Origin: Daphnia pulex
Taxonomy: Eukaryota; Arthropoda; Branchiopoda; Diplostraca; Daphniidae
Assembly (NCBI RefSeq): GCF_021134715.1
Contig: NC_060028.1
Span: 7,524,501 to 7,588,500 of the forward strand
Direction: 5' to 3'
Length of the DNA: 64,000 bases
Below, piece after piece: positions 1-64,000 of this stretch (positions within the stretch are counted from its first letter, which is position 1; each line of letters begins with the position of its first letter). Position numbers and translations under genes: made by a program. The notes below the pieces were generated by a model. The model was not told the DNA's origin, did no database searches, and saw nothing but the letters and a program-made list of their open reading frames with translations.

Positions 1-672
1 GATGGTAATACAACGCTCCTGTTCATCTTTACGGGTGTCAGTAAAGCGCATTTCACCAGCCTTAGCTCCAGCGATGATGCCAGCCTTGCCAACCAAAGAA
101 TCTGTCAATGTAGACTTTCCATGGTCAACATGAGCAATGACAGACATGTTACGGATGTTCCTCTTCTTGTCCATCATGACACGAATTTCATCTACTGTGA
201 AGTTCACCTGTAAAATAATACAAATAACACTTTACTCATAATGACACTTTACATTAATTTGATCCCACAACATAAAAGATTTTCCATGTCCCTCAAGCTA
301 GACCCTAAAAATTTTCAACTGTCAACTTAAAACGGTACGTTAATAAGGGCAATCAACCGGATACCGGAACAGTGTACCTGATACACTACATCTTGTCAAA
401 TACTTTAAACCCTTGAATAAAGCATACTAAATACTAATCAAAATGTCGGAATACAACGACATGACAAAGATATCTCAAATCTGTTGTAACAACCCGTTAT
501 CTTCCCCATCTTTTCTTTCCAACGTGTCAAGACCCAAGTCATGAGGACACGAATATTAAAATTAATAATAACGAAACGATAAGACCCTGTCGAGAATCTA
601 TTTCCCATTCAATAAAATCGCCTTCTCTTCAAAATTAGAATGATGATATTAAAAGTTAGAATTCTTTACCAT
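1..672 (-). CDS. eEF2: Translation elongation factor 2, N-terminal part (runs off left edge)
   Basis: eEF2 is the GTPase that moves tRNA and mRNA through the cytosolic ribosome after each peptide bond. Model: complement(join(<1..207,670..672)). The start codon ATG at 672-670 is followed directly by a GTAAAG donor, so the first coding exon is the initiator Met alone. After a 462-bp intron the second exon opens with VNFTVDEIR and reads [20 protein letters not shown]. That is the invariant eEF2 N-terminus, with the G1 P-loop AHVDHGKS followed by the switch region. A Met-only first coding exon is, as I recall, also seen in insect eEF2. Only about 70 residues are inside the window, and the rest of the protein lies to the left. 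The gene faces RpS15 across a shared upstream region, so two translation-machinery genes are divergently paired. Identity is near certain; the first exon is inferred from splice consensus. Confidence 0.95.
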
Positions 673-1044
673 TTTCGATGATATTGGATAAACTGCTGCC
701 GAAGTTCACAAAAAGACGGGTACAGAGAGAGCCCGTCTAGAAAAAGAGAACGATGAGATGGTAGAGACCTCTAAAGTAAGCTAAAAAATCACCTCCCTTT
801 ATTAACAAAACCACGTACTGTCTGCGTTGTCGAGCAACAAATATTACACTTTTTGTTTCTTTTCGAGTTAAAAGTGTAACTGAAAATTTTCCTATTTTCT
901 GAAATAAATTGTTATGATTTAAAAAGTTATTTTAATAGAATGTGAATATTTTCATTTATTTCTATGTGAACCCTAGTCAACAGTGCGTTGCTAGTTCACT
1001 TTTTTGCCGTCACTTTTTGCAGTTCGTCCATTGCAGTTAAAACC
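673..1044. promoter_or_regulatory. Shared upstream region of eEF2 and RpS15
   Basis: These 372 bp separate the start codons of two divergently transcribed translation genes, so both promoters and 5' leaders must lie here unless there are distant 5' exons. Pyrimidine-rich runs occur just upstream of RpS15 (around 998-1018). They could be the terminal oligopyrimidine tract expected at the 5' ends of such mRNAs, but the transcription start cannot be fixed from sequence. No TATA box is obvious. Confidence 0.5.
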
Positions 1045-1850
<806 letters not shown>

Positions 1851-1878
1851 ATTGCAGTTGGTTTGTCACTTCAAGGTC

Positions 1879-1917
1879 AATAAACATCCTTCTTGGCCTG
1901 AAAACTGTTTATTTATT
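1879..1917. terminator. Interdigitated poly(A) signals of RpS15 and the M1AP-like gene
   Basis: A plus-strand AATAAA lies at 1879-1884, 28 bp after the RpS15 stop. On the minus strand, AATAAA hexamers (read as tttatt on the plus strand) lie at 1912-1917 and 1908-1913, directly after the M1AP-like stop codon. Cleavage 10-30 bp beyond each signal would make the two mRNAs overlap at their 3' ends. Confidence 0.6.
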
Positions 1918-3749
1918 TTATTTACTGGAGTACATCCCTAACGCTGGGTGAGCTAAAAAACGGGTCTTAGTGTTTGTCATCTGTGCTGAATTGTTTTTAG
2001 GTTTCTTGGTTGGCTGATTCCCTTTGATTTTGGAATTTGGTTCATGTTGAGGAGAGGTGAAGTTCTTTAAGAAATAGGTGTTAGTAAATTCATTCACAGG
2101 ATAAAAGAGTAGCTACTAGAAATACCTTCATCCATTCCCCTTTCAAAAGTGCAATGATATTTGCATTCGGTCCAAAGCCATATTCATCAGTAGATTGAAT
2201 TTTCTTTGTGAGCTGTTCAAAGTCTTCTGATATCAATTCAGTTGTGTTCGGTTCGGGTTTCGGTAGCAGTAATTCAACGCAAGCTATAGGCTGCATTAGC
2301 ATTCGTAAATCATCACCTTAATAGCATCATACGAACGCAGTTAATCATTGAGGATTACGCTTTCATGTGTTCTGCATACTTACAAGGAATAAGAGCATAG
2401 GTTGCGAAAGTGTTAATTTCCTTGGCTATTAAAAGGGTTTCTTTGTTCCTGAATACAGTTGTTTTCAAATGAATTTAGTTTATCCCGCAAATTTATTCTT
2501 TGTTTTCCTAATTATACTTGGCTAGTTTGCACAGAGCTTCCCAGCGGTAGCTGTTAGCAGACGTGTTCGTATCGCTAGAAAGCAAAACGCATCGGCCATA
2601 TGCGTACGACCGACACAAATCCATTGGATAAGTTACTGCTGTGATGGTCAGGCTCTGTGGAAGGTCTAGAAAAAGATTTGTTTAATTAGGTATTTGAAAT
2701 GAATTTTGTAATATAGAGGTATACCTGTTTGAGAAGGGCGTAAATCAACAAACAAGTCTTCGACTTTCGCAACCACCTCGGGACCGTTGTTAGGAAAACT
2801 AAATTTTAGATCAAAAGGACGCCTTTTTGCCCAACCCTGTGAAAAATGAATGTACAGTATAATCAAATACAATTATGTCTCGCATAAAAAATACCTACTT
2901 TACAAATAGCTTCCATGGAAATATCGAGTCCCTTAATTGGTAACGAATGAACGCGAACTTTTTCCGACACTACAGAATCCTTCAAGAAGTTTTTGTTGCC
3001 GATCTCTAGGACCTACATAAGTAAAATAATGTTATAGTCACGGAATAGTATAACATCAACTGGTGAAAAAGTACTTGAATCTGAACATTGGATGCATCAC
3101 GACTGGAATGAAAAAATTCGTCGATTTCTTGTTCAACTTTTCCTTCCCAATGAACGGCTATTATGGTTATCAACAATTCTTTTTCCTTCTTTTCTTTTAG
3201 CTCCTGTTAAAACATCAAATGTTACATGAATAGAAACATACATGAAAAGGTTATGCCTTGCTTTGAACTGTTTGATTGTATTTTGCAATGCAGAACAGAT
3301 GTTGCTCAACAGTTTTTGCTTTTTCTCTATCAAATTCGACCCGAACCCAGCATTCTGTAAAGTAACAAAATACCACAAGATAAGACACATGCACACTCAT
3401 GAAGAATGTGTTATTTTGTACATTGTTGTTAATAATTTTAATGGCGTCGTCAAAAGCTTTGTTAAATCCAGGAAGAGAAATGTGCTTCATGTCTTGCAAA
3501 GACAGTACATTTGTAAACATATTCTCTCCGACAATTGCCATGCCAAAATGAGTCCATGAAGTTGTTCGGCCCAAGACGGCTGTTTCCTTCAGGATCTACA
3601 ATTTGACAGGAAATGATACTATAAAGTAGCAATCGACCACGAATCTTTTTTTCATTTGTGAAATGTATATATGCTGTTACCCCAAGAACAGTAGTGAGAC
3701 GACAGTCTCGGGGTAGAAATTTACGGTTGTCTACAATGATAAAGCGCAT
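1918..3749 (-). CDS. M1AP: Meiosis 1-associated protein (M1AP)-like
   Basis: In vertebrates M1AP is required for meiosis I, where it works with the crossover-promoting SHOC1-TEX11-SPO16 group. Model: complement(join(1918..2064,2126..2316,2384..2448,2518..2665,2725..2836,2899..3012,3075..3203,3262..3354,3422..3595,3681..3749)), ten exons, 413 aa, shorter than human M1AP (about 530 aa). Recognition rests on blocks I recall from human M1AP. They include a central DISMEAICKGWAKR segment, an LCRSYAYG block, and WEALCKLAKNKETLLIAKE followed by ATYALIP and IACVELLLP near the C-terminus. No catalytic motif is visible. The start is the first Met in frame, giving MRFIIVDNRKFLPRDCRLTT. Exon 3 ends at a GC donor (see findings). 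A 309-bp divergent upstream region is shared with NCBP3. The match is from memory and needs a profile search. Confidence 0.75.
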
Positions 3750-4058
3750 TTCACTCTGAGTCTCTGACTAATGAATTCTTGATTGTGAAGATCTCAAAAC
3801 TTGAGAAAAACGTGGGTCAAGAACGTGTGTACTCTTCCAAAGTTTCAAAGAGAATGAGCGCCTCAATCAGATTCAGTAGCACGTTGCCAGGTTAAGTGGT
3901 CGTTGATTTGCTTGGACTTAGGCGTCAGTTCGAGTTCGTCTGCTGCCAAAGTCAGCCAATTTCCGAAACTGTTTTTAGAAGCTTACTTGCCTTAGTATTG
4001 TAATTTCATTGACAGTTTGTTCGATTTTATTCTTATTAATTACTAATCTGAACTAAAC
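3750..4058. promoter_or_regulatory. Divergent upstream region, M1AP-like / NCBP3
   Basis: This 309-bp gap lies between the start codons of two oppositely directed genes and has no ORF of its own. It should contain both 5' leaders and core promoters. I see no clear TATA element, which would be usual for TATA-less bidirectional promoters. Confidence 0.4.
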
Positions 4059-5789
4059 ATGGAAACTGAAAATATTGACATGATGGAGGATGGAGAAGTT
4101 GACGAAACCAACGAGGTGAGTCATTAACTAGTTAACCAATTTATCGTTTGGAAGAAAAGTGGCAGTACTTGAATCACTAGAATGAACCTATAATATAAGT
4201 TTTTTACATTGCTATTTAGGTGGATTTTAAGCGAGAAAGGAAAGTTTCAGAAAGCATAAGGAACTCATTTTCTTCATTAGATGAAGAAAAACTTAAGAAA
4301 CGAGCTGAAAGATTTGGAATTGACCCTGATTCAACAAAAGTGGCACCAGTTACAAAAGAACAAATGAAAGAATTATATGAAAGGTGTTCAAAACAAATTA
4401 ACTTACATTTCCAAATTAACTAATGTGTTTTTTTCTCTTTTCTTAGCTTGGAAATACCAGCTGAAGAAATAAAAAATATTTTGGAATCTGACATGTCTGA
4501 ACCTGGTACTCATGTATTAAATCATCGATTTGAAGCTATTCACTTAAGAGGAACAGAAGACATGAACACTCAGAACGTCTTTGATTATTTCAAGGGATAT
4601 GCTCCTGCCTCTATTGAATGGATTAATGATTATTCATGTAAATTAACATTTTACATTATTCTAATTCAAACCTAATGAAAATTATATGTTTTCAGGTAAT
4701 GTAGTGTGGTTAGAGCCTTGGCAAGCAGCTCGAGCAATCCTTGAGCGTTCGAGTCGAAATGTAGTTGTCCAACCCACAAAAAGTAACGTTGAAGGGGAAG
4801 AAATGGACCACGAAGAGTCAGTTAGTGAGCCTGCTCTTCCCATTCCAACACCACCTGGGATTTGGCGATTGGGCTTTGAGTATCAGTATGCTAAAGCTTT
4901 AATTATGCGTTTCGCCACGAGAGCAGATCGCAAAATAAAAGGGGCTGAACGATTAAGTCAGTACTATCGTAATCATGGGAATCCCAACTACGGTGGGTTG
5001 GCGGGTCTCATCAGTTCCTCTCGGAAACGACGCTTCCATGGCAAACCCGATCCTACAGAGCAGGTTGACTCAAAAAATCCTTGGGGATCACTTGCTGAAG
5101 CATGGGGAGCCAGTGAACCTGCTGAACCATGGGAAGCCAGTGAGCCTGCTGAAAATTGGGAGCGAAGACCTGAAGGTATATGTCTTGTTCTCCCAAAAAA
5201 AAGGGGTAAAATTTTTACATTATACTTGATTTTTCGTACAGGAAAACGTCCTATTGGAACCGGTTTGCCTTCCGCTCTGGTGCGACGTTTAGGTCATCAA
5301 CCTCCCCGCCCATCTCCTTCCCGATCACGAGACACAGAATCTGATGCGTCTGATAGTTGGGATACGACAGATAGCGAATCTGGATCGTGTAGCAGCCAGA
5401 GTTCAAATCAAGAGGTTGGTCGTAGCAAGAAAAAAAGAATTCGGATGCGAATGTATGCTGACGAAGAGGAAGAAAGAAACAGAAGAAAAAATCTACACGC
5501 AAGGCTTGCTGACCCCCACCCAGAAAAGAACGGTCTATCTGGCAAGGCCCGCACTTCTAGACCAGTACACACTCGACTTGGCCCAAACGTCGATGTCTTG
5601 CCGGCGGCCATGCCCATTTCCACGCGTAGTGATTTACGTCAACGACTTGGATCGTCTGCTCCCAAAAGTCCAGTTGATTCAGTTTTACTCCGTGGAACGC
5701 TTATATCTGCCGACCAAGAAGGACCACATTTGGAAAACGCCAAGATTGATTTGAGAAGCAAATTACAAAGCAGGCTTGGATCTAAATGA
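4059..5789 (+). CDS. NCBP3: Nuclear cap-binding protein subunit 3
   Basis: NCBP3 (human C17orf85) associates with the nuclear cap-binding complex and supports poly(A) mRNA export. Model: join(4059..4115,4220..4383,4447..4637,4696..5175,5242..5789), 479 aa. Diagnostic parts are an acidic N-terminus (METENIDMMEDGEVDE), then RAERFGIDP. Next comes an RRM-like region with HLRGTEDMNTQNVFDYFKGY and the conserved NVVWLEPWQAARAILE block (about residues 137-152). The C-terminal half is low-complexity, with acidic Ser-Asp stretches and basic RKKR patches, as in the human protein. Two near-identical repeats (WGASEPAEPWEASEPAENW) stand around 5104-5160. The fourth intron, 66 bp with no in-frame stop, could be retained without breaking the frame. 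The gene converges on GLOD4. Confidence 0.9.
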
Positions 5790-5890
5790 AGATGATCAAC
5801 CAGCTGTCTATTGTGTCAAACTCGTTATAATCCAATTTTTAAAATCTGGCCCCATTTTTGCAAACATCGATTTTCATGAATTAAACTTGG

Positions 5891-5896
5891 TTTATT
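5891..5896 (-). terminator. GLOD4: Probable GLOD4 poly(A) signal
   Basis: The plus-strand tttatt reads AATAAA on the minus strand, about 110 bp downstream of the GLOD4 stop codon and inside the 214-bp gap to NCBP3. No canonical hexamer was found just after the NCBP3 stop. Confidence 0.45.
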
Positions 5897-6003
5897 CGGA
5901 TTACTATTGGAAGCAATATAACATGAGTAAAGTGTTGAAATTAAACCATAACTTGTCTAATAATTTTTCTTGGATTAAGTTGGAAAAAAATTCATGATAC
6001 AAA

Positions 6004-7318
6004 TTATGCTTCGGCTTTGCTCAGGCCTTTTTTTGTAAACCACTCGTCTGAGTGATCAGCCGCCAATGCATCGCTTAACAGACCGTCGGCTGCAGGATCC
6101 ATCCGAGACAATTCCCGAAACCCTTCATCTCCAACAAAACAAATTTCATGACCATCCTAGTAATAAAACAAAATTTTAGATCTAATCTAATAGTTTAATA
6201 CGATAAAATATATTTGTGTTACTGGATCAGCCAAGATGACGACTTGAACAGTTGCTTTTCCCGGGGTATCTAAGCTGACAAATGGAGTTAGAATAGTTCC
6301 ATCGGCTGCTTTAACTTCAGACTCGATTGATTTCAGCTGAGATGATGGACATGAAAAAGCAATCCGACCAAAAGCTTTGCAATGCTCAACCTTCTCACCT
6401 TTACATTAAAGTAATTTAAAAATCCAACAATTATTTATCAGATATGATTGGGAACTTACCAATGAATTTTAATTCAAGCTTGGCTTGGTCATCAGCATAG
6501 CCTAACAATGCTTGTTTTTCACTCTGCTCATACAGTTTCAATTTGAGCAATTCTGACCAATAGGTAAGAGACTGGTCCTTTTCAGAAATAGCCAAAGTTA
6601 CTTTCTGCACAGGATCTTTCAAATAATAATTAAACAATATTTAAGAATTTATTAGTATTGAAATTATAGTAGTATATTATATATACCTGTATCAGTAGGT
6701 TGAAGTTCATCCACAATGTAAAATTTGTAACCACCTGGTGCTTCTAGATAAGGAAAAGTATCTTTATCATGGATAGGCCATCCAAGAGCTTCTGCATTTT
6801 GTAAGACTTGGCTTGATTTTATGGTGAGTCCTACAAAATCATTTCCTAACTTGTAAGAGGAAAGTCCATAGTTGTAAGTTCTAAAAAATACAAAATAAAA
6901 AAAGATTTGAGTATGATGTAGTACCATAAAACATATTATTTAAAAGGCAACTTACAATTCACAAACAAAATGGTTATCCTCAGGTCCATATCCTATCATT
7001 GTTTTGCTCCATTTTCCATCATATGGTCTATACATGCCAAAATCAAGATAATGATAAAACCAAAAATTGCAGAGATTCATCAAATTTGAGCATGATCAAA
7101 GAAGCATACCCATTGCAAGCTGCTTTACAGCCTTCTTCAAATTCCTCATGCCGCAATATCTAAAAAAAACAAGACTGGAATGAAAAAAAATGTGCGTAAA
7201 TTATGTTGCTGAATGAGATCTAGTTCACCTTCATGCCCAAAACATCTTTATAAAATTTAATTGTTTGGGTTCGATTGCCAACTTTGAACACAAAATGAAG
7301 AGCTCGCCTTCCGGACAT
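6004..7318 (-). CDS. GLOD4: Glyoxalase domain-containing protein 4
   Basis: GLOD4 belongs to the vicinal-oxygen-chelate (glyoxalase I-like) fold family and is reported in mitochondria of vertebrates; its substrate is not established. Model: complement(join(6004..6156,6223..6398,6460..6615,6687..6880,6956..7027,7110..7159,7229..7318)), 296 aa, close to human GLOD4 (about 300). The N-terminus [20 protein letters not shown] leads into the first VOC unit (about residues 4-130), with [20 protein letters not shown] and [19 protein letters not shown] second unit (about 137-290) contains [19 protein letters not shown] and [20 protein letters not shown]. The gene starts 212 bp from divergent MRM3. Splice phases close exactly. 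Confidence 0.95.
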
Positions 7319-7530
7319 TTCAGTTGGCGCCTGACAGTTAACGGAATGTATGGAGTCACGATTCGGTGAAGAAAGCTTCGAGAACAATTATATAGATCCG
7401 GTGTCGGGTGACAGATGGATCAGAGATTAAATTCAGGCAGAACTTGTACGGTGAAATACTGAAATGACGCGACGAGTCGATGACGATCAACAGAGTCAAG
7501 CAGACGACGTTTCCGACCCGGTAAACAACA
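7319..7530. promoter_or_regulatory. Compact bidirectional promoter, GLOD4 / MRM3
   Basis: Only 212 bp lie between the two start codons, so the promoters of GLOD4 and the mitochondrial rRNA methyltransferase must overlap or sit back to back. I recognise no specific factor-binding site. Confidence 0.45.
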
Positions 7531-9251
7531 ATGGCGTGTGTCTCACGTGGTCTCTGTATTTCCAAAATCAGTATCTGGTTTATGAAAGTGAATGTACGAG
7601 GCTTTGCTCGATACGCTCATCGAAATCCCATAAAGATTTTTTCATCAGAAGAGGCTAAAAAACTAAGCAATAAGCCATCTTTAATTTTTGAAGATTCGGT
7701 AAGTGATGTCCCGGCACCGAGCAAAAAAGAACAAGCACGCCCGAAAAATTTTGCTGCTGAACATCCCAGCAGAACTGCTGATAAGTATGACAAGAAAAAA
7801 GACGCCGTTTTGATCGAGAAAAGCGCATTAAACATTTCAAAACCTCGTGTGATTGATGTAAAGAAGAAACATGAAACCAACCACGCCAACCAGCATGTGA
7901 AAGACCAAATTACTATTACAGCATGTGGTGAATCAGTTGTACAGGATATTGTCACAGACAAACAAACTTCCGAGAGAAAATTAAGGTATTAAAGTTTTAG
8001 ATTGCAATTATGTCTTTATACTATAGTACATGATTTTTCAGCTCTGTTATTCAAACTGTCAAGTCAAGCAGAGCCAGAAAAGCTTCTGGTAAAATTTTGT
8101 TGGAAGGAGAGAGATTAATAGCTGATGCAATGAATGCTGGAGCACATGCAGAGACAATTTTTTTCAGTGACACTAAACTGTTGACCACACTCCCTTTAAA
8201 AAAATATCCATCTATCCAGCTTTATCAAGTTCAATATGGTAAAATCCAACTTTGGTCAGACTTGACAACTAGTCCTGGAATTATGGGTATAAATAATATT
8301 ATTAAATATGAATTTGAAATTCAAACACTAATAAGCTGTGGTTTTAATTATCCTCTGATAAAGGTATTTTTGATGTGACAAAGCCAACAAATTCTGACAT
8401 ACCCCATCATATCCCATTAACAATAATCTGTGATAATATAAGAGACCCTGGTAATATGGGGACTATTATAAGGTGTGCAGCAGCAGTGGGCTGTAAAGCT
8501 CTAATTACTACACCAGGTACTGTTTATATGTAAACTATAATTCAGATGATTACACATGTGTAATCTATGTATAGGATTATTTGAATTAATTAAAAATTAA
8601 TTTTAGATTGTGTTGATGTTTGGGACTCCAAAGTTTTGAGGGCTGCGGCTGGAGGACATTTCCGAGTCAAATTGGCTTTGAATGTGGATTGGGATTTGAT
8701 TGCAGAAAACTTCGTCACCCAGGACGATACTGTTTTATTGGCAGATTCCTCAATTCAAGCAGCATCACCAATAGTCGATGAAAAAGATCGTTTGGCCAGT
8801 AATTTATCATGGCTAGAACGAGAGCAGGGTCCGAAGTCTAAGTCTGTAGAAATTTTGAAAGAAGGAAATATTCAATATCGCGACTCCTCCTACCTGGACG
8901 ATAAAAGTCTTCGGGTGTATAAAAAGCTGCCTCTAGCTCATTCAGCTTATGACAAAATCGACCTAAATTCTGTGACATCTCTTACGTTAGTTATTGGCGG
9001 AGAAACTCATGGTTTGAGTTCTGCTGCTCACAAATTGGCGCACGAATATGGAGGTTTGAAGGTATAGGAAAATTACAAACAAAATGTGATCATATCTTTA
9101 ACACCTTTTAAAAATTTTTATTTTTAAGGTTTTCATTCCATTAGAAAACAAAGTGGACAGTTTGAATGCTGGTGTGGCCGTGGGTATTCTAGCATATGAA
9201 TTCAGACGATTATTCCTGCAAAAAAAAGTTTCAGACACACAGAAACTGTAA
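7531..9251 (+). CDS. MRM3: Mitochondrial rRNA 2'-O-methyltransferase 3 (SpoU/TrmH family)
   Basis: MRM3 (RNMTL1) methylates a ribose in the A-loop of the mitochondrial large-subunit rRNA. Model: join(7531..7985,8042..8286,8364..8516,8607..9061,9129..9251), 476 aa. The first 150 residues form a basic leader with a probable targeting peptide, followed by a low-complexity Lys-rich stretch. The substrate-binding domain includes SGKILLEGERLIADAMNAGA. The SPOUT catalytic domain carries the three SpoU motifs: NIRDPGNMGTIIRCAAAVG, VIGGETHGLS, and IPLENKVDSLNAGVAVGILA. Start choice: the first ATG of the open frame at 7531; a Met a few codons later is possible. A plus-strand AATAAA at 9360-9365 is the likely poly(A) signal. 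All introns are short GT-AG. Confidence 0.92.
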
Positions 9252-9907
9252 CCGTAATAGTTCCGCGTTTAGAAAACGAATTAAGTGAAATAAACGAAGA
9301 AAACAGATGCCTTGCTTGTTTGTTTCTCCCCTTTTAACTATTCAAACACATACATTACGAATAAATAATTGCGTGACTACCAATAGTGCCATTAGTATAC
9401 AATTATGCATGTATAGGAATATGTCGAATTGTCGATATTATTTTATAAACTACTGGGTTTATAAAACCAAAAGTAATAGTTGCAGCCAAGTTTTATTTGT
9501 TCCGAGTCATTCGATTTTCGATTTAGTTTTAAAGTGCTAAGAAATTTTCTTATCAGTTCTATTTACTCAGTGATATTTTAAAATTTCAAACTGATAAAAA
9601 CATCTCGGAAGTCTAGGCCTAACGAACAAGAACAAGAAGAGAAAAATCCTCGGAAGTAGGAATTGGAATTTGGAATTGCTAGAATTGCTTAAGTATGGTG
9701 GTGAGAAGGGGTTTTAGACTTTCAGTACTGTACCTCGCGCGCCCTCTGGATCGTCCCATATTAGTTTCATCCCTTGTGATTCTTTGGTCAGTTGCAGACA
9801 ACCTCGCAGAAGTTGCGAAAGCAAGAAAACTTTTCTACGAGATTACAATCTCCCCACGCTTGTTTTTCTGTTATTCAGCTTTAAAATTCCGATAAATTGT
9901 TTGAAAG
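9252..9907. other. Gap between MRM3 and sno
   Basis: This 656-bp gap contains the MRM3 3' UTR with AATAAA at 9360-9365, and then the upstream region of sno. Short open frames at 9307-9540 and 9695-9895 look non-coding: AT-rich, no recognisable protein, no homology I can name. Confidence 0.5.
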
Positions 9908-12900
9908 ATGTCGTTGAGAAAGGCGGTAAGTGCTTTGTGACTGGGTTTGAAAAATAATTTTAAGAAACAAGATGGTCTGTTCAGCCAAAGTATTTTTTGC
10001 ACGTTGACGAACAATTATAATAACGTAGTTAATCAATATTTAATAATTATGCAAAATACTTATTGTTTTTTCTCATGTAGATGGCAACTGCCAAAGCTAC
10101 AGCTGCTGCTGAATCGAAAAAGAAGAAACCAGTAGTCAAGTCGAAACCAAAGATAAAGGAAGAAATCACAATTTCATCTGATGAAAGTGATTTCGATGAT
10201 GAAGATGATCCAGATTGTGTTGAAGTTCCAGGTGGTGGAAGGGATTTACAAACCATGTCAAAAATTGGGATCAGCGAGCCTGGTATTAGTTTTCCATCTC
10301 AAAGTGCTTCTTTGGGCGATACATTAATACTTCCCAGCCCACCAGTGCCAGTACTAAGAGCACCAACTCCCCAACAACCAGGTTATGAAGTCATTCGTAT
10401 ACCTCCTGGTTCTAGTCCTTTTGGACTTGGGGCTGGAATTAAACAACAAACAGCAAATGTTATGCAACAGAAAATTGGAATCATCCGATCAGGCTTGCCT
10501 GCTGGTAGTGGTGCTATAAGAGTGAACTTACCCTTACATGCAGTTCAGTCTATGCTGAAGGCAAATGCTGTTCAGGTAAGAAAGATTTTCTTTTTGTCGC
10601 AAACTTGTACACTAAGTAAAATTATTTTTTGGATAGAATATGCAGAGCCCTGTTAATATAGCTGGAGTTGCAGGTCGCTTGGTGCAGATGCAAATGCAGC
10701 AGAGTGCAAATCAACAATTGCTGAATGCTGCAATTCGACCAATGGCATCTGTTCAGTTAAGACCCCAGCAGCTTCAGCATCTGCAAAACTTCCAACAACT
10801 TCAACAACTACAGCAGATGCAGCAACAGATACCACAGGGAAGGCAAGAAGATGCTGAAGACGAAAACGTGGAAGAAGAGGAGAATATGGGAGTAGCTGAG
10901 ACCTACGCTGATTACATGCCCGCCAAAGTAAAACTTGGACGGAAACATCCCGATCCAGTCGTGGAAACTGCATCACTGGCCAGTGTTGCTCCGCCTGATG
11001 TAACTTACAAACTCAATTTGCCCGACGAAACCATCGACAGCGGATCGCTTTCTGCCCTGCAGCTGGAATCCATCACATATTCCTGTCAGCAGCATGAACG
11101 AACCTTACCCGATGGCTCACGTGCTGGTTACCTCATCGGGGATGGTGCAGGTGTCGGTAAAGGTCGGACAGTATCGGGAATAATCTTCGAGAACTATCAA
11201 AAAGGGAGGAAAAGGGCTATCTGGGTTTCGGTTTCCAGTGACCTGAAGTACGACGCGGAACGAGATCTTCGCGACATTGGAGCTGGCAAGATTCCTGTCT
11301 ATGCCTTGAACAAAATGAAGTACGCCAAAATCTCGGCGGATGTCAATGGCGGAATCAAGAAAGGCGTAATTTTTTCCACGTACTCTTCTTTAATTGGAGA
11401 GTCACAATCCGGTGGAAAATATCGGACACGTCTGAAGCAACTACTTCAGTGGTGTGGAGAAGATTTTGATGGTGTAATCGTGTTTGATGAATGTCATCGA
11501 GCCAAGAATCTTGTTCCCACCGGCTCTACGAAACCTACAAAAACTGGCTTAACTGTATTGGAATTACAGAACAAGTTGCCTAAAGCCAGGATTATCTACG
11601 CCTCTGCTACCGGTGCCTCGGAACCACGCAACATGGCGTACATGGTTCGATTGGGACTCTGGGGTCAGGGTACTCCATTTAAGGGTAAGAAATCTTTATT
11701 AAAGTCCGAGAAAATATTTTTATCTAATTGTTTTTTCTTTTGTATTACAGAATTTACTGATTTCATCGGGGCTGTGGAGAAGCGTGGTGTAGGAGCTATG
11801 GAAATTGTGGCGATGGAGATGAAACATCGGGGCATGTACATTGCCCGTCAACTGTCGTTTAAAGACGTCACGTTCAAAGTTGACGAAGTTGCCCTATCGC
11901 CCAAGTTCATAAAATCTTACGATGATTCTGTGAAACTGTGGGTCCAGCTTCTCCAGTCCTTCACTGAAGCTGCCGAGTTGGTGAATGCTGATCCGAAAAT
12001 GCGCAAAACTATGTGGGCCCAGTTTTGGTCGGCACATCAGCGGTTCTTTAAGTACCTATGTATCGCGGCCAAGGTAAAACACGCAGTCCAAGTAGCCAGC
12101 GAAGCTGTCAAATGCGGAAAGTGCGTGGTTATTGGTTTGCAATCCACCGGAGAGGCGCGAACTCTCGAACAGATCGAGAATGAGGGTGAACTTTCGGATT
12201 TTGTTTCCACTGCGAAAGGGGTACTGCAAGCCTTGGTCGACAAGCACTTTCCTGCTCCTGATCGTTCAAGAGTCCTCCGTTTACTCGGTTTAGACAAAGG
12301 TGCGTCGCTTCTTGACCAGCTTGGTATCGATCCTGAATCCTACGGAGAAGGCAGTGGTAACCAAAAATAAACTTTCGTTGTAAGTTTATTCGCTAATTAA
12401 CATGCTTTTATTTTCAGGAACCAGTGGAGCAAAACGAAAGGCTGCACGTGAAGCCCTGGAGCGGTCCAAGAAGAAAGCACGCACTTCAGATAGCGACTCA
12501 AGTGACCATGAACCAGACTCGGATTTTGAACTGGATGATTCATCTTCTGAACCGTCGGATTCTGAGGATCTTGAGGCCGATGATTACAATCCGTTTGGTG
12601 GAAGCGACAATGAAGACCCATGGTGCAGATCTAACAAAAATGGTCGGACTAAAGGTAATTAAATTGAAACCCCCTTATTTTTCTATTTTGTTTATTGTAT
12701 TCGTCTTTTATTATTTAACTTTATAGTTAAAACTAAGGCGAAGAAGAAAGACAAAAAGGTGAAAGTGAAAGAAGCAAGGAAAAAGAAGGAAGATTCTTTT
12801 GATGAAGAAGAAGAAGTTAAACCACCCACCATTCCGATCCCACGACCTCCGTCAGTTCTGGATAAAAAGGAAGACATGTTCAATCGTCCACCACCCAAAG

Positions 12901-14955
12901 AAGCCCTTGACATGGCGTCGTCGATCAAAGATAGGCTACTGGCACAAATCGAACAACTTGGAGCAAATCTTCCACCGAATACCCTTGATCAGCTTATCGA
13001 TGAGTTGGGGGGACCAGAAAATGTGGCCGAAATGACAGGTCGTAAAGGGCGCGTTGTTCAAAATGACAATGGACAGGTAACTGAAGAAGTTAAAAACAAA
13101 CCCATTTTCTTTTTTATTTATAATATTTATTTGGTTCTATAGGTTCAGTACGAGTCGCGCTCTGAAGTTGATGTTCCATTGGAAATTCTTAACATTCGGG
13201 AGAAAGAACGCTTCATGGCAGGAGAGAAGGACGTGGCTATTATCTCTGAAGCTGCCAGCAGTGGTATTTCTCTCCAGGTATATAATTCCTTCAACACAAC
13301 CAAGAGTCGATTTGTAATGTTTTCTATTTTTTTAAAGGCCGATCGACGAGTTAAAAACCAGCGTCGACGCGTTCATATCACCCTTGAATTACCCTGGAGC
13401 GCCGATCGGGCGATTCAGCAGTTTGGTCGTACACACAGAAGTAACCAAGTAAGCATTATTTTATGATTGTAGACCGCTGAAGATTTGTTTAATATGTCTC
13501 AATTTTTTCATTCACAGGTCAGTGCTCCTGAGTACATATTTTTGATCTCTGATTTAGCCGGAGAAAGGCGATTTGCGTCAATTGTAGCGAAACGTCTTGA
13601 AAGCTTAGGTGCACTCACACATGGTGATCGGCGTGCTACTGAAACGCGTGATCTCAGTCAGTTCAACATTGATACCAAATATGGCCGAGCGGCTCTTGAA
13701 GCCACTATGAAAGCAGTCATGGGTTACGAAGTTCCCATTGTACCACCTCCTGCTGATTACAAAGGAGAATTTTTTAAAGGTAAATTTTCACTGTATTCCT
13801 TTCGTTTAAAGAACATTGTTTTAATTCGTACTTTTTCTTTACAGATGTTGCAGTGGCTTTAGTGGGTGTTGGCCTCATTTGTAACAGCGAAACGAATCCC
13901 GGCGTACTTACTTTAGACAAGGACTACGCCAATATTTCAAAATTCCTAAATCGCATCCTAGGCATGCCAGTCGACCTTCAGAATCGACTCTTCCAATACT
14001 TCACTGATACCCTGGCTGCCATCGTCATTCAGGCCAAAAAATCTGGTCGTTTTGACATGGGTATCCTTGATTTGGGATCTGGTCAGGACGACGTTCGCCG
14101 TACAAAACTCTACTCATTTACTACCCGTCATCCAACCGGAACAGCAAAGATTGAGCTTCATACTTTCGAAGTAGAGCGCGGAATGTCTTGGGAAGTGGCT
14201 AGCGATAAATGTTCCATTCTCTTTGGAGCTCATGAAGGATTTTACGTATCAAAAGAGGTGAGTTTTTGAAGTTTGAAATCTCTTTCGTTTTTTTTTTCTA
14301 TCGTTATGCATTTTCTTTAGAATCGTTACATCAAACAAACCCCTTCGCTAGTCGTAGAGAGTGGCACAGCTGCACGTCGTGGACTTGAAAAGGGGGAGTC
14401 TCTATACACGATCTCACGACCAAACACAGGACTGCAATTACGCCAGGAGTCATTGGCTGAAATTAAAAAGAAGTATAGAAAGGTCGAACCGGAAGTTGCC
14501 GAACCACTTTGGAATGATCTCTTCGCCTCTTCAAAAACGGAGTGTATCCACACGCACTGGTTTGTTTCCCCCTTTTGCAGTTAATTTTACTGTAAATTTA
14601 ATTTTTAAATTATGTATAGGTACGGAAAATGTCGTCAAAAGACTATGGGTGTTGACTGTCAATTCGGTCTTCGCCAACGAACCTATAACGTCTTGTCAGG
14701 GTCTGTTTTGTCCGTCTGGACAAAGGTTGAATCCGTTCTGAGCGCCAACTTGGGTGGAAAGATGCAGGTATGTTGGATTTTGTGTGTCTACATTTTTACG
14801 AATCTTTACTAAATTTTGTTCTTTATTTTTAGGTTGTTCGGTTGCGTAGTGGAGGTATCAGAATTGTCGGTACTGTTGTTCCAAGTAGTTGTATGCCACA
14901 AATCATTAAGTTGCTGACAGAAGAGTCTGAAAATGTCAGCGAGGAAGTGTTCTAA
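9908..14955 (+). CDS. sno: Strawberry notch homologue (SBNO), DExD/H helicase-like nuclear regulator
   Basis: Strawberry notch is a nuclear protein acting in Notch/EGFR-linked transcription in insects (SBNO1 in vertebrates). Model: join(9908..9925,10081..10575,10637..11684,11751..12356,12418..12654,12727..13076,13143..13277,13338..13448,13518..13779,13845..14257,14321..14559,14620..14767,14833..14955), 1394 aa, normal for the family. An acidic N-terminus ([15 protein letters not shown]) precedes a Gln-rich stretch (around 10,760-10,840). The helicase core has Walker [12 protein letters not shown] (about residue 340) and a DECH motif in [12 protein letters not shown] (about 455). Helicase-C follows with [10 protein letters not shown] and [21 protein letters not shown] Lys/Glu-rich linker (about 725-850) divides the two halves. 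Exon 1 encodes six residues; initiation inside exon 2 at 10,081 is an alternative. Poly(A) signal AATAAA at 15,350-15,355. Confidence 0.95.
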
Positions 14956-15949
14956 TGCAAGTGCATTACATCCCCTCTGTTTGTTGCCAAGTTCTGTTTG
15001 GTTAGAGCGAATCCATTTCACCTAGACCAATCGTTGTGTACTTCGGCAAGCAACGTTTTTATGTACCTGCCGAATTTAAACTATCTTCGCATCACTCGAG
15101 TCTGGTGCTATGGAAATCCTCCGCGTAGCTCATCTGTTCTAAACTGTTTCCGTTTTTTCCTTTTTTTTTCATTTACCACTCTTTTGGCTGTTGTTCAACT
15201 TTTGCGGCCTGAACAAACATTTATGTGTGAAAGTTCTGTCAAGTTCGTTTGGTTTATGAGACAAAATTCAGCTGCCTCTTGTTTCAGTTTGCAACTCGGA
15301 GATACCAAATTTTTGTGATTCGTTTTACGTGAGATGAACCCAGGGTATCAATAAATTAATTTCTTTCGTAATTTTTTGTTTCGTTCATTGTGAGAATTCA
15401 TTCTAAAATAATCTGTGGAAAACGCAAGCCATGACTATGTAAGTATGTAGTACAATACAGAATTTTCTGTTTGTTCGAACAAGCTTCTCGTCACTATCGT
15501 TAGCGATGCGGATAAAAATAGATTAGGCAATCTAGAATTTGGAAAGAGTCCTATCGAAATTTGGCAACATTCCCGGCATTTTACCGTTTACAGTTTACTC
15601 GTCTGTTGAATTTCAAGTACGTCATGTCATTATGTCAAGAAGTTTTCTCTATTTTATAATCTGTAATTAGCAAATTGTTAGTTGTTACAGATTCTAGCTT
15701 AGCTTGCTTCATAAGTTTCTAGTTCTGCTAGTTCTCTGTATTGTAAATCTGTTTCAGTTGTGCAGTTCTAGCTTTTGAGGGTATGTTCTGTTACGTTTCA
15801 TCAATCAATAACGGGACAAATTCGGGAACTTCGATATTATTTTTCAATTCTGTGACCTTTTATAATTAAGTTGTAACTAAAAGACTAATTTTCCTTTTTT
15901 ATTTATCAGTTTTTCAGATCTTTTTGCTTGCTGGACAGTAGGTTTTGTC
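14956..15949. other. sno 3' UTR and upstream region of the GTPase gene
   Basis: The first 400 bp are the probable sno 3' UTR, ending near AATAAA at 15,350-15,355. The remaining 600 bp are AT-rich, with no convincing ORF, and should hold the promoter and possibly a 5' UTR intron of the next gene. Confidence 0.45.
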
Positions 15950-18900
15950 ATGTCTGGAAGAGTCAAATCACGACAAGGTGGTTCCAGTGCTGCCCTAGAG
16001 CAAGCAACACTTTCCATCAATGAGAGAATTCTGAAAGAGTGTCACACTCTCTACACAGATTCAGACAAAGGTATGTACAGGGATTGTCTAGTATTCTCGA
16101 AGGAAATGAATAGACGCAGAATTTTGAGATTTTGAGTGCATGTTTTCATAAGCGATGATATGAAAAGTTTAATGCTATAATCTTTTCCTCCCAAACACCT
16201 TAGTACTAGATCTAAAAACACAGTTGATGTAGTGTGGGTGAAATCGTGATAAGGCCTAATTAGTATACTCTATCTAAGATTTACAGTTAAGGTTTTTCAA
16301 TATCACTTTTCTACTAAAACTAGAAAACATACACTATTCTTCCTTATCTTGCTCAGTGCACAAATTGTTAACCTCTGGAGGGAGATAACAAAATTTGACG
16401 GTTTAGAAATGGGGAACGAGAAACCAAAGACGAGACATGAGTGCTTGAGTTATGAAATGCAGAATATCACGTTTCATAGATTATTAGTTAAATTCCATCT
16501 TGAATTTTTTTTCTTGAAATGAAGAGAATGCACTAAAATTTCATTCGTATTTAAAGCATTTACGTTAAATCTTTTTTTTTTAATTACCCTATCCTCTTTA
16601 TTTCTTTAGGTCTTGTACGTGTTGCTGAGGAAGTTGGTCTGAATTTGCTTGCTCCGCGCAAGAAAATCACTGTGATACTTATTGGTAATCATTCTGCCGG
16701 AAAATCATCGTTCATCAATTGGTAACTAAAAAGATCCTTGATATATTTTCAAAACCTTTACGATTTACCCTTTTTCCTTTCCTCTCTCTTTCTCCAAGGT
16801 ACATCGAGGAGCATGTCCAGCGAACAGGGGTTGCCATTGAAACGCAAGGGTTTACTTTCGTTACAAGTGGACGCAAGCGGGAATCACTCACTGTAATTAT
16901 TGTATTGAACTAGATCCGGAAAGTTGCAATTAATTAACGAGCTTCCTTTCTCAAACTTCTAGGGCAATGCAACTCTGCATCTATACCCTCATTTCAAACC
17001 GCTACAAGAAATTCCTGGTAAGAATTTTTAAATACTGACAACTGTTCTCGTCAAATTACAAATCGAGGCAACTTGATAGGTTTAAGGCAAACAAAGTAAA
17101 CGTTATCGTTTGAGACCAGTAGTGAGAATCAGTTTATTTTGAAATGCGTAGAAACAGCGTATCTTTTACGGAGGTTGTGGTCGGTGTGCAACCGGATCGG
17201 TGTTTTTTTCGGCGGTATAAGAGGTTTCCTCTGCTCTCTCCCTTTTACCGCAGACTTCCAGGACGCAGCTGTTCTACATTGCGGTGTATTCCGTTCTCTA
17301 CTGGGCGCTTTTGTTTGAACCGACGCGGTACTTCGCGCTATTCAATACTTGTCTCTGGCCTTCTCTCCCACCCGTTCCAAGCCCACTACATATCCTGACT
17401 GTTCGATAAACGGTTAGCACAGTCTATCGATAGCTCGATCCAATTCTCTTATCAGCAGTAGCCAACCACTTCCTCTCAGAGTAGGCACCCTTGTCCTTCT
17501 CCGCCCACCCTCCTCTTCTCGTCTCTTTTTTCACACGCTGTAGTGCGCTCCCCCCTCAGATGTTCCTCGGTGTAGGCCTTGCTTTATAAATGCTCGTCAG
17601 CCAACCCAGATTTATTTCATTCTCTTGTCGCCAGTCAAACAGTCAGTTTCAGAAAATGGCTCCAGTTTTTCGAGTAACTTTCCTACTCTTTAATAATTTT
17701 ACATTTCATTTAAATGTCAAAGTTGTTATTGCTCACTGTTTGAATTGCTCTCTACTTTACGGTCCGGAGACACATTTTAGCTTCCCGCCTTAAAAGATTT
17801 TCCCTGTGTTGGGTCGGTCCTTCCCGGGGCACCTTGCTGATAGGTAGTCAAGCACGCGAGCTGCCCAGTGAAGGGCTTTCCGAATCAGGAGACGAACCGC
17901 CTTTTTGTTTGATATTGTTTCACTTGTTTGTTCTTAGTAGCTAAATCATTTGTGTAGCTGATGTAATGGTTTTGTTTCCCCACCGCTTATCTCAACAGGT
18001 GTGGTGGATTACCTCAACACCGAAATCTCTACTTCTAAGCAAAAGAAATTTAGCTTGGTGACTTTTGTTGATACGCCCGGCCTGGTCGATGGTGATATGA
18101 AATATCCGTTCGATGTCAACGAATCAATTGAATGGCTTGGTAAGACTTTGCTTGAAATGAGTCACTTATTCCACATTGACTAACGCTTCGTTCTCCTTTT
18201 GTTTTGTTTTTTTTAGGCGAACTGGCGGATTTAATCTTTGTTTTCTTTGACCCAATTGGGCAAGCGCTGTGCAAGCGAACCCTCAATCTCGTGGAACAGC
18301 TGAACATCCGTCATCCAGAACGCCTTCGGTTTTATCTCTCCAAAGCGGATGAAGCTGGAACAGAATCCGATAGACAGAGGTTTGCTTTCTCTTCATCATT
18401 CTCTTATTTTGTATCGTTTAAACCTTATCGGTTTTTCTTTATTTTAATTAAGGGTCATGATGCAGATCGTTCAAGAGTTATGTAAACGACCGGGACTTAA
18501 TAAGACGGGTTTCGACATGCCGACGATTTATATTCCCAATCCTAACAAGGTTCGAATGAGTCCGTATTTACAACTTTATTTCCTTTTGTTTAATTTAAAA
18601 CGACTCGATTGATCCACAGCTCGTCCGCTGCGTGAACCAAATTGAAGATGTTTGCAAAGATATTGAAAAAACGATCAATCAGACAATCCAGAACACGCTC
18701 AATACTCTGGAGAAAGATTGTGAAAAGATCGCACAACTTGTTGACAAGCAGATTGAAGATGACAACAACGCTAAGTCGTACAACTTAAGAGCGTCCGGAA
18801 AAGGTAAATTCAATCTGCAAATGACGTGGTTTGTTTTTAACATTTATTTTTTTTTTATCGCAGGGATTATGTTCACCTTGTTGGGCCTTACCATACCATT

Positions 18901-19319
18901 AATGCTCATCATCAACTTTGCTGTGTCTAACGCATCTCGTGAATTGCTTGCCTCATTGGTTGGAGATAACGGGGCGGACATGCTTCGTCTCTATCTGGTA
19001 ATGTTTTTTTTCAAATTCATAATTAGGATCATCCCGCTCATCTGTTTTATTTCTTGTTGATACATAGTCCCCAGTGCGTCAATTTTGGGATCTCATTCCC
19101 GAAGAATCTCATCTTACTACCCTGTTGGTGCTCATTGGCGTGTCATTGGTGCTGCTCGGATTGGCACGTTGGTCAACTCGTCTGAAGCCAACGCTTTCGC
19201 GTGGCCAAAAACGACGCCTGGCCGATCATCGTGAATTCGTTCAGACTACCGTTAAAACCAAAAAGAAAACTTTGTATCAAGATTACCTGCAACAAAGTGT
19301 GGCTGAACATGATCTTTGA
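15950..19319 (+). CDS. EHD/sarcalumenin-like dynamin-superfamily GTPase with C-terminal transmembrane hairpin
   Basis: Model: join(15950..16070,16610..16721,16799..16892,16963..17017,17999..18139,18217..18379,18453..18549,18620..18803,18864..18997,19068..19319), 450 aa. The GTPase domain shows G1 GNHSAGKSS (residues 66-74), G3 DTPG (152-155) and a G4 that reads SKAD (216-219) where NKxD is usual. A helical EHD-type segment (EHVQRTGVAIETQGFTFVTS) follows the P-loop. ADLIFVFFDPIG and YPFD around G3 resemble EHD proteins and sarcalumenin. Residues about 275-322 are helical. Two hydrophobic stretches at about 325-343 (MFTLLGLTIPLMLIINFAV) and 383-400 (LTTLLVLIGVSLVLLGLA) look like a membrane hairpin, and the tail is basic. 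Expected role: membrane-anchored GTPase in remodelling or tethering; the exact orthologue is unknown to me. The fourth intron is 981 bp, far longer than most of the others. Confidence 0.85.
17585..17673 (+). promoter_or_regulatory. Possible internal promoter inside intron 4 of the GTPase gene
   Basis: A TATAAA box at 17,585-17,590 is followed about 30 bp later by a pyrimidine-rich start-like stretch. A short ATG frame (ATG at 17,656, encoding MAPVFR) then meets a GTAACT donor at 17,674. Splicing of this mini-exon to the next GTPase exon at 17,999 would shift the frame, so it is not a simple alternative first exon. The layout of TATA box, leader, ATG and donor is suggestive only. Confidence 0.25.
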
Positions 19320-19881
19320 ATTTCATCCCAGATATTGTTATCGGCAGTCTCCGACTCCTTCTCGACATCGCTAAGTACTGTATTCATCAACCTTCTACGG
19401 CCCGTGCCTTTTAAAACATGTTTGAGAACAAACGCACGCCTTGCATGATGTACAATCCTATTTCTTGTTACGCCACTTTAGGTCTTGCCATTCCCCAAAA
19501 TTTTTCTCTCAATTTCAATCAAAATCTCTTACTCTTCCCACCAGCAAAGGGCCTACCCTATATTCCATCAAACCGTGTGATTTCAACCTATAATCTCTTT
19601 TCTTCTGGAGAATGTGTCTCTGTCCCCCTATTCCTTAATGCGTGAAATACAATTTAGGTGATGCCTTGGAAAAGAACGATGATAACAAAAAAAATACTTT
19701 CGTTATTACATTTACATGTGTATCGTGGGTAGTTCAAATAACAAAGAAATGACGTGTAAAAGGGTTAAAATATGATTCGTTTGAATTCTTTTGTGCCTAT
19801 TGACACTCAAAGAACGATTGTGGAACAAAAATTGTCCGCTGTTTTTCATATCCAAAAGTTCGTAGTGTGAAAGTCGAGGTG
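19320..19881. other. Convergent 3' gap, GTPase / SLC12 copy 1
   Basis: This 562-bp gap holds the facing 3' UTRs of the GTPase gene (+) and SLC12 copy 1 (-). I found no canonical AATAAA close to either stop codon and no credible gene. Confidence 0.4.
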
Positions 19882-22800
19882 TTAAGAATGGAAAGTGAGG
19901 ACAGATGTGTGGTTGCCACGAACTAGGAGAAATGGTGGCATGCTGGCAGTAAGTGTTTCCAACCAGCACATGTAAAGCGGACCACTGACTATTCCTTTCT
20001 GCGATATTGGCAGTGTCCTAGCAAGAAAAAATAATTTGATTTATGTTCTTGTAAAAAAAAAGACGTAATATACTTACATTACAACGAGGTTTGCATCCAA
20101 AGAGTTCTGCAGCAGTAACTCTCTAAGTCTCATAAAATTAAACGTTTTGTGCTTCTGGGCCAACAGCTCGGACTCTTTGATCACTGGAACTTTTACGTAA
20201 ATTAATCGTTAGTGTTTCTATTTGAGCATCTTCAACGATATAGCTCAACTCACTATTGGAATCAGCGTTGCTTGGATCGTCATCTTTTCGGACAAATTCG
20301 CTTGTGAGGTTGTCGAACCAGGTCTTGGTTTGCTTAGAGGGCGGATGTGTCATATCGTGAATCACGACCACATCCGAAACGGGAATGCGAAATTTCTCTA
20401 ACAAGAGTCTCATGCTACAACGAAACATATAATATCGTGATAATGTTAATTTTAATTTTAATAAGATAAGGATTACACCTTTTCTGTTTGGTAAGTTGTT
20501 CCTCATTGTCGTCGGCCAGACAGAAAACGCGCAATTTGGATTTGGCCCAATTGGATCGCGACGTCAGGATGTGGGGCAATAGCATGGAGAGTCCACCGTC
20601 ATCGTAGAGCCACCAAACGTCGATAGTCCCGCGCTTCTGTTTCATGCGGAAACGGCAAATGTTGTTTTGCACTTCGTCAGGCAATTCATTACCTTGTGGG
20701 TCCCTTTGAATATTAATAGTTTAGTAAAGTTAATCAACAAAGAGTTATTTTTTGAAAAATCATACTTAAAAACTATTCGCGATTTCTTCATCCGTTTCTT
20801 CTTATCAGCAGCGCTTTCCTTTGGTGACGGGAATTTTGTTTCTCCTTTAATTTCGCTGCCTTGTGATTCAATACTCTCGGTAGTGTCTACAAGAGTATGT
20901 TTTGGAATTTAAAAATTATTGGTAGTCAAAGAGAGAAGAAATGTCAAGGTACATACCAAAAGTAGGGAAAGTTGCAGTATCATCACTTTCCCGTGAATTT
21001 TCAAATGTTGGATTATCGATTCCTTCTTTGATTGGTTTCTCCTTAACGAGATCTTTTATATCAAAATCTCTGATAATCCCTGTGTAATCGAGCCCTTCCT
21101 CGACGCGCAGTATCGTTACGGCAATGTGCATCTCTAGTGCAGTACTACAGGCATTGGACATTGCAAATTTTATAATGAAAAAATGTTTTAAATTCAATTT
21201 CGAAAGTTCTTTGGAAAACTCACTTGATTGCCGCAAAATATTCGTCAATTTCACTATTTTTGCTGGTTTTCCATTCACTTTGGTAGCCAAGTAGAAGGAT
21301 GTTGGGCTTCATTTTGCCAACTCCAGTGGCCTGCAACATTGCTCCGACTCCGTTGGGGAATGAAATATTGTCCATCAATGAATAAAAAGATTTCGTCTTG
21401 TGAGCCCGGAGCCAGTGCAAAGACCTTTGCGTCCGTTCAGTGCGTTGTTTGTGACTCTGTCGCTCCTATACAAGACAAGGCAAACATTTAAGCTGGGGTA
21501 GGTTTAGATTTTTAAAAATTACGGTGGATACCTTGAGGATGTCACCACAAATCATTAACGAATTATTTTTACAGAAAAGGTAAGCGAAATCAACAAGAGA
21601 TGGTCGCATGTTTGGCAATCCGGTCATGACAAGAATTTGTGGCGTATATGTTTTAATGTGTTCGTCAATGGTACTGAACTGTTGGACACTGCTGAGGGCC
21701 GCTTTGTAAACCTGCACCTGTGTCGATGAACCCCAGTTGACATCTGAAAAATCCAGTGTCTATTACATAATCAGCAAATCAAAAGAAGTTAGTCAATATA
21801 CCTGGTTTGCGATACTTGACTATAAAAAAGAATGTAAAAACCAAGGCGGATGTCACAAGAGCCGTGGGCCAGCTGCACAAGAACATGGCAGCAAGAGAAA
21901 GACTGAAACCTAAAAGGCTTAGCCATTTGTTGTAATAACGAAACGTGGGACGCCATCCGACAGGTTTGAATAGATCGACATGGAAAGTGGATAGGTTTAC
22001 CAAACCGTAAGACGCCAAGTAACAGTTGGTAATCAGGGGAGCGATGGTGTTTAATTCAGCTACACGAAAGAATTTAAAAAGATGATAAAGAGAGAAAACT
22101 TTTAACCAAAATGTTTGCCGATTATTTTACCTATCAGAATACAGGCCAAAGCAATTGCAAAGGCTAAGGCGTAAGCTCGTAGAGGCTCTTGATTTTTGCC
22201 GTAACCTTTGCCGAAAAAATGTAGATAAGGGAAAATTTTGTCATTGCACAAGGCTTGAAAGATCTTGGGAGCAGAGACGAAGCAGGCAAGGGCCGAACTA
22301 AGAGTTGCGGCGAAGCATCCGGCGTAGTTAAGTGGTCCGAAAGCCGACACTAACGTCATCACTTGGTAACTGTTTTGTAATCCCCATTCGCAAGTTTCAT
22401 TTTCGCAAGTTTTCATGTATTCGCTTACAGTTCCGTTAACTGTGTAATTAGCTGGGTCCCCGGTGGCATCGCGAAGAGTAGTAGCTCCTGCAATAATGGC
22501 AAACAAGATGTACGAGAATGATGTGGTGATGATAGCCAATATGGTGCCTTTAGGAATAGCTTCTGAGGGATTCTACACACAAAAATGATAAGTAGAAAGT
22601 TAAGTAGAAAGTTAAGTTTGTGAAAAAAGATTATGAAGTGGATAAGAATGATTCACCCTCAAATCACCCGAGATGTTAGCGCCAGCCAAAATTCCAGTTG
22701 CGGCTGGGAAAAAAATTGCGAATACGGTAAAGAAGCTCTGCTCTAATCCGTTTGTGACGCGATAATCGGGTTCAAAGTTTGTAGTTATTATCTCAACTAA

Positions 22801-24518
22801 AAGAGTGCACACACGAAAATTTCGGATTAGTTGCTTTAAAATATTATGGCGATTTTCAAAAGAGACGCCTTACGATTGTAGCCGATGAATCCTTTGGATA
22901 ATTCGTCGTCCGAAGTAGGCCCCATTATACTTCCCACAATAAAATTGGCCAACGCAACTATCAAAATACCCATGAACAGTAACTGAGCCTGCAAGGAGAA
23001 AATAAAATGTATGTATAATAGATTAATTACACACTTAATTGGGATCACCTACCTTGGCCTCCCATTCCATTCCGATGGCAACGATTGCGCCCAATACAAC
23101 AAGGGTGATAGAACCAATGATTCGAATATCATTGAGACCTCCATCAACAATCTCGATATCGAAATATTCCTTAAGCATATCGCTGAGCGCTTCACAGAAG
23201 CCAACAGTGTGAAGCGCGATGCCCATTGAATTAGCAAAGGCGAAGATGATTCCAATGGCCCCTCCGAATTCCGGACCAAGCGTGCGGGAAATCATGTAAT
23301 ATGTTCCTCCTCCTTTAATTTGCCCGTTTGTACTGATGGCCGACATTGACAAAGCAGTGAAAATGGTGACAGCCGTGGCCAGCAGGACAATCAAAATCGC
23401 TTGGAGAATTCCGGCTTGACCCACGACCCAAGAGAGGCGAAGGAAAAGCATGACACCCCAAATATTGAGTAAGCATCGGATGAAAACTCCTTGAACCCAA
23501 CCAAATTTGAAACCAGCAGCAACGATTTCCGCTTCAGAGTGGTCATCCTGTAATAGTAAAAAAATAGCAGTATAGGAATATTGTTCTACTGCTTTGTAGA
23601 CAGTATGTACATGCACAATTGATAAGGATTGGCTCTCATTTTCCCACGGGCCTTTTGGTTTTATCGTAATAAAATAAAAACTCCCAATTGCTAGCAAAGC
23701 ATATAAAATAACTACTTACAGAACTATATGGCAAATGGGATTAAACTTATTTCAAACCAAATGGGGTCAAAAACTAAAACTAAATCCTGGAAAGATAGGG
23801 CACAATGGATACATGTTCTGTTTGATACCGGTACTTATGATATTGTGTAATCATTGAGTAATACCGACTATTATTTACTTTCCTATGTAGAACAGTGCTT
23901 AATCCTGGTGTCAAAATTTGGCAGTAAGTTTCCATCGCTACAGAACTTCAAAGACTGATAAAGTGTACTTAGACAGCCTAATTAAATCATGTTTTTTGCC
24001 CGGCTTTTACGAATGCATTTAGCGCTCGGTGGTTTTCCGTTTAGAACAGTGCTATACAAATCTATCTACAGCAGTGAAATTTTTTTATCAAGCCCGGTAT
24101 AGCCAATAACTTTTTTAAAGTCTTTTTTTTTGTTTGCTCACTTTTTGTTCGTAAACCTCGCCAAGGTGTAGCTCATCCAGGGTTGCTCGGGATCCAATGG
24201 TCAGAAGATGAGGATGGTAGTTGTCCGGGGAAGGTAGAGTCTCGCGATTCAAATGGTCTTTCAAGCTCCGGGTCATCCGAATGCTGTCACGCAAGTGAGC
24301 CTTCTCGTCAAGCTTACCCGCATTAAGATGAATAGAGAATCGCCTAGTAATGTAAAAAAAAAAAATAATAATTTCCTTTTTTTATTATTTGTTTCTTTTT
24401 CCTCCTCCTGAATTGGAGATAATAAAAAATATTTTTCAAAGACAACGTACCCAACAGAGTGATCCTGAAGGCTTCCCTCTTTTCCACCTGATGACTGAGA
24501 CGGGTCCTGTTCATACAT
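19882..24518 (-). CDS. Na-(K)-Cl cotransporter, SLC12A1/2/3 family, copy 1 of 4
   Basis: Electroneutral cation-chloride cotransporter of the plasma membrane. Model: complement(join(19882..20017,20078..20189,20254..20414,20479..20703,20766..20886,20957..21144,21224..21465,21532..21743,21802..22059,22131..22572,22657..22796,22874..22988,23053..23547,24142..24343,24451..24518)), 1038 aa, intact. The N-terminus carries a GRFSIHLN motif (RFxI SPAK/OSR1 docking) and the phospho-regulatory [10 protein letters not shown] segment. TM1 is [19 protein letters not shown]3 has [16 protein letters not shown] with His203 at the NKCC1 Tyr383 position. TM6 is [18 protein letters not shown] (Thr327 kept), and TM8 is [16 protein letters not shown]. 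The soluble C-domain ends MPPFLLVRG...LTFHS. The His suggests NCC-like Na-Cl transport; that function is inferred. Intron 2 from the 5' end (594 bp) is longer than the others. Confidence 0.93.
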
Positions 24519-27500
24519 TGCAATGGCGTGAAGGAAACGACGAATGCAGTACAGTAGAAGCGTTCGTTACCGTTCGATTCGTAGAGAGTAAAGACTGATT
24601 CCGTATGTCAGTCAATTAACGGCATTATATACTAGTCGTACCCTGTAGCCCATGAAACACAAAACACACCGAGGGCGGTGACAACATGGATTATCTTTTT
24701 GAGGCCATAAAAATAAATAATAAAGATACATTTTTTAAAAATGAAAGATCTGTAGCTCCGAAAAGCTTTGAAATCGTCCTAGGTTGAACCGGGTTGCATT
24801 TTAAAATTTACGATAAGTATAAAGAAAACAAAAATCCTTGTTGGATAAAACCAGTTCGATTACAATAGGCTATTAGTTCTCCATTTTTAAAAGACACCGA
24901 GTCCAACTGCGTACACATGGTAAATTCGTTCCTTTACCGTACTGTATTATGACTTGCATAATTTTTCATTATTCTTAATTCCTTGCACTACATAGTTTTT
25001 CTCAATTCCGACTAAATGTGGTGAGTACTACAGGATACTAATAAAATCGTCCTTCATTTATAGAAATACCATTGAAATCAATTTCTACCTTAGAGATCCT
25101 GACAATTTGTTCAAACCTTGAAAACAAATAGAATCCTGGCAATATTTTATAATCTGAATAATTACTTACTGATAGGAAATGAGGTTATCACTAATCCGAA
25201 TAATCAGATTTGGCATACTTTTCATTTTATATCACACACAGACACACTACAGGTAAAGCTAAAAAAGTGGTTAAGCAGCAGCCACTGCATATGCTAATCT
25301 GTCCCCTGACTGTGACCTGATTTTCCACATATGCAAGAGAACCGTAATATACCTTTGATTCACTACTCAAAATAAAAGATAGTCCCCACAATAAAATGTC
25401 AAATGGTTTGTGCTGGACTTACATTTCAAACAGAACATGCAGGATGATGAATTTAACTGTTGTAGTTTCGTCCGGTTGCAATGCCCAATTGCCCACGTTA
25501 TTAGCCGTAATTCCCGCTTAATCACGATTCTCGATGGCTAGTCGCTATAGCTGCCGTTGCCCCTTCATTTCCTGCTGCAAAGTTTGATAGAAGTGTACCT
25601 TTTAGAGATATACTTTTACTACACTTCCCTTCATCACTTCTGTTTTACTGTACTAATTTCAAGTAAAGTAAAATGAAGTGTAACACAGAAATAAAAATAA
25701 AGAAAAATGGAGAACTTACTCAAATTTGTCCAAAATATCCATTATCCAGGTCCATCAACACGTGAATATCACCAAAACCATCTGCTCCATTGACGAATGT
25801 CCAATAATACTGAAGTAATAGACACTTCTTTTTTGCAATTAATAATACTCATTATAACAACACAAAAATACTCAGCATCCATGCCAATGAGGCATGAGGT
25901 GTCCCTGAATCGCCCTGAACAAGTGAATAGTGAATCCATCGGGGCCTTGTTGCAATTCCAACACTGATTAAATATAATTTTTTTTTTCGAAGATAAATAC
26001 CACAGAAAATATGTATTAATTAAAGTCTTAATTTACTGACCATCCTTCTACAATTATGATCAATTGAAAATATTTAAAAAATCAATGCATCGTGGGCATT
26101 AAAAACGTAGGAACGAAGGGGATGAGAAACGTTTGGGTAGGGTGGGAATTGGCACCTGCCAATCACAAATCAGCATTCTAAGAATTTAAACAACTGGAGT
26201 AAACAGGCATGTATTTGAATATCCGAATGTATTATTGAAATGGGAATTTATAAAATAAATTTGAAAAGAATACAAAGAAATTTCGCGTTACTAAAATTTC
26301 ATATTCGACATCTGAGTACTGGCAGTAGCCCCTTTCCATCCTTAAGTAAAACAGAGAAGTAAAAGTATGGCAAATTGGGTAGCTAAAGTACACTTTTACT
26401 TAGCAAACGAATTACAATGTGCCATGTTCTGTATAATAGAGTTGTTGCTTTCTTTATGCGCAGTTGCAGATGCAGCTGAATTGTAACTCGTCGAGGTGTA
26501 GGGTGATAGAATTCACGCTTACACGCCAAACAGTCGCACACTTTAAATGGTTAGCATTTGACAGTCTGAGAAAAAAATTTATTAAATGGATTATAAAGTG
26601 TTAAACTGCTACTGATCGCATATTACGATCATAATAAAACAATTCAATCAAATAAGGCCGATTGATAAGGGGTTTTGCACCAACCTTGTCGGCAGTGATG
26701 AAAGAAGTGCGCGCAAATTTTTATCCGCTACCCGGAATATGTTGAAGGAGTCACATGAACATGGGATTTTTAAAACAAAGCTATACCTTTTCTACAAAAT
26801 GTGCCGTTTTTGCTTCTTACTTTGCACATCGTATAACAAACTTCATGCGATTGTTCTGTTCTTTTTTGTTCAAAGGATGTGATTTCTGACAAGTCGGAAA
26901 TTCTAATGAGAAAACCCTGAGTGTGTTTACACTTTCACCGACTCTCGTTTCTCACCAAACAGTGACTTATCACATCTATTTAATGAGAAAGACTGTGATC
27001 TGATTTCTGATAGATAATTATACCATATAAACTCATTCTCACTTTGGGGAATCCAACAAATCTGAAATCTGATTGATGTGTACGAAGTACGAACTATACA
27101 GCTTTGTCAGACAGATTCGTCTTGAGGTTGTGTTGTAGGAAAACAATTCATTAGATTTATTCGGCCAAAGATTTGTAACCAAACCTAAGTTTGCACACAT
27201 GTATTCATGTATTGTTTTACTCTCGGTTTTACTAATACTAGGGAATTTTATTTTAAACTTTACACGTATTAAAAACCCGTGTACTACGTAAATTTTGTTT
27301 TGTAAAGCCATCAGCAGAGAAAAAGTCACATGCGATCAATTTGCCCCCATTTTTTATAGCATGAAAACTGAATTTATTCGTTTTTATCATTGGGAGTTTA
27401 GATTTTATACCGCAAGTGGGAAGTGGGAAAGAACCTAAACGCAGATGTGATAACAAATGTTGCACTATATAGCTAAGAGCATACAGATTTCAAAACTGTT

Positions 27501-27947
27501 ATAATTTTACATGGACAATTATGCGTGCGCTACTGCACGATGCTATGTTTATTATTTACTAGTAAGGTTTATCAGTTGGAGTAACTTAGTTACGTACTCT
27601 TTTCTGCGAAAATAACATCGTGAGAAACAAAGCTGCATTCTTCTCGTTTCTAGCGTGAAATTGGTAATTGTACAAGTTTAGCATATATTTCAAAAAAAAA
27701 ACAGCAATTAAAAGTTGTATTATGGGTAGTTTACATTAAATGAGAATGATATAATGTGAATGATAAATATGATATATCTGTTCGGATAAATATGAAAAAA
27801 ATGCAATTCGTCCTAGTTCACCGACAAGAAGAATGCTAGATATATACCTACCAAGAATTGTAGCTGCCTCTCGCTGTCTCGCATATATCCTTTCTGCTAA
27901 TTTACTTGATATACTCTTGAAGATTTTCCCAATGAAAGTTTGATAAT
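24519..27947. other. 3.4-kb gap between SLC12 copies 1 and 2
   Basis: No convincing gene on either strand; the open frames here are short and AT-rich. The stretch should contain the promoter of copy 1 (near 24.5-25 kb) and the 3' UTR of copy 2 (just below 27.9 kb). There is an imperfect inverted repeat around 25,618-25,683 (cacttctgttttact / aagtaaaatgaagtg) and several similar AATGAGAAA-type words around 26.9-27.0 kb. Neither looks like a mobile-element end. Confidence 0.4.
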
Positions 27948-30900
27948 TTAAGAATAAAAAGTGAGGACGGATGCTTGGTTGCCACGGACGAGGAGGAAGG
28001 GTGGCATATTTGCCGTCAGTGTTTCCAGCCAGCTCATGTAGAGCGGGCCACTGACTGTTCCTTTCCGCGATATGGGCAGCGTCCTGGTTTAAAAAATGCG
28101 AAATATTTAAATCTTCATTGTGCAATTCTAAAGAAAAAAGGGACACTTACATTACGACGAGATTTGCATTGGTGGAGTTCTCCAATAACAATTCCCTCAG
28201 TCTCATGAAGTTGAACGTTTTCGGCTTCTGAGCCATCAGTTCCGATTCTTTAATCACTGGGACTATGGAATTGGATTCAGAAAATAGATTGAAATTAATT
28301 GAATACTAAATAGTTGACACCAATAATAACTCACCACTGGAATCTAAAATGCTCGGATCGTCGTCCTTGCGGACGAAATCGCGAGTCAGGGCGTCGAACC
28401 AGGACTTGGTTGGGGCGGAGGGAGGGTATGTCATATCAGGAATGACAACCACATCCGAAACGGGTATGCGGAATTTACCCAGCAAGAGTCTCATACTAAA
28501 AAACCATGTTAGAAATTTATCTAAAATCTTTAACCTTTTTAAATACCGCCGTATACCTTTCCTGTTTGCTACGCTGTTCCTCGTTGGTATCGGCCAGACA
28601 GAAAACGCGCAATTTGGAATTGGCCCAATTGGAACGCGTCGTCAAGATGTGGGGCAACAGCATAGAGAGTCCACCGTCGTCGTAGAGCCACCAAACGTCG
28701 ATGGTGCCGCGCTTCTGTTTGACACGGAAGCGGCAGATGCTGTTCTGCACTTCGGCAGGCAATTCATTGCCTTGTGGATCCCTTTGAATATTTAATAGCG
28801 TTATTTTTCCAATCAATTTCGGTTATTGAATTTGAATTCTTTTATCCATACCTGAACAAAACTCGAGACTTTTTCATATGCCTCTGCTCTGCGGAGGAGT
28901 TGGAGACAGAGGTGATGTTGGTCACATTGCTTTCCATTGACGACAATTGAATTTTGTTCCGTCTGATTTTGCCACCTCGAGTTTCGTCCAGTGTAAATTC
29001 GGACAAGGAGCTGTTCACACTTCCGGAAATGGCTATATAAGAATGTAATTGGGAAATTAAACACAATTTTTTTTTTCAAATCAGCAAATGATAATAGACT
29101 TACTGAATGGTGTCGCATTCGAGGAGGCAATGCTGCCTTCCAAAGTATTGGTGTATTGCGGATTGTCGATTCCTTCCGACTTTAGTTTCCCACCGCTGAA
29201 ATCCTCCATGCTGTCAAAATCTCCAATAATGCCAGTGTAATCGAGCCCTTCCTGAACGCGGAGCACCGCTACGGCGACGTGCATCTCCAGTGCAGTACTA
29301 TAACATAAATTGCCAAATTTCAAATTATTGAAATGTTTCGAACAAAATGTCAATCTTTAAACCGACTTGATGGCAGCGCAGTAATCGTCGATTTCGTTGT
29401 TTTTGTGAGTGCGCCATTCGCTTTGGTAGCCGAGTAGAAGAATGTTGGGCTTCATTTTGCCAACTCCAGTGGCCTGCAACAAGGCCCCGACTCCGCTGGG
29501 GAATGACAAGTTATCCATCAGCGAATAAAAGGCTTTCGTCTTGTGAGAGCGAAGCCAGTGAGATGATTTTTTGATCCGCTGCGAACGTTGTTTGTGGCTC
29601 TGCCGCTCCTACGAAGACAAATGTTTAGATAATCAAACGCCAATTCAACAAATAATGGTGTGGTTATACCTTAACGATGTCGCCGCAAACCATCAAAGAA
29701 TTATTCTTGCAGAGAAGGTAAGCAAAGTCGACGAGAGATGGTCGCATGTTTGGTAATCCGGTCATGACGAGAATTTGTGGCGTGTACGTTTTCACGTGTT
29801 CCTCAATGTTACTCAGCTGCTGAACAGTGATCAGCGCTGTTTTGTACACCTGCGCTTGTCCCGACGAACCCCAATTGACGTCTGAAGAATTCAGAAATTA
29901 GAATTTTATAGGGCACCTATGCAGCGGAAAATGGTTACCTGGCTTGCGATACTTGACTATAAGAAACAGGGTCATAACTACGGTGGATGTCACCAGAGCT
30001 GTCGGCCAACTGCACAAGAACATGGCCGAGACAGAAAGTCCGCAACCTAATAAACTCAGCCATTTGTTGTAATAGCGGAAAGTAGGGCGCCAGCCGACCG
30101 GCTGGATCAGATCGATGTGAAAGGTGGAGAAGTTGACGAGAGCGTAAGATGCCAAATAACAATTTGTGATCAGAGGAGCAATAATGTTGAGCTGGGCTAT
30201 ATACAAGTCAAACCACACGCAACACATTTTTAAAAAAGAAAATTCTAAATCTAAAATATTATCACGTATTCGATCTTACCGATGAGAACGCAAGCCAAAG
30301 CGATGAGGAAAGTCAGGATGTAAGCACGTAGGGGTTCTTGAGTCTTGCCGTAACCTTTAGCGAAATATTGCAAATGGGGAAAGAGTCGATCTTGACATAG
30401 AGCCTGGAAGACTTTCGGAGCCGAGACGAAGCAGGCCAGCGCCGAACTGAGGGTCGCGGCAAAACATCCGGCATAATTCAGGGGTCCGAAAGCCGAGACT
30501 AACGTCATTACTTGGAAACTGTTGTGCAATCCCCACTCGCAATCCTGCTCGGCGCAGATTTCGATGTAATCGTTGATGGTAGCCACTGTGTTGTTGTAGT
30601 TGGATGGGATTCCGGTGGCGTCGCGGAGTACAGTCGCTCCGGCAATGATGGCGAAAATGATGTAAGAAAAGGATGTGACGGCAATAGCCAATAAAGTTCC
30701 TTTGGGGATTGCCACTGAGGGGTCCTGAGTTGAGAGACATAATGGCAACATTTAGAGGTGATTTGAATTAAAAGCAAAGATTTGTTGTACCTTTAAATCA
30801 CCGGAGATGTTGGCTCCGGCCAAGATTCCTGTGGCTGCCGGGAAGAAAATGGAGAAAACGGAGAAGAAATTTTGTTGGAATCCGTCGAAAACACGGTAGT

Positions 30901-33710
30901 CGGAATAAAAGTTGGATGTCAACAATTCGACTAAAATAAAAACAAATCAGCATATTTCATATTTCATCAAGCTCATTAATTGCCTTACAATCGTAACCGA
31001 CGAATCCTTTGGAGAATTTGTCAATGTCAGACGGTCCCAAGAAGCTTCCCAGGATAAAGTTGGCCAACGCCACCACCAAAATGCCCATGAAAAGTAACTG
31101 AGCCTATATATTGCGGATGACGGAAAGGTCAATCAAAAACAATTCCGCAACCGCAAATAACCAGAAAAAAACTGTACGGTATGCACTTACCTTAGCTTCC
31201 CATTCCATTCCAATGCCGACGATCATTGCCAGGACAACCAGCGTGACGGATCCAACGATACGGATGTCATTCAGATCGCCATCAACAATTTGGACGCCCA
31301 GCTCTTCGAGCATGTCGTTGAGCGCTTCGCAAAAGCCGACCGTGTGAAGTGAGACGGCCACAGCGTTGGCTAATGCGAAAATGATGCCGATGGCCGCCCC
31401 GAATTCCGGACCAAGGGAGCGGGATATCATGTAATACGTGCCTCCTCCTTTAATTTGCCCGTTTGTACTGATGGCCGACATGGACAGAGCTGTTAGAGAA
31501 GTGACGGCCGTGGCCAGCAACACAATCAAAATGGCCTGGCCGATTCCGGCCTCGGCCACGACCCAAGACAGGCGAAGGAAAAGCATGACACCCCAAATGT
31601 TGAGCAAGCATCGGATGAACACGCCTTGGATCCAGCCGAATTTAAGACCACCAACCGCCGGCACTTGTCCGGAATTCCCACCCTAAATTTAAAAAAAATA
31701 AAAAAAATTCATTCCAAAAGAAAATTTAATTAGAATTAAGATGAAATGAGCGCTTAAATATAATTGGTCTTGGCGAAATGAGTAAATGACCAACGGGGAA
31801 ATACAATTTGACCACCACCGATTTCAAATATTTAACACACGGTATATTTTGCCAACGGCTCAGCTGGGAAACATTTTAGTGGTTATATTTATACCTCTGC
31901 GTTTTAACTTTTGTGGATAATTTTATACGGCACGCGCTCAAGGTGCCACGCAAAGTAAAAAAAAATAATAATAAAGAAAAATAATACCAGCATGATGGAA
32001 AAGAACTTGTGTGTGAACATTCATTTGAAACGCATGAGAAAGTCGAGTGGCTCGCCATCGTGCCATTTCGGGTAATTATGGCATCTAAGCAGCTTTTTAA
32101 CGGTAGATGATTTTAACCAGGTACCAATTTTCAGCGTGATTTTCTCAGTGTAATTGTTATTTTTACATTTCTTCGTCGCCGCCTTTATTATCGTTTCGGA
32201 ACTTTAGACGCACGATAGTTATCTTGATTCTTATTCTAACAGATTTAATATCCCTACACTTGATTATTGAAGGCGTTGTACTTGAAACGTGACTGTTGTT
32301 TGACCTTCACGTTTTATTGTACCTACATCATAAAAGCCATGTGTAGGCTAGTAAACGTAATTAAATTATGTGAGAAGGTCATATGAGATCACCCAGAGCA
32401 CCAAAAAAGATAATTAAACTGGGGCAAACGAATCGGTCGTTTACCCTCTATTTATTGCTATACGGCATTTAACATTTTAACGGAAATTGGGATAACGAAA
32501 TACTACATCTATCCACCTATATTCAAATATAAAGTCTCTCTGTTATATGCTATCGTCCAGCACCAGGCTCAAATCTAAAAATATCTTGGCTATACATGGG
32601 AAGTCCCCAATAGTTAAGTTAAGTCGGCGATGATCACTGATCGAATATAGTATATGAAGAAAGCCTTGGTTCTCCATGGTTTACCTTTCACGAGTCCTTG
32701 CTTGAATGGCTTTTGGCAATAAGAAAACTGAAAGTCTAAAAGGAAAAACCTTTCTGCGTTCTGTAATAGAATTTTCTCTTTCTAGGTGGACGACGTCCAA
32801 TACGTTGGATTATTTGCCGATCTTGTGGTTAATGACCGACGTGAACTTGTCCTCGTTCTGAATTCGTAAATGACAAAATTGCGCAAAATTGTTCTAATAA
32901 CTCGAAGGCTTTTTCTTCCCCCCGATTCTCAATTCAAAATAATAAGGTAAATTGCCTTTTTCTCAGAATTATCCATATTTTGAAACGCAATGGCCGAATG
33001 TGCAATTCTAATTCAATTGTCTTTTCGTTCATAAGAATCGGGGCGTTCGTAAAAGAAATGAAGAATTGAAATACCTTTTGAATGCCTTGTTGATGATCGG
33101 CACCGAGACGCAGCTCCTCGAGTGTGGCACGGTTCGCCACAGAGTGCGCTTGATAGTTGTCCAGCGATGGCAAAGTCTCGCGACTCAAATGATGTCGCAG
33201 AGGTCGATTGGTGCGGACGCTGTCGCGGAGATGAGCTTTCAAAGCATTTCCGTAGCGGTTCTGGTCAAGGACGGCCGGTAGCAGACCAACTCTGTAATTA
33301 GATAATTGCGCAGCATTCCATCAATCATTGCTCCAACTCCAGGATACCAAATGAGACAGGGAACAAAAAAATAAGTCAAACAAAAATATCAACCCTTTGG
33401 CGTGTTCACGAACGCTTGCGCTGCGTCCGTTGGCCGACGGACGAACAGGTTGAGACAAATTGATGTCGTCCATCGTGATGTAAGAGGAAGCGACGAATTC
33501 GGAACGGCTGCTGCCGTTGTTCGATTGCTGCTGGCCGTGATTGACCGACGCCCGGCGTCTCGGCACGTTATTGGCCACCATCATGTCGCTCGTGTCCAGA
33601 CGCTGGATGCTGAAGCGAGAGACCCGCTGCGGATGCTGGCGACTATCTTCCTCACCGTGATTCGGCATGACATTGACACTCCCGCCACCCAAGTGATGCT
33701 GATTCTCCAT
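27948..33710 (-). CDS. Na-(K)-Cl cotransporter, SLC12A1/2/3 family, copy 2 of 4
   Basis: Closest in structure to copy 1. Model: complement(join(27948..28083,28151..28262,28335..28495,28557..28781,28852..29032,29104..29297,29367..29608,29670..29881,29939..30196,30280..30724,30791..30930,30989..31103,31191..31682,33075..33291,33394..33710)), 1148 aa, intact. Its introns fall at the same places as in copy 1, and most exons have identical lengths. Exceptions are a much longer N-terminal exon and a 60-bp longer exon in the C-domain. The N-terminus has a VSRFSIQ docking motif and [15 protein letters not shown]3 reads [17 protein letters not shown] (His291 at the K+ tyrosine position), TM6 [18 protein letters not shown] (Thr414), and TM8 [14 protein letters not shown]. 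The C-terminus is [14 protein letters not shown]. The intron at 31,683-33,074 (1.4 kb) may hold regulatory DNA. One donor is the uncommon AA|GTCGGT (29,366). Confidence 0.93.
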
Positions 33711-36682
33711 GATTTATTACTGGGAAAACGATTGCTGGGATTAGTCCACGTTGGTATATGTAATACGGTAGGCCTATAAAATGACAAGTTGGGAAAATCG
33801 TGTATGGGCGATGTAGTTATAATAAGCACAGCAAAGTTCAGTCGATAACGTCGGCCAAGAAACGGGCCATCGTCTTGGACAGAAAATGGAGAAACATGTA
33901 ACGAAGGGGATCACACGGCGGATAAAAGAGAATTGGACTCCATTCCTTTCACTTGCTGGCCTTTTTATTGGATTGCGAGTCCTTGGGAAACCTTCTTGTT
34001 CGGTGCGAGCGCACTTTGAGAAACACTCTCTCTATTACGTTATTATAAATCGTGTTGCTGCCTCTTAGTTTTTTTCTCTCGCATTTATCACCTAGCGACT
34101 TGAACCGGTTTTTCTTTTTCTTTTATCCAAGTGGATGATGTACCAGTACGGTATTTGTTTTGTTATGTGTCTTCATCGGTAATCCACGCCTATTACATCC
34201 CGTAATTGTTTTGCCCCGGTTCTAACTAATAAGACGTGACATTTTTACCGTCATATTGTACATCCGGTGTAAGTTTGTTGTAATGCTGCCGGTTTCTAGA
34301 AGAGAAAGATGAGAACATTTGATTTGTTGACATCCGTTCGAGAGAGTTGGCGTTATAAAAACAAAACAAATGTATAATCAAAATCAAAACTATGCGGCGG
34401 AGAATGTGGAAAACAGATTTGCATGAGGATGATGACGTTCATGACCGATTTGTTATCGCTGGCGTTGCGACCTTCAACATTCAAGTAACTAGTTCTTGTG
34501 TTCTTTCAACTTCACTTGACATTCACACACCGCCAATAAACTACTTGCGTTATTCTCCCACTCTTGGTGTTCGAATATCAAATCTTTTGAAGTGTTTAGT
34601 TGCCCTTAGGAAAATCGGTTTACTGCAAACGAGTAAATCGAATATAATCGGTCAATTCAATCGATGTAGGTTAATGTCTTTATTATGCCATGTTTTGTGA
34701 CGGAAATTGACTTACTTAGAGGATAGTAAAAAACCCTGAATGTAGGCATTAAACAAGTTGTCAACAACTTGTCAAGAACAATTACATCGGTCGAAAAACC
34801 AAATAAGTTATTAGTTCATAGGCGAACTTGACCCACAATACCGTTCTTCTATCAATCTCTACCTCGTTTGCATACATCGGCATACATGACATGCAACGCA
34901 TGGCTTGCCAACTTACACGTCTTTGAAAAAATAAAATAAAAGCAACTTGAGGTCGCACCCTAAAGAAACTACCAGCACGTTTTTCGTTTTTACAACTGCG
35001 TGGGGGTTTCGCAACTCCCTGAATATATTCTGTTATTAAAATTACCTTCTCATAAACTCCATGCTTATTGCTTCAGAATTTTAATCAACATCAGGTCCGA
35101 GATTGAATAAACTCTCAAAATTGCGGTTCACATTTCAAAACTATTCAGACGGGATCTCCCCTATTTAATAACAGACCTCTCACATGTGTCTGCGTTCACC
35201 TAAATTGATTGGACTAATCCAGACAGACGGAATGTTGATGAACCTCATTGGAAAATATAGGCCTTAATTCTTATGTGTGTGTCTGCTGATTTATAGGTAA
35301 ATGCCTTGACCTAGTTTTTTTTAATTCATCCCCCCCCCCTCTCTAACTCCACCCAACGTTGTCTGTTTATAAGATTTGAACGCAAAGAATCAAAGCCGAT
35401 GAGTGATATAGACAATTTAGGTTATCGGGCTTTGGGGCTCGTTTATTAAGACTATTTAGCCAAACTTCGCATCCTGCTACTATCCATAAAAATCCCCATG
35501 TCCTGATTATACTTTCAGTGTTTTGTACCTTAGCAACATAAGCTGCTGATGACCCGAAGCCTGACAGATTAGAAAGATCATTTGGTGTACGGGTGTGAAG
35601 TAAATTCCACAAGGAAGTAAAAAGGTACAACACACTTACCAGAATCATGAATTTATTAGAGTCGTGAAAATTTTAAAGCCGGACACGACAAACTCATCAC
35701 ATGATGTAAACAACGGTTTGTTCAATACCACTGGTTTATTGCAGGTCTGATAACTATGCAGCCGCAGCTCTGAGAAACCGGTTCGCGCTAGATATTGGCC
35801 ACATTATAAATTGTTTTATCCAACCTACTGTACGACCCTGCAATTTCAATTTGGACATTGCAATTATTTAGGCATACACTTTAGAAATCTGGAAAGCCAG
35901 CATTAACATTTTTTCGAAAGTATTACGCAAAATGCGCAAATCACTTGAACGAATCAAATCTTTCTGAGGAGAAAACACGGACTTTCACTTGGCACTTATG
36001 TGTCATGTCTGGAAACAGTTTGTCGGCTTCCAAGGCTAGTTTGTTCTCCTTCTTTCTGTTCTAAATACCCACATGAATAATAGATTGTCCGCGGAAAATT
36101 CGCTCAAGATGCAGAAAAAATAAAATAAAATAATCCGCCAACAACGCGCAACGAATGATTAGGTTTTTTCCGGGTCTTATGGTCATATGGGTGAGTCTTT
36201 ACACGGTCGAGGTTTATTACTTACACCCTGACCTAAACGATGAGCGAAAAACCAGTCCGTACCAGGTGGTTTTTCCAAGCGAAAACTGGATACCTTTGCC
36301 AGCTGGCCCCGAGGAAAGATTTTTCAAAAATTGCCCGCCGCCGCCGCTGCCGTCGCCCATAGGCCGAGAGTTTATTGGCGGCCTTGGTACCAAGATACGA
36401 GAAGAACTTTTTGTTATTCATCCAGCCCAGAAGGAACGGTGAGTATATATACTGTATACTAGCTATATAGTAACCTTAGAGCGCATATACCGTTAGGACG
36501 AAGTTCGTTTATTTCTTTGTTAGTAGTGTGTGTATATATACGTATAATAATATTATCGCACGAAAAGAGACTGAAATAACTATAACAAGGTCACCGCAAA
36601 CAACTGAATTAACATTAGAGACCGAAGCAACTGAACTGGATTGTTCCGGTTTTGCTTTATATGATGTTCGGCTAATTTGGTG
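33711..36682. other. 3.0-kb gap between SLC12 copies 2 and 3
   Basis: This gap contains the upstream region of copy 2 and the 3' UTR of copy 3. Apart from the open frame at 36,155-36,442 (listed separately) I see no supported gene. The 102-codon frame at 34,392 lacks any recognisable feature. A C10 homopolymer lies near 35,330. Confidence 0.4.
36155..36442 (+). CDS. Weak candidate: orphan first exon of a secreted protein
   Basis: This open frame begins MIRFFPGLMVIWVSLYTVEV, which looks like a signal peptide. It continues through a Pro-rich stretch (NCPPPPLPSPIGREFIGGLG) with balanced codon use, unlike the surrounding AT-rich DNA. About codon 95 it meets a good donor, CG|GTGAGT, at 36,438. 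No second exon could be found before the 3' end of SLC12 copy 3 at 36,683, and I recognise no family. It may be a real lineage-specific gene, a relic exon, or chance. Confidence 0.25.
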   Translation: MIRFFPGLMVIWVSLYTVEVYYLHPDLNDERKTSPYQVVFPSENWIPLPAGPEERFFKNCPPPPLPSPIGREFIGGLGTKIREELFVIHPAQKER

Positions 36683-39600
36683 TTAAGAATAGAAGGTCAG
36701 AACCGAAGATTGGTTGCCTCGGATCAGCAAGAAGGGCGGCATGTTGGCGGACAAGGCCTCCAGCCAAGCCATGTACAGTGGGGCGCCAACAGTTCCTTTA
36801 CGGGGCATCGGCAATGTCCTTTAATTTTTAAAACCAGTATTTGATATTCGATCTAAAGGGTATTCATTTATATTTAAAAGTGGATTTGATCCAACTTACA
36901 TGACTACCAAACTGGACGACGAAGAATGTTCCATCAACATCTCTCTCAGCCTCAAATGGCGATCCGTCTTGGCACGTTGAGCGTTCATTTCAGTCACTGT
37001 ATGGAAACCAGATCAAAAAGTTGAAATGCGCGATGACTGATTTGAGCTTTAAGCGCGTTGTGCATTTACCTGGGAGTTGGTCACGGCCATAAAAATCCCG
37101 GATGAGGCCGTCAAACCACGCTCTTGTCGACTCTTTGGGAGCTTGCTTGACGTCTTTGATGACGGTCAAATCCGAATAAGTGATTCGAAATTTAGCCAAA
37201 AGAGCAGCCATTCTGTTATACAAATTAGTGATAATCAAGGATAAAGTTTTTCTTTTGAGTGTGTAGACCATTAGCGTTTCTTTTCTTTTTTTTTCTCGCC
37301 TAATTTGTTAATTACCCTTTACGCTCGTTCTCCAAATCGTCTTGTCCGGATGCGGTGCAAAACACGCGTAACCTGCAGGAAGACCAGTTCGATCGGGTGT
37401 TGATGATGTGCGGAAGTAAGAGAGTTAGTCCTAATAAATAACAATGTTGGGAAATAAGATCGGACAAGGTAACATTGCTCTAGATATTTCGAGGACGGCC
37501 AGTTGAATACTCTATATTATACCTCCATCGTCATACAGCCACCAGACGTCAATGCAACTTCTGCGTTGTTTACGTCGGAAGGCGGTGATGCAACTGACAA
37601 TATGCGTCGGGAGCTCTTTGCCATGTCGGTCCCTGTATTGGGTTGTAATCAGAAAAAATTGTATTAACAATTACCTTGTGATTATTGGAACAAAATATGT
37701 TATACGTCAAAACTGGTGGATCTAATTTGGACGATCGCTTTCGCGTTCGCCTATCCTGCCGTTCTGCTGGAGACCGGCTATCGTGATACTCCGCAGCTGG
37801 AGATTCGGGCACTGAATCCATGCTAGTTGTGCTTGCTGCATGATTATAAAAGTCTTAGAAATAAAATATCAAATGCGATTTGAACGGAATGTTTTACTTG
37901 TTGATGATGAACGATTCAGGGACGAACCCAATGTATTTAGAATATAGTCTCTATCTTCTAAATCAGTAAACAGTGACGTGCAATCTAGACCCTCTGGCGT
38001 ACGGAGAATGGCGACAGCTACTTGCAGATCAAATCCAGTGCTGTAATAAATTAATAAAAATGTAATAAGTATTACAAAAATTGGAGACTATTAGATCCAG
38101 TGATATACTGACTGTATAGCAGCAAAGTAGTGGTCCAGTGAGTGATTCTCGCAGACTTGCCAGTCATTTTTGTAACCGAGTAATAAGATATTGGGCTTCA
38201 TTTTTCCAACGCCTCCCACTTGAAGCAAAGCTGAAACTCCTTGTTGCAAGTTGACGTCGTTAATTAACGAGCAAAATCCATTGATTCTGTGCTTCCACAA
38301 ATATTCGTAAGCTTTTTTAATCGTTTGACTGCGCTCGTCGGATGAGCGCTGGCCCTAATTTGAATAAAAAGTTGAAGTTATATGATGTTCAGGTATATTA
38401 TTCCGGTAGAAACTCACTTTGACGACATTAGCGCAGATGAGCAGTGAATTACTCTTGCAGATGAGATAAGCAAAGTCGACTAGAGCTGGTCGGGTGGCAG
38501 GATGTCCGGTTAAGGCCAGAATTTGCGGTCGGTAGTTCTTGACGTGTTCTTCGACGTGGACCAACTGCTGTATGCTCGATAATGCCTCACTGTACGTTTG
38601 AGCCTGACTGGAAGATCCCCAGTTTACCTCTGCAAGTTGCAATATATTAAAAAAGATATTGAGTGTCATAAAACTTATTTCGTGCGCCATCAAAGTTTAC
38701 CCGGATTTCTGTAGTGAACGACGAGATAAAAGAAGAGGACGATGGCGATAGTGATGAGGGCTACCGGCCAGCTAATCAAAAACATGCCGACGACGCATAA
38801 AGCAGCTGTGAGTAAGCTCAGCCACATGTTGTAATACTAAAATTTGAAAAAGCAAATAAAATAAAATTTTAATTCAATGTCAAAACATAAACGCGGATTG
38901 ATTTTAAAAAAAAAGCTGATGTGTATATAAAATGCAATGTATAGTTCGCGCATAAAGATTGTTTCGTGACGCAAGCAACTTCGTAATCTGTTTCTTACTT
39001 CCCATTTCCAAATTAAGTAAACAGTCAATCTAATTGAAATTCGTTCAGCACGCCAGCTAACACAAACACACGCCATCTATACGAAATGGACAGAACATTC
39101 CCGCGCATACTGACACCAAATCAAATCAACAATTAAAAAAAAAGAAAACAACTAACAAACAAATAAAACGACAATTGCCCGCTACGCTATAGGATACTCG
39201 ATTAGCTCAGAGGTTTCCTGTACCTTAAAGGTGGGTCGCCAGCCGATTGGTTTGACCAGACTGACGTGAAACGTCGAATAATTCATGAGGGCGAACGTGG
39301 CCAAGAAAAAATTGGAAATCAACAGAGCGATCACGTCCAAATGGGCTATGATGAAACAAACAACACCGTCAATCCAAACTTATATTACTCCGAATGAAGA
39401 TATGAGGACTTACCGATCAAGACAAAGACGAGCGCTAGGATGAAAGTAAAAGCGTATGCTCTTATCGGTTCTTTAGCTTTACCATATCCTTTACCCAGAA
39501 TTCCAACCAGCCAATAAGGGTAAAGCTTGTCGTCGGCAATGACTTTCAACAGTTTCGGACAGGAGACGTAACTTGCCAGTGCCGAGCTCAGGGTGGCAGC

Positions 39601-42262
39601 GAAGCAGCCGGCGTAATTCAACGGGCCGAAACCGGAAATTAACGTCATAGCCTAGAGGTACCACACAAAAACATTAAATTTCATTAAATTAGAGGTTTGA
39701 TTGATTTCAAAATTAGATTTACTTGATAGTCGTAATAAATTCCATAAGTACAGTTGTTGGAGACGCAGTCCAAGTAAGTTCCGTTCCGCAAATCATCAAT
39801 GCTTCCGGTTGCTTTTGACAAATCAAAGTTTACCAAATCTATACCGGAAAGAATGTTTTCACTTTTGGTACTTAAATATTTTTACCTGCTCTTTTCATAG
39901 TGGCTCCACAAATAATGGCGACAATGGCATAGGAAACGCTCGTGATGCAGATGGCAAGGATCGTACCCTTGGGTATGGCACTATTTGGATCCTGATAGGA
40001 ATTAATTTTTTTTTATTTGTCTGTTACAGATAACGAATAAGAAATAATGAGAAAAATTAATTACTTTTAAATCGCCAGAAACATTAGCTCCAGCCAGGAT
40101 TCCAATGCCTGCCGGAAAGTACACGGAAAAAACGGAGAAAAAATCTTGCATTTGTCCGTCGGTGACTGTGTAACCAGGGCTCCAGTTTTCTCGGATGAGA
40201 TCCACTATAAACTCAAATCAAATAGTATCGTAAATAAAAATTGTTCATAAGGGATAGAAAGCTTAGTATAATCCCTACAGTCATAGCCAAGGAATCCCCT
40301 GGCCTTTTCTTTTTCAGAACTGCCTGGGCCCATGATACTCCCGACGACAAAGTTGGCCAAAGCAACCATTAGAATAACCAACATCACTCCTTGTGTCTGA
40401 ATCGCAAGTAAAAAGTGATCAACGATATAGTGGCTAATTTCCACGGTACGAATTAATGTAAATTATTACTTTCGCTTCGTACTTAGCCCCGAGCCCGCAA
40501 AGAGCGCAAACGGCGATCATCGTTATCTATGATTATTTAATCATTATAAAATATTATGAAATTTCTATGATTCGATTTTTTTTATTACCGTTCCTATGAT
40601 CCCTGTAAGAAAACCAGTTTAGAGATTATAAGTGATTATAAGGGTAGCCTATAAGCTCATAGTAAACATAAAACTTACGAATGTCGTTATCAGCGCCGTC
40701 AACGATAACGGCTCCACCGTAGCTTCTCATCAAATCCTGAATCGACTGGCAGAAACCGACAACATTTAACGAGGCGTTGATTGCATTGGCGATAGCGAAG
40801 ATAACTCCAATGGAACCGCCAAATTCTGGTCCTAAAACGCGACTCATTACGTAGTACGTTCCACCTAATAATTGAAATGTCATTAATAAAATTCAGGAAA
40901 AAATGTTATGTAAAGTTTGTGTATTTTTTAGCGTATTACCTCCTCCTATTTCACCGTTGGTAGCGATAGCCGACATGGAAAGAGCCGTCATTAATGTGAT
41001 GAAAGTAGAAATAGCTATGATGATCAATGTCTGCCCTGTTGTTTTATGACAAATCAATTTACTCTAATTATCAATTCACAATTAATTTAGACTTACAGAT
41101 TCCTGAAAGGGCCACCACCCAAGAGATTCGGAGGAAAAGCATGACTCCCCAAATGCTCAACATGTTGCGGATGAGGACTCCCTCGATCCAGCCGAATTTA
41201 TCACCAACTGGTTCTTGGATATCGTTAGCATCAGGATTGGCAAGCTGTTGTTTTCAAAAAAGGAAGTTTATTTGAAAGTGTATATCTTGTCTACGTTATA
41301 TAATCTACTCATGGTTTACGTTTGGCCTTCTTGTAATAGGTTCGTGCAGTTCATCCAATGTCGGCCGAGAAGGGGATCGCAGATTGAAGAAATTGCGGTA
41401 ATTGGCGATGCGCGGAACTGTTTCCGTGTTTGTCGACGTCGATCCCCTTCGACTTAAGTTCATGCTCATTCCCAGTCGCCTAAGACTGGACTGGATTCCA
41501 CGTCCAAATCGAAAGCTGTTTTGCGAGTTTGTATCGATCAACGACATGCGACGTGACGGGGGACCATTTACGGAATGTTGCTGCATAAAAATAAATGCAT
41601 TCCCTTTCGTTGAACACCGTTTGATAACAATTCATTTCAAGTTAATAATTATAGTTATACCTCCTCGGCTAACACAAATGCTTCGTTATCCATTTCTACT
41701 CCGGACGGAACTGTGGCTAGATTCGGTGGGAGGATGGCGGATCTTTTTCTTTGTCTCGAAAACTCTGTAGTCTAATAGTTAATTCAATTAGCATAAACAA
41801 CTGTTCATAAATTGTCTTATAACTTGAAATAATATTGCACCTCCTGTTGCTCTCCCGATTCTTTCAAGTCCTTTGATTCCTCGGATAACTCGAACGCTTC
41901 ACTTCCCATTTCTACTCCGGATGGAACTGTTGGGAGATTTGACGTAACAATGTTGGTCTTTCTTCTGTGATTAGGAACCTCCAACATCTAATAGATTAAA
42001 TTTTAATTTGTTTAAAATTCATTTCAGACTTCATTACTTTTAAAAAAGTTGGATTTTTATTGTCTCCAGTTACCTCATGTTGGACTACATTTCCCTGATT
42101 GTTGTTGTGAACGGTTTCAGTCGGGATGATTCTAAATGAAGCAAAATCGCTGGGCCTGTGCACATTTCCCGACGGAAGACTTGAGCCTGGCGGATCCACT
42201 TGTATACGAATACCACACTTATTGCTTTGATCACCAACCGTGATTTCTTCTTCTTCAGACAT
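36683..42262 (-). CDS. Na-(K)-Cl cotransporter, SLC12A1/2/3 family, copy 3 of 4
   Basis: Model: complement(join(36683..36818,36900..36996,37070..37212,37316..37430,37523..37632,37706..37835,37898..38040,38113..38354,38418..38629,38701..38836,39224..39345,39414..39651,39723..39811,39886..39991,40065..40204,40279..40396,40470..40526,40589..40602,40679..40864,40940..41035,41097..41244,41320..41580,41661..41771,41841..41987,42074..42262)), 25 exons, 1161 aa, intact. It has about ten more introns than copies 1 and 2, including a 14-bp microexon (40,589-40,602). TM3 reads [19 protein letters not shown] (Asn351 at the K+ tyrosine position). TM6 is [18 protein letters not shown] (Ile476 replaces the K+-site Thr). 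TM8 is [15 protein letters not shown]. The N-terminus has [12 protein letters not shown] but no RFxV/I docking motif. Two tandem N-terminal exons (41,661-41,771; 41,841-41,987) are duplicates. Start ATG is 42,262. Confidence 0.92.
41661..41987 (-). repeat. Tandemly duplicated N-terminal exons in SLC12 copy 3
   Basis: Adjacent in-frame exons encode [19 protein letters not shown] then NEAFVLAEE, and [18 protein letters not shown] then SEAFELSEE. At the DNA level they share the stretch around CCGGA.GTAGAAATGG. Copy 4 has one clear counterpart ([20 protein letters not shown] at 51,609-51,707). Confidence 0.8.
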
Positions 42263-43477
42263 GGTCAATCACTATTCGAGATTGTTGAACGATATTACCC
42301 GACTGCGAAACTATCGACTTTCTTTTTATAAGTTGGGAACGGTGCTGGAACTCCACCCTTCCTAATTCTCAGAAGCCGGTTTGGATATGTTTCTTTCTTT
42401 GCCTCCATTGGTCACTACCTTTGTCCGGCACCGACGTGCTGTTCCTTAATCAAAGTCATACGTCATCTTGTCGCCTCAACCGAAGCCGAGAAACACCCGT
42501 TTCTTTTACTCTCCCGCGTCCCTCACGAACCTTTGATTACATGTTTGAATATAAGCGAGTGTTACGACAAATAATATTTATAAGTTACAGGATGCTATAG
42601 TCTTACTACTCTACATCTTAAAAAAAAAAAGAAGCCGGAGGGGAGTTATGCATTCTTATATAAAAAGCTAAACTATTAAAGGTCACACTGGATGGGGAAA
42701 CAAATTGCAGGTTGACATAGCGACAAACACCGTAGAACCGGTACGTTCCGACTCAACATATTGTTTTATGTATTTGGAGTAGTCATGACGAATATTCACG
42801 ACAATTTACTCGTGATTCTCTCCGCTACACTAAAGAATAAATGCGATCACATTTCCTGCTAGCTGCATGGGGTAGTCGTCGACTGGTGCCGCTGATGAGC
42901 ACTATTTATTCAGAATTTGGCCCGTGCAAGTGACCCACTTTTGAATGGGATTACAGCCAATTTAGAAAAGTTTATGACCGCTCACACCTATAAGTCTACG
43001 AAGGAAATAACGTTGGATTTTCCCAATGTTCAAAAGAAACTATTAATGGTCTTGGATTAGATTGATTTGTTTATGAAGAAATCAGATACTTTCTATAACA
43101 GACCTTTTATATAACGATGTCATAATCTAGTTTAAACTAGATTTTGAAATCCCTCTTATAAGTATAGTTAATTTAAAAGGTAAAAAAAACTGGTTACTAT
43201 CTCGTTGCAAGCTTGCTTTCGAAATACGTCAACTATGGCTAAATCGGAATGTTGTATGTATACATTTTCAAAAGTTCCAATGTCCTTTTGAAAATTGAAA
43301 GAATATTCGTTGGGAGTCTTACAAAATCGTAGAGGTGAATAACTCGACAGTCGACATTTTTGGTTTGATTTTGGAGGTATCTGTAGCCTTCACAATAAAA
43401 CTAATTCCAGCACAACCGTAATATTACGAATAGTTTTTTTCCCATTTTGGAACACGTCTTACGTAAAAGTCAAACGA
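42263..43477. other. Upstream region of SLC12 copy 3
   Basis: No supported gene. The first few hundred bases should be the promoter and 5' leader of copy 3. The rest is AT-rich, with no ORF of note. Confidence 0.4.
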
Positions 43478-43792
43478 GTGGAATGTGCGTTAAGACGCTT
43501 GCTGCCCAGCGTTGTTGTTGCTAAGTTGTCAAGTCCGGTCCATGTACGGAAAATATTTAGAATAAATAATCTTGAAATCTTGAATCCATCACTTCTGGGC
43601 CAGCAGGCCAGCTCCACATTTGGCACGCTTCTTTCAGGACAAATCAGCTGGGGAAATGTAAACGGAAAACGACGCCAAGTTTCACTTATTCCAGTTCCTT
43701 TTCAAATAAGTCTTCTACGTTTCTTGCTTACGATTTCTTTTATCTCAATTTTTAATAAAACATTATTTACGGTATCACGATACTTCCCGTAA
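43478..43792 (+). CDS. Weak candidate: small ORF (104 codons), unknown
   Basis: The frame starts MECALRRLLPSVVVAKLSSP and is basic over its first two thirds, then hydrophobic and AT-rich. An Arg-rich, Ser/Val/Leu-rich, acid-free N-terminus would suit a mitochondrial targeting peptide, but I recognise no family. AATAAA occurs near the end (around 43,755). Its 3' part overlaps a locally duplicated segment. Probably chance or a relic. Confidence 0.2.
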   Translation: MECALRRLLPSVVVAKLSSPVHVRKIFRINNLEILNPSLLGQQASSTFGTLLSGQISWGNVNGKRRQVSLIPVPFQISLLRFLLTISFISIFNKTLFTVSRYFP

Positions 43793-43795
43793 CAT

Positions 43796-44730
43796 TGTAT
43801 TTCAGAAAATAAAACCATATATAGCATTTGATGAAACAGCTTCCAAAAACATACATTTTAAAAATTAGAAGGGCGGGGAAACAAATCTCATCCTAATTAA
43901 AAATACATGATATTACACAAGTAAACGAGATTAACCCGATGTAAAATATTTAATAAAAATTATTAACGCCAGACAGGTCTCGCCAACGACCCTTGGACTG
44001 TGCGACCTGATGCTGAACGAGCTGAGGACTGGTTCGTACGGTTAGCAGTAGTTCAAAAATGATCCTACATTTTTGTTTAGATAGTTATTCAATCGCGACA
44101 ATAGCGGACTATCGCAAAAAGCAGCCTTCAAAGACTTGTTCATTTCAACTATTGGGAGTTTAAATATTTTTTAGATTAGAAATTTTCACAGACGTGCTGT
44201 TTATTAGATATGTAAGTAAATTTTTTCGATTGGGACTTCCGCGGGGATTTCCGGTATTCGATCGAATCCGATATTTATCGACAAGAAAGTAAAAATAACA
44301 TCTGCCGAATTTTGAAACAATTGATTATCTTGGTTATCTGTCTCTCCACTTAGCACATTTAAGAGATAGACAGACACGTTAGACCACTCTGGTTAGCCTG
44401 ATAATCAAATAAAGCGTTATCTTACAGAATCACGATAATCTCGTTACATATTTGTATTCCAGAAAATAAAACCATAGCATATTGGATAAAACAGTTTCAA
44501 AAACATTTTTTTAAATTAGAAGGGCGGGGAAACAAATCTCGAATAATTAAAATACATATTATACACAAGTAAACGAATAGTGAATAGGCAGCGACCAGCC
44601 TGGATTGAACAGCTTCAAAAACATTTTTCAAATTAGAAGGGCGGGGAAACAAATCTCCAAATCAGATAATTAAAATACATATTACACAAGTAAAAGAATA
44701 ATGAGTAGGCAGCGACCAGCCCCAGTTACC
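43796..44730. repeat. Three imperfect direct repeats downstream of the RING gene
   Basis: A unit containing agaagggcggggaaacaaat occurs three times, at about 43,866, 44,518 and 44,635. Copies 1 and 2 also share the upstream words cagaaaataaaaccata and atcacgata. Copies 2 and 3 share the downstream words ataattaaaatacat and aggcagcgaccagcc. The first unit continues into a degenerate copy of the RING gene's last exon and the third into the real exon, so this is a local segmental duplication of the RING 3' end. Confidence 0.75.
43970..44046 (-). pseudogene. Duplicated last exon of the RING gene (relic)
   Basis: Read on the minus strand, this stretch encodes ANRTNQSSARSASGRTVQG then SLARPVWR and a stop. 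It matches the real C-terminus, ANRRNQQSSARPASGRKVHG then SLLARPRWRY (44,755-44,876), residue by residue. It lacks the preceding RING exons, so it is a detached exon copy about 0.8 kb downstream. It could act as an alternative last exon if splicing skips the normal one. Confidence 0.7.
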
Positions 44731-44754
44731 ATATGTAAAAATATTTGACAAAAA

Positions 44755-46240
44755 TCAATAACGCCAGCGCGGTCTCGCCAATAACGACCCGTGGACTTTG
44801 CGACCTGATGCTGGACGAGCTGACGACTGCTGGTTCCTACGGTTAGCGGCTCTTTGGATGGATTGTGGTTGTGGGCCTGCAAAAAAATATCAATGTTAAA
44901 ATGTAATAAAATCTTCCTGATGCGACACGACCGACCTGGAATGCCGCCGTTTGCGGGTCTGGTCTGTCGATCCCTTTGCTCACGTCTGCTAACTCTTTGC
45001 TGGTTCAAAGGATGTATACCAGTCGATGTTGGAGTACTAGACCCTCTCGGTAGGCCTAGTGCAGGAACTACAGTCGCTACTAAACTCGATGGCAATTGTT
45101 CAGGACGGGTGGGCTGTGGAGGTTCAGGATCAATTGGAATTAGCGGCATCACTGGAAGAACACCTAGATTGTGGTGGAAAAGAATGCACAGAAATGAGAT
45201 ATGCAACCATTGTTGAAGATAAATAAGTGACAACACTGACTAGTCTCAGCAAGAAATTCCTTAATATCTTCGAGCATCTTCTTAATTTCTGTCATAAATA
45301 GACCGAAGAGATTAACAGATGATGGGTTGGCAGAATTCGTCTCGGGTAGCGTTACAACATTTTGCGTTAATAATTCTTGATGGCTAGCAACCAACTCCTT
45401 TCTTCTGTTCTTCTCTTCTTCCGGGTAACCATCCACAATTATCCCGATCAAGTTATCGGCAAAATAGTTCCGTTTTTCTGACACTGTGAATTCCCTGCAG
45501 ACAGGACATCTTGCCACAGTTCCTCGGTGTTCTTCGAAGGTTTTCCAGTGTGTTATGCAACACTGGCAATAGGTGTGCATGCAGTTCAAAGTTGTAGCCT
45601 TGCCAATCAAGAAAAACAAAGAACAATTAAAATCAATTAACTGGAAAAACACTGAGGGTATTACCGAAACCATGAGCTCCGAACAAATTCCACAACGTAG
45701 TTCGATTTCCATACGCTTCAGGCGATCCAAATCACTTTCTTCATCGTGATGACGTGCAACACGATCCTACGTCAAGAGAAGAATATTTTTGTAAATACAA
45801 ATAAGTCGAAAGTTGTACCATTTGATGACGTTTACTTGGATGTCGGATGCGGCGTCGATGTTTGCTCTCACGGCCGCGAGGTCTTTCATCTGTCGCAGAC
45901 GTGATTCGACTTCAACTTCGACTGCTCGTTGGAAGCTCGAGTGTAAATACAACTCTAACATTCCGATTTTCTCACACAACCCACACTTGATTACGTCTAC
46001 CAAACAACGTATAACACGCCTGCGATAGCTCTGCTCGGTCTGCTCTGACATGGCCAATTCGTTAGACTGAAATTCAGATACAAACTACATTCAATATTGC
46101 ATTACCACTTGCCAACTGTAGATGTATAGAGTACTTACTTCAGCCACCAAATTGGAACTAGTTTCTGTAAGAACTTCCAGATATTTATCTTGTACACGGA
46201 GTCTCGCGAGCAAGTAATCAAGTTGTTCCCGTCTCGCCAT
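44755..46240 (-). CDS. RING-finger protein (RNF8/CHFR-like RING), probable E3 ubiquitin ligase
   Basis: Model: complement(join(44755..44876,44936..45163,45241..45598,45665..45766,45836..46066,46139..46240)), 380 aa. The N-terminal 110 residues are helical and charged (MARREQLDYLLARLRVQDKY; VEVEVESRLRQMKDLAAVRA), suggesting coiled coil. A C3HC4 RING spans about residues 136-181: CGIC, LNCMHTYCQCC, CPVC. It resembles the RNF8 RING, with a following NYFADNLIGIIVDGY segment. After it come an amphipathic helix and a Pro/Arg/Gln-rich tail ending RPRWRY. No FHA domain is present, so it is not a full RNF8. Start: ATG at 46,240; an in-frame ATG at 46,369 would add 43 residues. It is the only gene interrupting the SLC12 array. 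Its substrate is unknown. Confidence 0.85.
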
Positions 46241-47228
46241 GCGATCGTGATGCCAGCAGTCGTCGGCGATGAATACAAATTTAGAATGAGGAGTGCAAAC
46301 AGAGAAGCTAGAAACTAGAAGCATCCATGATACGATTTCTTCTATTAAGTATCGATTACGTCCAAACAACCGTGCTTATTCGATTGACATTTGATTTCAC
46401 GTATTTTTGTTTTACAGAAAATTACGCAATCGTTTTAAATTTTTTTTCCATATTTTAAAAACTACTTGAGCTATTACAATTGCTTTCAAAGTGAATTGTT
46501 TTACTTTATTAATCTCAGGTGGGGCTGGGGGGAAATTCCCACACTCCTGTCAAATTCGCGCTTTCTTACCTAACCTATAACCAAACTCACAATGACGTCT
46601 TGTTCGGCTGTCAGCCATGAAAAAACGCGCCATAGACAATTTTGGAGAAAAAACAAAAAAGTAAGTGTTTTTGTGTTTTCCTTAGCTGGCACTGGCCGTG
46701 TTTACAATTCAGACATGATTTATGAAATGTAAATTTTTTTTTTTTTTTACTTCAGCATATCCCACATTTGTTGAATGTAATTTCATGCAAATGTTTGTGG
46801 TAATACATAAGTGGCAGTTTTGGATAGCAAATCAGTGTATCCAAGAAACAAATAAAGAGCTAATTATTAATTCCATTTTTTTTGTTAGTCTAGATTCTTG
46901 AAATAATTTTCTTACGTCACACAGTTATTAATTTAACGACTAAACTATATACAGGTAACGCAATGTCGCGACGGCGAAGTAGAAGAAGCTTTTACAATTC
47001 CACGTATTTTTACATGGTCAGTCACCCAGTTTGCGATATCTCAAACGATATGAAGACGGGGGAAGGTTTTTGGGTTTTTGCTGAAAACCTTAGAAAATGT
47101 CGATAACATTTCAGGTAACTAGTATTTGTTTCTTTTGAATTTCGAAATGCTTTTACAATTTTCCTAGAACAAATATAACAGCGAAAAGGTGATTTCAAAT
47201 TGAGAGAGGGGACTACAAGTTTCGTAGT
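46241..47228. other. Gap between the RING gene and SLC12 copy 4
   Basis: This gap contains the RING gene upstream region and the 3' UTR of SLC12 copy 4. A weak two-exon plus-strand frame (46,592-46,660 joined to 46,955-47,053, 55 codons) is discussed in findings. Nothing else is supported. Confidence 0.35.
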
Positions 47229-50200
47229 TTAAGCGTAGAAAGTGAGAACGGATGTTTGGTTGCCTCGAACGAGCAAGAAGGGCGGCATGTTGGCAGTCAA
47301 TGTCTCCAGCCAAGCCATGTACATTGGGGCGCTGACGGCTTCCTTTCGCGGCATCGGTAAAGTCCTATGGATATTGCGTCATGAAATTCAGAGGTGAATC
47401 AATGTAAAAATAAGGTTAAATAAGATACTTACATGACCACCAAATTGGAATCGGAAGAGTGGTCCACCACTAACTCCCTCAGTCTACAATGACGATCCGT
47501 TTTGGCTTGCAGGTTAAGCCGTTCATTTTCTGTAGAATAGGAAACAAATTAAAGCAAAAATTTCGTACTTAAATGTCAAACAAATGCAAGTGTACCAGTG
47601 AGCTCTTCACGCCGGATGAATGGGCGGACGAGTCCATCAAACCAGGTCTTGGTTGATTCTTTTGGCGGTTTGTTCAAATCGGTGATGACTACTAAATCAG
47701 CGTAGTTGATGCGGAATTTGTTCAATAAGGCAGCCATCCTACAGTGGAATCAAAAATTTCCCATCAATTTTAATCATTTCTAAAATTTCAATATTAATTA
47801 GAAACTAACCCTTCTCTCTCTTTCTCTACTTCTTCCTGGGCGTTCGCCGTGCAAAAGACACGCAGCTGACACGCTGACCAATTAGCGCGCGTGCTGATAA
47901 TGTACGGCAAGAGTAGAGTCAGTCCTATATTAAGATGAATAAGAGATTTGAAACAAATTTCTTAATTAATCAGTCGTCAAGATTTACCTCCATCATCGTA
48001 AAGCCACCAGACATCAATGCTTCCTTCCAGCTGCTTCTTCTGGAATCTGGTGATGTTATTGCAGATGTGTCTCGGCAGTTCATTGCCGTCAGCGTCCCTA
48101 TCAGAAATATTGAGTTAATAAGTCAATGTATATTGCGTGGGAGTCTCTGTCAGGAACTTACATCAATGTCATGTTCTTTTTCGATTTCTTGGCTTTCTTT
48201 GGGTCTTTCGATGTGTCTACGATATTCGAGCTGCCGAATGGTGAATCGCTGATGGTATTGTGTCTCTCCACATCGGGTGTTCCGGGTGGTGTATCCATTA
48301 CACTGGGGGGACGACTATCATCTCCTCCTCCCGAATGGAAGGGCTCATCCGTGTCACCTAAAACAGTGGAATAATCGAGCCCTTCCGATACGCGCAGGAT
48401 GGCAACACTAACGTGCAGGTTGAATCCAGCGCTGTAGTAAAATTGGGTACAGTATGAGTACAGTTGCTTTTGAATGCTGGCAAATATAGAAATACTGACT
48501 GAATGGTTGCAAAGTATTGGCTTAGTGAGTTTTTGTCGCAAACACGCCAGTCGTTCTTGAATCCGATGAACAAAATATTCGGCATGATTTTGCCGACACC
48601 AACCACTTCCAGCATGGCCGAGGTGCCACTTGGCAAGTCCACGTTAGCGATGAGCGAACAAAATCCTTTGATGTCGTTTCTCCGCAAATGTTTGTAAGAT
48701 TTTTGCAAAATCTCTCCACGTCTCTTGGTAGATATCTTTTCCTGTGTAAGTCCAACCAATAACGTTTAAATTGCATGATGACGAATCAAATGGCGTATGT
48801 GATCTTTTACTTGAACGACATTGCCGCAAACAAGCATGGAATTCTTCTTGCAGATGAGATAAGCGAAATCGACGAGAGCCGGACGGGACCTGGGCGGACC
48901 AGTGAGCGCCAAAATTTGTGGCTGATAGTTTTTCACGTGCTCCTCGATGTGAACCAGCTGTTGGATGCTGGTCAAAGCGTCTTGTAAATTCATTGCCTGA
49001 GACGAGGTACCCCAGTTGACCTCTATACAAAAAGGAATGATCGAGATTTTAATGATAGTGCAATTTTGTGAGGGTCCATAAGATTATTCCAACCTGGTTT
49101 GCGATAGAGCACAATGAAGTAGAAGAGGAAGACACAGGCCAATGTGATGAGAGACACTCTCCAGTCGATCATGAACATAATGGCGATGCAAAGGCAGGCG
49201 CAAAATAAACTCAGCCATTTGTTGTAATACTGTCAAAGACAATAAGAATAATTAAATCACGTAAATAATTCAAAGGTGCTAAAAATCAACCTTGAAAGTG
49301 GGGCGCCATCCAACGGGTTGGACGAGATCAACATGAAAACAGGCGTAATTCAAAAAGGCGAACGTGATGAGAAACAGATCAGAAATCAGAAGGGCAATCA
49401 TGTCCAGTTGGGCTGACAATCGAACGGAAAAGGTGAGAATAATAACATTTCTTTTCTTTAAGCTAATAAAATATAAGATGATCATTAAAACTTACCAATT
49501 AAAATGAAACCCAGTGCCAAGAAGAAAGTGAACAGGTAAGCAAGGTGAGGCTCGTTAGATTTGCCGTATCCTTTGGTCATCCAACCGACCATCCAGTGAG
49601 GATAGAGTTTGTCATCACCAATCACCTGGAGTAGCTTTGGACACGAAATGTAGCTGGCCAAAGCCGTGCTTAGCGTGGCGGCAAAACACCCAGCGTAGTT
49701 AAGGGGTCCGTAAGCTGAAATCAGCGTCATCAGCTACTCGTTAAAAAAAATCCACAATCGAAACGTTCAAAATTAAACGAATTAGTTAATCAAGAGTATG
49801 ATTGATAAATTTAAATCTTTCGAACCTGATAGTCATTGTAGGACCCGTAAGTGCAGTTTTTCGACACGCAATCAAGATAGGTGCCGTTGCGGAAATCGGC
49901 AATACTGCCAGTAGCTTGTCGTACAGTGGTTGCAGCGCACACAATAGCCACGATAGCGTAAGAAATGCTGAAATAATTTGAAATAAATTGAATTTCGAAC
50001 GTGTATAATTGCCAAACTTTGTGAATTAGTCTTACCTTGTAGCGATGATTGCCCAAATCGTTCCTTTAGGGATAGCAGCGCTTGGATCCTAAATTAAAAA
50101 TTTTAAAAACAAAATCAGTGTTTTAGATTTCGAATCAATCCTTTTCATCAAAGATCATTTTCGTGGCAACGACTTACTTTCAGATCTCCTGAAATGTTGG

Positions 50201-51825
50201 CTCCAGCTAAAATGCCGATTCCAGCTGGGAAGTAGACAGCAAAAACAGAAAAGAAATCTTGCATAATGCCGCCATTGAAAACGTAGCCCGAGTCCCAATT
50301 TTCTCGAATCATATCCACTATTTGAAAATGCGTCATTGATTTAAAAAATGCCGTGTGTAGAGAGAAATAAATCATACGTGAATATCCAATATATCCTCGA
50401 GCTTGAGAAATTTCCGTCTGAGGTCCAAGGAAGCTACCGACAAAGAAATTGGCAAGAGCAACGGCCAAAATCACCACCAGCATTTGTTGCGTCTGAATTG
50501 AAGAATTAACATTTGAATTACACTCATTTTAGATTCCACTCTTTTATCAACGATATACATACCAAACTTTCGTATTTTGCTCCAAGACCACAAAGACCCC
50601 AAACCAGGATCATCAGGATCGTGCCAAGAATCCTTGTGTCATTATCTCCGCCATCAACAATAGTGTATCCACCGTAATTTTTCATGGTGTCCTGCAGAGT
50701 CTGACAGAAACCGACCACGTTCAGCGAAGCATTGATAGCGTTGGCAAGTGCAAATAAAACACCAATCGAGCCACCCCATTCTGGACCTAAAATTCGGCTC
50801 ATAACGTAATACGTTCCACCTGAGAACGCAAACAAAAATTTGTCAATCCACATTCTGTTCGATTTCTCGTTTTACAGATGTAGTTATACCTCCTCCGATC
50901 TCTCCATTGGTAACGATAGCTGATGTAGACAGGGCAGTAACCAACGTAACGAAAGTCGAAATGCCAATGATGATAATTGTTTGCCCTGGTAATAAAATGC
51001 AATATTAGTAAAAATTGAAGGAACGTTTTCATTTTCCAAGATAAGTGGGTGTACTATACTTACAGATGCCAGCAAGAGCTACCACCCAAGAGATGCGGAG
51101 GAAAAGCATTACACCCCAAATGTTTAACATGTTGCGGATAAGGACGCCTTCGATCCAGCCGAATTTTTGACGATTATCTGTCGGTTCGTTATTTCCTACA
51201 CGTTCTGTTGGCTGTTAATTGTTGTCCAATTACAATTTCAGATGAAGTACAATTGTAAGAACCAGCAATTATGATTATGATTTTGCAAATAGCCAATCGC
51301 CCAATCTCAAATATACCTTATCCTCAACAATGGATTCATGGAGGTCCTCCATGGTTGGTCTTGCTCCCGTTGTCGCCATTTGGAACATGTTGCTGTAATT
51401 GGCTAACCGCGGGACTGCTTCATGTGTCAACCGTCTAGCTCCGGCCCCGAGTCGGCGTAGGCTTCCGCGCAATTTGGACTCCATACTTGGACCCATGCGT
51501 GCGTTTCCAATCACCGCCTGATGTCTCAAGATCTTTTTTGATAAATATAAGTATTCTTGGTTTTTGTTTTAACTATATTCCAAATTAAATTTGTTGAATC
51601 AAACTTACGTCATCAGGATTTTCGAATGCCATACTATCCATGCCAATTCCGGACGGTATAGTTGCTAAATTTGGTCGTACGGATGCCCTTCTCACGTTGT
51701 TCGAACCCTACAGACACATGGGAAATTTAGAAAATCAATTTGCCACTGTTATTGATTCACTACTAATTTGAATTTCTGATTTAAATTGCTACCCCTTCGT
51801 GACCGTCGAAGGCGTGATTATCCAT
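47229..51825 (-). CDS. Na-(K)-Cl cotransporter, SLC12A1/2/3 family, copy 4 of 4
   Basis: Model: complement(join(47229..47364,47433..47529,47596..47738,47810..47924,47988..48097,48162..48431,48500..48741,48811..49022,49094..49229,49291..49412,49496..49733,49826..49967,50036..50088,50178..50317,50378..50492,50563..50819,50890..50985,51064..51211,51317..51532,51609..51707,51793..51825)), 21 exons, 1039 aa, intact. It pairs with copy 3 by shared extra introns and by sequence. TM3 reads [19 protein letters not shown] (Asn231 at the K+ tyrosine position). TM6 is [18 protein letters not shown] (Ile355 for Thr). TM8 is [15 protein letters not shown], with Thr replacing the second Na+-site Ser. The N-terminus has [12 protein letters not shown] but no RFxV/I motif. 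The C-terminus is [14 protein letters not shown]. The first coding exon encodes only 11 residues. Confidence 0.92.
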
Positions 51826-54800
51826 TTCTGTAAGATCTCAGGTGGTTGCTATAGTTGCTGCACCCCGAGTAGACCTAATCAAACGACTGCCGCTTCAACT
51901 TGGAAATCTGTCGAGTTTCTGGCTATTGTGATCGACACACTGCGCTTCAGTGTCCAGGTCGCCGGACCTTTTATATGAAGCTGCTTGGTAAAAGTTTTGC
52001 TTCTTCTTTGCTATAGATATTCTTTTAATGTATAGAATTTCTGATTTGAGAGCCATTTTTTTTTTGTTTTCAGAAAGCGTCGCCGATAAAATGTTAGTAG
52101 GTACACCAGGATTATTTATTATGCGCCACGGTGCCTTTATGCTTTTTGAATTTTAGGCTTAACACGTCTGGGGAATCTTGCAACGTGTATATGTTTCTTT
52201 ATATCTAGAGCTGATTTCGATTAATGTATTATTTCTTTAGTTTTATAACGCAGGAAATTTAATTTTCAAATGGCTGTATAATATAGGAAAACTTAACTGC
52301 TTTATTTTACTTTTTCTTTGAGATTGATTCGCCTCATGCGGTTACCAAATTTGCGCTGTTGTTCTGTCATCACTTCCGTACCGCTGTTGATATTGGGAGC
52401 GTAAGACGCATATGATCACAGCAGAACTTTCTTCTCAAGCTTATATGTGTTCTTGCGGCTGGAACGTGATGATACTGACATCCGCGAGGAATTAGTTTAA
52501 TCTGCTCTTAACCACACGGGAAGTTATGCAGATTGATTGGTGAGCAGAAGGGTATATACTCTAAGTTTTCATCAAACAGATTAAAGCGTGTAAGTAATAC
52601 TTATAAACGAAATGCGTCACAATAGCATTTTCAAAAATCCATCATTCATCGGAGCGTGCAGGAAGAGTACCAATTTATGTACTTTAATCGTCATTCCCAC
52701 AAAAAAACCCGGGAAAGGACTTCGAAATTTCTTTAAAAATCCCGTTTTATCCGCCATTCCAGGGTATCGTGTATGCAGACCGAGTCGTGACTAAATGATT
52801 AAGAAAACCGACAGCAATGTTGATGTGGATATTGTTTCTCCGTCTGATTGCAAATGCATCGCAAAATCCCCCCAAAAGTTAAGTACTACATATGGCGTTT
52901 TTCAATGAATTTATTCAGAATCCAGAAAATGAGAATGAAAAAAAAAATGAGAATGAAAAATAAGTGCCTAATCTTTGACTGGTAGATTATTGATTCGAAA
53001 AAGTGAAAACGGTACACAGGTATAGAAATATAGTGGCGCAATAGTTTGTGCTGATTGACTTTCTCTTTCTATCGCTTTCTATGTCGTTTGTCCTTTCAAT
53101 TGTCGACCATAGTTCTGAAGGTATACGCTGACCGGGTTAACCGAAATCAACAGCTGATCCCAAAAGAAATGAAACAATCTTGAACACAAGTGGTATGAAC
53201 TGGATATATATATATTTTTTTTAGGTTGCCGAATTCAAAAAGAGTATAGCAGATTAACGAAAATATCAAACGTGTTTGGCATTTTTCCGCGTTTTCTTCC
53301 ACTAAATTCGCTTTTATTTTTCACAGGCCCTATAGTGAGATTTTTTATTGGTGGGAATTGGGTTACTAAAACGGTAGAATACGTGGAATCGTAACCAAAA
53401 GCTAACGGACGCTAAATGACTCCTCTCTTTATTTATTGATTTCTATCATGCTATTTAACTAGGCCATATAGTTTTATAAAAACGATTAGGAGCAAAACAA
53501 GCGGGGACTAAGTTGATGCGCACTGGGCCATAATTCTGCTTGATTCGGCCGCTTTGTATTACCAATTACAATGGTAAGCGATCCAAATTTGTTAATCGTA
53601 CGACACCTTGAAGCCCTTTCGGACACTTTGGAGCATATGAGACCACTAGCCGAAACACCGGGGTTTTGAGGGTAAGATCTTTATTGCAGACGTTATTGAT
53701 AGCAACAGGACACGCCCAATGGACCGGGAAGTGAGTTTAACAGTTGACACGACTACATTCATAATGTTATGTTGTAGCGATGGATTGATTAATTGAAAGA
53801 CGAACATAACAAGATATATACACAGGATTGACATAGAAGGAATGGAACATGGGAACAGTTTAGGTGGATACCGTGGACCCCGACCGTCGGGCTACTGGGG
53901 TGCATGAACTTATGCAACAACTTAACTTTGAAAAAATCAGAAATATCGAGTTTCCCGCCGATTTACTACGTAAGCCATCTTGCGGATAAAATATAAACCA
54001 TGAAGCCGAAACGCTGTTTCTGATCCTGATATTGTTGTTTCATCACTTTAAAAATATAAATATACATAGCATATCACGTTCAGTAACTTGCTAAAGACCG
54101 TAATAAGACAATAATGATAACAAACCGATGAGACTATACTATTCATCATTCCAATTTTACCCGAAGTCTCATTCATTTTCGTTTTCACCGATATCCTGTA
54201 ACAATTCTTTCATTTTCTTTAATTTTCGCTTAAAGTCAGTCAAGTAGTGCAAAATCAATCAAAAATGAAAAATCCCACTCGAATTCATAAACCAGGAAAA
54301 CTTTCGGGTAATTTACTGACCTTTGTAAAAGGGCAACACCGCTTCCCAGTTCTCATGGGAGTTCGTCTGCACTGCAGACGAATGCTTTTCAAATCAACAT
54401 TGAAAATTGGAAAATGTTGAACAAGTTCAATGCAGATTTAAATCGTGAATGAGTTAAATCGTCAGTTTTTTATCGAAATATATCAGGAACTTTATCAAGC
54501 GGTAAATATTCTTCTACATATACATAAACATAAACTGCATTTTTGTTTAAGATCATGTTGGAAAAATAAGCATAATGGAAGAAAAATCTTGTTATTAAAA
54601 TATTTCTGTGTTTGTGTATCTTTCTTAAACTCTTATAGTTCTAAGTTTTATAACTTGAACGTCTCAGGAAAAGAAATTGACTTTCTTAAGGATAAAAATT
54701 GTAAGTTGTCGTAATATAATAGTTTGCTCAATTTATGGGAGAGTAACTTAATTTAGAATATTTAAACATATTGTGCATACATGGACAAAAATAATCTCTT

Positions 54801-54835
54801 TCATTTTCTATTCCACAGTTTGGCCTTTTTCAAGA
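51826..54835. other. 3.0-kb gap upstream of SLC12 copy 4 and of the FASTK-family gene
   Basis: This is a divergent intergenic region: copy 4 starts to the left and the FASTK-family gene to the right. Open frames at 52,612-52,794 (+), 53,646-53,834 (-) and 54,445-54,714 (+) have no recognisable content. It contains an AATGAGAATGAAAA-type tandem stretch (about 52,926-52,960), an AT microsatellite near 53,206, and the palindrome at 54,362-54,382. Confidence 0.4.
54362..54382. repeat. Perfect 10-bp inverted repeat (near palindrome)
   Basis: The left arm ttcgtctgca (54,362-54,371), one centre base, and the right arm tgcagacgaa (54,373-54,382) are exact reverse complements. It lies about 450 bp upstream of the FASTK-family start codon in non-coding DNA. 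It could be a dimeric factor site or a hairpin; its function is unknown. Confidence 0.7.
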
Positions 54836-56831
54836 ATGCTGAAGGCTTGGAAGCAATCTTTTATTGTTTTTAGTCAACAAAATTTAGTTGCTAAAAGGCT
54901 ACCCATTAATTCCCATCACAAATATTCATTGTCCTACTATGACACTGGCAGAGAATTTGAAAGTGTCCACACATTTAAACATAAAGTTTTAGATTTTTTT
55001 CAAAAAAGTGAAAAGTATAAAAATTTGTGTGGTGCTCCATCCAATGAAATGTCCCATCTCCCTGCTGGATATCAACCAACTGAAGAAAACAAAAATTTTT
55101 ATGTGGCTGAACTCACTAAAGACCTGCCAGTGTTAAAACATTCTTCAAAATTTTTTACCAAACTACCCCCTGATGGCAAGTTGAACTATTGGAAATCACA
55201 AGAAAAGGATCTTCATCAGTGCTCTGGATTTGAGGCCCTCGCTTTGGCGCACACACAATATCGAATTGTTGGTGAAAATTTTAAGAGGGGGTCCTTCTAC
55301 CAGCAATTGTTATCTTTAGCAAAAGATTGGATTGAGAAGTGTTCCACACCCCAAGAACTAGTCATGTGGTCTTTTTTGGTCTCGCTGGAGAAATCACAGC
55401 ATTCAAACGCTTGTTTGCGGTGCATTTACGAACGTTTTAAAACAGACCCTGCCTTATTTCAGTGCCTCAACTCGGTCGAGACGAGTATTCTTTGTAACGC
55501 CTGGTTTACAAATAGCGTCATAGTCTCATCCAAGCCAATGCTGCGCGTTATCGACTTACTCCTACAGACAGAAATCGAATCGCGTCCAGGTCACGTCACT
55601 CAAGAGGCGCTCTGCATGCTCAAAGTGTTTCGTAAGGCCGGCTTCGGATCGACAAAGCTATTCGAATCATTGATAGCATCGTTATCATCTCCACCTGCCC
55701 GGAATTTGAACTTGGCTCAAGCAACCCACGCGTAAGATAATTCTTGTAGATTTTAAACTACTTTAACCGTAAAAATATTCAAAAATGTTACTTTCTTAGC
55801 TTGGCACTTTTAGCTGATAATCGCTGTCTCATCAATGAAAAACTGATTGAAAACATCACACACCTTATAGAAGTTAACGCTAAGAAACCAATAGAGACTC
55901 CCCAAAGGTTCATCCATCCTTCCGAAGGAACACGCGTCAAAGATTTGACTCGCTTCTTGTGGACTGCAAGCTGCTTAATTCCGACAGACGTGATATCTAA
56001 AGACAGAATCGTAGCAGAAATGATCGACCAGGTTAACACTGGTTGGACTTCAGGCAGTTTTCAGCTAGATAAAGATTGGCATCTCCTCGCTGACTTTTTC
56101 CTCTCGTTGGCCTGTTGGAAAGTTTACCCTGTGTCACTGATCGAGAGGGTTATTGATAGAAATTTCATCGACATCGTGATAAGCCAGAAGAAGACCATAC
56201 GTCAATCGCGCTTGGCTCTCTTCATGGAAGCTGCACGGATTGAGGTTCCCCATCTGTCGGTGATCGACAAATTTTTACCTGAGATTTCTTTGAACTTACC
56301 TGCATACAGAGCAGAAAAGGAGATGATCAAGCGTCCCCGACTTGCTAGTTTGGCCAATGTCATCGACCGCTCCAGAGAAGAACTTGGCTGGGAAAACATC
56401 CGTTGCTGTACTACAGTTCCTCACTTGAATTATGCCGGCCTAACGTTCAATTACAAAAGGTAGATAATTGATTGTATATTCAGTTTTCGTTCGTCTTTAA
56501 ATCCGCCTTACATAGGGAAAAGGTGGCAGTGGAATTACTAGATTCGTATGTGTGTATGCGTCACAGCAATCAACCGGAACGTTTAATGGCTCTCAAGATT
56601 CGTCTGTCAAGACAACTAGGCTATCGAGTTATTCAGGTAATGATTTACTTGTTGGAAAAATTACTCAAACCTCATGTATTGATTTCCCGCTCCCCTTGAA
56701 ATTAGTTGGATGTTCAACAGACGAATCGGAAGCAGCAAGAAACTGAAGCTAAGCAAGAGGACAGTTACACCGACCAACAAGTGACAATGATTAGAAAATG
56801 TTTGGAAAATAATATGTATAACCCCAGATGA
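54836..56831 (+). CDS. FAST kinase domain-containing protein (FASTKD family, mitochondrial RNA metabolism)
   Basis: FASTKD proteins bind mitochondrial transcripts and act in RNA processing and stability. Model: join(54836..55731,55800..56459,56516..56636,56706..56831), 600 aa. The start MLKAWKQSFIVFSQQNLVAK is a basic, acid-free leader suited to mitochondrial import. The in-frame ATG at 54,773 lies before a good splice acceptor (ttccacag at 54,819), so 54,836 is preferred. The body is a run of helical repeats, with LVMWSFLVSLEK, ALCMLKVFRKAGFG and DLTRFLWTASCL resembling FAST_1 and FAST_2 regions. The C-terminus, VAVELLDSYVCMRH to ALKIRLSRQLGYRVIQLDV (about residues 520-562), resembles a RAP domain. 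It looks closest to FASTKD5 by layout, but the subfamily is not certain. It converges on the MDM2-like gene, with 85 bp between stop codons. Confidence 0.8.
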
Positions 56832-56916
56832 TTCCAAATGAATGTTACCATCTCAACATTTACAACCGTTCAAAGAATTATTCTATGTACTAGTTCGACG
56901 ATAGCTATCATTGTTG

Positions 56917-58188
56917 TCAGCTGGATACTCGAAACATTTTTACTACTTTACCAATAGTCCGTCGGCACATGGGACATTTTTTCCTCTGACGCCAGACACG
57001 TTTGCTACAAGAGTAACAGTAGAGTTGATGGCCAGTGTTACCGTGCATGAATGCTCCGTCGACAGGTCGCAAGCCGCAGAGTCCGCACAAGTCGGAGCAG
57101 CTGCACGGCGGCTTCCGATCATCAATGTGGCTGGCTCCGGGAAGCAGATGTTGCTCTTCTTCATAAGAAGAACTTTGTGACATGACACCACTATCTACAC
57201 TAGTTTGAGAGGAAATCAAAGATTCTTCTCGTACTCGCACTGACGAGGCAACCGAAGATACTGAGGAACCGGAAGGATTTTGGTCCAGGCTGCCGCTCTC
57301 ACCACGAGGTCTTTTAGCTCTTCGTCGCTTCGGCCTGGGATCTAACCAACCTTTTCTGATCTGTTGTAAGGAGTTCATTTGTATCGATGCTTAAGTTTAA
57401 ATTTAGGAACCAAAAAGACCAACCTCGTAGCATTTGTGGCAATATCGCATGGGTGGAACATTATGAACGCCACATCGAAGGCATTTCCATCTGTCTTCCA
57501 GGGAAGGTACTGGAATTGGACTGTTTCTAATTATTCCATCATCATCAGAACTTTCAATGTCAGTTAAACATTCTTCCTCTAGTTGAGCAGCAATTATTGG
57601 AATAAGAGCAGCCTACACGAACAGATTTAATTTGTTAGAATAAACACGGGTAAAAATAAATGAAAAACACCAAAGGTGAATTACTTACATCAATATCAGA
57701 AGAACCGGATTCTTCATCATCTAGGTCATCACTGGAGGAGTCGGTTGCAATTTCATATTCAACTTCATAAATGACATCAGTAGCATCACCGTCAGACTCC
57801 GGCTCACTAGATGATGGAGACCAATTGTCTCCCGAGTCCTGGACCCAAGCTGATAACAAGCTAAATACTGAATTGCCATCTCCAGCTAGAATTTAATGGA
57901 GAAAAATTTACCTGTTTCATAGCCCTGCCAAGTGTGACAAGACTCATCACTGGCACAGCTACTGCTTTCAAAGAAATCACTTTCATCTAACCTAGGCCTT
58001 TTGAAAGCTCGATCACAGACAGAAACTGCAAACAGAACAATTAATTAGAACATTCAAACAATCACAGGATAAAATGTGAATAGAACAAAACATTCAGCAT
58101 TCATTTTATTGTGAAATGAATTGATGAGGCACAATTTGAGAGAATAGGTAATAATAAGGATTGATGTAAGGATCCTACCTCCAGCCAT
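56917..58188 (-). CDS. MDM2: MDM2 homologue lacking the p53-binding (SWIB) domain
   Basis: MDM2 is the RING E3 ligase that controls p53. Model: complement(join(56917..57360,57424..57612,57689..57849,57912..58025,58179..58188)), 305 aa against about 490 in human. In order: a short N-terminus (MAGVSVCDRAFKRPRLDESD); an acidic domain (IYEVEYEIATDSSSDDLDDE); a RanBP2-type zinc finger, WKCLRCGVHNVPPMRYCHKC (about residues 136-155); a Ser-rich linker; and the MDM2-type C-terminal RING. The RING includes CGLCGLRPVDGAFMHGNTGH, YCYSCSKRV and CPMCRRTIGKVVKMF (about 252-300). Acidic domain, zinc finger and RING occur in the canonical MDM2 order. The first coding exon is 10 bp, and no SWIB sequence is visible upstream. 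A 62-bp intron (57,850-57,911) was preferred over an implausible 26-bp one. Confidence 0.85.
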
Positions 58189-59083
58189 GGTAGATGTCTG
58201 CTAAATTCAGTAATTCACTTTTGAAAGTAAAGTAACACAAGCGTCTTCTAGTGCCTCAGTAGTCGATAAAACTTTGTTGTAGTGTAGCCTTCGTGGGTTG
58301 TTTGAGTCTTTTCGAGATGCCGATTTCGCTCAGGCGATTCCAGACAAGTCCAGACAAGTTCTTTTCACCCAACAACGTTGCCGTTTTGTGAATTTTTTCA
58401 AAAATAACATAGTGCGGGTACACTCCGGCGATGCTACTTTCAAGGTTTAGGCCTTAGGGCTTGTACAATGTACACTACAAGAACCGCTGAATTTGAATGG
58501 ATTGGAATATAGTTATTTCGAGAATTAATCGCAGCGGGAAATTTAGGTCACTAAAAAGGTGACACTAAATAGGAGATTCAGATATCGTGTTTATACTTTA
58601 TTCATACTTACTGGTCTTATATGAGACACAGTATCAATGACGTCTTTTTGTGGTCTTATCAATTTTACATATATAGTCAGGCGATAATAAAATACAAAAT
58701 GGTTAAATTCAATTCGTGGTAAAAAGCTAGTATGAGCTTAATGCACAAAGAGACCAGTCCGTCACTATGGCAGAATTCTCTCTCTCTCTCCATAGTCCAT
58801 ATACTCGATTTTCATTTTTATGATTATGAAAATAATTAACAAATATTTCTCCATTAAAATGATTGAACAATGAGGGTAAATTAATGACATTTAAAAAAAT
58901 CCAAAAACATTTTAACTTGAGTCTATACTAAAATAAAATATTAATGAAAATGACCTCCTCCAGGTACTTGCTAATCAAAAGTCTCATACTGAAGTGCATA
59001 TAAGGACCACTCAATTCAGAAGTAGACATACAACATTTCTCAACGGTGAATTCACTAATAGAGTCTAAAATCAAACTCAAAAA
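58189..59083. other. Divergent gap, MDM2-like / KH gene
   Basis: This 895-bp gap should contain both promoters. I looked specifically for exons encoding a SWIB domain on the minus strand and saw none. A CT microsatellite lies near 58,776-58,790. Confidence 0.4.
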
Positions 59084-60331
59084 ATGTACCAATTTGAGAT
59101 CAACTCTCCAGAACCTGAATTCAAACCAATGAACACCGCTGACGTCCAGCAAGAGTACGGCCACATCCCTGCCCTGTGCCAGAACCTGCAGATATTTCAA
59201 GAATTGCTTGACACGACGAATCCTATACCTGAAGAAGTGAGGTGGACAATAAAGACGATGGTGACAGAAGCCAAATTCGGTCTAGCATCCATGACTGAGC
59301 TCATCGACCGTCTTATCAAGGAGAATCAAGAATTATCCCAGCAATCGCAATCCGCCCAGTCGGAATCGAAACATCTCCGGATGGAACTTGACACCGAAAA
59401 GGAACAGAACGTTCAACTCCAACAGATGATCTGTCACCTTACGGTCTCCGAAATTCAGTTGAAAACGGATTTGTTGAATGTTTATCAATCAAAAGACCGG
59501 CGGATCGCGGAACTGGAAGAAACAATCGCTCAGGCTAAGCTTAATACTACCCAGCCATCTAAAATCGTTGGATATGAGAGAAGTCTCCAATCGATTTGGA
59601 CTCAACCGGAACAACCACTCACCGGCCACCACCACAGTCCAGCAACGTCATTCCAGCAGAACGGATTTGATGAAGATGAGGGGCCAACTCTCGGCCGATT
59701 TATTTCCAAACCACACCAGACTGTCAATCGTCTCAACTATGCCACACAAAAGTCTCGTCCAGTCTCAACCCAACAGGCTACGATAACTCCCGAAAACCGC
59801 ACGAATGAGCAGAAACCAATCCCTGAACCGATTCCAATGGATCTCGACATCAGCCACTTTTCGACACGCCAACCAGAAGACATTCCGGCCGAGGATTTCT
59901 TGATTATTTCCAAGGATGTTGAGCGAACGGATTCGGGTAGCAGGCTTATTCTAACGAACATTTTGAATCGGGACTATGGCCGTGTCGTTGGGCGAGGGGG
60001 TCAAAATGTGGAGCGTCTGGAACGGGAATACGGCGTGAAAATCATTATTTTCGATTGCCAGAAGGAGAATGTAAAGCTCATCATATCGGAAGGAGATGCA
60101 GATAGTCGTCGAGCGGCCTCCGTCGACATCATCGAGAATCTGCCGGTGGTTGTCGATTGTCCCAACCTGAAAAGCAACGGTAAAGCGTTGAAAAATGCCT
60201 GTTTTCTTTGCGATGTCACCATCGACCGAACGAACTTGAACAAACCCGGCAGGACAATTCGCGGAAGGCTATCCAACTGTCGCAAGGCGTACAATCAGCT
60301 AGTGAACGACGACAAAATTTGGTATCCGTAA
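59084..60331 (+). CDS. Intronless KH-domain, coiled-coil protein, unknown function
   Basis: A single 415-codon exon, unlike every other well-supported gene in the window. Residues about 60-150 are heptad-like and Gln/Glu-rich (LIDRLIKENQELSQQSQSAQ; TEKEQNVQLQQMICHLTVSE), so a coiled coil is likely. Residues about 150-275 are low-complexity. A KH-type RNA-binding domain occupies about 285-355, with the GxxG loop in GRVVGRGGQNVERLEREYGV (GRGG) followed by KIIIFDCQKENVKLIIS. The C-terminal 60 residues contain CFLCDVTIDR and GRTIRGRLSNCRKAYNQLV. Expected role: RNA-binding protein that self-associates. I do not recognise an orthologue. Poly(A) signals occur at 60,433-60,438 and just after. An intronless structure could mean a retrocopy or simple intron loss. 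Confidence 0.8.
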   Translation: MYQFEINSPEPEFKPMNTADVQQEYGHIPALCQNLQIFQELLDTTNPIPEEVRWTIKTMVTEAKFGLASMTELIDRLIKENQELSQQSQSAQSESKHLRMELDTEKEQNVQLQQMICHLTVSEIQLKTDLLNVYQSKDRRIAELEETIAQAKLNTTQPSKIVGYERSLQSIWTQPEQPLTGHHHSPATSFQQNGFDEDEGPTLGRFISKPHQTVNRLNYATQKSRPVSTQQATITPENRTNEQKPIPEPIPMDLDISHFSTRQPEDIPAEDFLIISKDVERTDSGSRLILTNILNRDYGRVVGRGGQNVERLEREYGVKIIIFDCQKENVKLIISEGDADSRRAASVDIIENLPVVVDCPNLKSNGKALKNACFLCDVTIDRTNLNKPGRTIRGRLSNCRKAYNQLVNDDKIWYP

Positions 60332-60432
60332 TAACACCAGAAGATACACTGCTTTGCCTTCTGTTTCTTTCATTCTCATTCAGTTTTCCTATTTTCCCAC
60401 ATTAATGTGATGGTGTCGAAAGATCAAATTTC

Positions 60433-60438
60433 AATAAA
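60433..60438 (+). terminator. Poly(A) signal of the KH gene
   Basis: AATAAA lies about 100 bp after the stop codon, and a second copy follows within 10 bp. Confidence 0.6.
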
Positions 60439-60649
60439 ACTAATAAAAAGCACACGCGTTTTTTGTTGTTCAGTTATTTAAAAAAACCCACACGAATCAG
60501 CACGTCTAGGATTATCGTGACCCATAGTTTTTTTCTTTATTGTTAATCAACATATTCATATATTTTCAATCAGTATAACCGTGAACGTCGTGACTTCGTT
60601 ACATCATTTCGTGATTAACATAAAAACGATTTGTGGTACCGATTTTCGA

Positions 60650-60655
60650 TTTATT
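60650..60655 (-). terminator. MAN2B1: Probable poly(A) signal of alpha-mannosidase
   Basis: The plus-strand tttatt reads AATAAA on the minus strand, 63 bp beyond the mannosidase stop codon. Confidence 0.5.
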
Positions 60656-60717
60656 ATTGATCAAAGTAAAAACACAAAGTTAAAATATGCAATTCAACAG
60701 GGGAATAAAAAGAAAAA

Positions 60718-63700
60718 TTATTTATCCAGTCGATTGTCACGAACGAGATTCAAAATGAAAGTGCGGATCTCCATGGGTTGGAGGTCCACGTCCGGGAATT
60801 CATCAGAGTGGGAGGAGCGGACATTCTTTTGTTTATCCGACGACGAGTGCCACACCAAACGTTGAGAATCTTTTTTCAATTGATTCCCTCCTAGGATCGT
60901 TTCTTCAGCGGACGTGATGGCAAATCCAGGGAAAAGGTCCTAAAGTTATTGAACAACATTTTTAAATGATTTACAATGTTTGAAATTTTAAAATTACTTG
61001 AAGGGAAACCGTGACTGGTTCAGATAAGACTTTATCCTCTCCAACGTCGTAGATATGTTCCAATCGAATCAGATAAGATCCGTCTGACCGATTTTCCAGC
61101 GTCAGCAGATTGACATTTTCCGGCAATTCCCGGCTGATTAATTGTTGCTGTAATAAAAACAAACACCAATAAAATGACATAACATTTTAACATAGTCTTC
61201 GCCATCTATTAAGTCTGAATACTTGAGTTTTGTAGAGTCTCCTCCAGTCAGCAAAGGTCAGCGTTGTGGGGATAAAGGAGAGTTGCGGTTGCTTGTAAAT
61301 CTGTTGCGCCAAAGGTCGATATCTGCCGGCCGAACTGGGTCCGTCGCTGAGGATCAGATAGTGCGATCCGCGGACGACAAGGCCCTGCTGAAAGGCCGTC
61401 TCGTCGAGGGGCTCGTCCACGCCAAACGAGTCGTCGCGAAGCAGTCGTCTGTGCACCATCAGCTCGATCAATCCGCCAATCAGACTAGACCCTCCCTGGG
61501 AGCGGTCGACCAGGACGGTGGCCTGCTGCTCCCCCACTGGGTCTCGGATGAAAAGGTGAGAATTGATGGGGTAGTAATTGCCCGAGACGGGCTCGGTTGG
61601 CGTATAGGTGTAAGACTCTCTAGCGTCCAGTTCGCGTCTCAATGTCTGGCGACCTACAGCGCGCGGGTCGCCGTTGGAGAGTTTTTTTTTAATTTTTTAA
61701 AAAAGGAAATTCAAATTATTTTTTGAAACAAAATTCAGAAAATGGTAAAACCGTTGGAATCCGTGTAGAAAGTCCCGTCGCTCTGTAAAATGGTCGTCGT
61801 CACGCGACTTATGACTTCCTTTCCAATTTTGTCGCTGGGGTTTTCAAATAAATTCAATTAAGCCCGCGCATTATTTCGGGGCTAATTTTTCCAGGGAAAA
61901 AATAATAGCGGGTCAATTATAGTTCACTCACCTCACCGGAACAGGACCGACGACCCAATCCAATTCCACATGTTCCTGGCCTCGGTAAATGCGGATGACT
62001 TGACTCACCCAGGTATCGTAAAACTGGTGAATTTCCTGGACCAGTGGACCTGATTTTTTGAATTGATTTAGAATTGAATCATCAAAATCCAATTTTGGAT
62101 TCTTATATGTATACCGGTGTAGACTGCGGTGATAATGGCGGCGGTCATTGTCCGCCTCATTGGAAAGGCATCAGATCCGTTCGGCCGGAAGATGTAGGCG
62201 CCCGATGATCTCCGGTCGGCCGATTCGTTATCGCCGTTGTATCCCGGATACCAAAGGAACTCTTGTTGGACGAAATATTCTTCGCCGTTGACGGTCACCG
62301 AACTCAGCAGTCCCGTTGTCCAATCAACTCTCACCTTCACTTTCTACTCATATCATTAAAAAAAAATTGATAATAATAATTCCAATTTTTAAATTGTAAA
62401 TCTATTATTACGTCAGTGGTGATGATGTGGTCCTCGCCGGGAACCAATCGCTGTGATTTGGATTTGAACGAATGGCGCCGGCGGTGCTTAGAGTCCCGCT
62501 CGACATAGTAGGATTTTGAACCAATAGGTGGCAACTGGGTGGCTAAAAATACCTTTTTTCAAATCAAATTAAAAAAAATAATAATTAACCAATCAAAACA
62601 TTTATACACGTTTAAAAATATTGGTTGTATCAAATCAATTTGAGTAAATTACCAGCTCTTCTGTGGCTGAGCTTGTCCGTCCAGGAAGAGCCTGAACTTG
62701 AGGTGAAATTGGAATCAGCTGCGAATCAACCACTTTACCTTTAGACAAAAGAAAGATTCACATTTTATAGTCAGCTTTCTTCCATTCACACATGTAAGAT
62801 AGCCTTCACAAACGGCTGGAATTTCAGGCGGTTATCCGATACAACATACCGTCAGGGTCGAGGACTTGGTAAGAGTCTCCGCCAGCTACTGGAATGCGGA
62901 CATATTTGTCGACGTGCCTGGCCAAAGAGTTGTAAATGTTGACCACAAATCGGCCGCTGGTCTCCGAGACGTCACACTGGCTGACGTTGAGCTGGCAGAA
63001 CTTGACGTCCGGCAGTGGCCGGCCCAAAATGGGCAGCTGACTCCTGTTTTGAAATCAAATCCAATTGAAAAATCGTTGAAGAAAATTTCAACGGCAAAGT
63101 TTTTGTTTCTTATCCGATCTGACTCAACTGATAATACGAGGCCTGCGTTTTCTGACATTCGACCACGCCCTCGTGCAGCCGGCCCTGGTAATCTTGGACC
63201 ACGGCTTGCTTCTCAGTTCCGCTGACAGCGTCGTGATGTTGGGCGATGCCCATGGCCCGTTTCATGACGTTGACGTCGCCTTGATTGGTCGACCCGCTCC
63301 ACGACAATGCCGAATCCATTTGTTTGCAGGCCTATTTTTTCAAATACAACCGAATTCTCCAAATGATATTCATCTTGATGTGTATATCTACATGTGTATC
63401 CCTTTAAGTTTTAATTGCGTCTAACCTGGAGGAGGTTGCTGCCCTGGCGGACCATGTATTTAAAGGCTGGGCGTGAAGTGAAGTAGCCCGTCCAGTAAGA
63501 ATGGGCGTCGCTGCCGTAAGGAAAGAAATCGTCCGTTTTCAGTGGCCACGATTTCTTGACGCCGTTCAGAGACTTGACGTAGCAGCTCGGCGTGGAATAC
63601 AGCAGGTTAAAACGAGAGCCGTTCGTTTGCCGCTCATTGGCGTACCTTTTTTCCCACACGAATGGAATTTTTCGTTTTTTAAATGTAGAAATTTACATAC

Positions 63701-64000
63701 GAGACAACTTGATTTTATTCTGATTTTATACTTGATGAGCTTGTCCATGTTCTTGTACCAAACGTTGGCATCCTGGTACGTGAAATCGCCTCCCATCGTC
63801 AACAAAATGTGATCGGTGGCGTAGGCCTCCGATTGCCGTTGACAGTAATTGAGAAATTCAGTTACCTGCGCATTAAATCGTTTAAATTAAATTGAAATTG
63901 TTTTTTTTCTACGGCCAATTTATAACCCGCTGATCGACGTTGTACTCTTTGGATTTGGGGTTGTCAATCACGGGCGAATCGCTGCACAAAATGTCAAAGC
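60718..64000 (-). CDS. MAN2B1: Lysosomal alpha-mannosidase (GH38), C-terminal part (runs off right edge)
   Basis: Lysosomal exoglycosidase that removes alpha-linked mannose during N-glycan breakdown. Model: complement(join(60718..60939,60998..61147,61223..61653,61752..61834,61932..62049,62115..62343,62412..62552,62653..62738,62850..63043,63129..63331,63426..63645,63732..63865,63927..>64000)), about 760 residues. Key blocks are [63 protein letters not shown], the metal-site [65 protein letters not shown] and LQPMEIRTF. They occur in family order and match lysosomal rather than Golgi class II enzymes. The signal peptide, catalytic nucleophile region and first 250 or so residues are outside the window. 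The donor at 61,751 (G|GTTTTACC) is weak but is required by frame. Confidence 0.95.

What the first reader, a model, noticed from the sequence alone, without database searches (positions are those of the whole stretch)
23209..50721. None of the four copies keeps the canonical NKCC potassium-site tyrosine
In NKCC1 the TM3 tyrosine (Tyr383) coordinates K+, and in NCC it is His. Here the aligned codons are His (23,209-23,211; 31,344-31,346) in copies 1 and 2, and Asn (40,764-40,766; 50,719-50,721) in copies 3 and 4. In copies 3 and 4 the second side-chain K+ ligand, the TM6 Thr (PAATG in copies 1 and 2), is Ile (PAGIG; 40,104-40,106 and 50,217-50,219). The codons fall at identical offsets within homologous exons, so the alignment is firm. 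Prediction: copies 1 and 2 behave as NCC-like Na-Cl carriers. Copies 3 and 4 form a separate, probably K+-independent type with an altered cation or Cl- site.
Basis: partly seen in the sequence, partly recalled or inferred. Interest (0 to 1): 0.75.

Follow-up and report, generated by a model that had tools for sequence, protein, structure and literature searches.

The report
Daphnia salt carriers with rewired potassium site
In what is most likely the genome of the water flea Daphnia pulex, a family of sodium-potassium-chloride carriers has duplicated and most copies have lost amino acids that hold potassium, in two different ways that resemble potassium-free salt carriers of fish and mammals, which makes them candidates for how a freshwater animal takes up salt.

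Summary
In detail: all six codons read as stated. Alignments without a gap up to the site put His (copy 1) and Asn (copies 3, 4) on NKCC1 Tyr383 and Ile (copies 3, 4) on Thr499; MAFFT gives the same and His for copy 2. In the same genome I found 13 NKCC/NCC-type genes, a lower bound: one canonical Tyr/Thr NKCC about 25 kb outside the window, three with His, nine with Asn+Ile. dN/dS is 0.06-0.14 in the 8 of 12 gene pairs where it could be computed; pairs with copy 3 or 4 were saturated. The His genes do not group with human NCC (AU p 1.5e-51), so their His, and a TM8 Cys shared with NCC, look convergent. The Asn genes also lose the TM10 Tyr of a chloride site and the outer gate Glu (9 of 9 each) but keep the sodium site. 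The same Asn+Ile pair is published for eel NCC-beta, a thiazide-resistant Na-Cl cotransporter. K+ independence is the best reading; whether copies 3 and 4 carry chloride is open. No function was measured.

The parts
19882..24518 (-). Copy 1: NKCC/NCC-type gene, 15 modelled exons, TAA stop; N-terminal end uncertain
   Evidence: Spliced alignment without internal stop (the aligner allows only GT-AG introns and penalises stops); best PDB match NKCC1, 882 bits
27948..33437 (-). Copy 2: NKCC/NCC-type gene, 15 modelled exons, TAA stop; N-terminal end uncertain (an open frame reaches 33713)
36683..41885 (-). Copy 3: Asn-clade gene, 23 modelled exons, TAA stop; N-terminal end uncertain
47229..51990 (-). 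Copy 4: Asn-clade gene, 20 modelled exons, TAA stop; N-terminal end uncertain
23209..23211 (-). Copy 1 TM3 His at NKCC1 Tyr383 / NCC His234
31344..31346 (-). Copy 2 TM3 His at NKCC1 Tyr383 / NCC His234
40764..40766 (-). Copy 3 TM3 Asn at NKCC1 Tyr383
50719..50721 (-). Copy 4 TM3 Asn at NKCC1 Tyr383
40104..40106 (-). Copy 3 TM6 Ile at NKCC1 Thr499
50217..50219 (-). Copy 4 TM6 Ile at NKCC1 Thr499
39293..39295 (-). Copy 3 TM10 Phe at NKCC1 Tyr686 (NCC Tyr540, hydroxyl of the Cl2 site)
   Evidence: role from PMC9645730
49360..49362 (-). Copy 4 TM10 Phe at NKCC1 Tyr686
40746..40748 (-). Copy 3 Gln at extracellular gate Glu389
   Evidence: role from PMC9117670
50701..50703 (-). Copy 4 Gln at extracellular gate Glu389
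22282..22284 (-). Copy 1 TM8 Cys at NCC Cys472 (thiazide pocket); Ser in NKCC1
   Evidence: role from PMC12365235
30431..30433 (-). Copy 2 TM8 Cys at NCC Cys472
40589..40602 (-). Copy 3 micro-exon of 14 nt after TM3
   Evidence: same exon returned with two other seed proteins and a higher intron penalty

Best explanation
The four copies are intact-looking members of the Na-dependent branch of the SLC12 family that no longer hold K+ in the central cation site. Copies 1 and 2 (and L005) replaced the TM3 Tyr by His and a TM8 Ser by Cys, and most likely work as Na-Cl cotransporters, an arthropod counterpart of NCC reached independently. Copies 3 and 4 (and seven more genes) lost both K+ side-chain ligands (Tyr to Asn, Thr to Ile), the Tyr hydroxyl of the second Cl- site and the gate Glu, but kept the Na+ site; they most likely move Na+ without K+, with weakened or no coupling to Cl-. 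Shown: the residues, the clades, constraint on the gene pairs that could be measured, a canonical NKCC nearby. Inferred: ion selectivity, stoichiometry, and a role in freshwater salt uptake.
For: Residue tables: His383, Thr499, Tyr686, Glu389 in copies 1, 2 and L005; Asn383, Ile499, Phe686 in 9 of 9 Asn genes, Gln (8) or Ser (1) at 389; Na+ site Ser613 kept in 9 of 9, Ser614 in 7 of 9 (Thr in copy 4 and L010). dN/dS 0.057-0.141 in 8 of 12 pairs tried, the other 4 saturated. His genes apart from human NCC: AU p 1.5e-51 with KCC outgroup, 4.8e-6 without. A canonical Tyr/Thr/Tyr NKCC (L004) exists in the same cluster. Literature passages: NKCC1 Tyr383 and Thr499 hydroxyls bind K+ and Y383F is inactive (PMC7035313); eel NCC-beta has Asn and Ile at these two places and is a Na-Cl cotransporter (PMC12365235, PMC10043231); Drosophila CG31547 and mosquito aeCCC2 gave no added Rb+ uptake (PMC6468792); D. 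magna neonates show thiazide- and bumetanide-sensitive Na+ uptake, adults bumetanide- but not thiazide-sensitive (Bianchini and Wood 2008 as cited in PMC6114146).
Against: No transport data for any of these proteins. NCC H234Y does not transport K+, so this position does not by itself decide K+ use (the His234 mutants were also less stable). Copies 1, 2 and L005 have Thr at S533 and Tyr at F536, and S533T badly impairs human NCC. H234A and T352A also badly impair NCC, so losing these side chains can simply break a carrier. Of 190 TM-domain columns invariant in the six other N(K)CCs, 21 changed in all nine Asn genes, so the site changes sit within general divergence and are not enriched by count. 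No dN/dS could be computed for pairs with copy 3, copy 4 or L004 (saturated). CG31547 has been called transport-inactive (PMC5491111). Orthology of the Asn genes with aeCCC2/CG31547 was not tested: no insect sequence was available here.
Confidence: 0.6

Rival explanations
1. Copies 3 and 4 work like eel NCC-beta: a K+-independent, thiazide-resistant Na-Cl cotransporter, possibly electrogenic.
For: Identical Asn+Ile pair in eel NCC-beta; human NCC(H234N) and NCC(T352I) could be completely inhibited by polythiazide, which implies that they transport; eel NCC-beta is described as an electrogenic Na-Cl cotransporter (PMC10043231).
Against: The Daphnia genes also lose the TM10 Tyr; NCC Y540A nearly abolishes transport, though Phe is milder than Ala. 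Whether eel NCC-beta keeps that Tyr was not seen. Eel has Phe at 472, copies 3 and 4 have Ser. NCC T352A is badly impaired.
Confidence: 0.4
2. Copies 3 and 4 work like mosquito aeCCC2: a Na+/Li+ selective, Cl- independent, diuretic-insensitive pathway with channel-like behaviour.
For: Loss of K+ ligands, of the Cl- site hydroxyl and of the gate Glu with the Na+ site kept is what a Cl- independent Na+ pathway could need; NCC E240A favours the outward-facing state; aeCCC2 oocytes show Li+ but not Rb+ uptake, Cl- independent, conductance Na+ = Li+ > K+.
Against: The aeCCC2 authors could not exclude activation of an endogenous oocyte channel. Orthology untested. Cl- backbone ligands (Gly-Val-Met, Gly-Ile-Leu) are intact in copies 3 and 4, as is the inner gate Lys624.
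Confidence: 0.35
3. Some of the copies transport nothing and act as regulators or dimer partners of the canonical NKCC (L004).
For: CG31547 called transport-inactive; key ligand losses; the aeCCC2 authors also raise non-transport roles.
Against: The Na+ site is kept in all nine Asn genes, and dN/dS is low in the five Asn-gene pairs that could be measured (0.057-0.141), though none of these includes copy 3 or 4.
Confidence: 0.2
4. Copies 1 and 2 still carry K+ or NH4+ (NKCC-like) despite His.
For: Thr499, Tyr686 and the backbone ligand positions are kept; Na+ uptake of D. magna neonates and adults is bumetanide-sensitive.
Against: Even Tyr383Phe inactivates NKCC1; His is the state of K+-independent NCC; a Tyr NKCC exists elsewhere in the genome that could explain the NKCC pharmacology.
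Confidence: 0.15

Closest known systems
Vertebrate NCC (SLC12A3)
   Same: Copies 1, 2 and L005: His at 234, Thr at 352, Cys at 472, Na+ site, Cl- site residues, gate Glu; Gly230 in copy 1 and L005
   Different: Tree places them with Daphnia NKCC and not with NCC (AU p 1.5e-51); Thr at S533, Tyr at F536, Leu at M233, Ala at S350, Ala at 230 in copy 2
Eel NCC-beta (SLC12A10 type, that name recalled)
   Same: Asn at 234 and Ile at 352, as in all nine Asn genes
   Different: Eel has Ala at 230 and Phe at 472; the Daphnia genes have Asn or Asp at 230 and Ser, Asp or Glu at 472; vertebrate lineage
Insect CCC2/3 clade (Aedes aeCCC2, aeCCC3; Drosophila CG31547)
   Same: Arthropod NKCC paralogues, said to diverge in TM3; no added Rb+ uptake for aeCCC2 and CG31547
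   Different: Residues of the insect proteins were not available, so identity of the site is unknown
NKCC1 (SLC12A2)
   Same: Overall homology, Na+ site, Cl- backbone ligand positions; best PDB match of copies 1, 3 and 4
   Different: Tyr383 replaced in 12 of 13 Daphnia genes, Thr499 in 9, Tyr686 in 9, Glu389 in 9 of 13

Membership tests
SLC12, Na-dependent branch (NKCC/NCC) | Homology over TM and C-terminal domains to NKCC1/NCC | tested here: met
   phmmer 882 bits for copy 1 from TM1 to the end; 555 and 510 bits for copies 3 and 4, queries cut to the TM domain and start of the C-terminal domain; copy 2 by MAFFT and tree
SLC12, Na-dependent branch (NKCC/NCC) | Two Ser of the Na+ site on TM8 | tested here: met
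   Ser613/Ser614 in copies 1-3; Ser/Thr in copy 4, so only one of the two Ser there
NKCC (K+ coupled) | TM3 Tyr383 | tested here: not met
   His, His, Asn, Asn in copies 1-4
NKCC (K+ coupled), copies 1 and 2 | TM6 Thr499 | tested here: met
   Thr at 22696-22698 and 30830-30832
NKCC (K+ coupled), copies 3 and 4 | TM6 Thr499 | tested here: not met
   Ile
NKCC (K+ coupled) | Bumetanide-sensitive K+-dependent transport | not testable with these tools
   Needs a flux assay
NCC (SLC12A3 clade) | Groups with NCC in a tree | tested here: not met
   AU p 1.5e-51 and 4.8e-6 against His genes with human NCC; one NCC sequence on a long branch
NCC (SLC12A3 clade) | His at position 234 | tested here: met
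   Copies 1, 2 and L005 only; Asn in copies 3 and 4
NCC (SLC12A3 clade) | Thiazide-sensitive Na-Cl transport | not testable with these tools
   Pocket residues N149, N227, H234, T352, C472 are present in copies 1 and 2, but S533T and F536Y differ
Insect CCC2/3 clade (aeCCC2, CG31547) | Groups with insect CCC2/3 in a tree | not tested
   No insect sequences in the collections at hand
Eel NCC-beta type | Asn234 and Ile352 pair | tested here: met
   9 of 9 Asn genes; eel residues from PMC12365235
Eel NCC-beta type | Phe at 472 | tested here: not met
   Ser in copies 3 and 4; Asp or Glu in the other seven

The most novel reading that the evidence does not exclude
One freshwater crustacean has recoded the K+ site of its NKCC twice: once to His+Cys, an independently evolved NCC, and once to Asn+Ile+Phe with a weakened gate, giving a nine-gene set of Na+ pathways that need neither K+ nor tight Cl- coupling. 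In seven of these nine genes acidic residues appear at NCC 230 and 472 in the pore pocket (Asp379; Asp or Glu618), and they may act as fixed charges that replace transported Cl-, as is recalled for LeuT Glu290 against SERT. Together they would be the missing molecular route of Na+ uptake in Daphnia.
Probability: 0.25. Interest if true: 0.8.

Novelty: new variant of a known kind. Interest (0 to 1): 0.58.

Why it matters
A 2022 review (PMC9644288, passages) states that the apical Na+ transporter of freshwater crustaceans is still uncertain, lists an NCC-type route as an additional model for some fish relative to insects and crustaceans, and sees as yet no evidence for apical NKCC uptake in fresh water. 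D. magna nevertheless shows thiazide-sensitive Na+ uptake in neonates (as cited in PMC6114146, passages), with no gene named in the passages read. The His genes are direct candidates. The Asn genes, in nine natural versions with graded changes, are a ready-made set for testing which residues of the CCC pore decide K+ use, Cl- coupling and electroneutrality.

Tried and rejected
Displaced rather than replaced Tyr: rejected, the alignments have no gap from TM1 past the TM3 site.

Pseudogene: unlikely for the 13 genes (no stops in the models, low dN/dS in 8 of 12 pairs). The absence of non-GT-AG introns proves nothing, because the aligner allows only GT-AG; stops were penalised, not forbidden. All models were guided by copy 1 or a relative, so exon choice leans towards the homologous reading. 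A further copy-2-like fragment on C12 (L013) carries in-frame stops and is left out of all counts. The L008 model has an unclear TM2-TM3 junction. The models of L008, L009 and L010 end short of a stop codon. N-terminal ends are uncertain throughout.

His genes as true NCC orthologues: rejected by the AU tests, with one human NCC on a long branch and a very long KCC branch. L004 with human NKCC1 apart from the other Daphnia genes is rejected too (p 2e-11). A clade of L004 with the His genes is not rejected (p 0.10), so the order of the Tyr-to-His and Tyr-to-Asn changes is open.

Enrichment of site changes over background in the Asn genes: not found by simple count (21 of 190 columns invariant in the other N(K)CCs changed; 11 of 109 if KCC is added). 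For the His genes, 8 of 34 fixed changes match NCC, against 3 of 24 for the Asn genes; no test was run on this difference, and the point rests on the two pocket positions.

Structure prediction and fold search: not run. Papers not held: PMC9359660, PMC5077186, PMC2806154. The PF00324 search of the genome did not complete.
Full report
What was checked. The six codons named in the finding read exactly as stated. No internal stops occur and each of the four models is followed by TAA. Copies 1, 3 and 4 match human NKCC1 best in the PDB. Alignments without gaps from TM1 past the site put His or Asn on Tyr383; copy 2 was placed with MAFFT. So the Tyr is replaced and not displaced. TM6 Thr499 is kept in copies 1 and 2 and is Ile in copies 3 and 4.

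The genome-wide frame. The window is C12:7524501-7588500 of a genome of 133,188,837 bases in 13 contigs. D. pulex is given as 133.2 Mb (assembly KAP4; PMC12926508, passages); with 12 chromosomes plus a mitochondrion recalled, I take the organism to be Daphnia pulex, an inference. Searches with PF03522 (64 candidates scored) and with the L004 TM domain (81 of 97 candidates scored), and models of the loci fetched, give 13 NKCC/NCC-type genes: L004 with Tyr; copies 1, 2 and L005 (contig C3) with His; copies 3, 4 and seven genes on C7 and C2 (L006-L012) with Asn. These are lower bounds, as the tool says. The one full KCC gene found, on C1, has Tyr and Thr at the two places. L004 lies on the same strand of C12, with matches between 7495146 and 7499336, about 25 kb outside the window and about 45 kb from copy 1, so the five genes found in that stretch of C12 hold all three types.

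The site in detail (roles from papers). L004 has the same ion-ligand and gate residues as NKCC1; among the positions listed it differs at 384, 385 and 493. The His genes keep Thr499, Tyr686, gate Glu389 and the Na+ site, and share with NCC both His234 and Cys472; copy 1 and L005 also have Gly230. They differ from NCC at 533 (Thr) and 536 (Tyr), among others. The Asn genes have Asn383, Ile499 and Phe686 in 9 of 9, Gln (8) or Ser (1) at 389, and Ser at 298 in 8 of 9 (Asn in copy 4). Position 379 is Asn in copies 3 and 4 and Asp in seven; 618 is Ser in copies 3 and 4 and Asp or Glu in seven. The inner gate Lys624 is kept in copies 3 and 4 and is Ala or Glu in seven. Ser613 of the Na+ site is kept in 9 of 9; 614 is Ser in seven and Thr in two (copy 4, L010). 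In NKCC1, Tyr383 and Thr499 hydroxyls bind K+ and Y383F is inactive (PMC7035313, passages). In NCC, Tyr540 (NKCC1 Tyr686) binds the second Cl-, Y540A nearly abolishes transport, and H234Y abolishes transport, with loss of protein stability, and is reported not to enable K+ transport (PMC9645730, passages). The Arg307-Glu389 salt bridge closes the outer gate and Asp510-Lys624 the inner one (PMC9117670, passages). NKCC1 Ala379 changed to Cys, Leu or Trp loses function, and to Gly or Ser lowers ion affinity (PMC4301019, passages).

Background. 221 of 520 TM-domain columns are invariant in the nine Asn genes, and 21 of 190 columns that are invariant in the other six N(K)CCs have changed in all nine. 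The site changes are therefore part of a broader divergence; their weight comes from where they are and from what is kept beside them.

Descent and selection. With site columns removed, the His genes (100/100) and the Asn genes (100/100) are each one clade. The Daphnia genes are separated from human NKCC1 and NCC at 100/100 without KCC, but only 74/66 with the long KCC branch. Holding the His genes with human NCC is rejected (p 1.5e-51 with KCC, 4.8e-6 without). Since KCC, NKCC1 and L004 have Tyr, the Daphnia His is most simply an independent change. Whether His and Asn genes share one Tyr-less ancestor is undecided (89/93 and 94/94 for their grouping in the two trees; L004 with His genes p 0.10; L004 with Asn genes p 0.025). 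Of 12 pairs tried, dN/dS is 0.057 to 0.141 in the eight with usable dS; in the other four (copy 3 with copy 4, copy 3 with L011, L004 with copy 1, L004 with copy 3) dS is saturated. Constraint is thus measured for copies 1 and 2 and for the C2/C7 relatives of copies 3 and 4, but not for copies 3 and 4 themselves.

How it most likely works. Copies 1 and 2: Na-Cl cotransport without K+, by the NCC logic of a His in the cation site, inferred. Copies 3 and 4: Na+ transport without K+. Two published precedents point different ways on Cl-. Eel NCC-beta carries the identical Asn+Ile pair and is a thiazide-resistant Na-Cl cotransporter (PMC12365235, passages), described as electrogenic; one earlier report of thiazide sensitivity in eel rectal sacs is noted in the same review (PMC10043231, passages). 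Mosquito aeCCC2, from a clade said to diverge in TM3, gives Li+ but not Rb+ uptake, independent of Cl- and of the inhibitors tried, with a Na+/Li+ conductance whose direct origin is unproven (PMC6468792, parts 1-3 of 4 read). Loss of the Tyr686 hydroxyl and of the gate Glu leans toward the second; intact backbone Cl- ligand positions lean toward the first. In the seven C2/C7 genes the acidic residues at 379 and 618 lie at positions that line the thiazide pocket of NCC and could stand in for Cl-; this is a hypothesis resting on a recalled analogy (LeuT Glu290 against SERT).

Setting. A review (PMC9644288, passages) calls the apical Na+ transporter of freshwater crustaceans uncertain. D. magna neonates show thiazide- and bumetanide-sensitive Na+ uptake, adults bumetanide- but not thiazide-sensitive uptake (Bianchini and Wood 2008, as cited in PMC6114146, passages). 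The His genes could fit the first and L004 the second. No expression data were seen, and this link is inference.

What is known and what is not. I found no report of these Daphnia genes or residues in the listings of ten literature searches (open-licence papers only; one search listed 20 of 215), nor in the passages read of a Daphnia gene-family paper (PMC12102780) and an arthropod SLC survey (PMC7487162). The survey counts SLC12 among the stable families, though its table also lists SLC12 as differing between taxonomic groups. Most subscription papers are not held. The K+-site Tyr/His contrast and the eel Asn/Ile pair are already known. Not seen elsewhere in what I read are the independent His+Cys in an arthropod, the nine-gene Asn/Ile/Phe clade with altered gates, and the canonical NKCC beside them.

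Noticed in passing
G000:C12:7495146-7499336 (L004), outside the window: Canonical NKCC with Tyr383, Thr499, Tyr686 on the same strand and chromosome as the four copies, about 25 kb beyond the window edge.
   Followed up: yes
L013 (C12:5490000-5499900): Copy-2-like fragment of an SLC12 gene with in-frame stops, a likely pseudogene.
   Followed up: partly
40589-40602: 14-nt micro-exon in copy 3, between two short introns that the copy 4 model lacks; could be recent intron gain.
   Followed up: partly
L006-L012, NKCC1 positions 379, 618 and 624: Seven Asn genes have acidic residues at 379 and 618 and lack the inner gate Lys624; copies 3 and 4 do not share this.
   Followed up: partly
56917-57390: RING-finger protein end (PF13920) that resembles the Mdm2 C-terminal RING from memory.
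   Followed up: no
33321-33713 and near 24342: RFSI motifs in the N-terminal regions of copies 2 and 1, like SPAK/OSR1 docking motifs (recalled).
   Followed up: no
L016 and L017 (C5:7494600-7514500): Two neighbouring loci with nearly identical SLC12A9-like translations (name recalled), a recent tandem duplication or an assembly duplicate.
   Followed up: no
L015 (C10:6873500-6883400): Partial KCC-like sequence, possibly a decayed copy of the KCC gene on C1.
   Followed up: no
L010 and L018 (C2:12684500-12696900): Asn-clade gene with an intron of about 7 kb before its last transmembrane part; my first fetched stretch missed its first half.
   Followed up: partly
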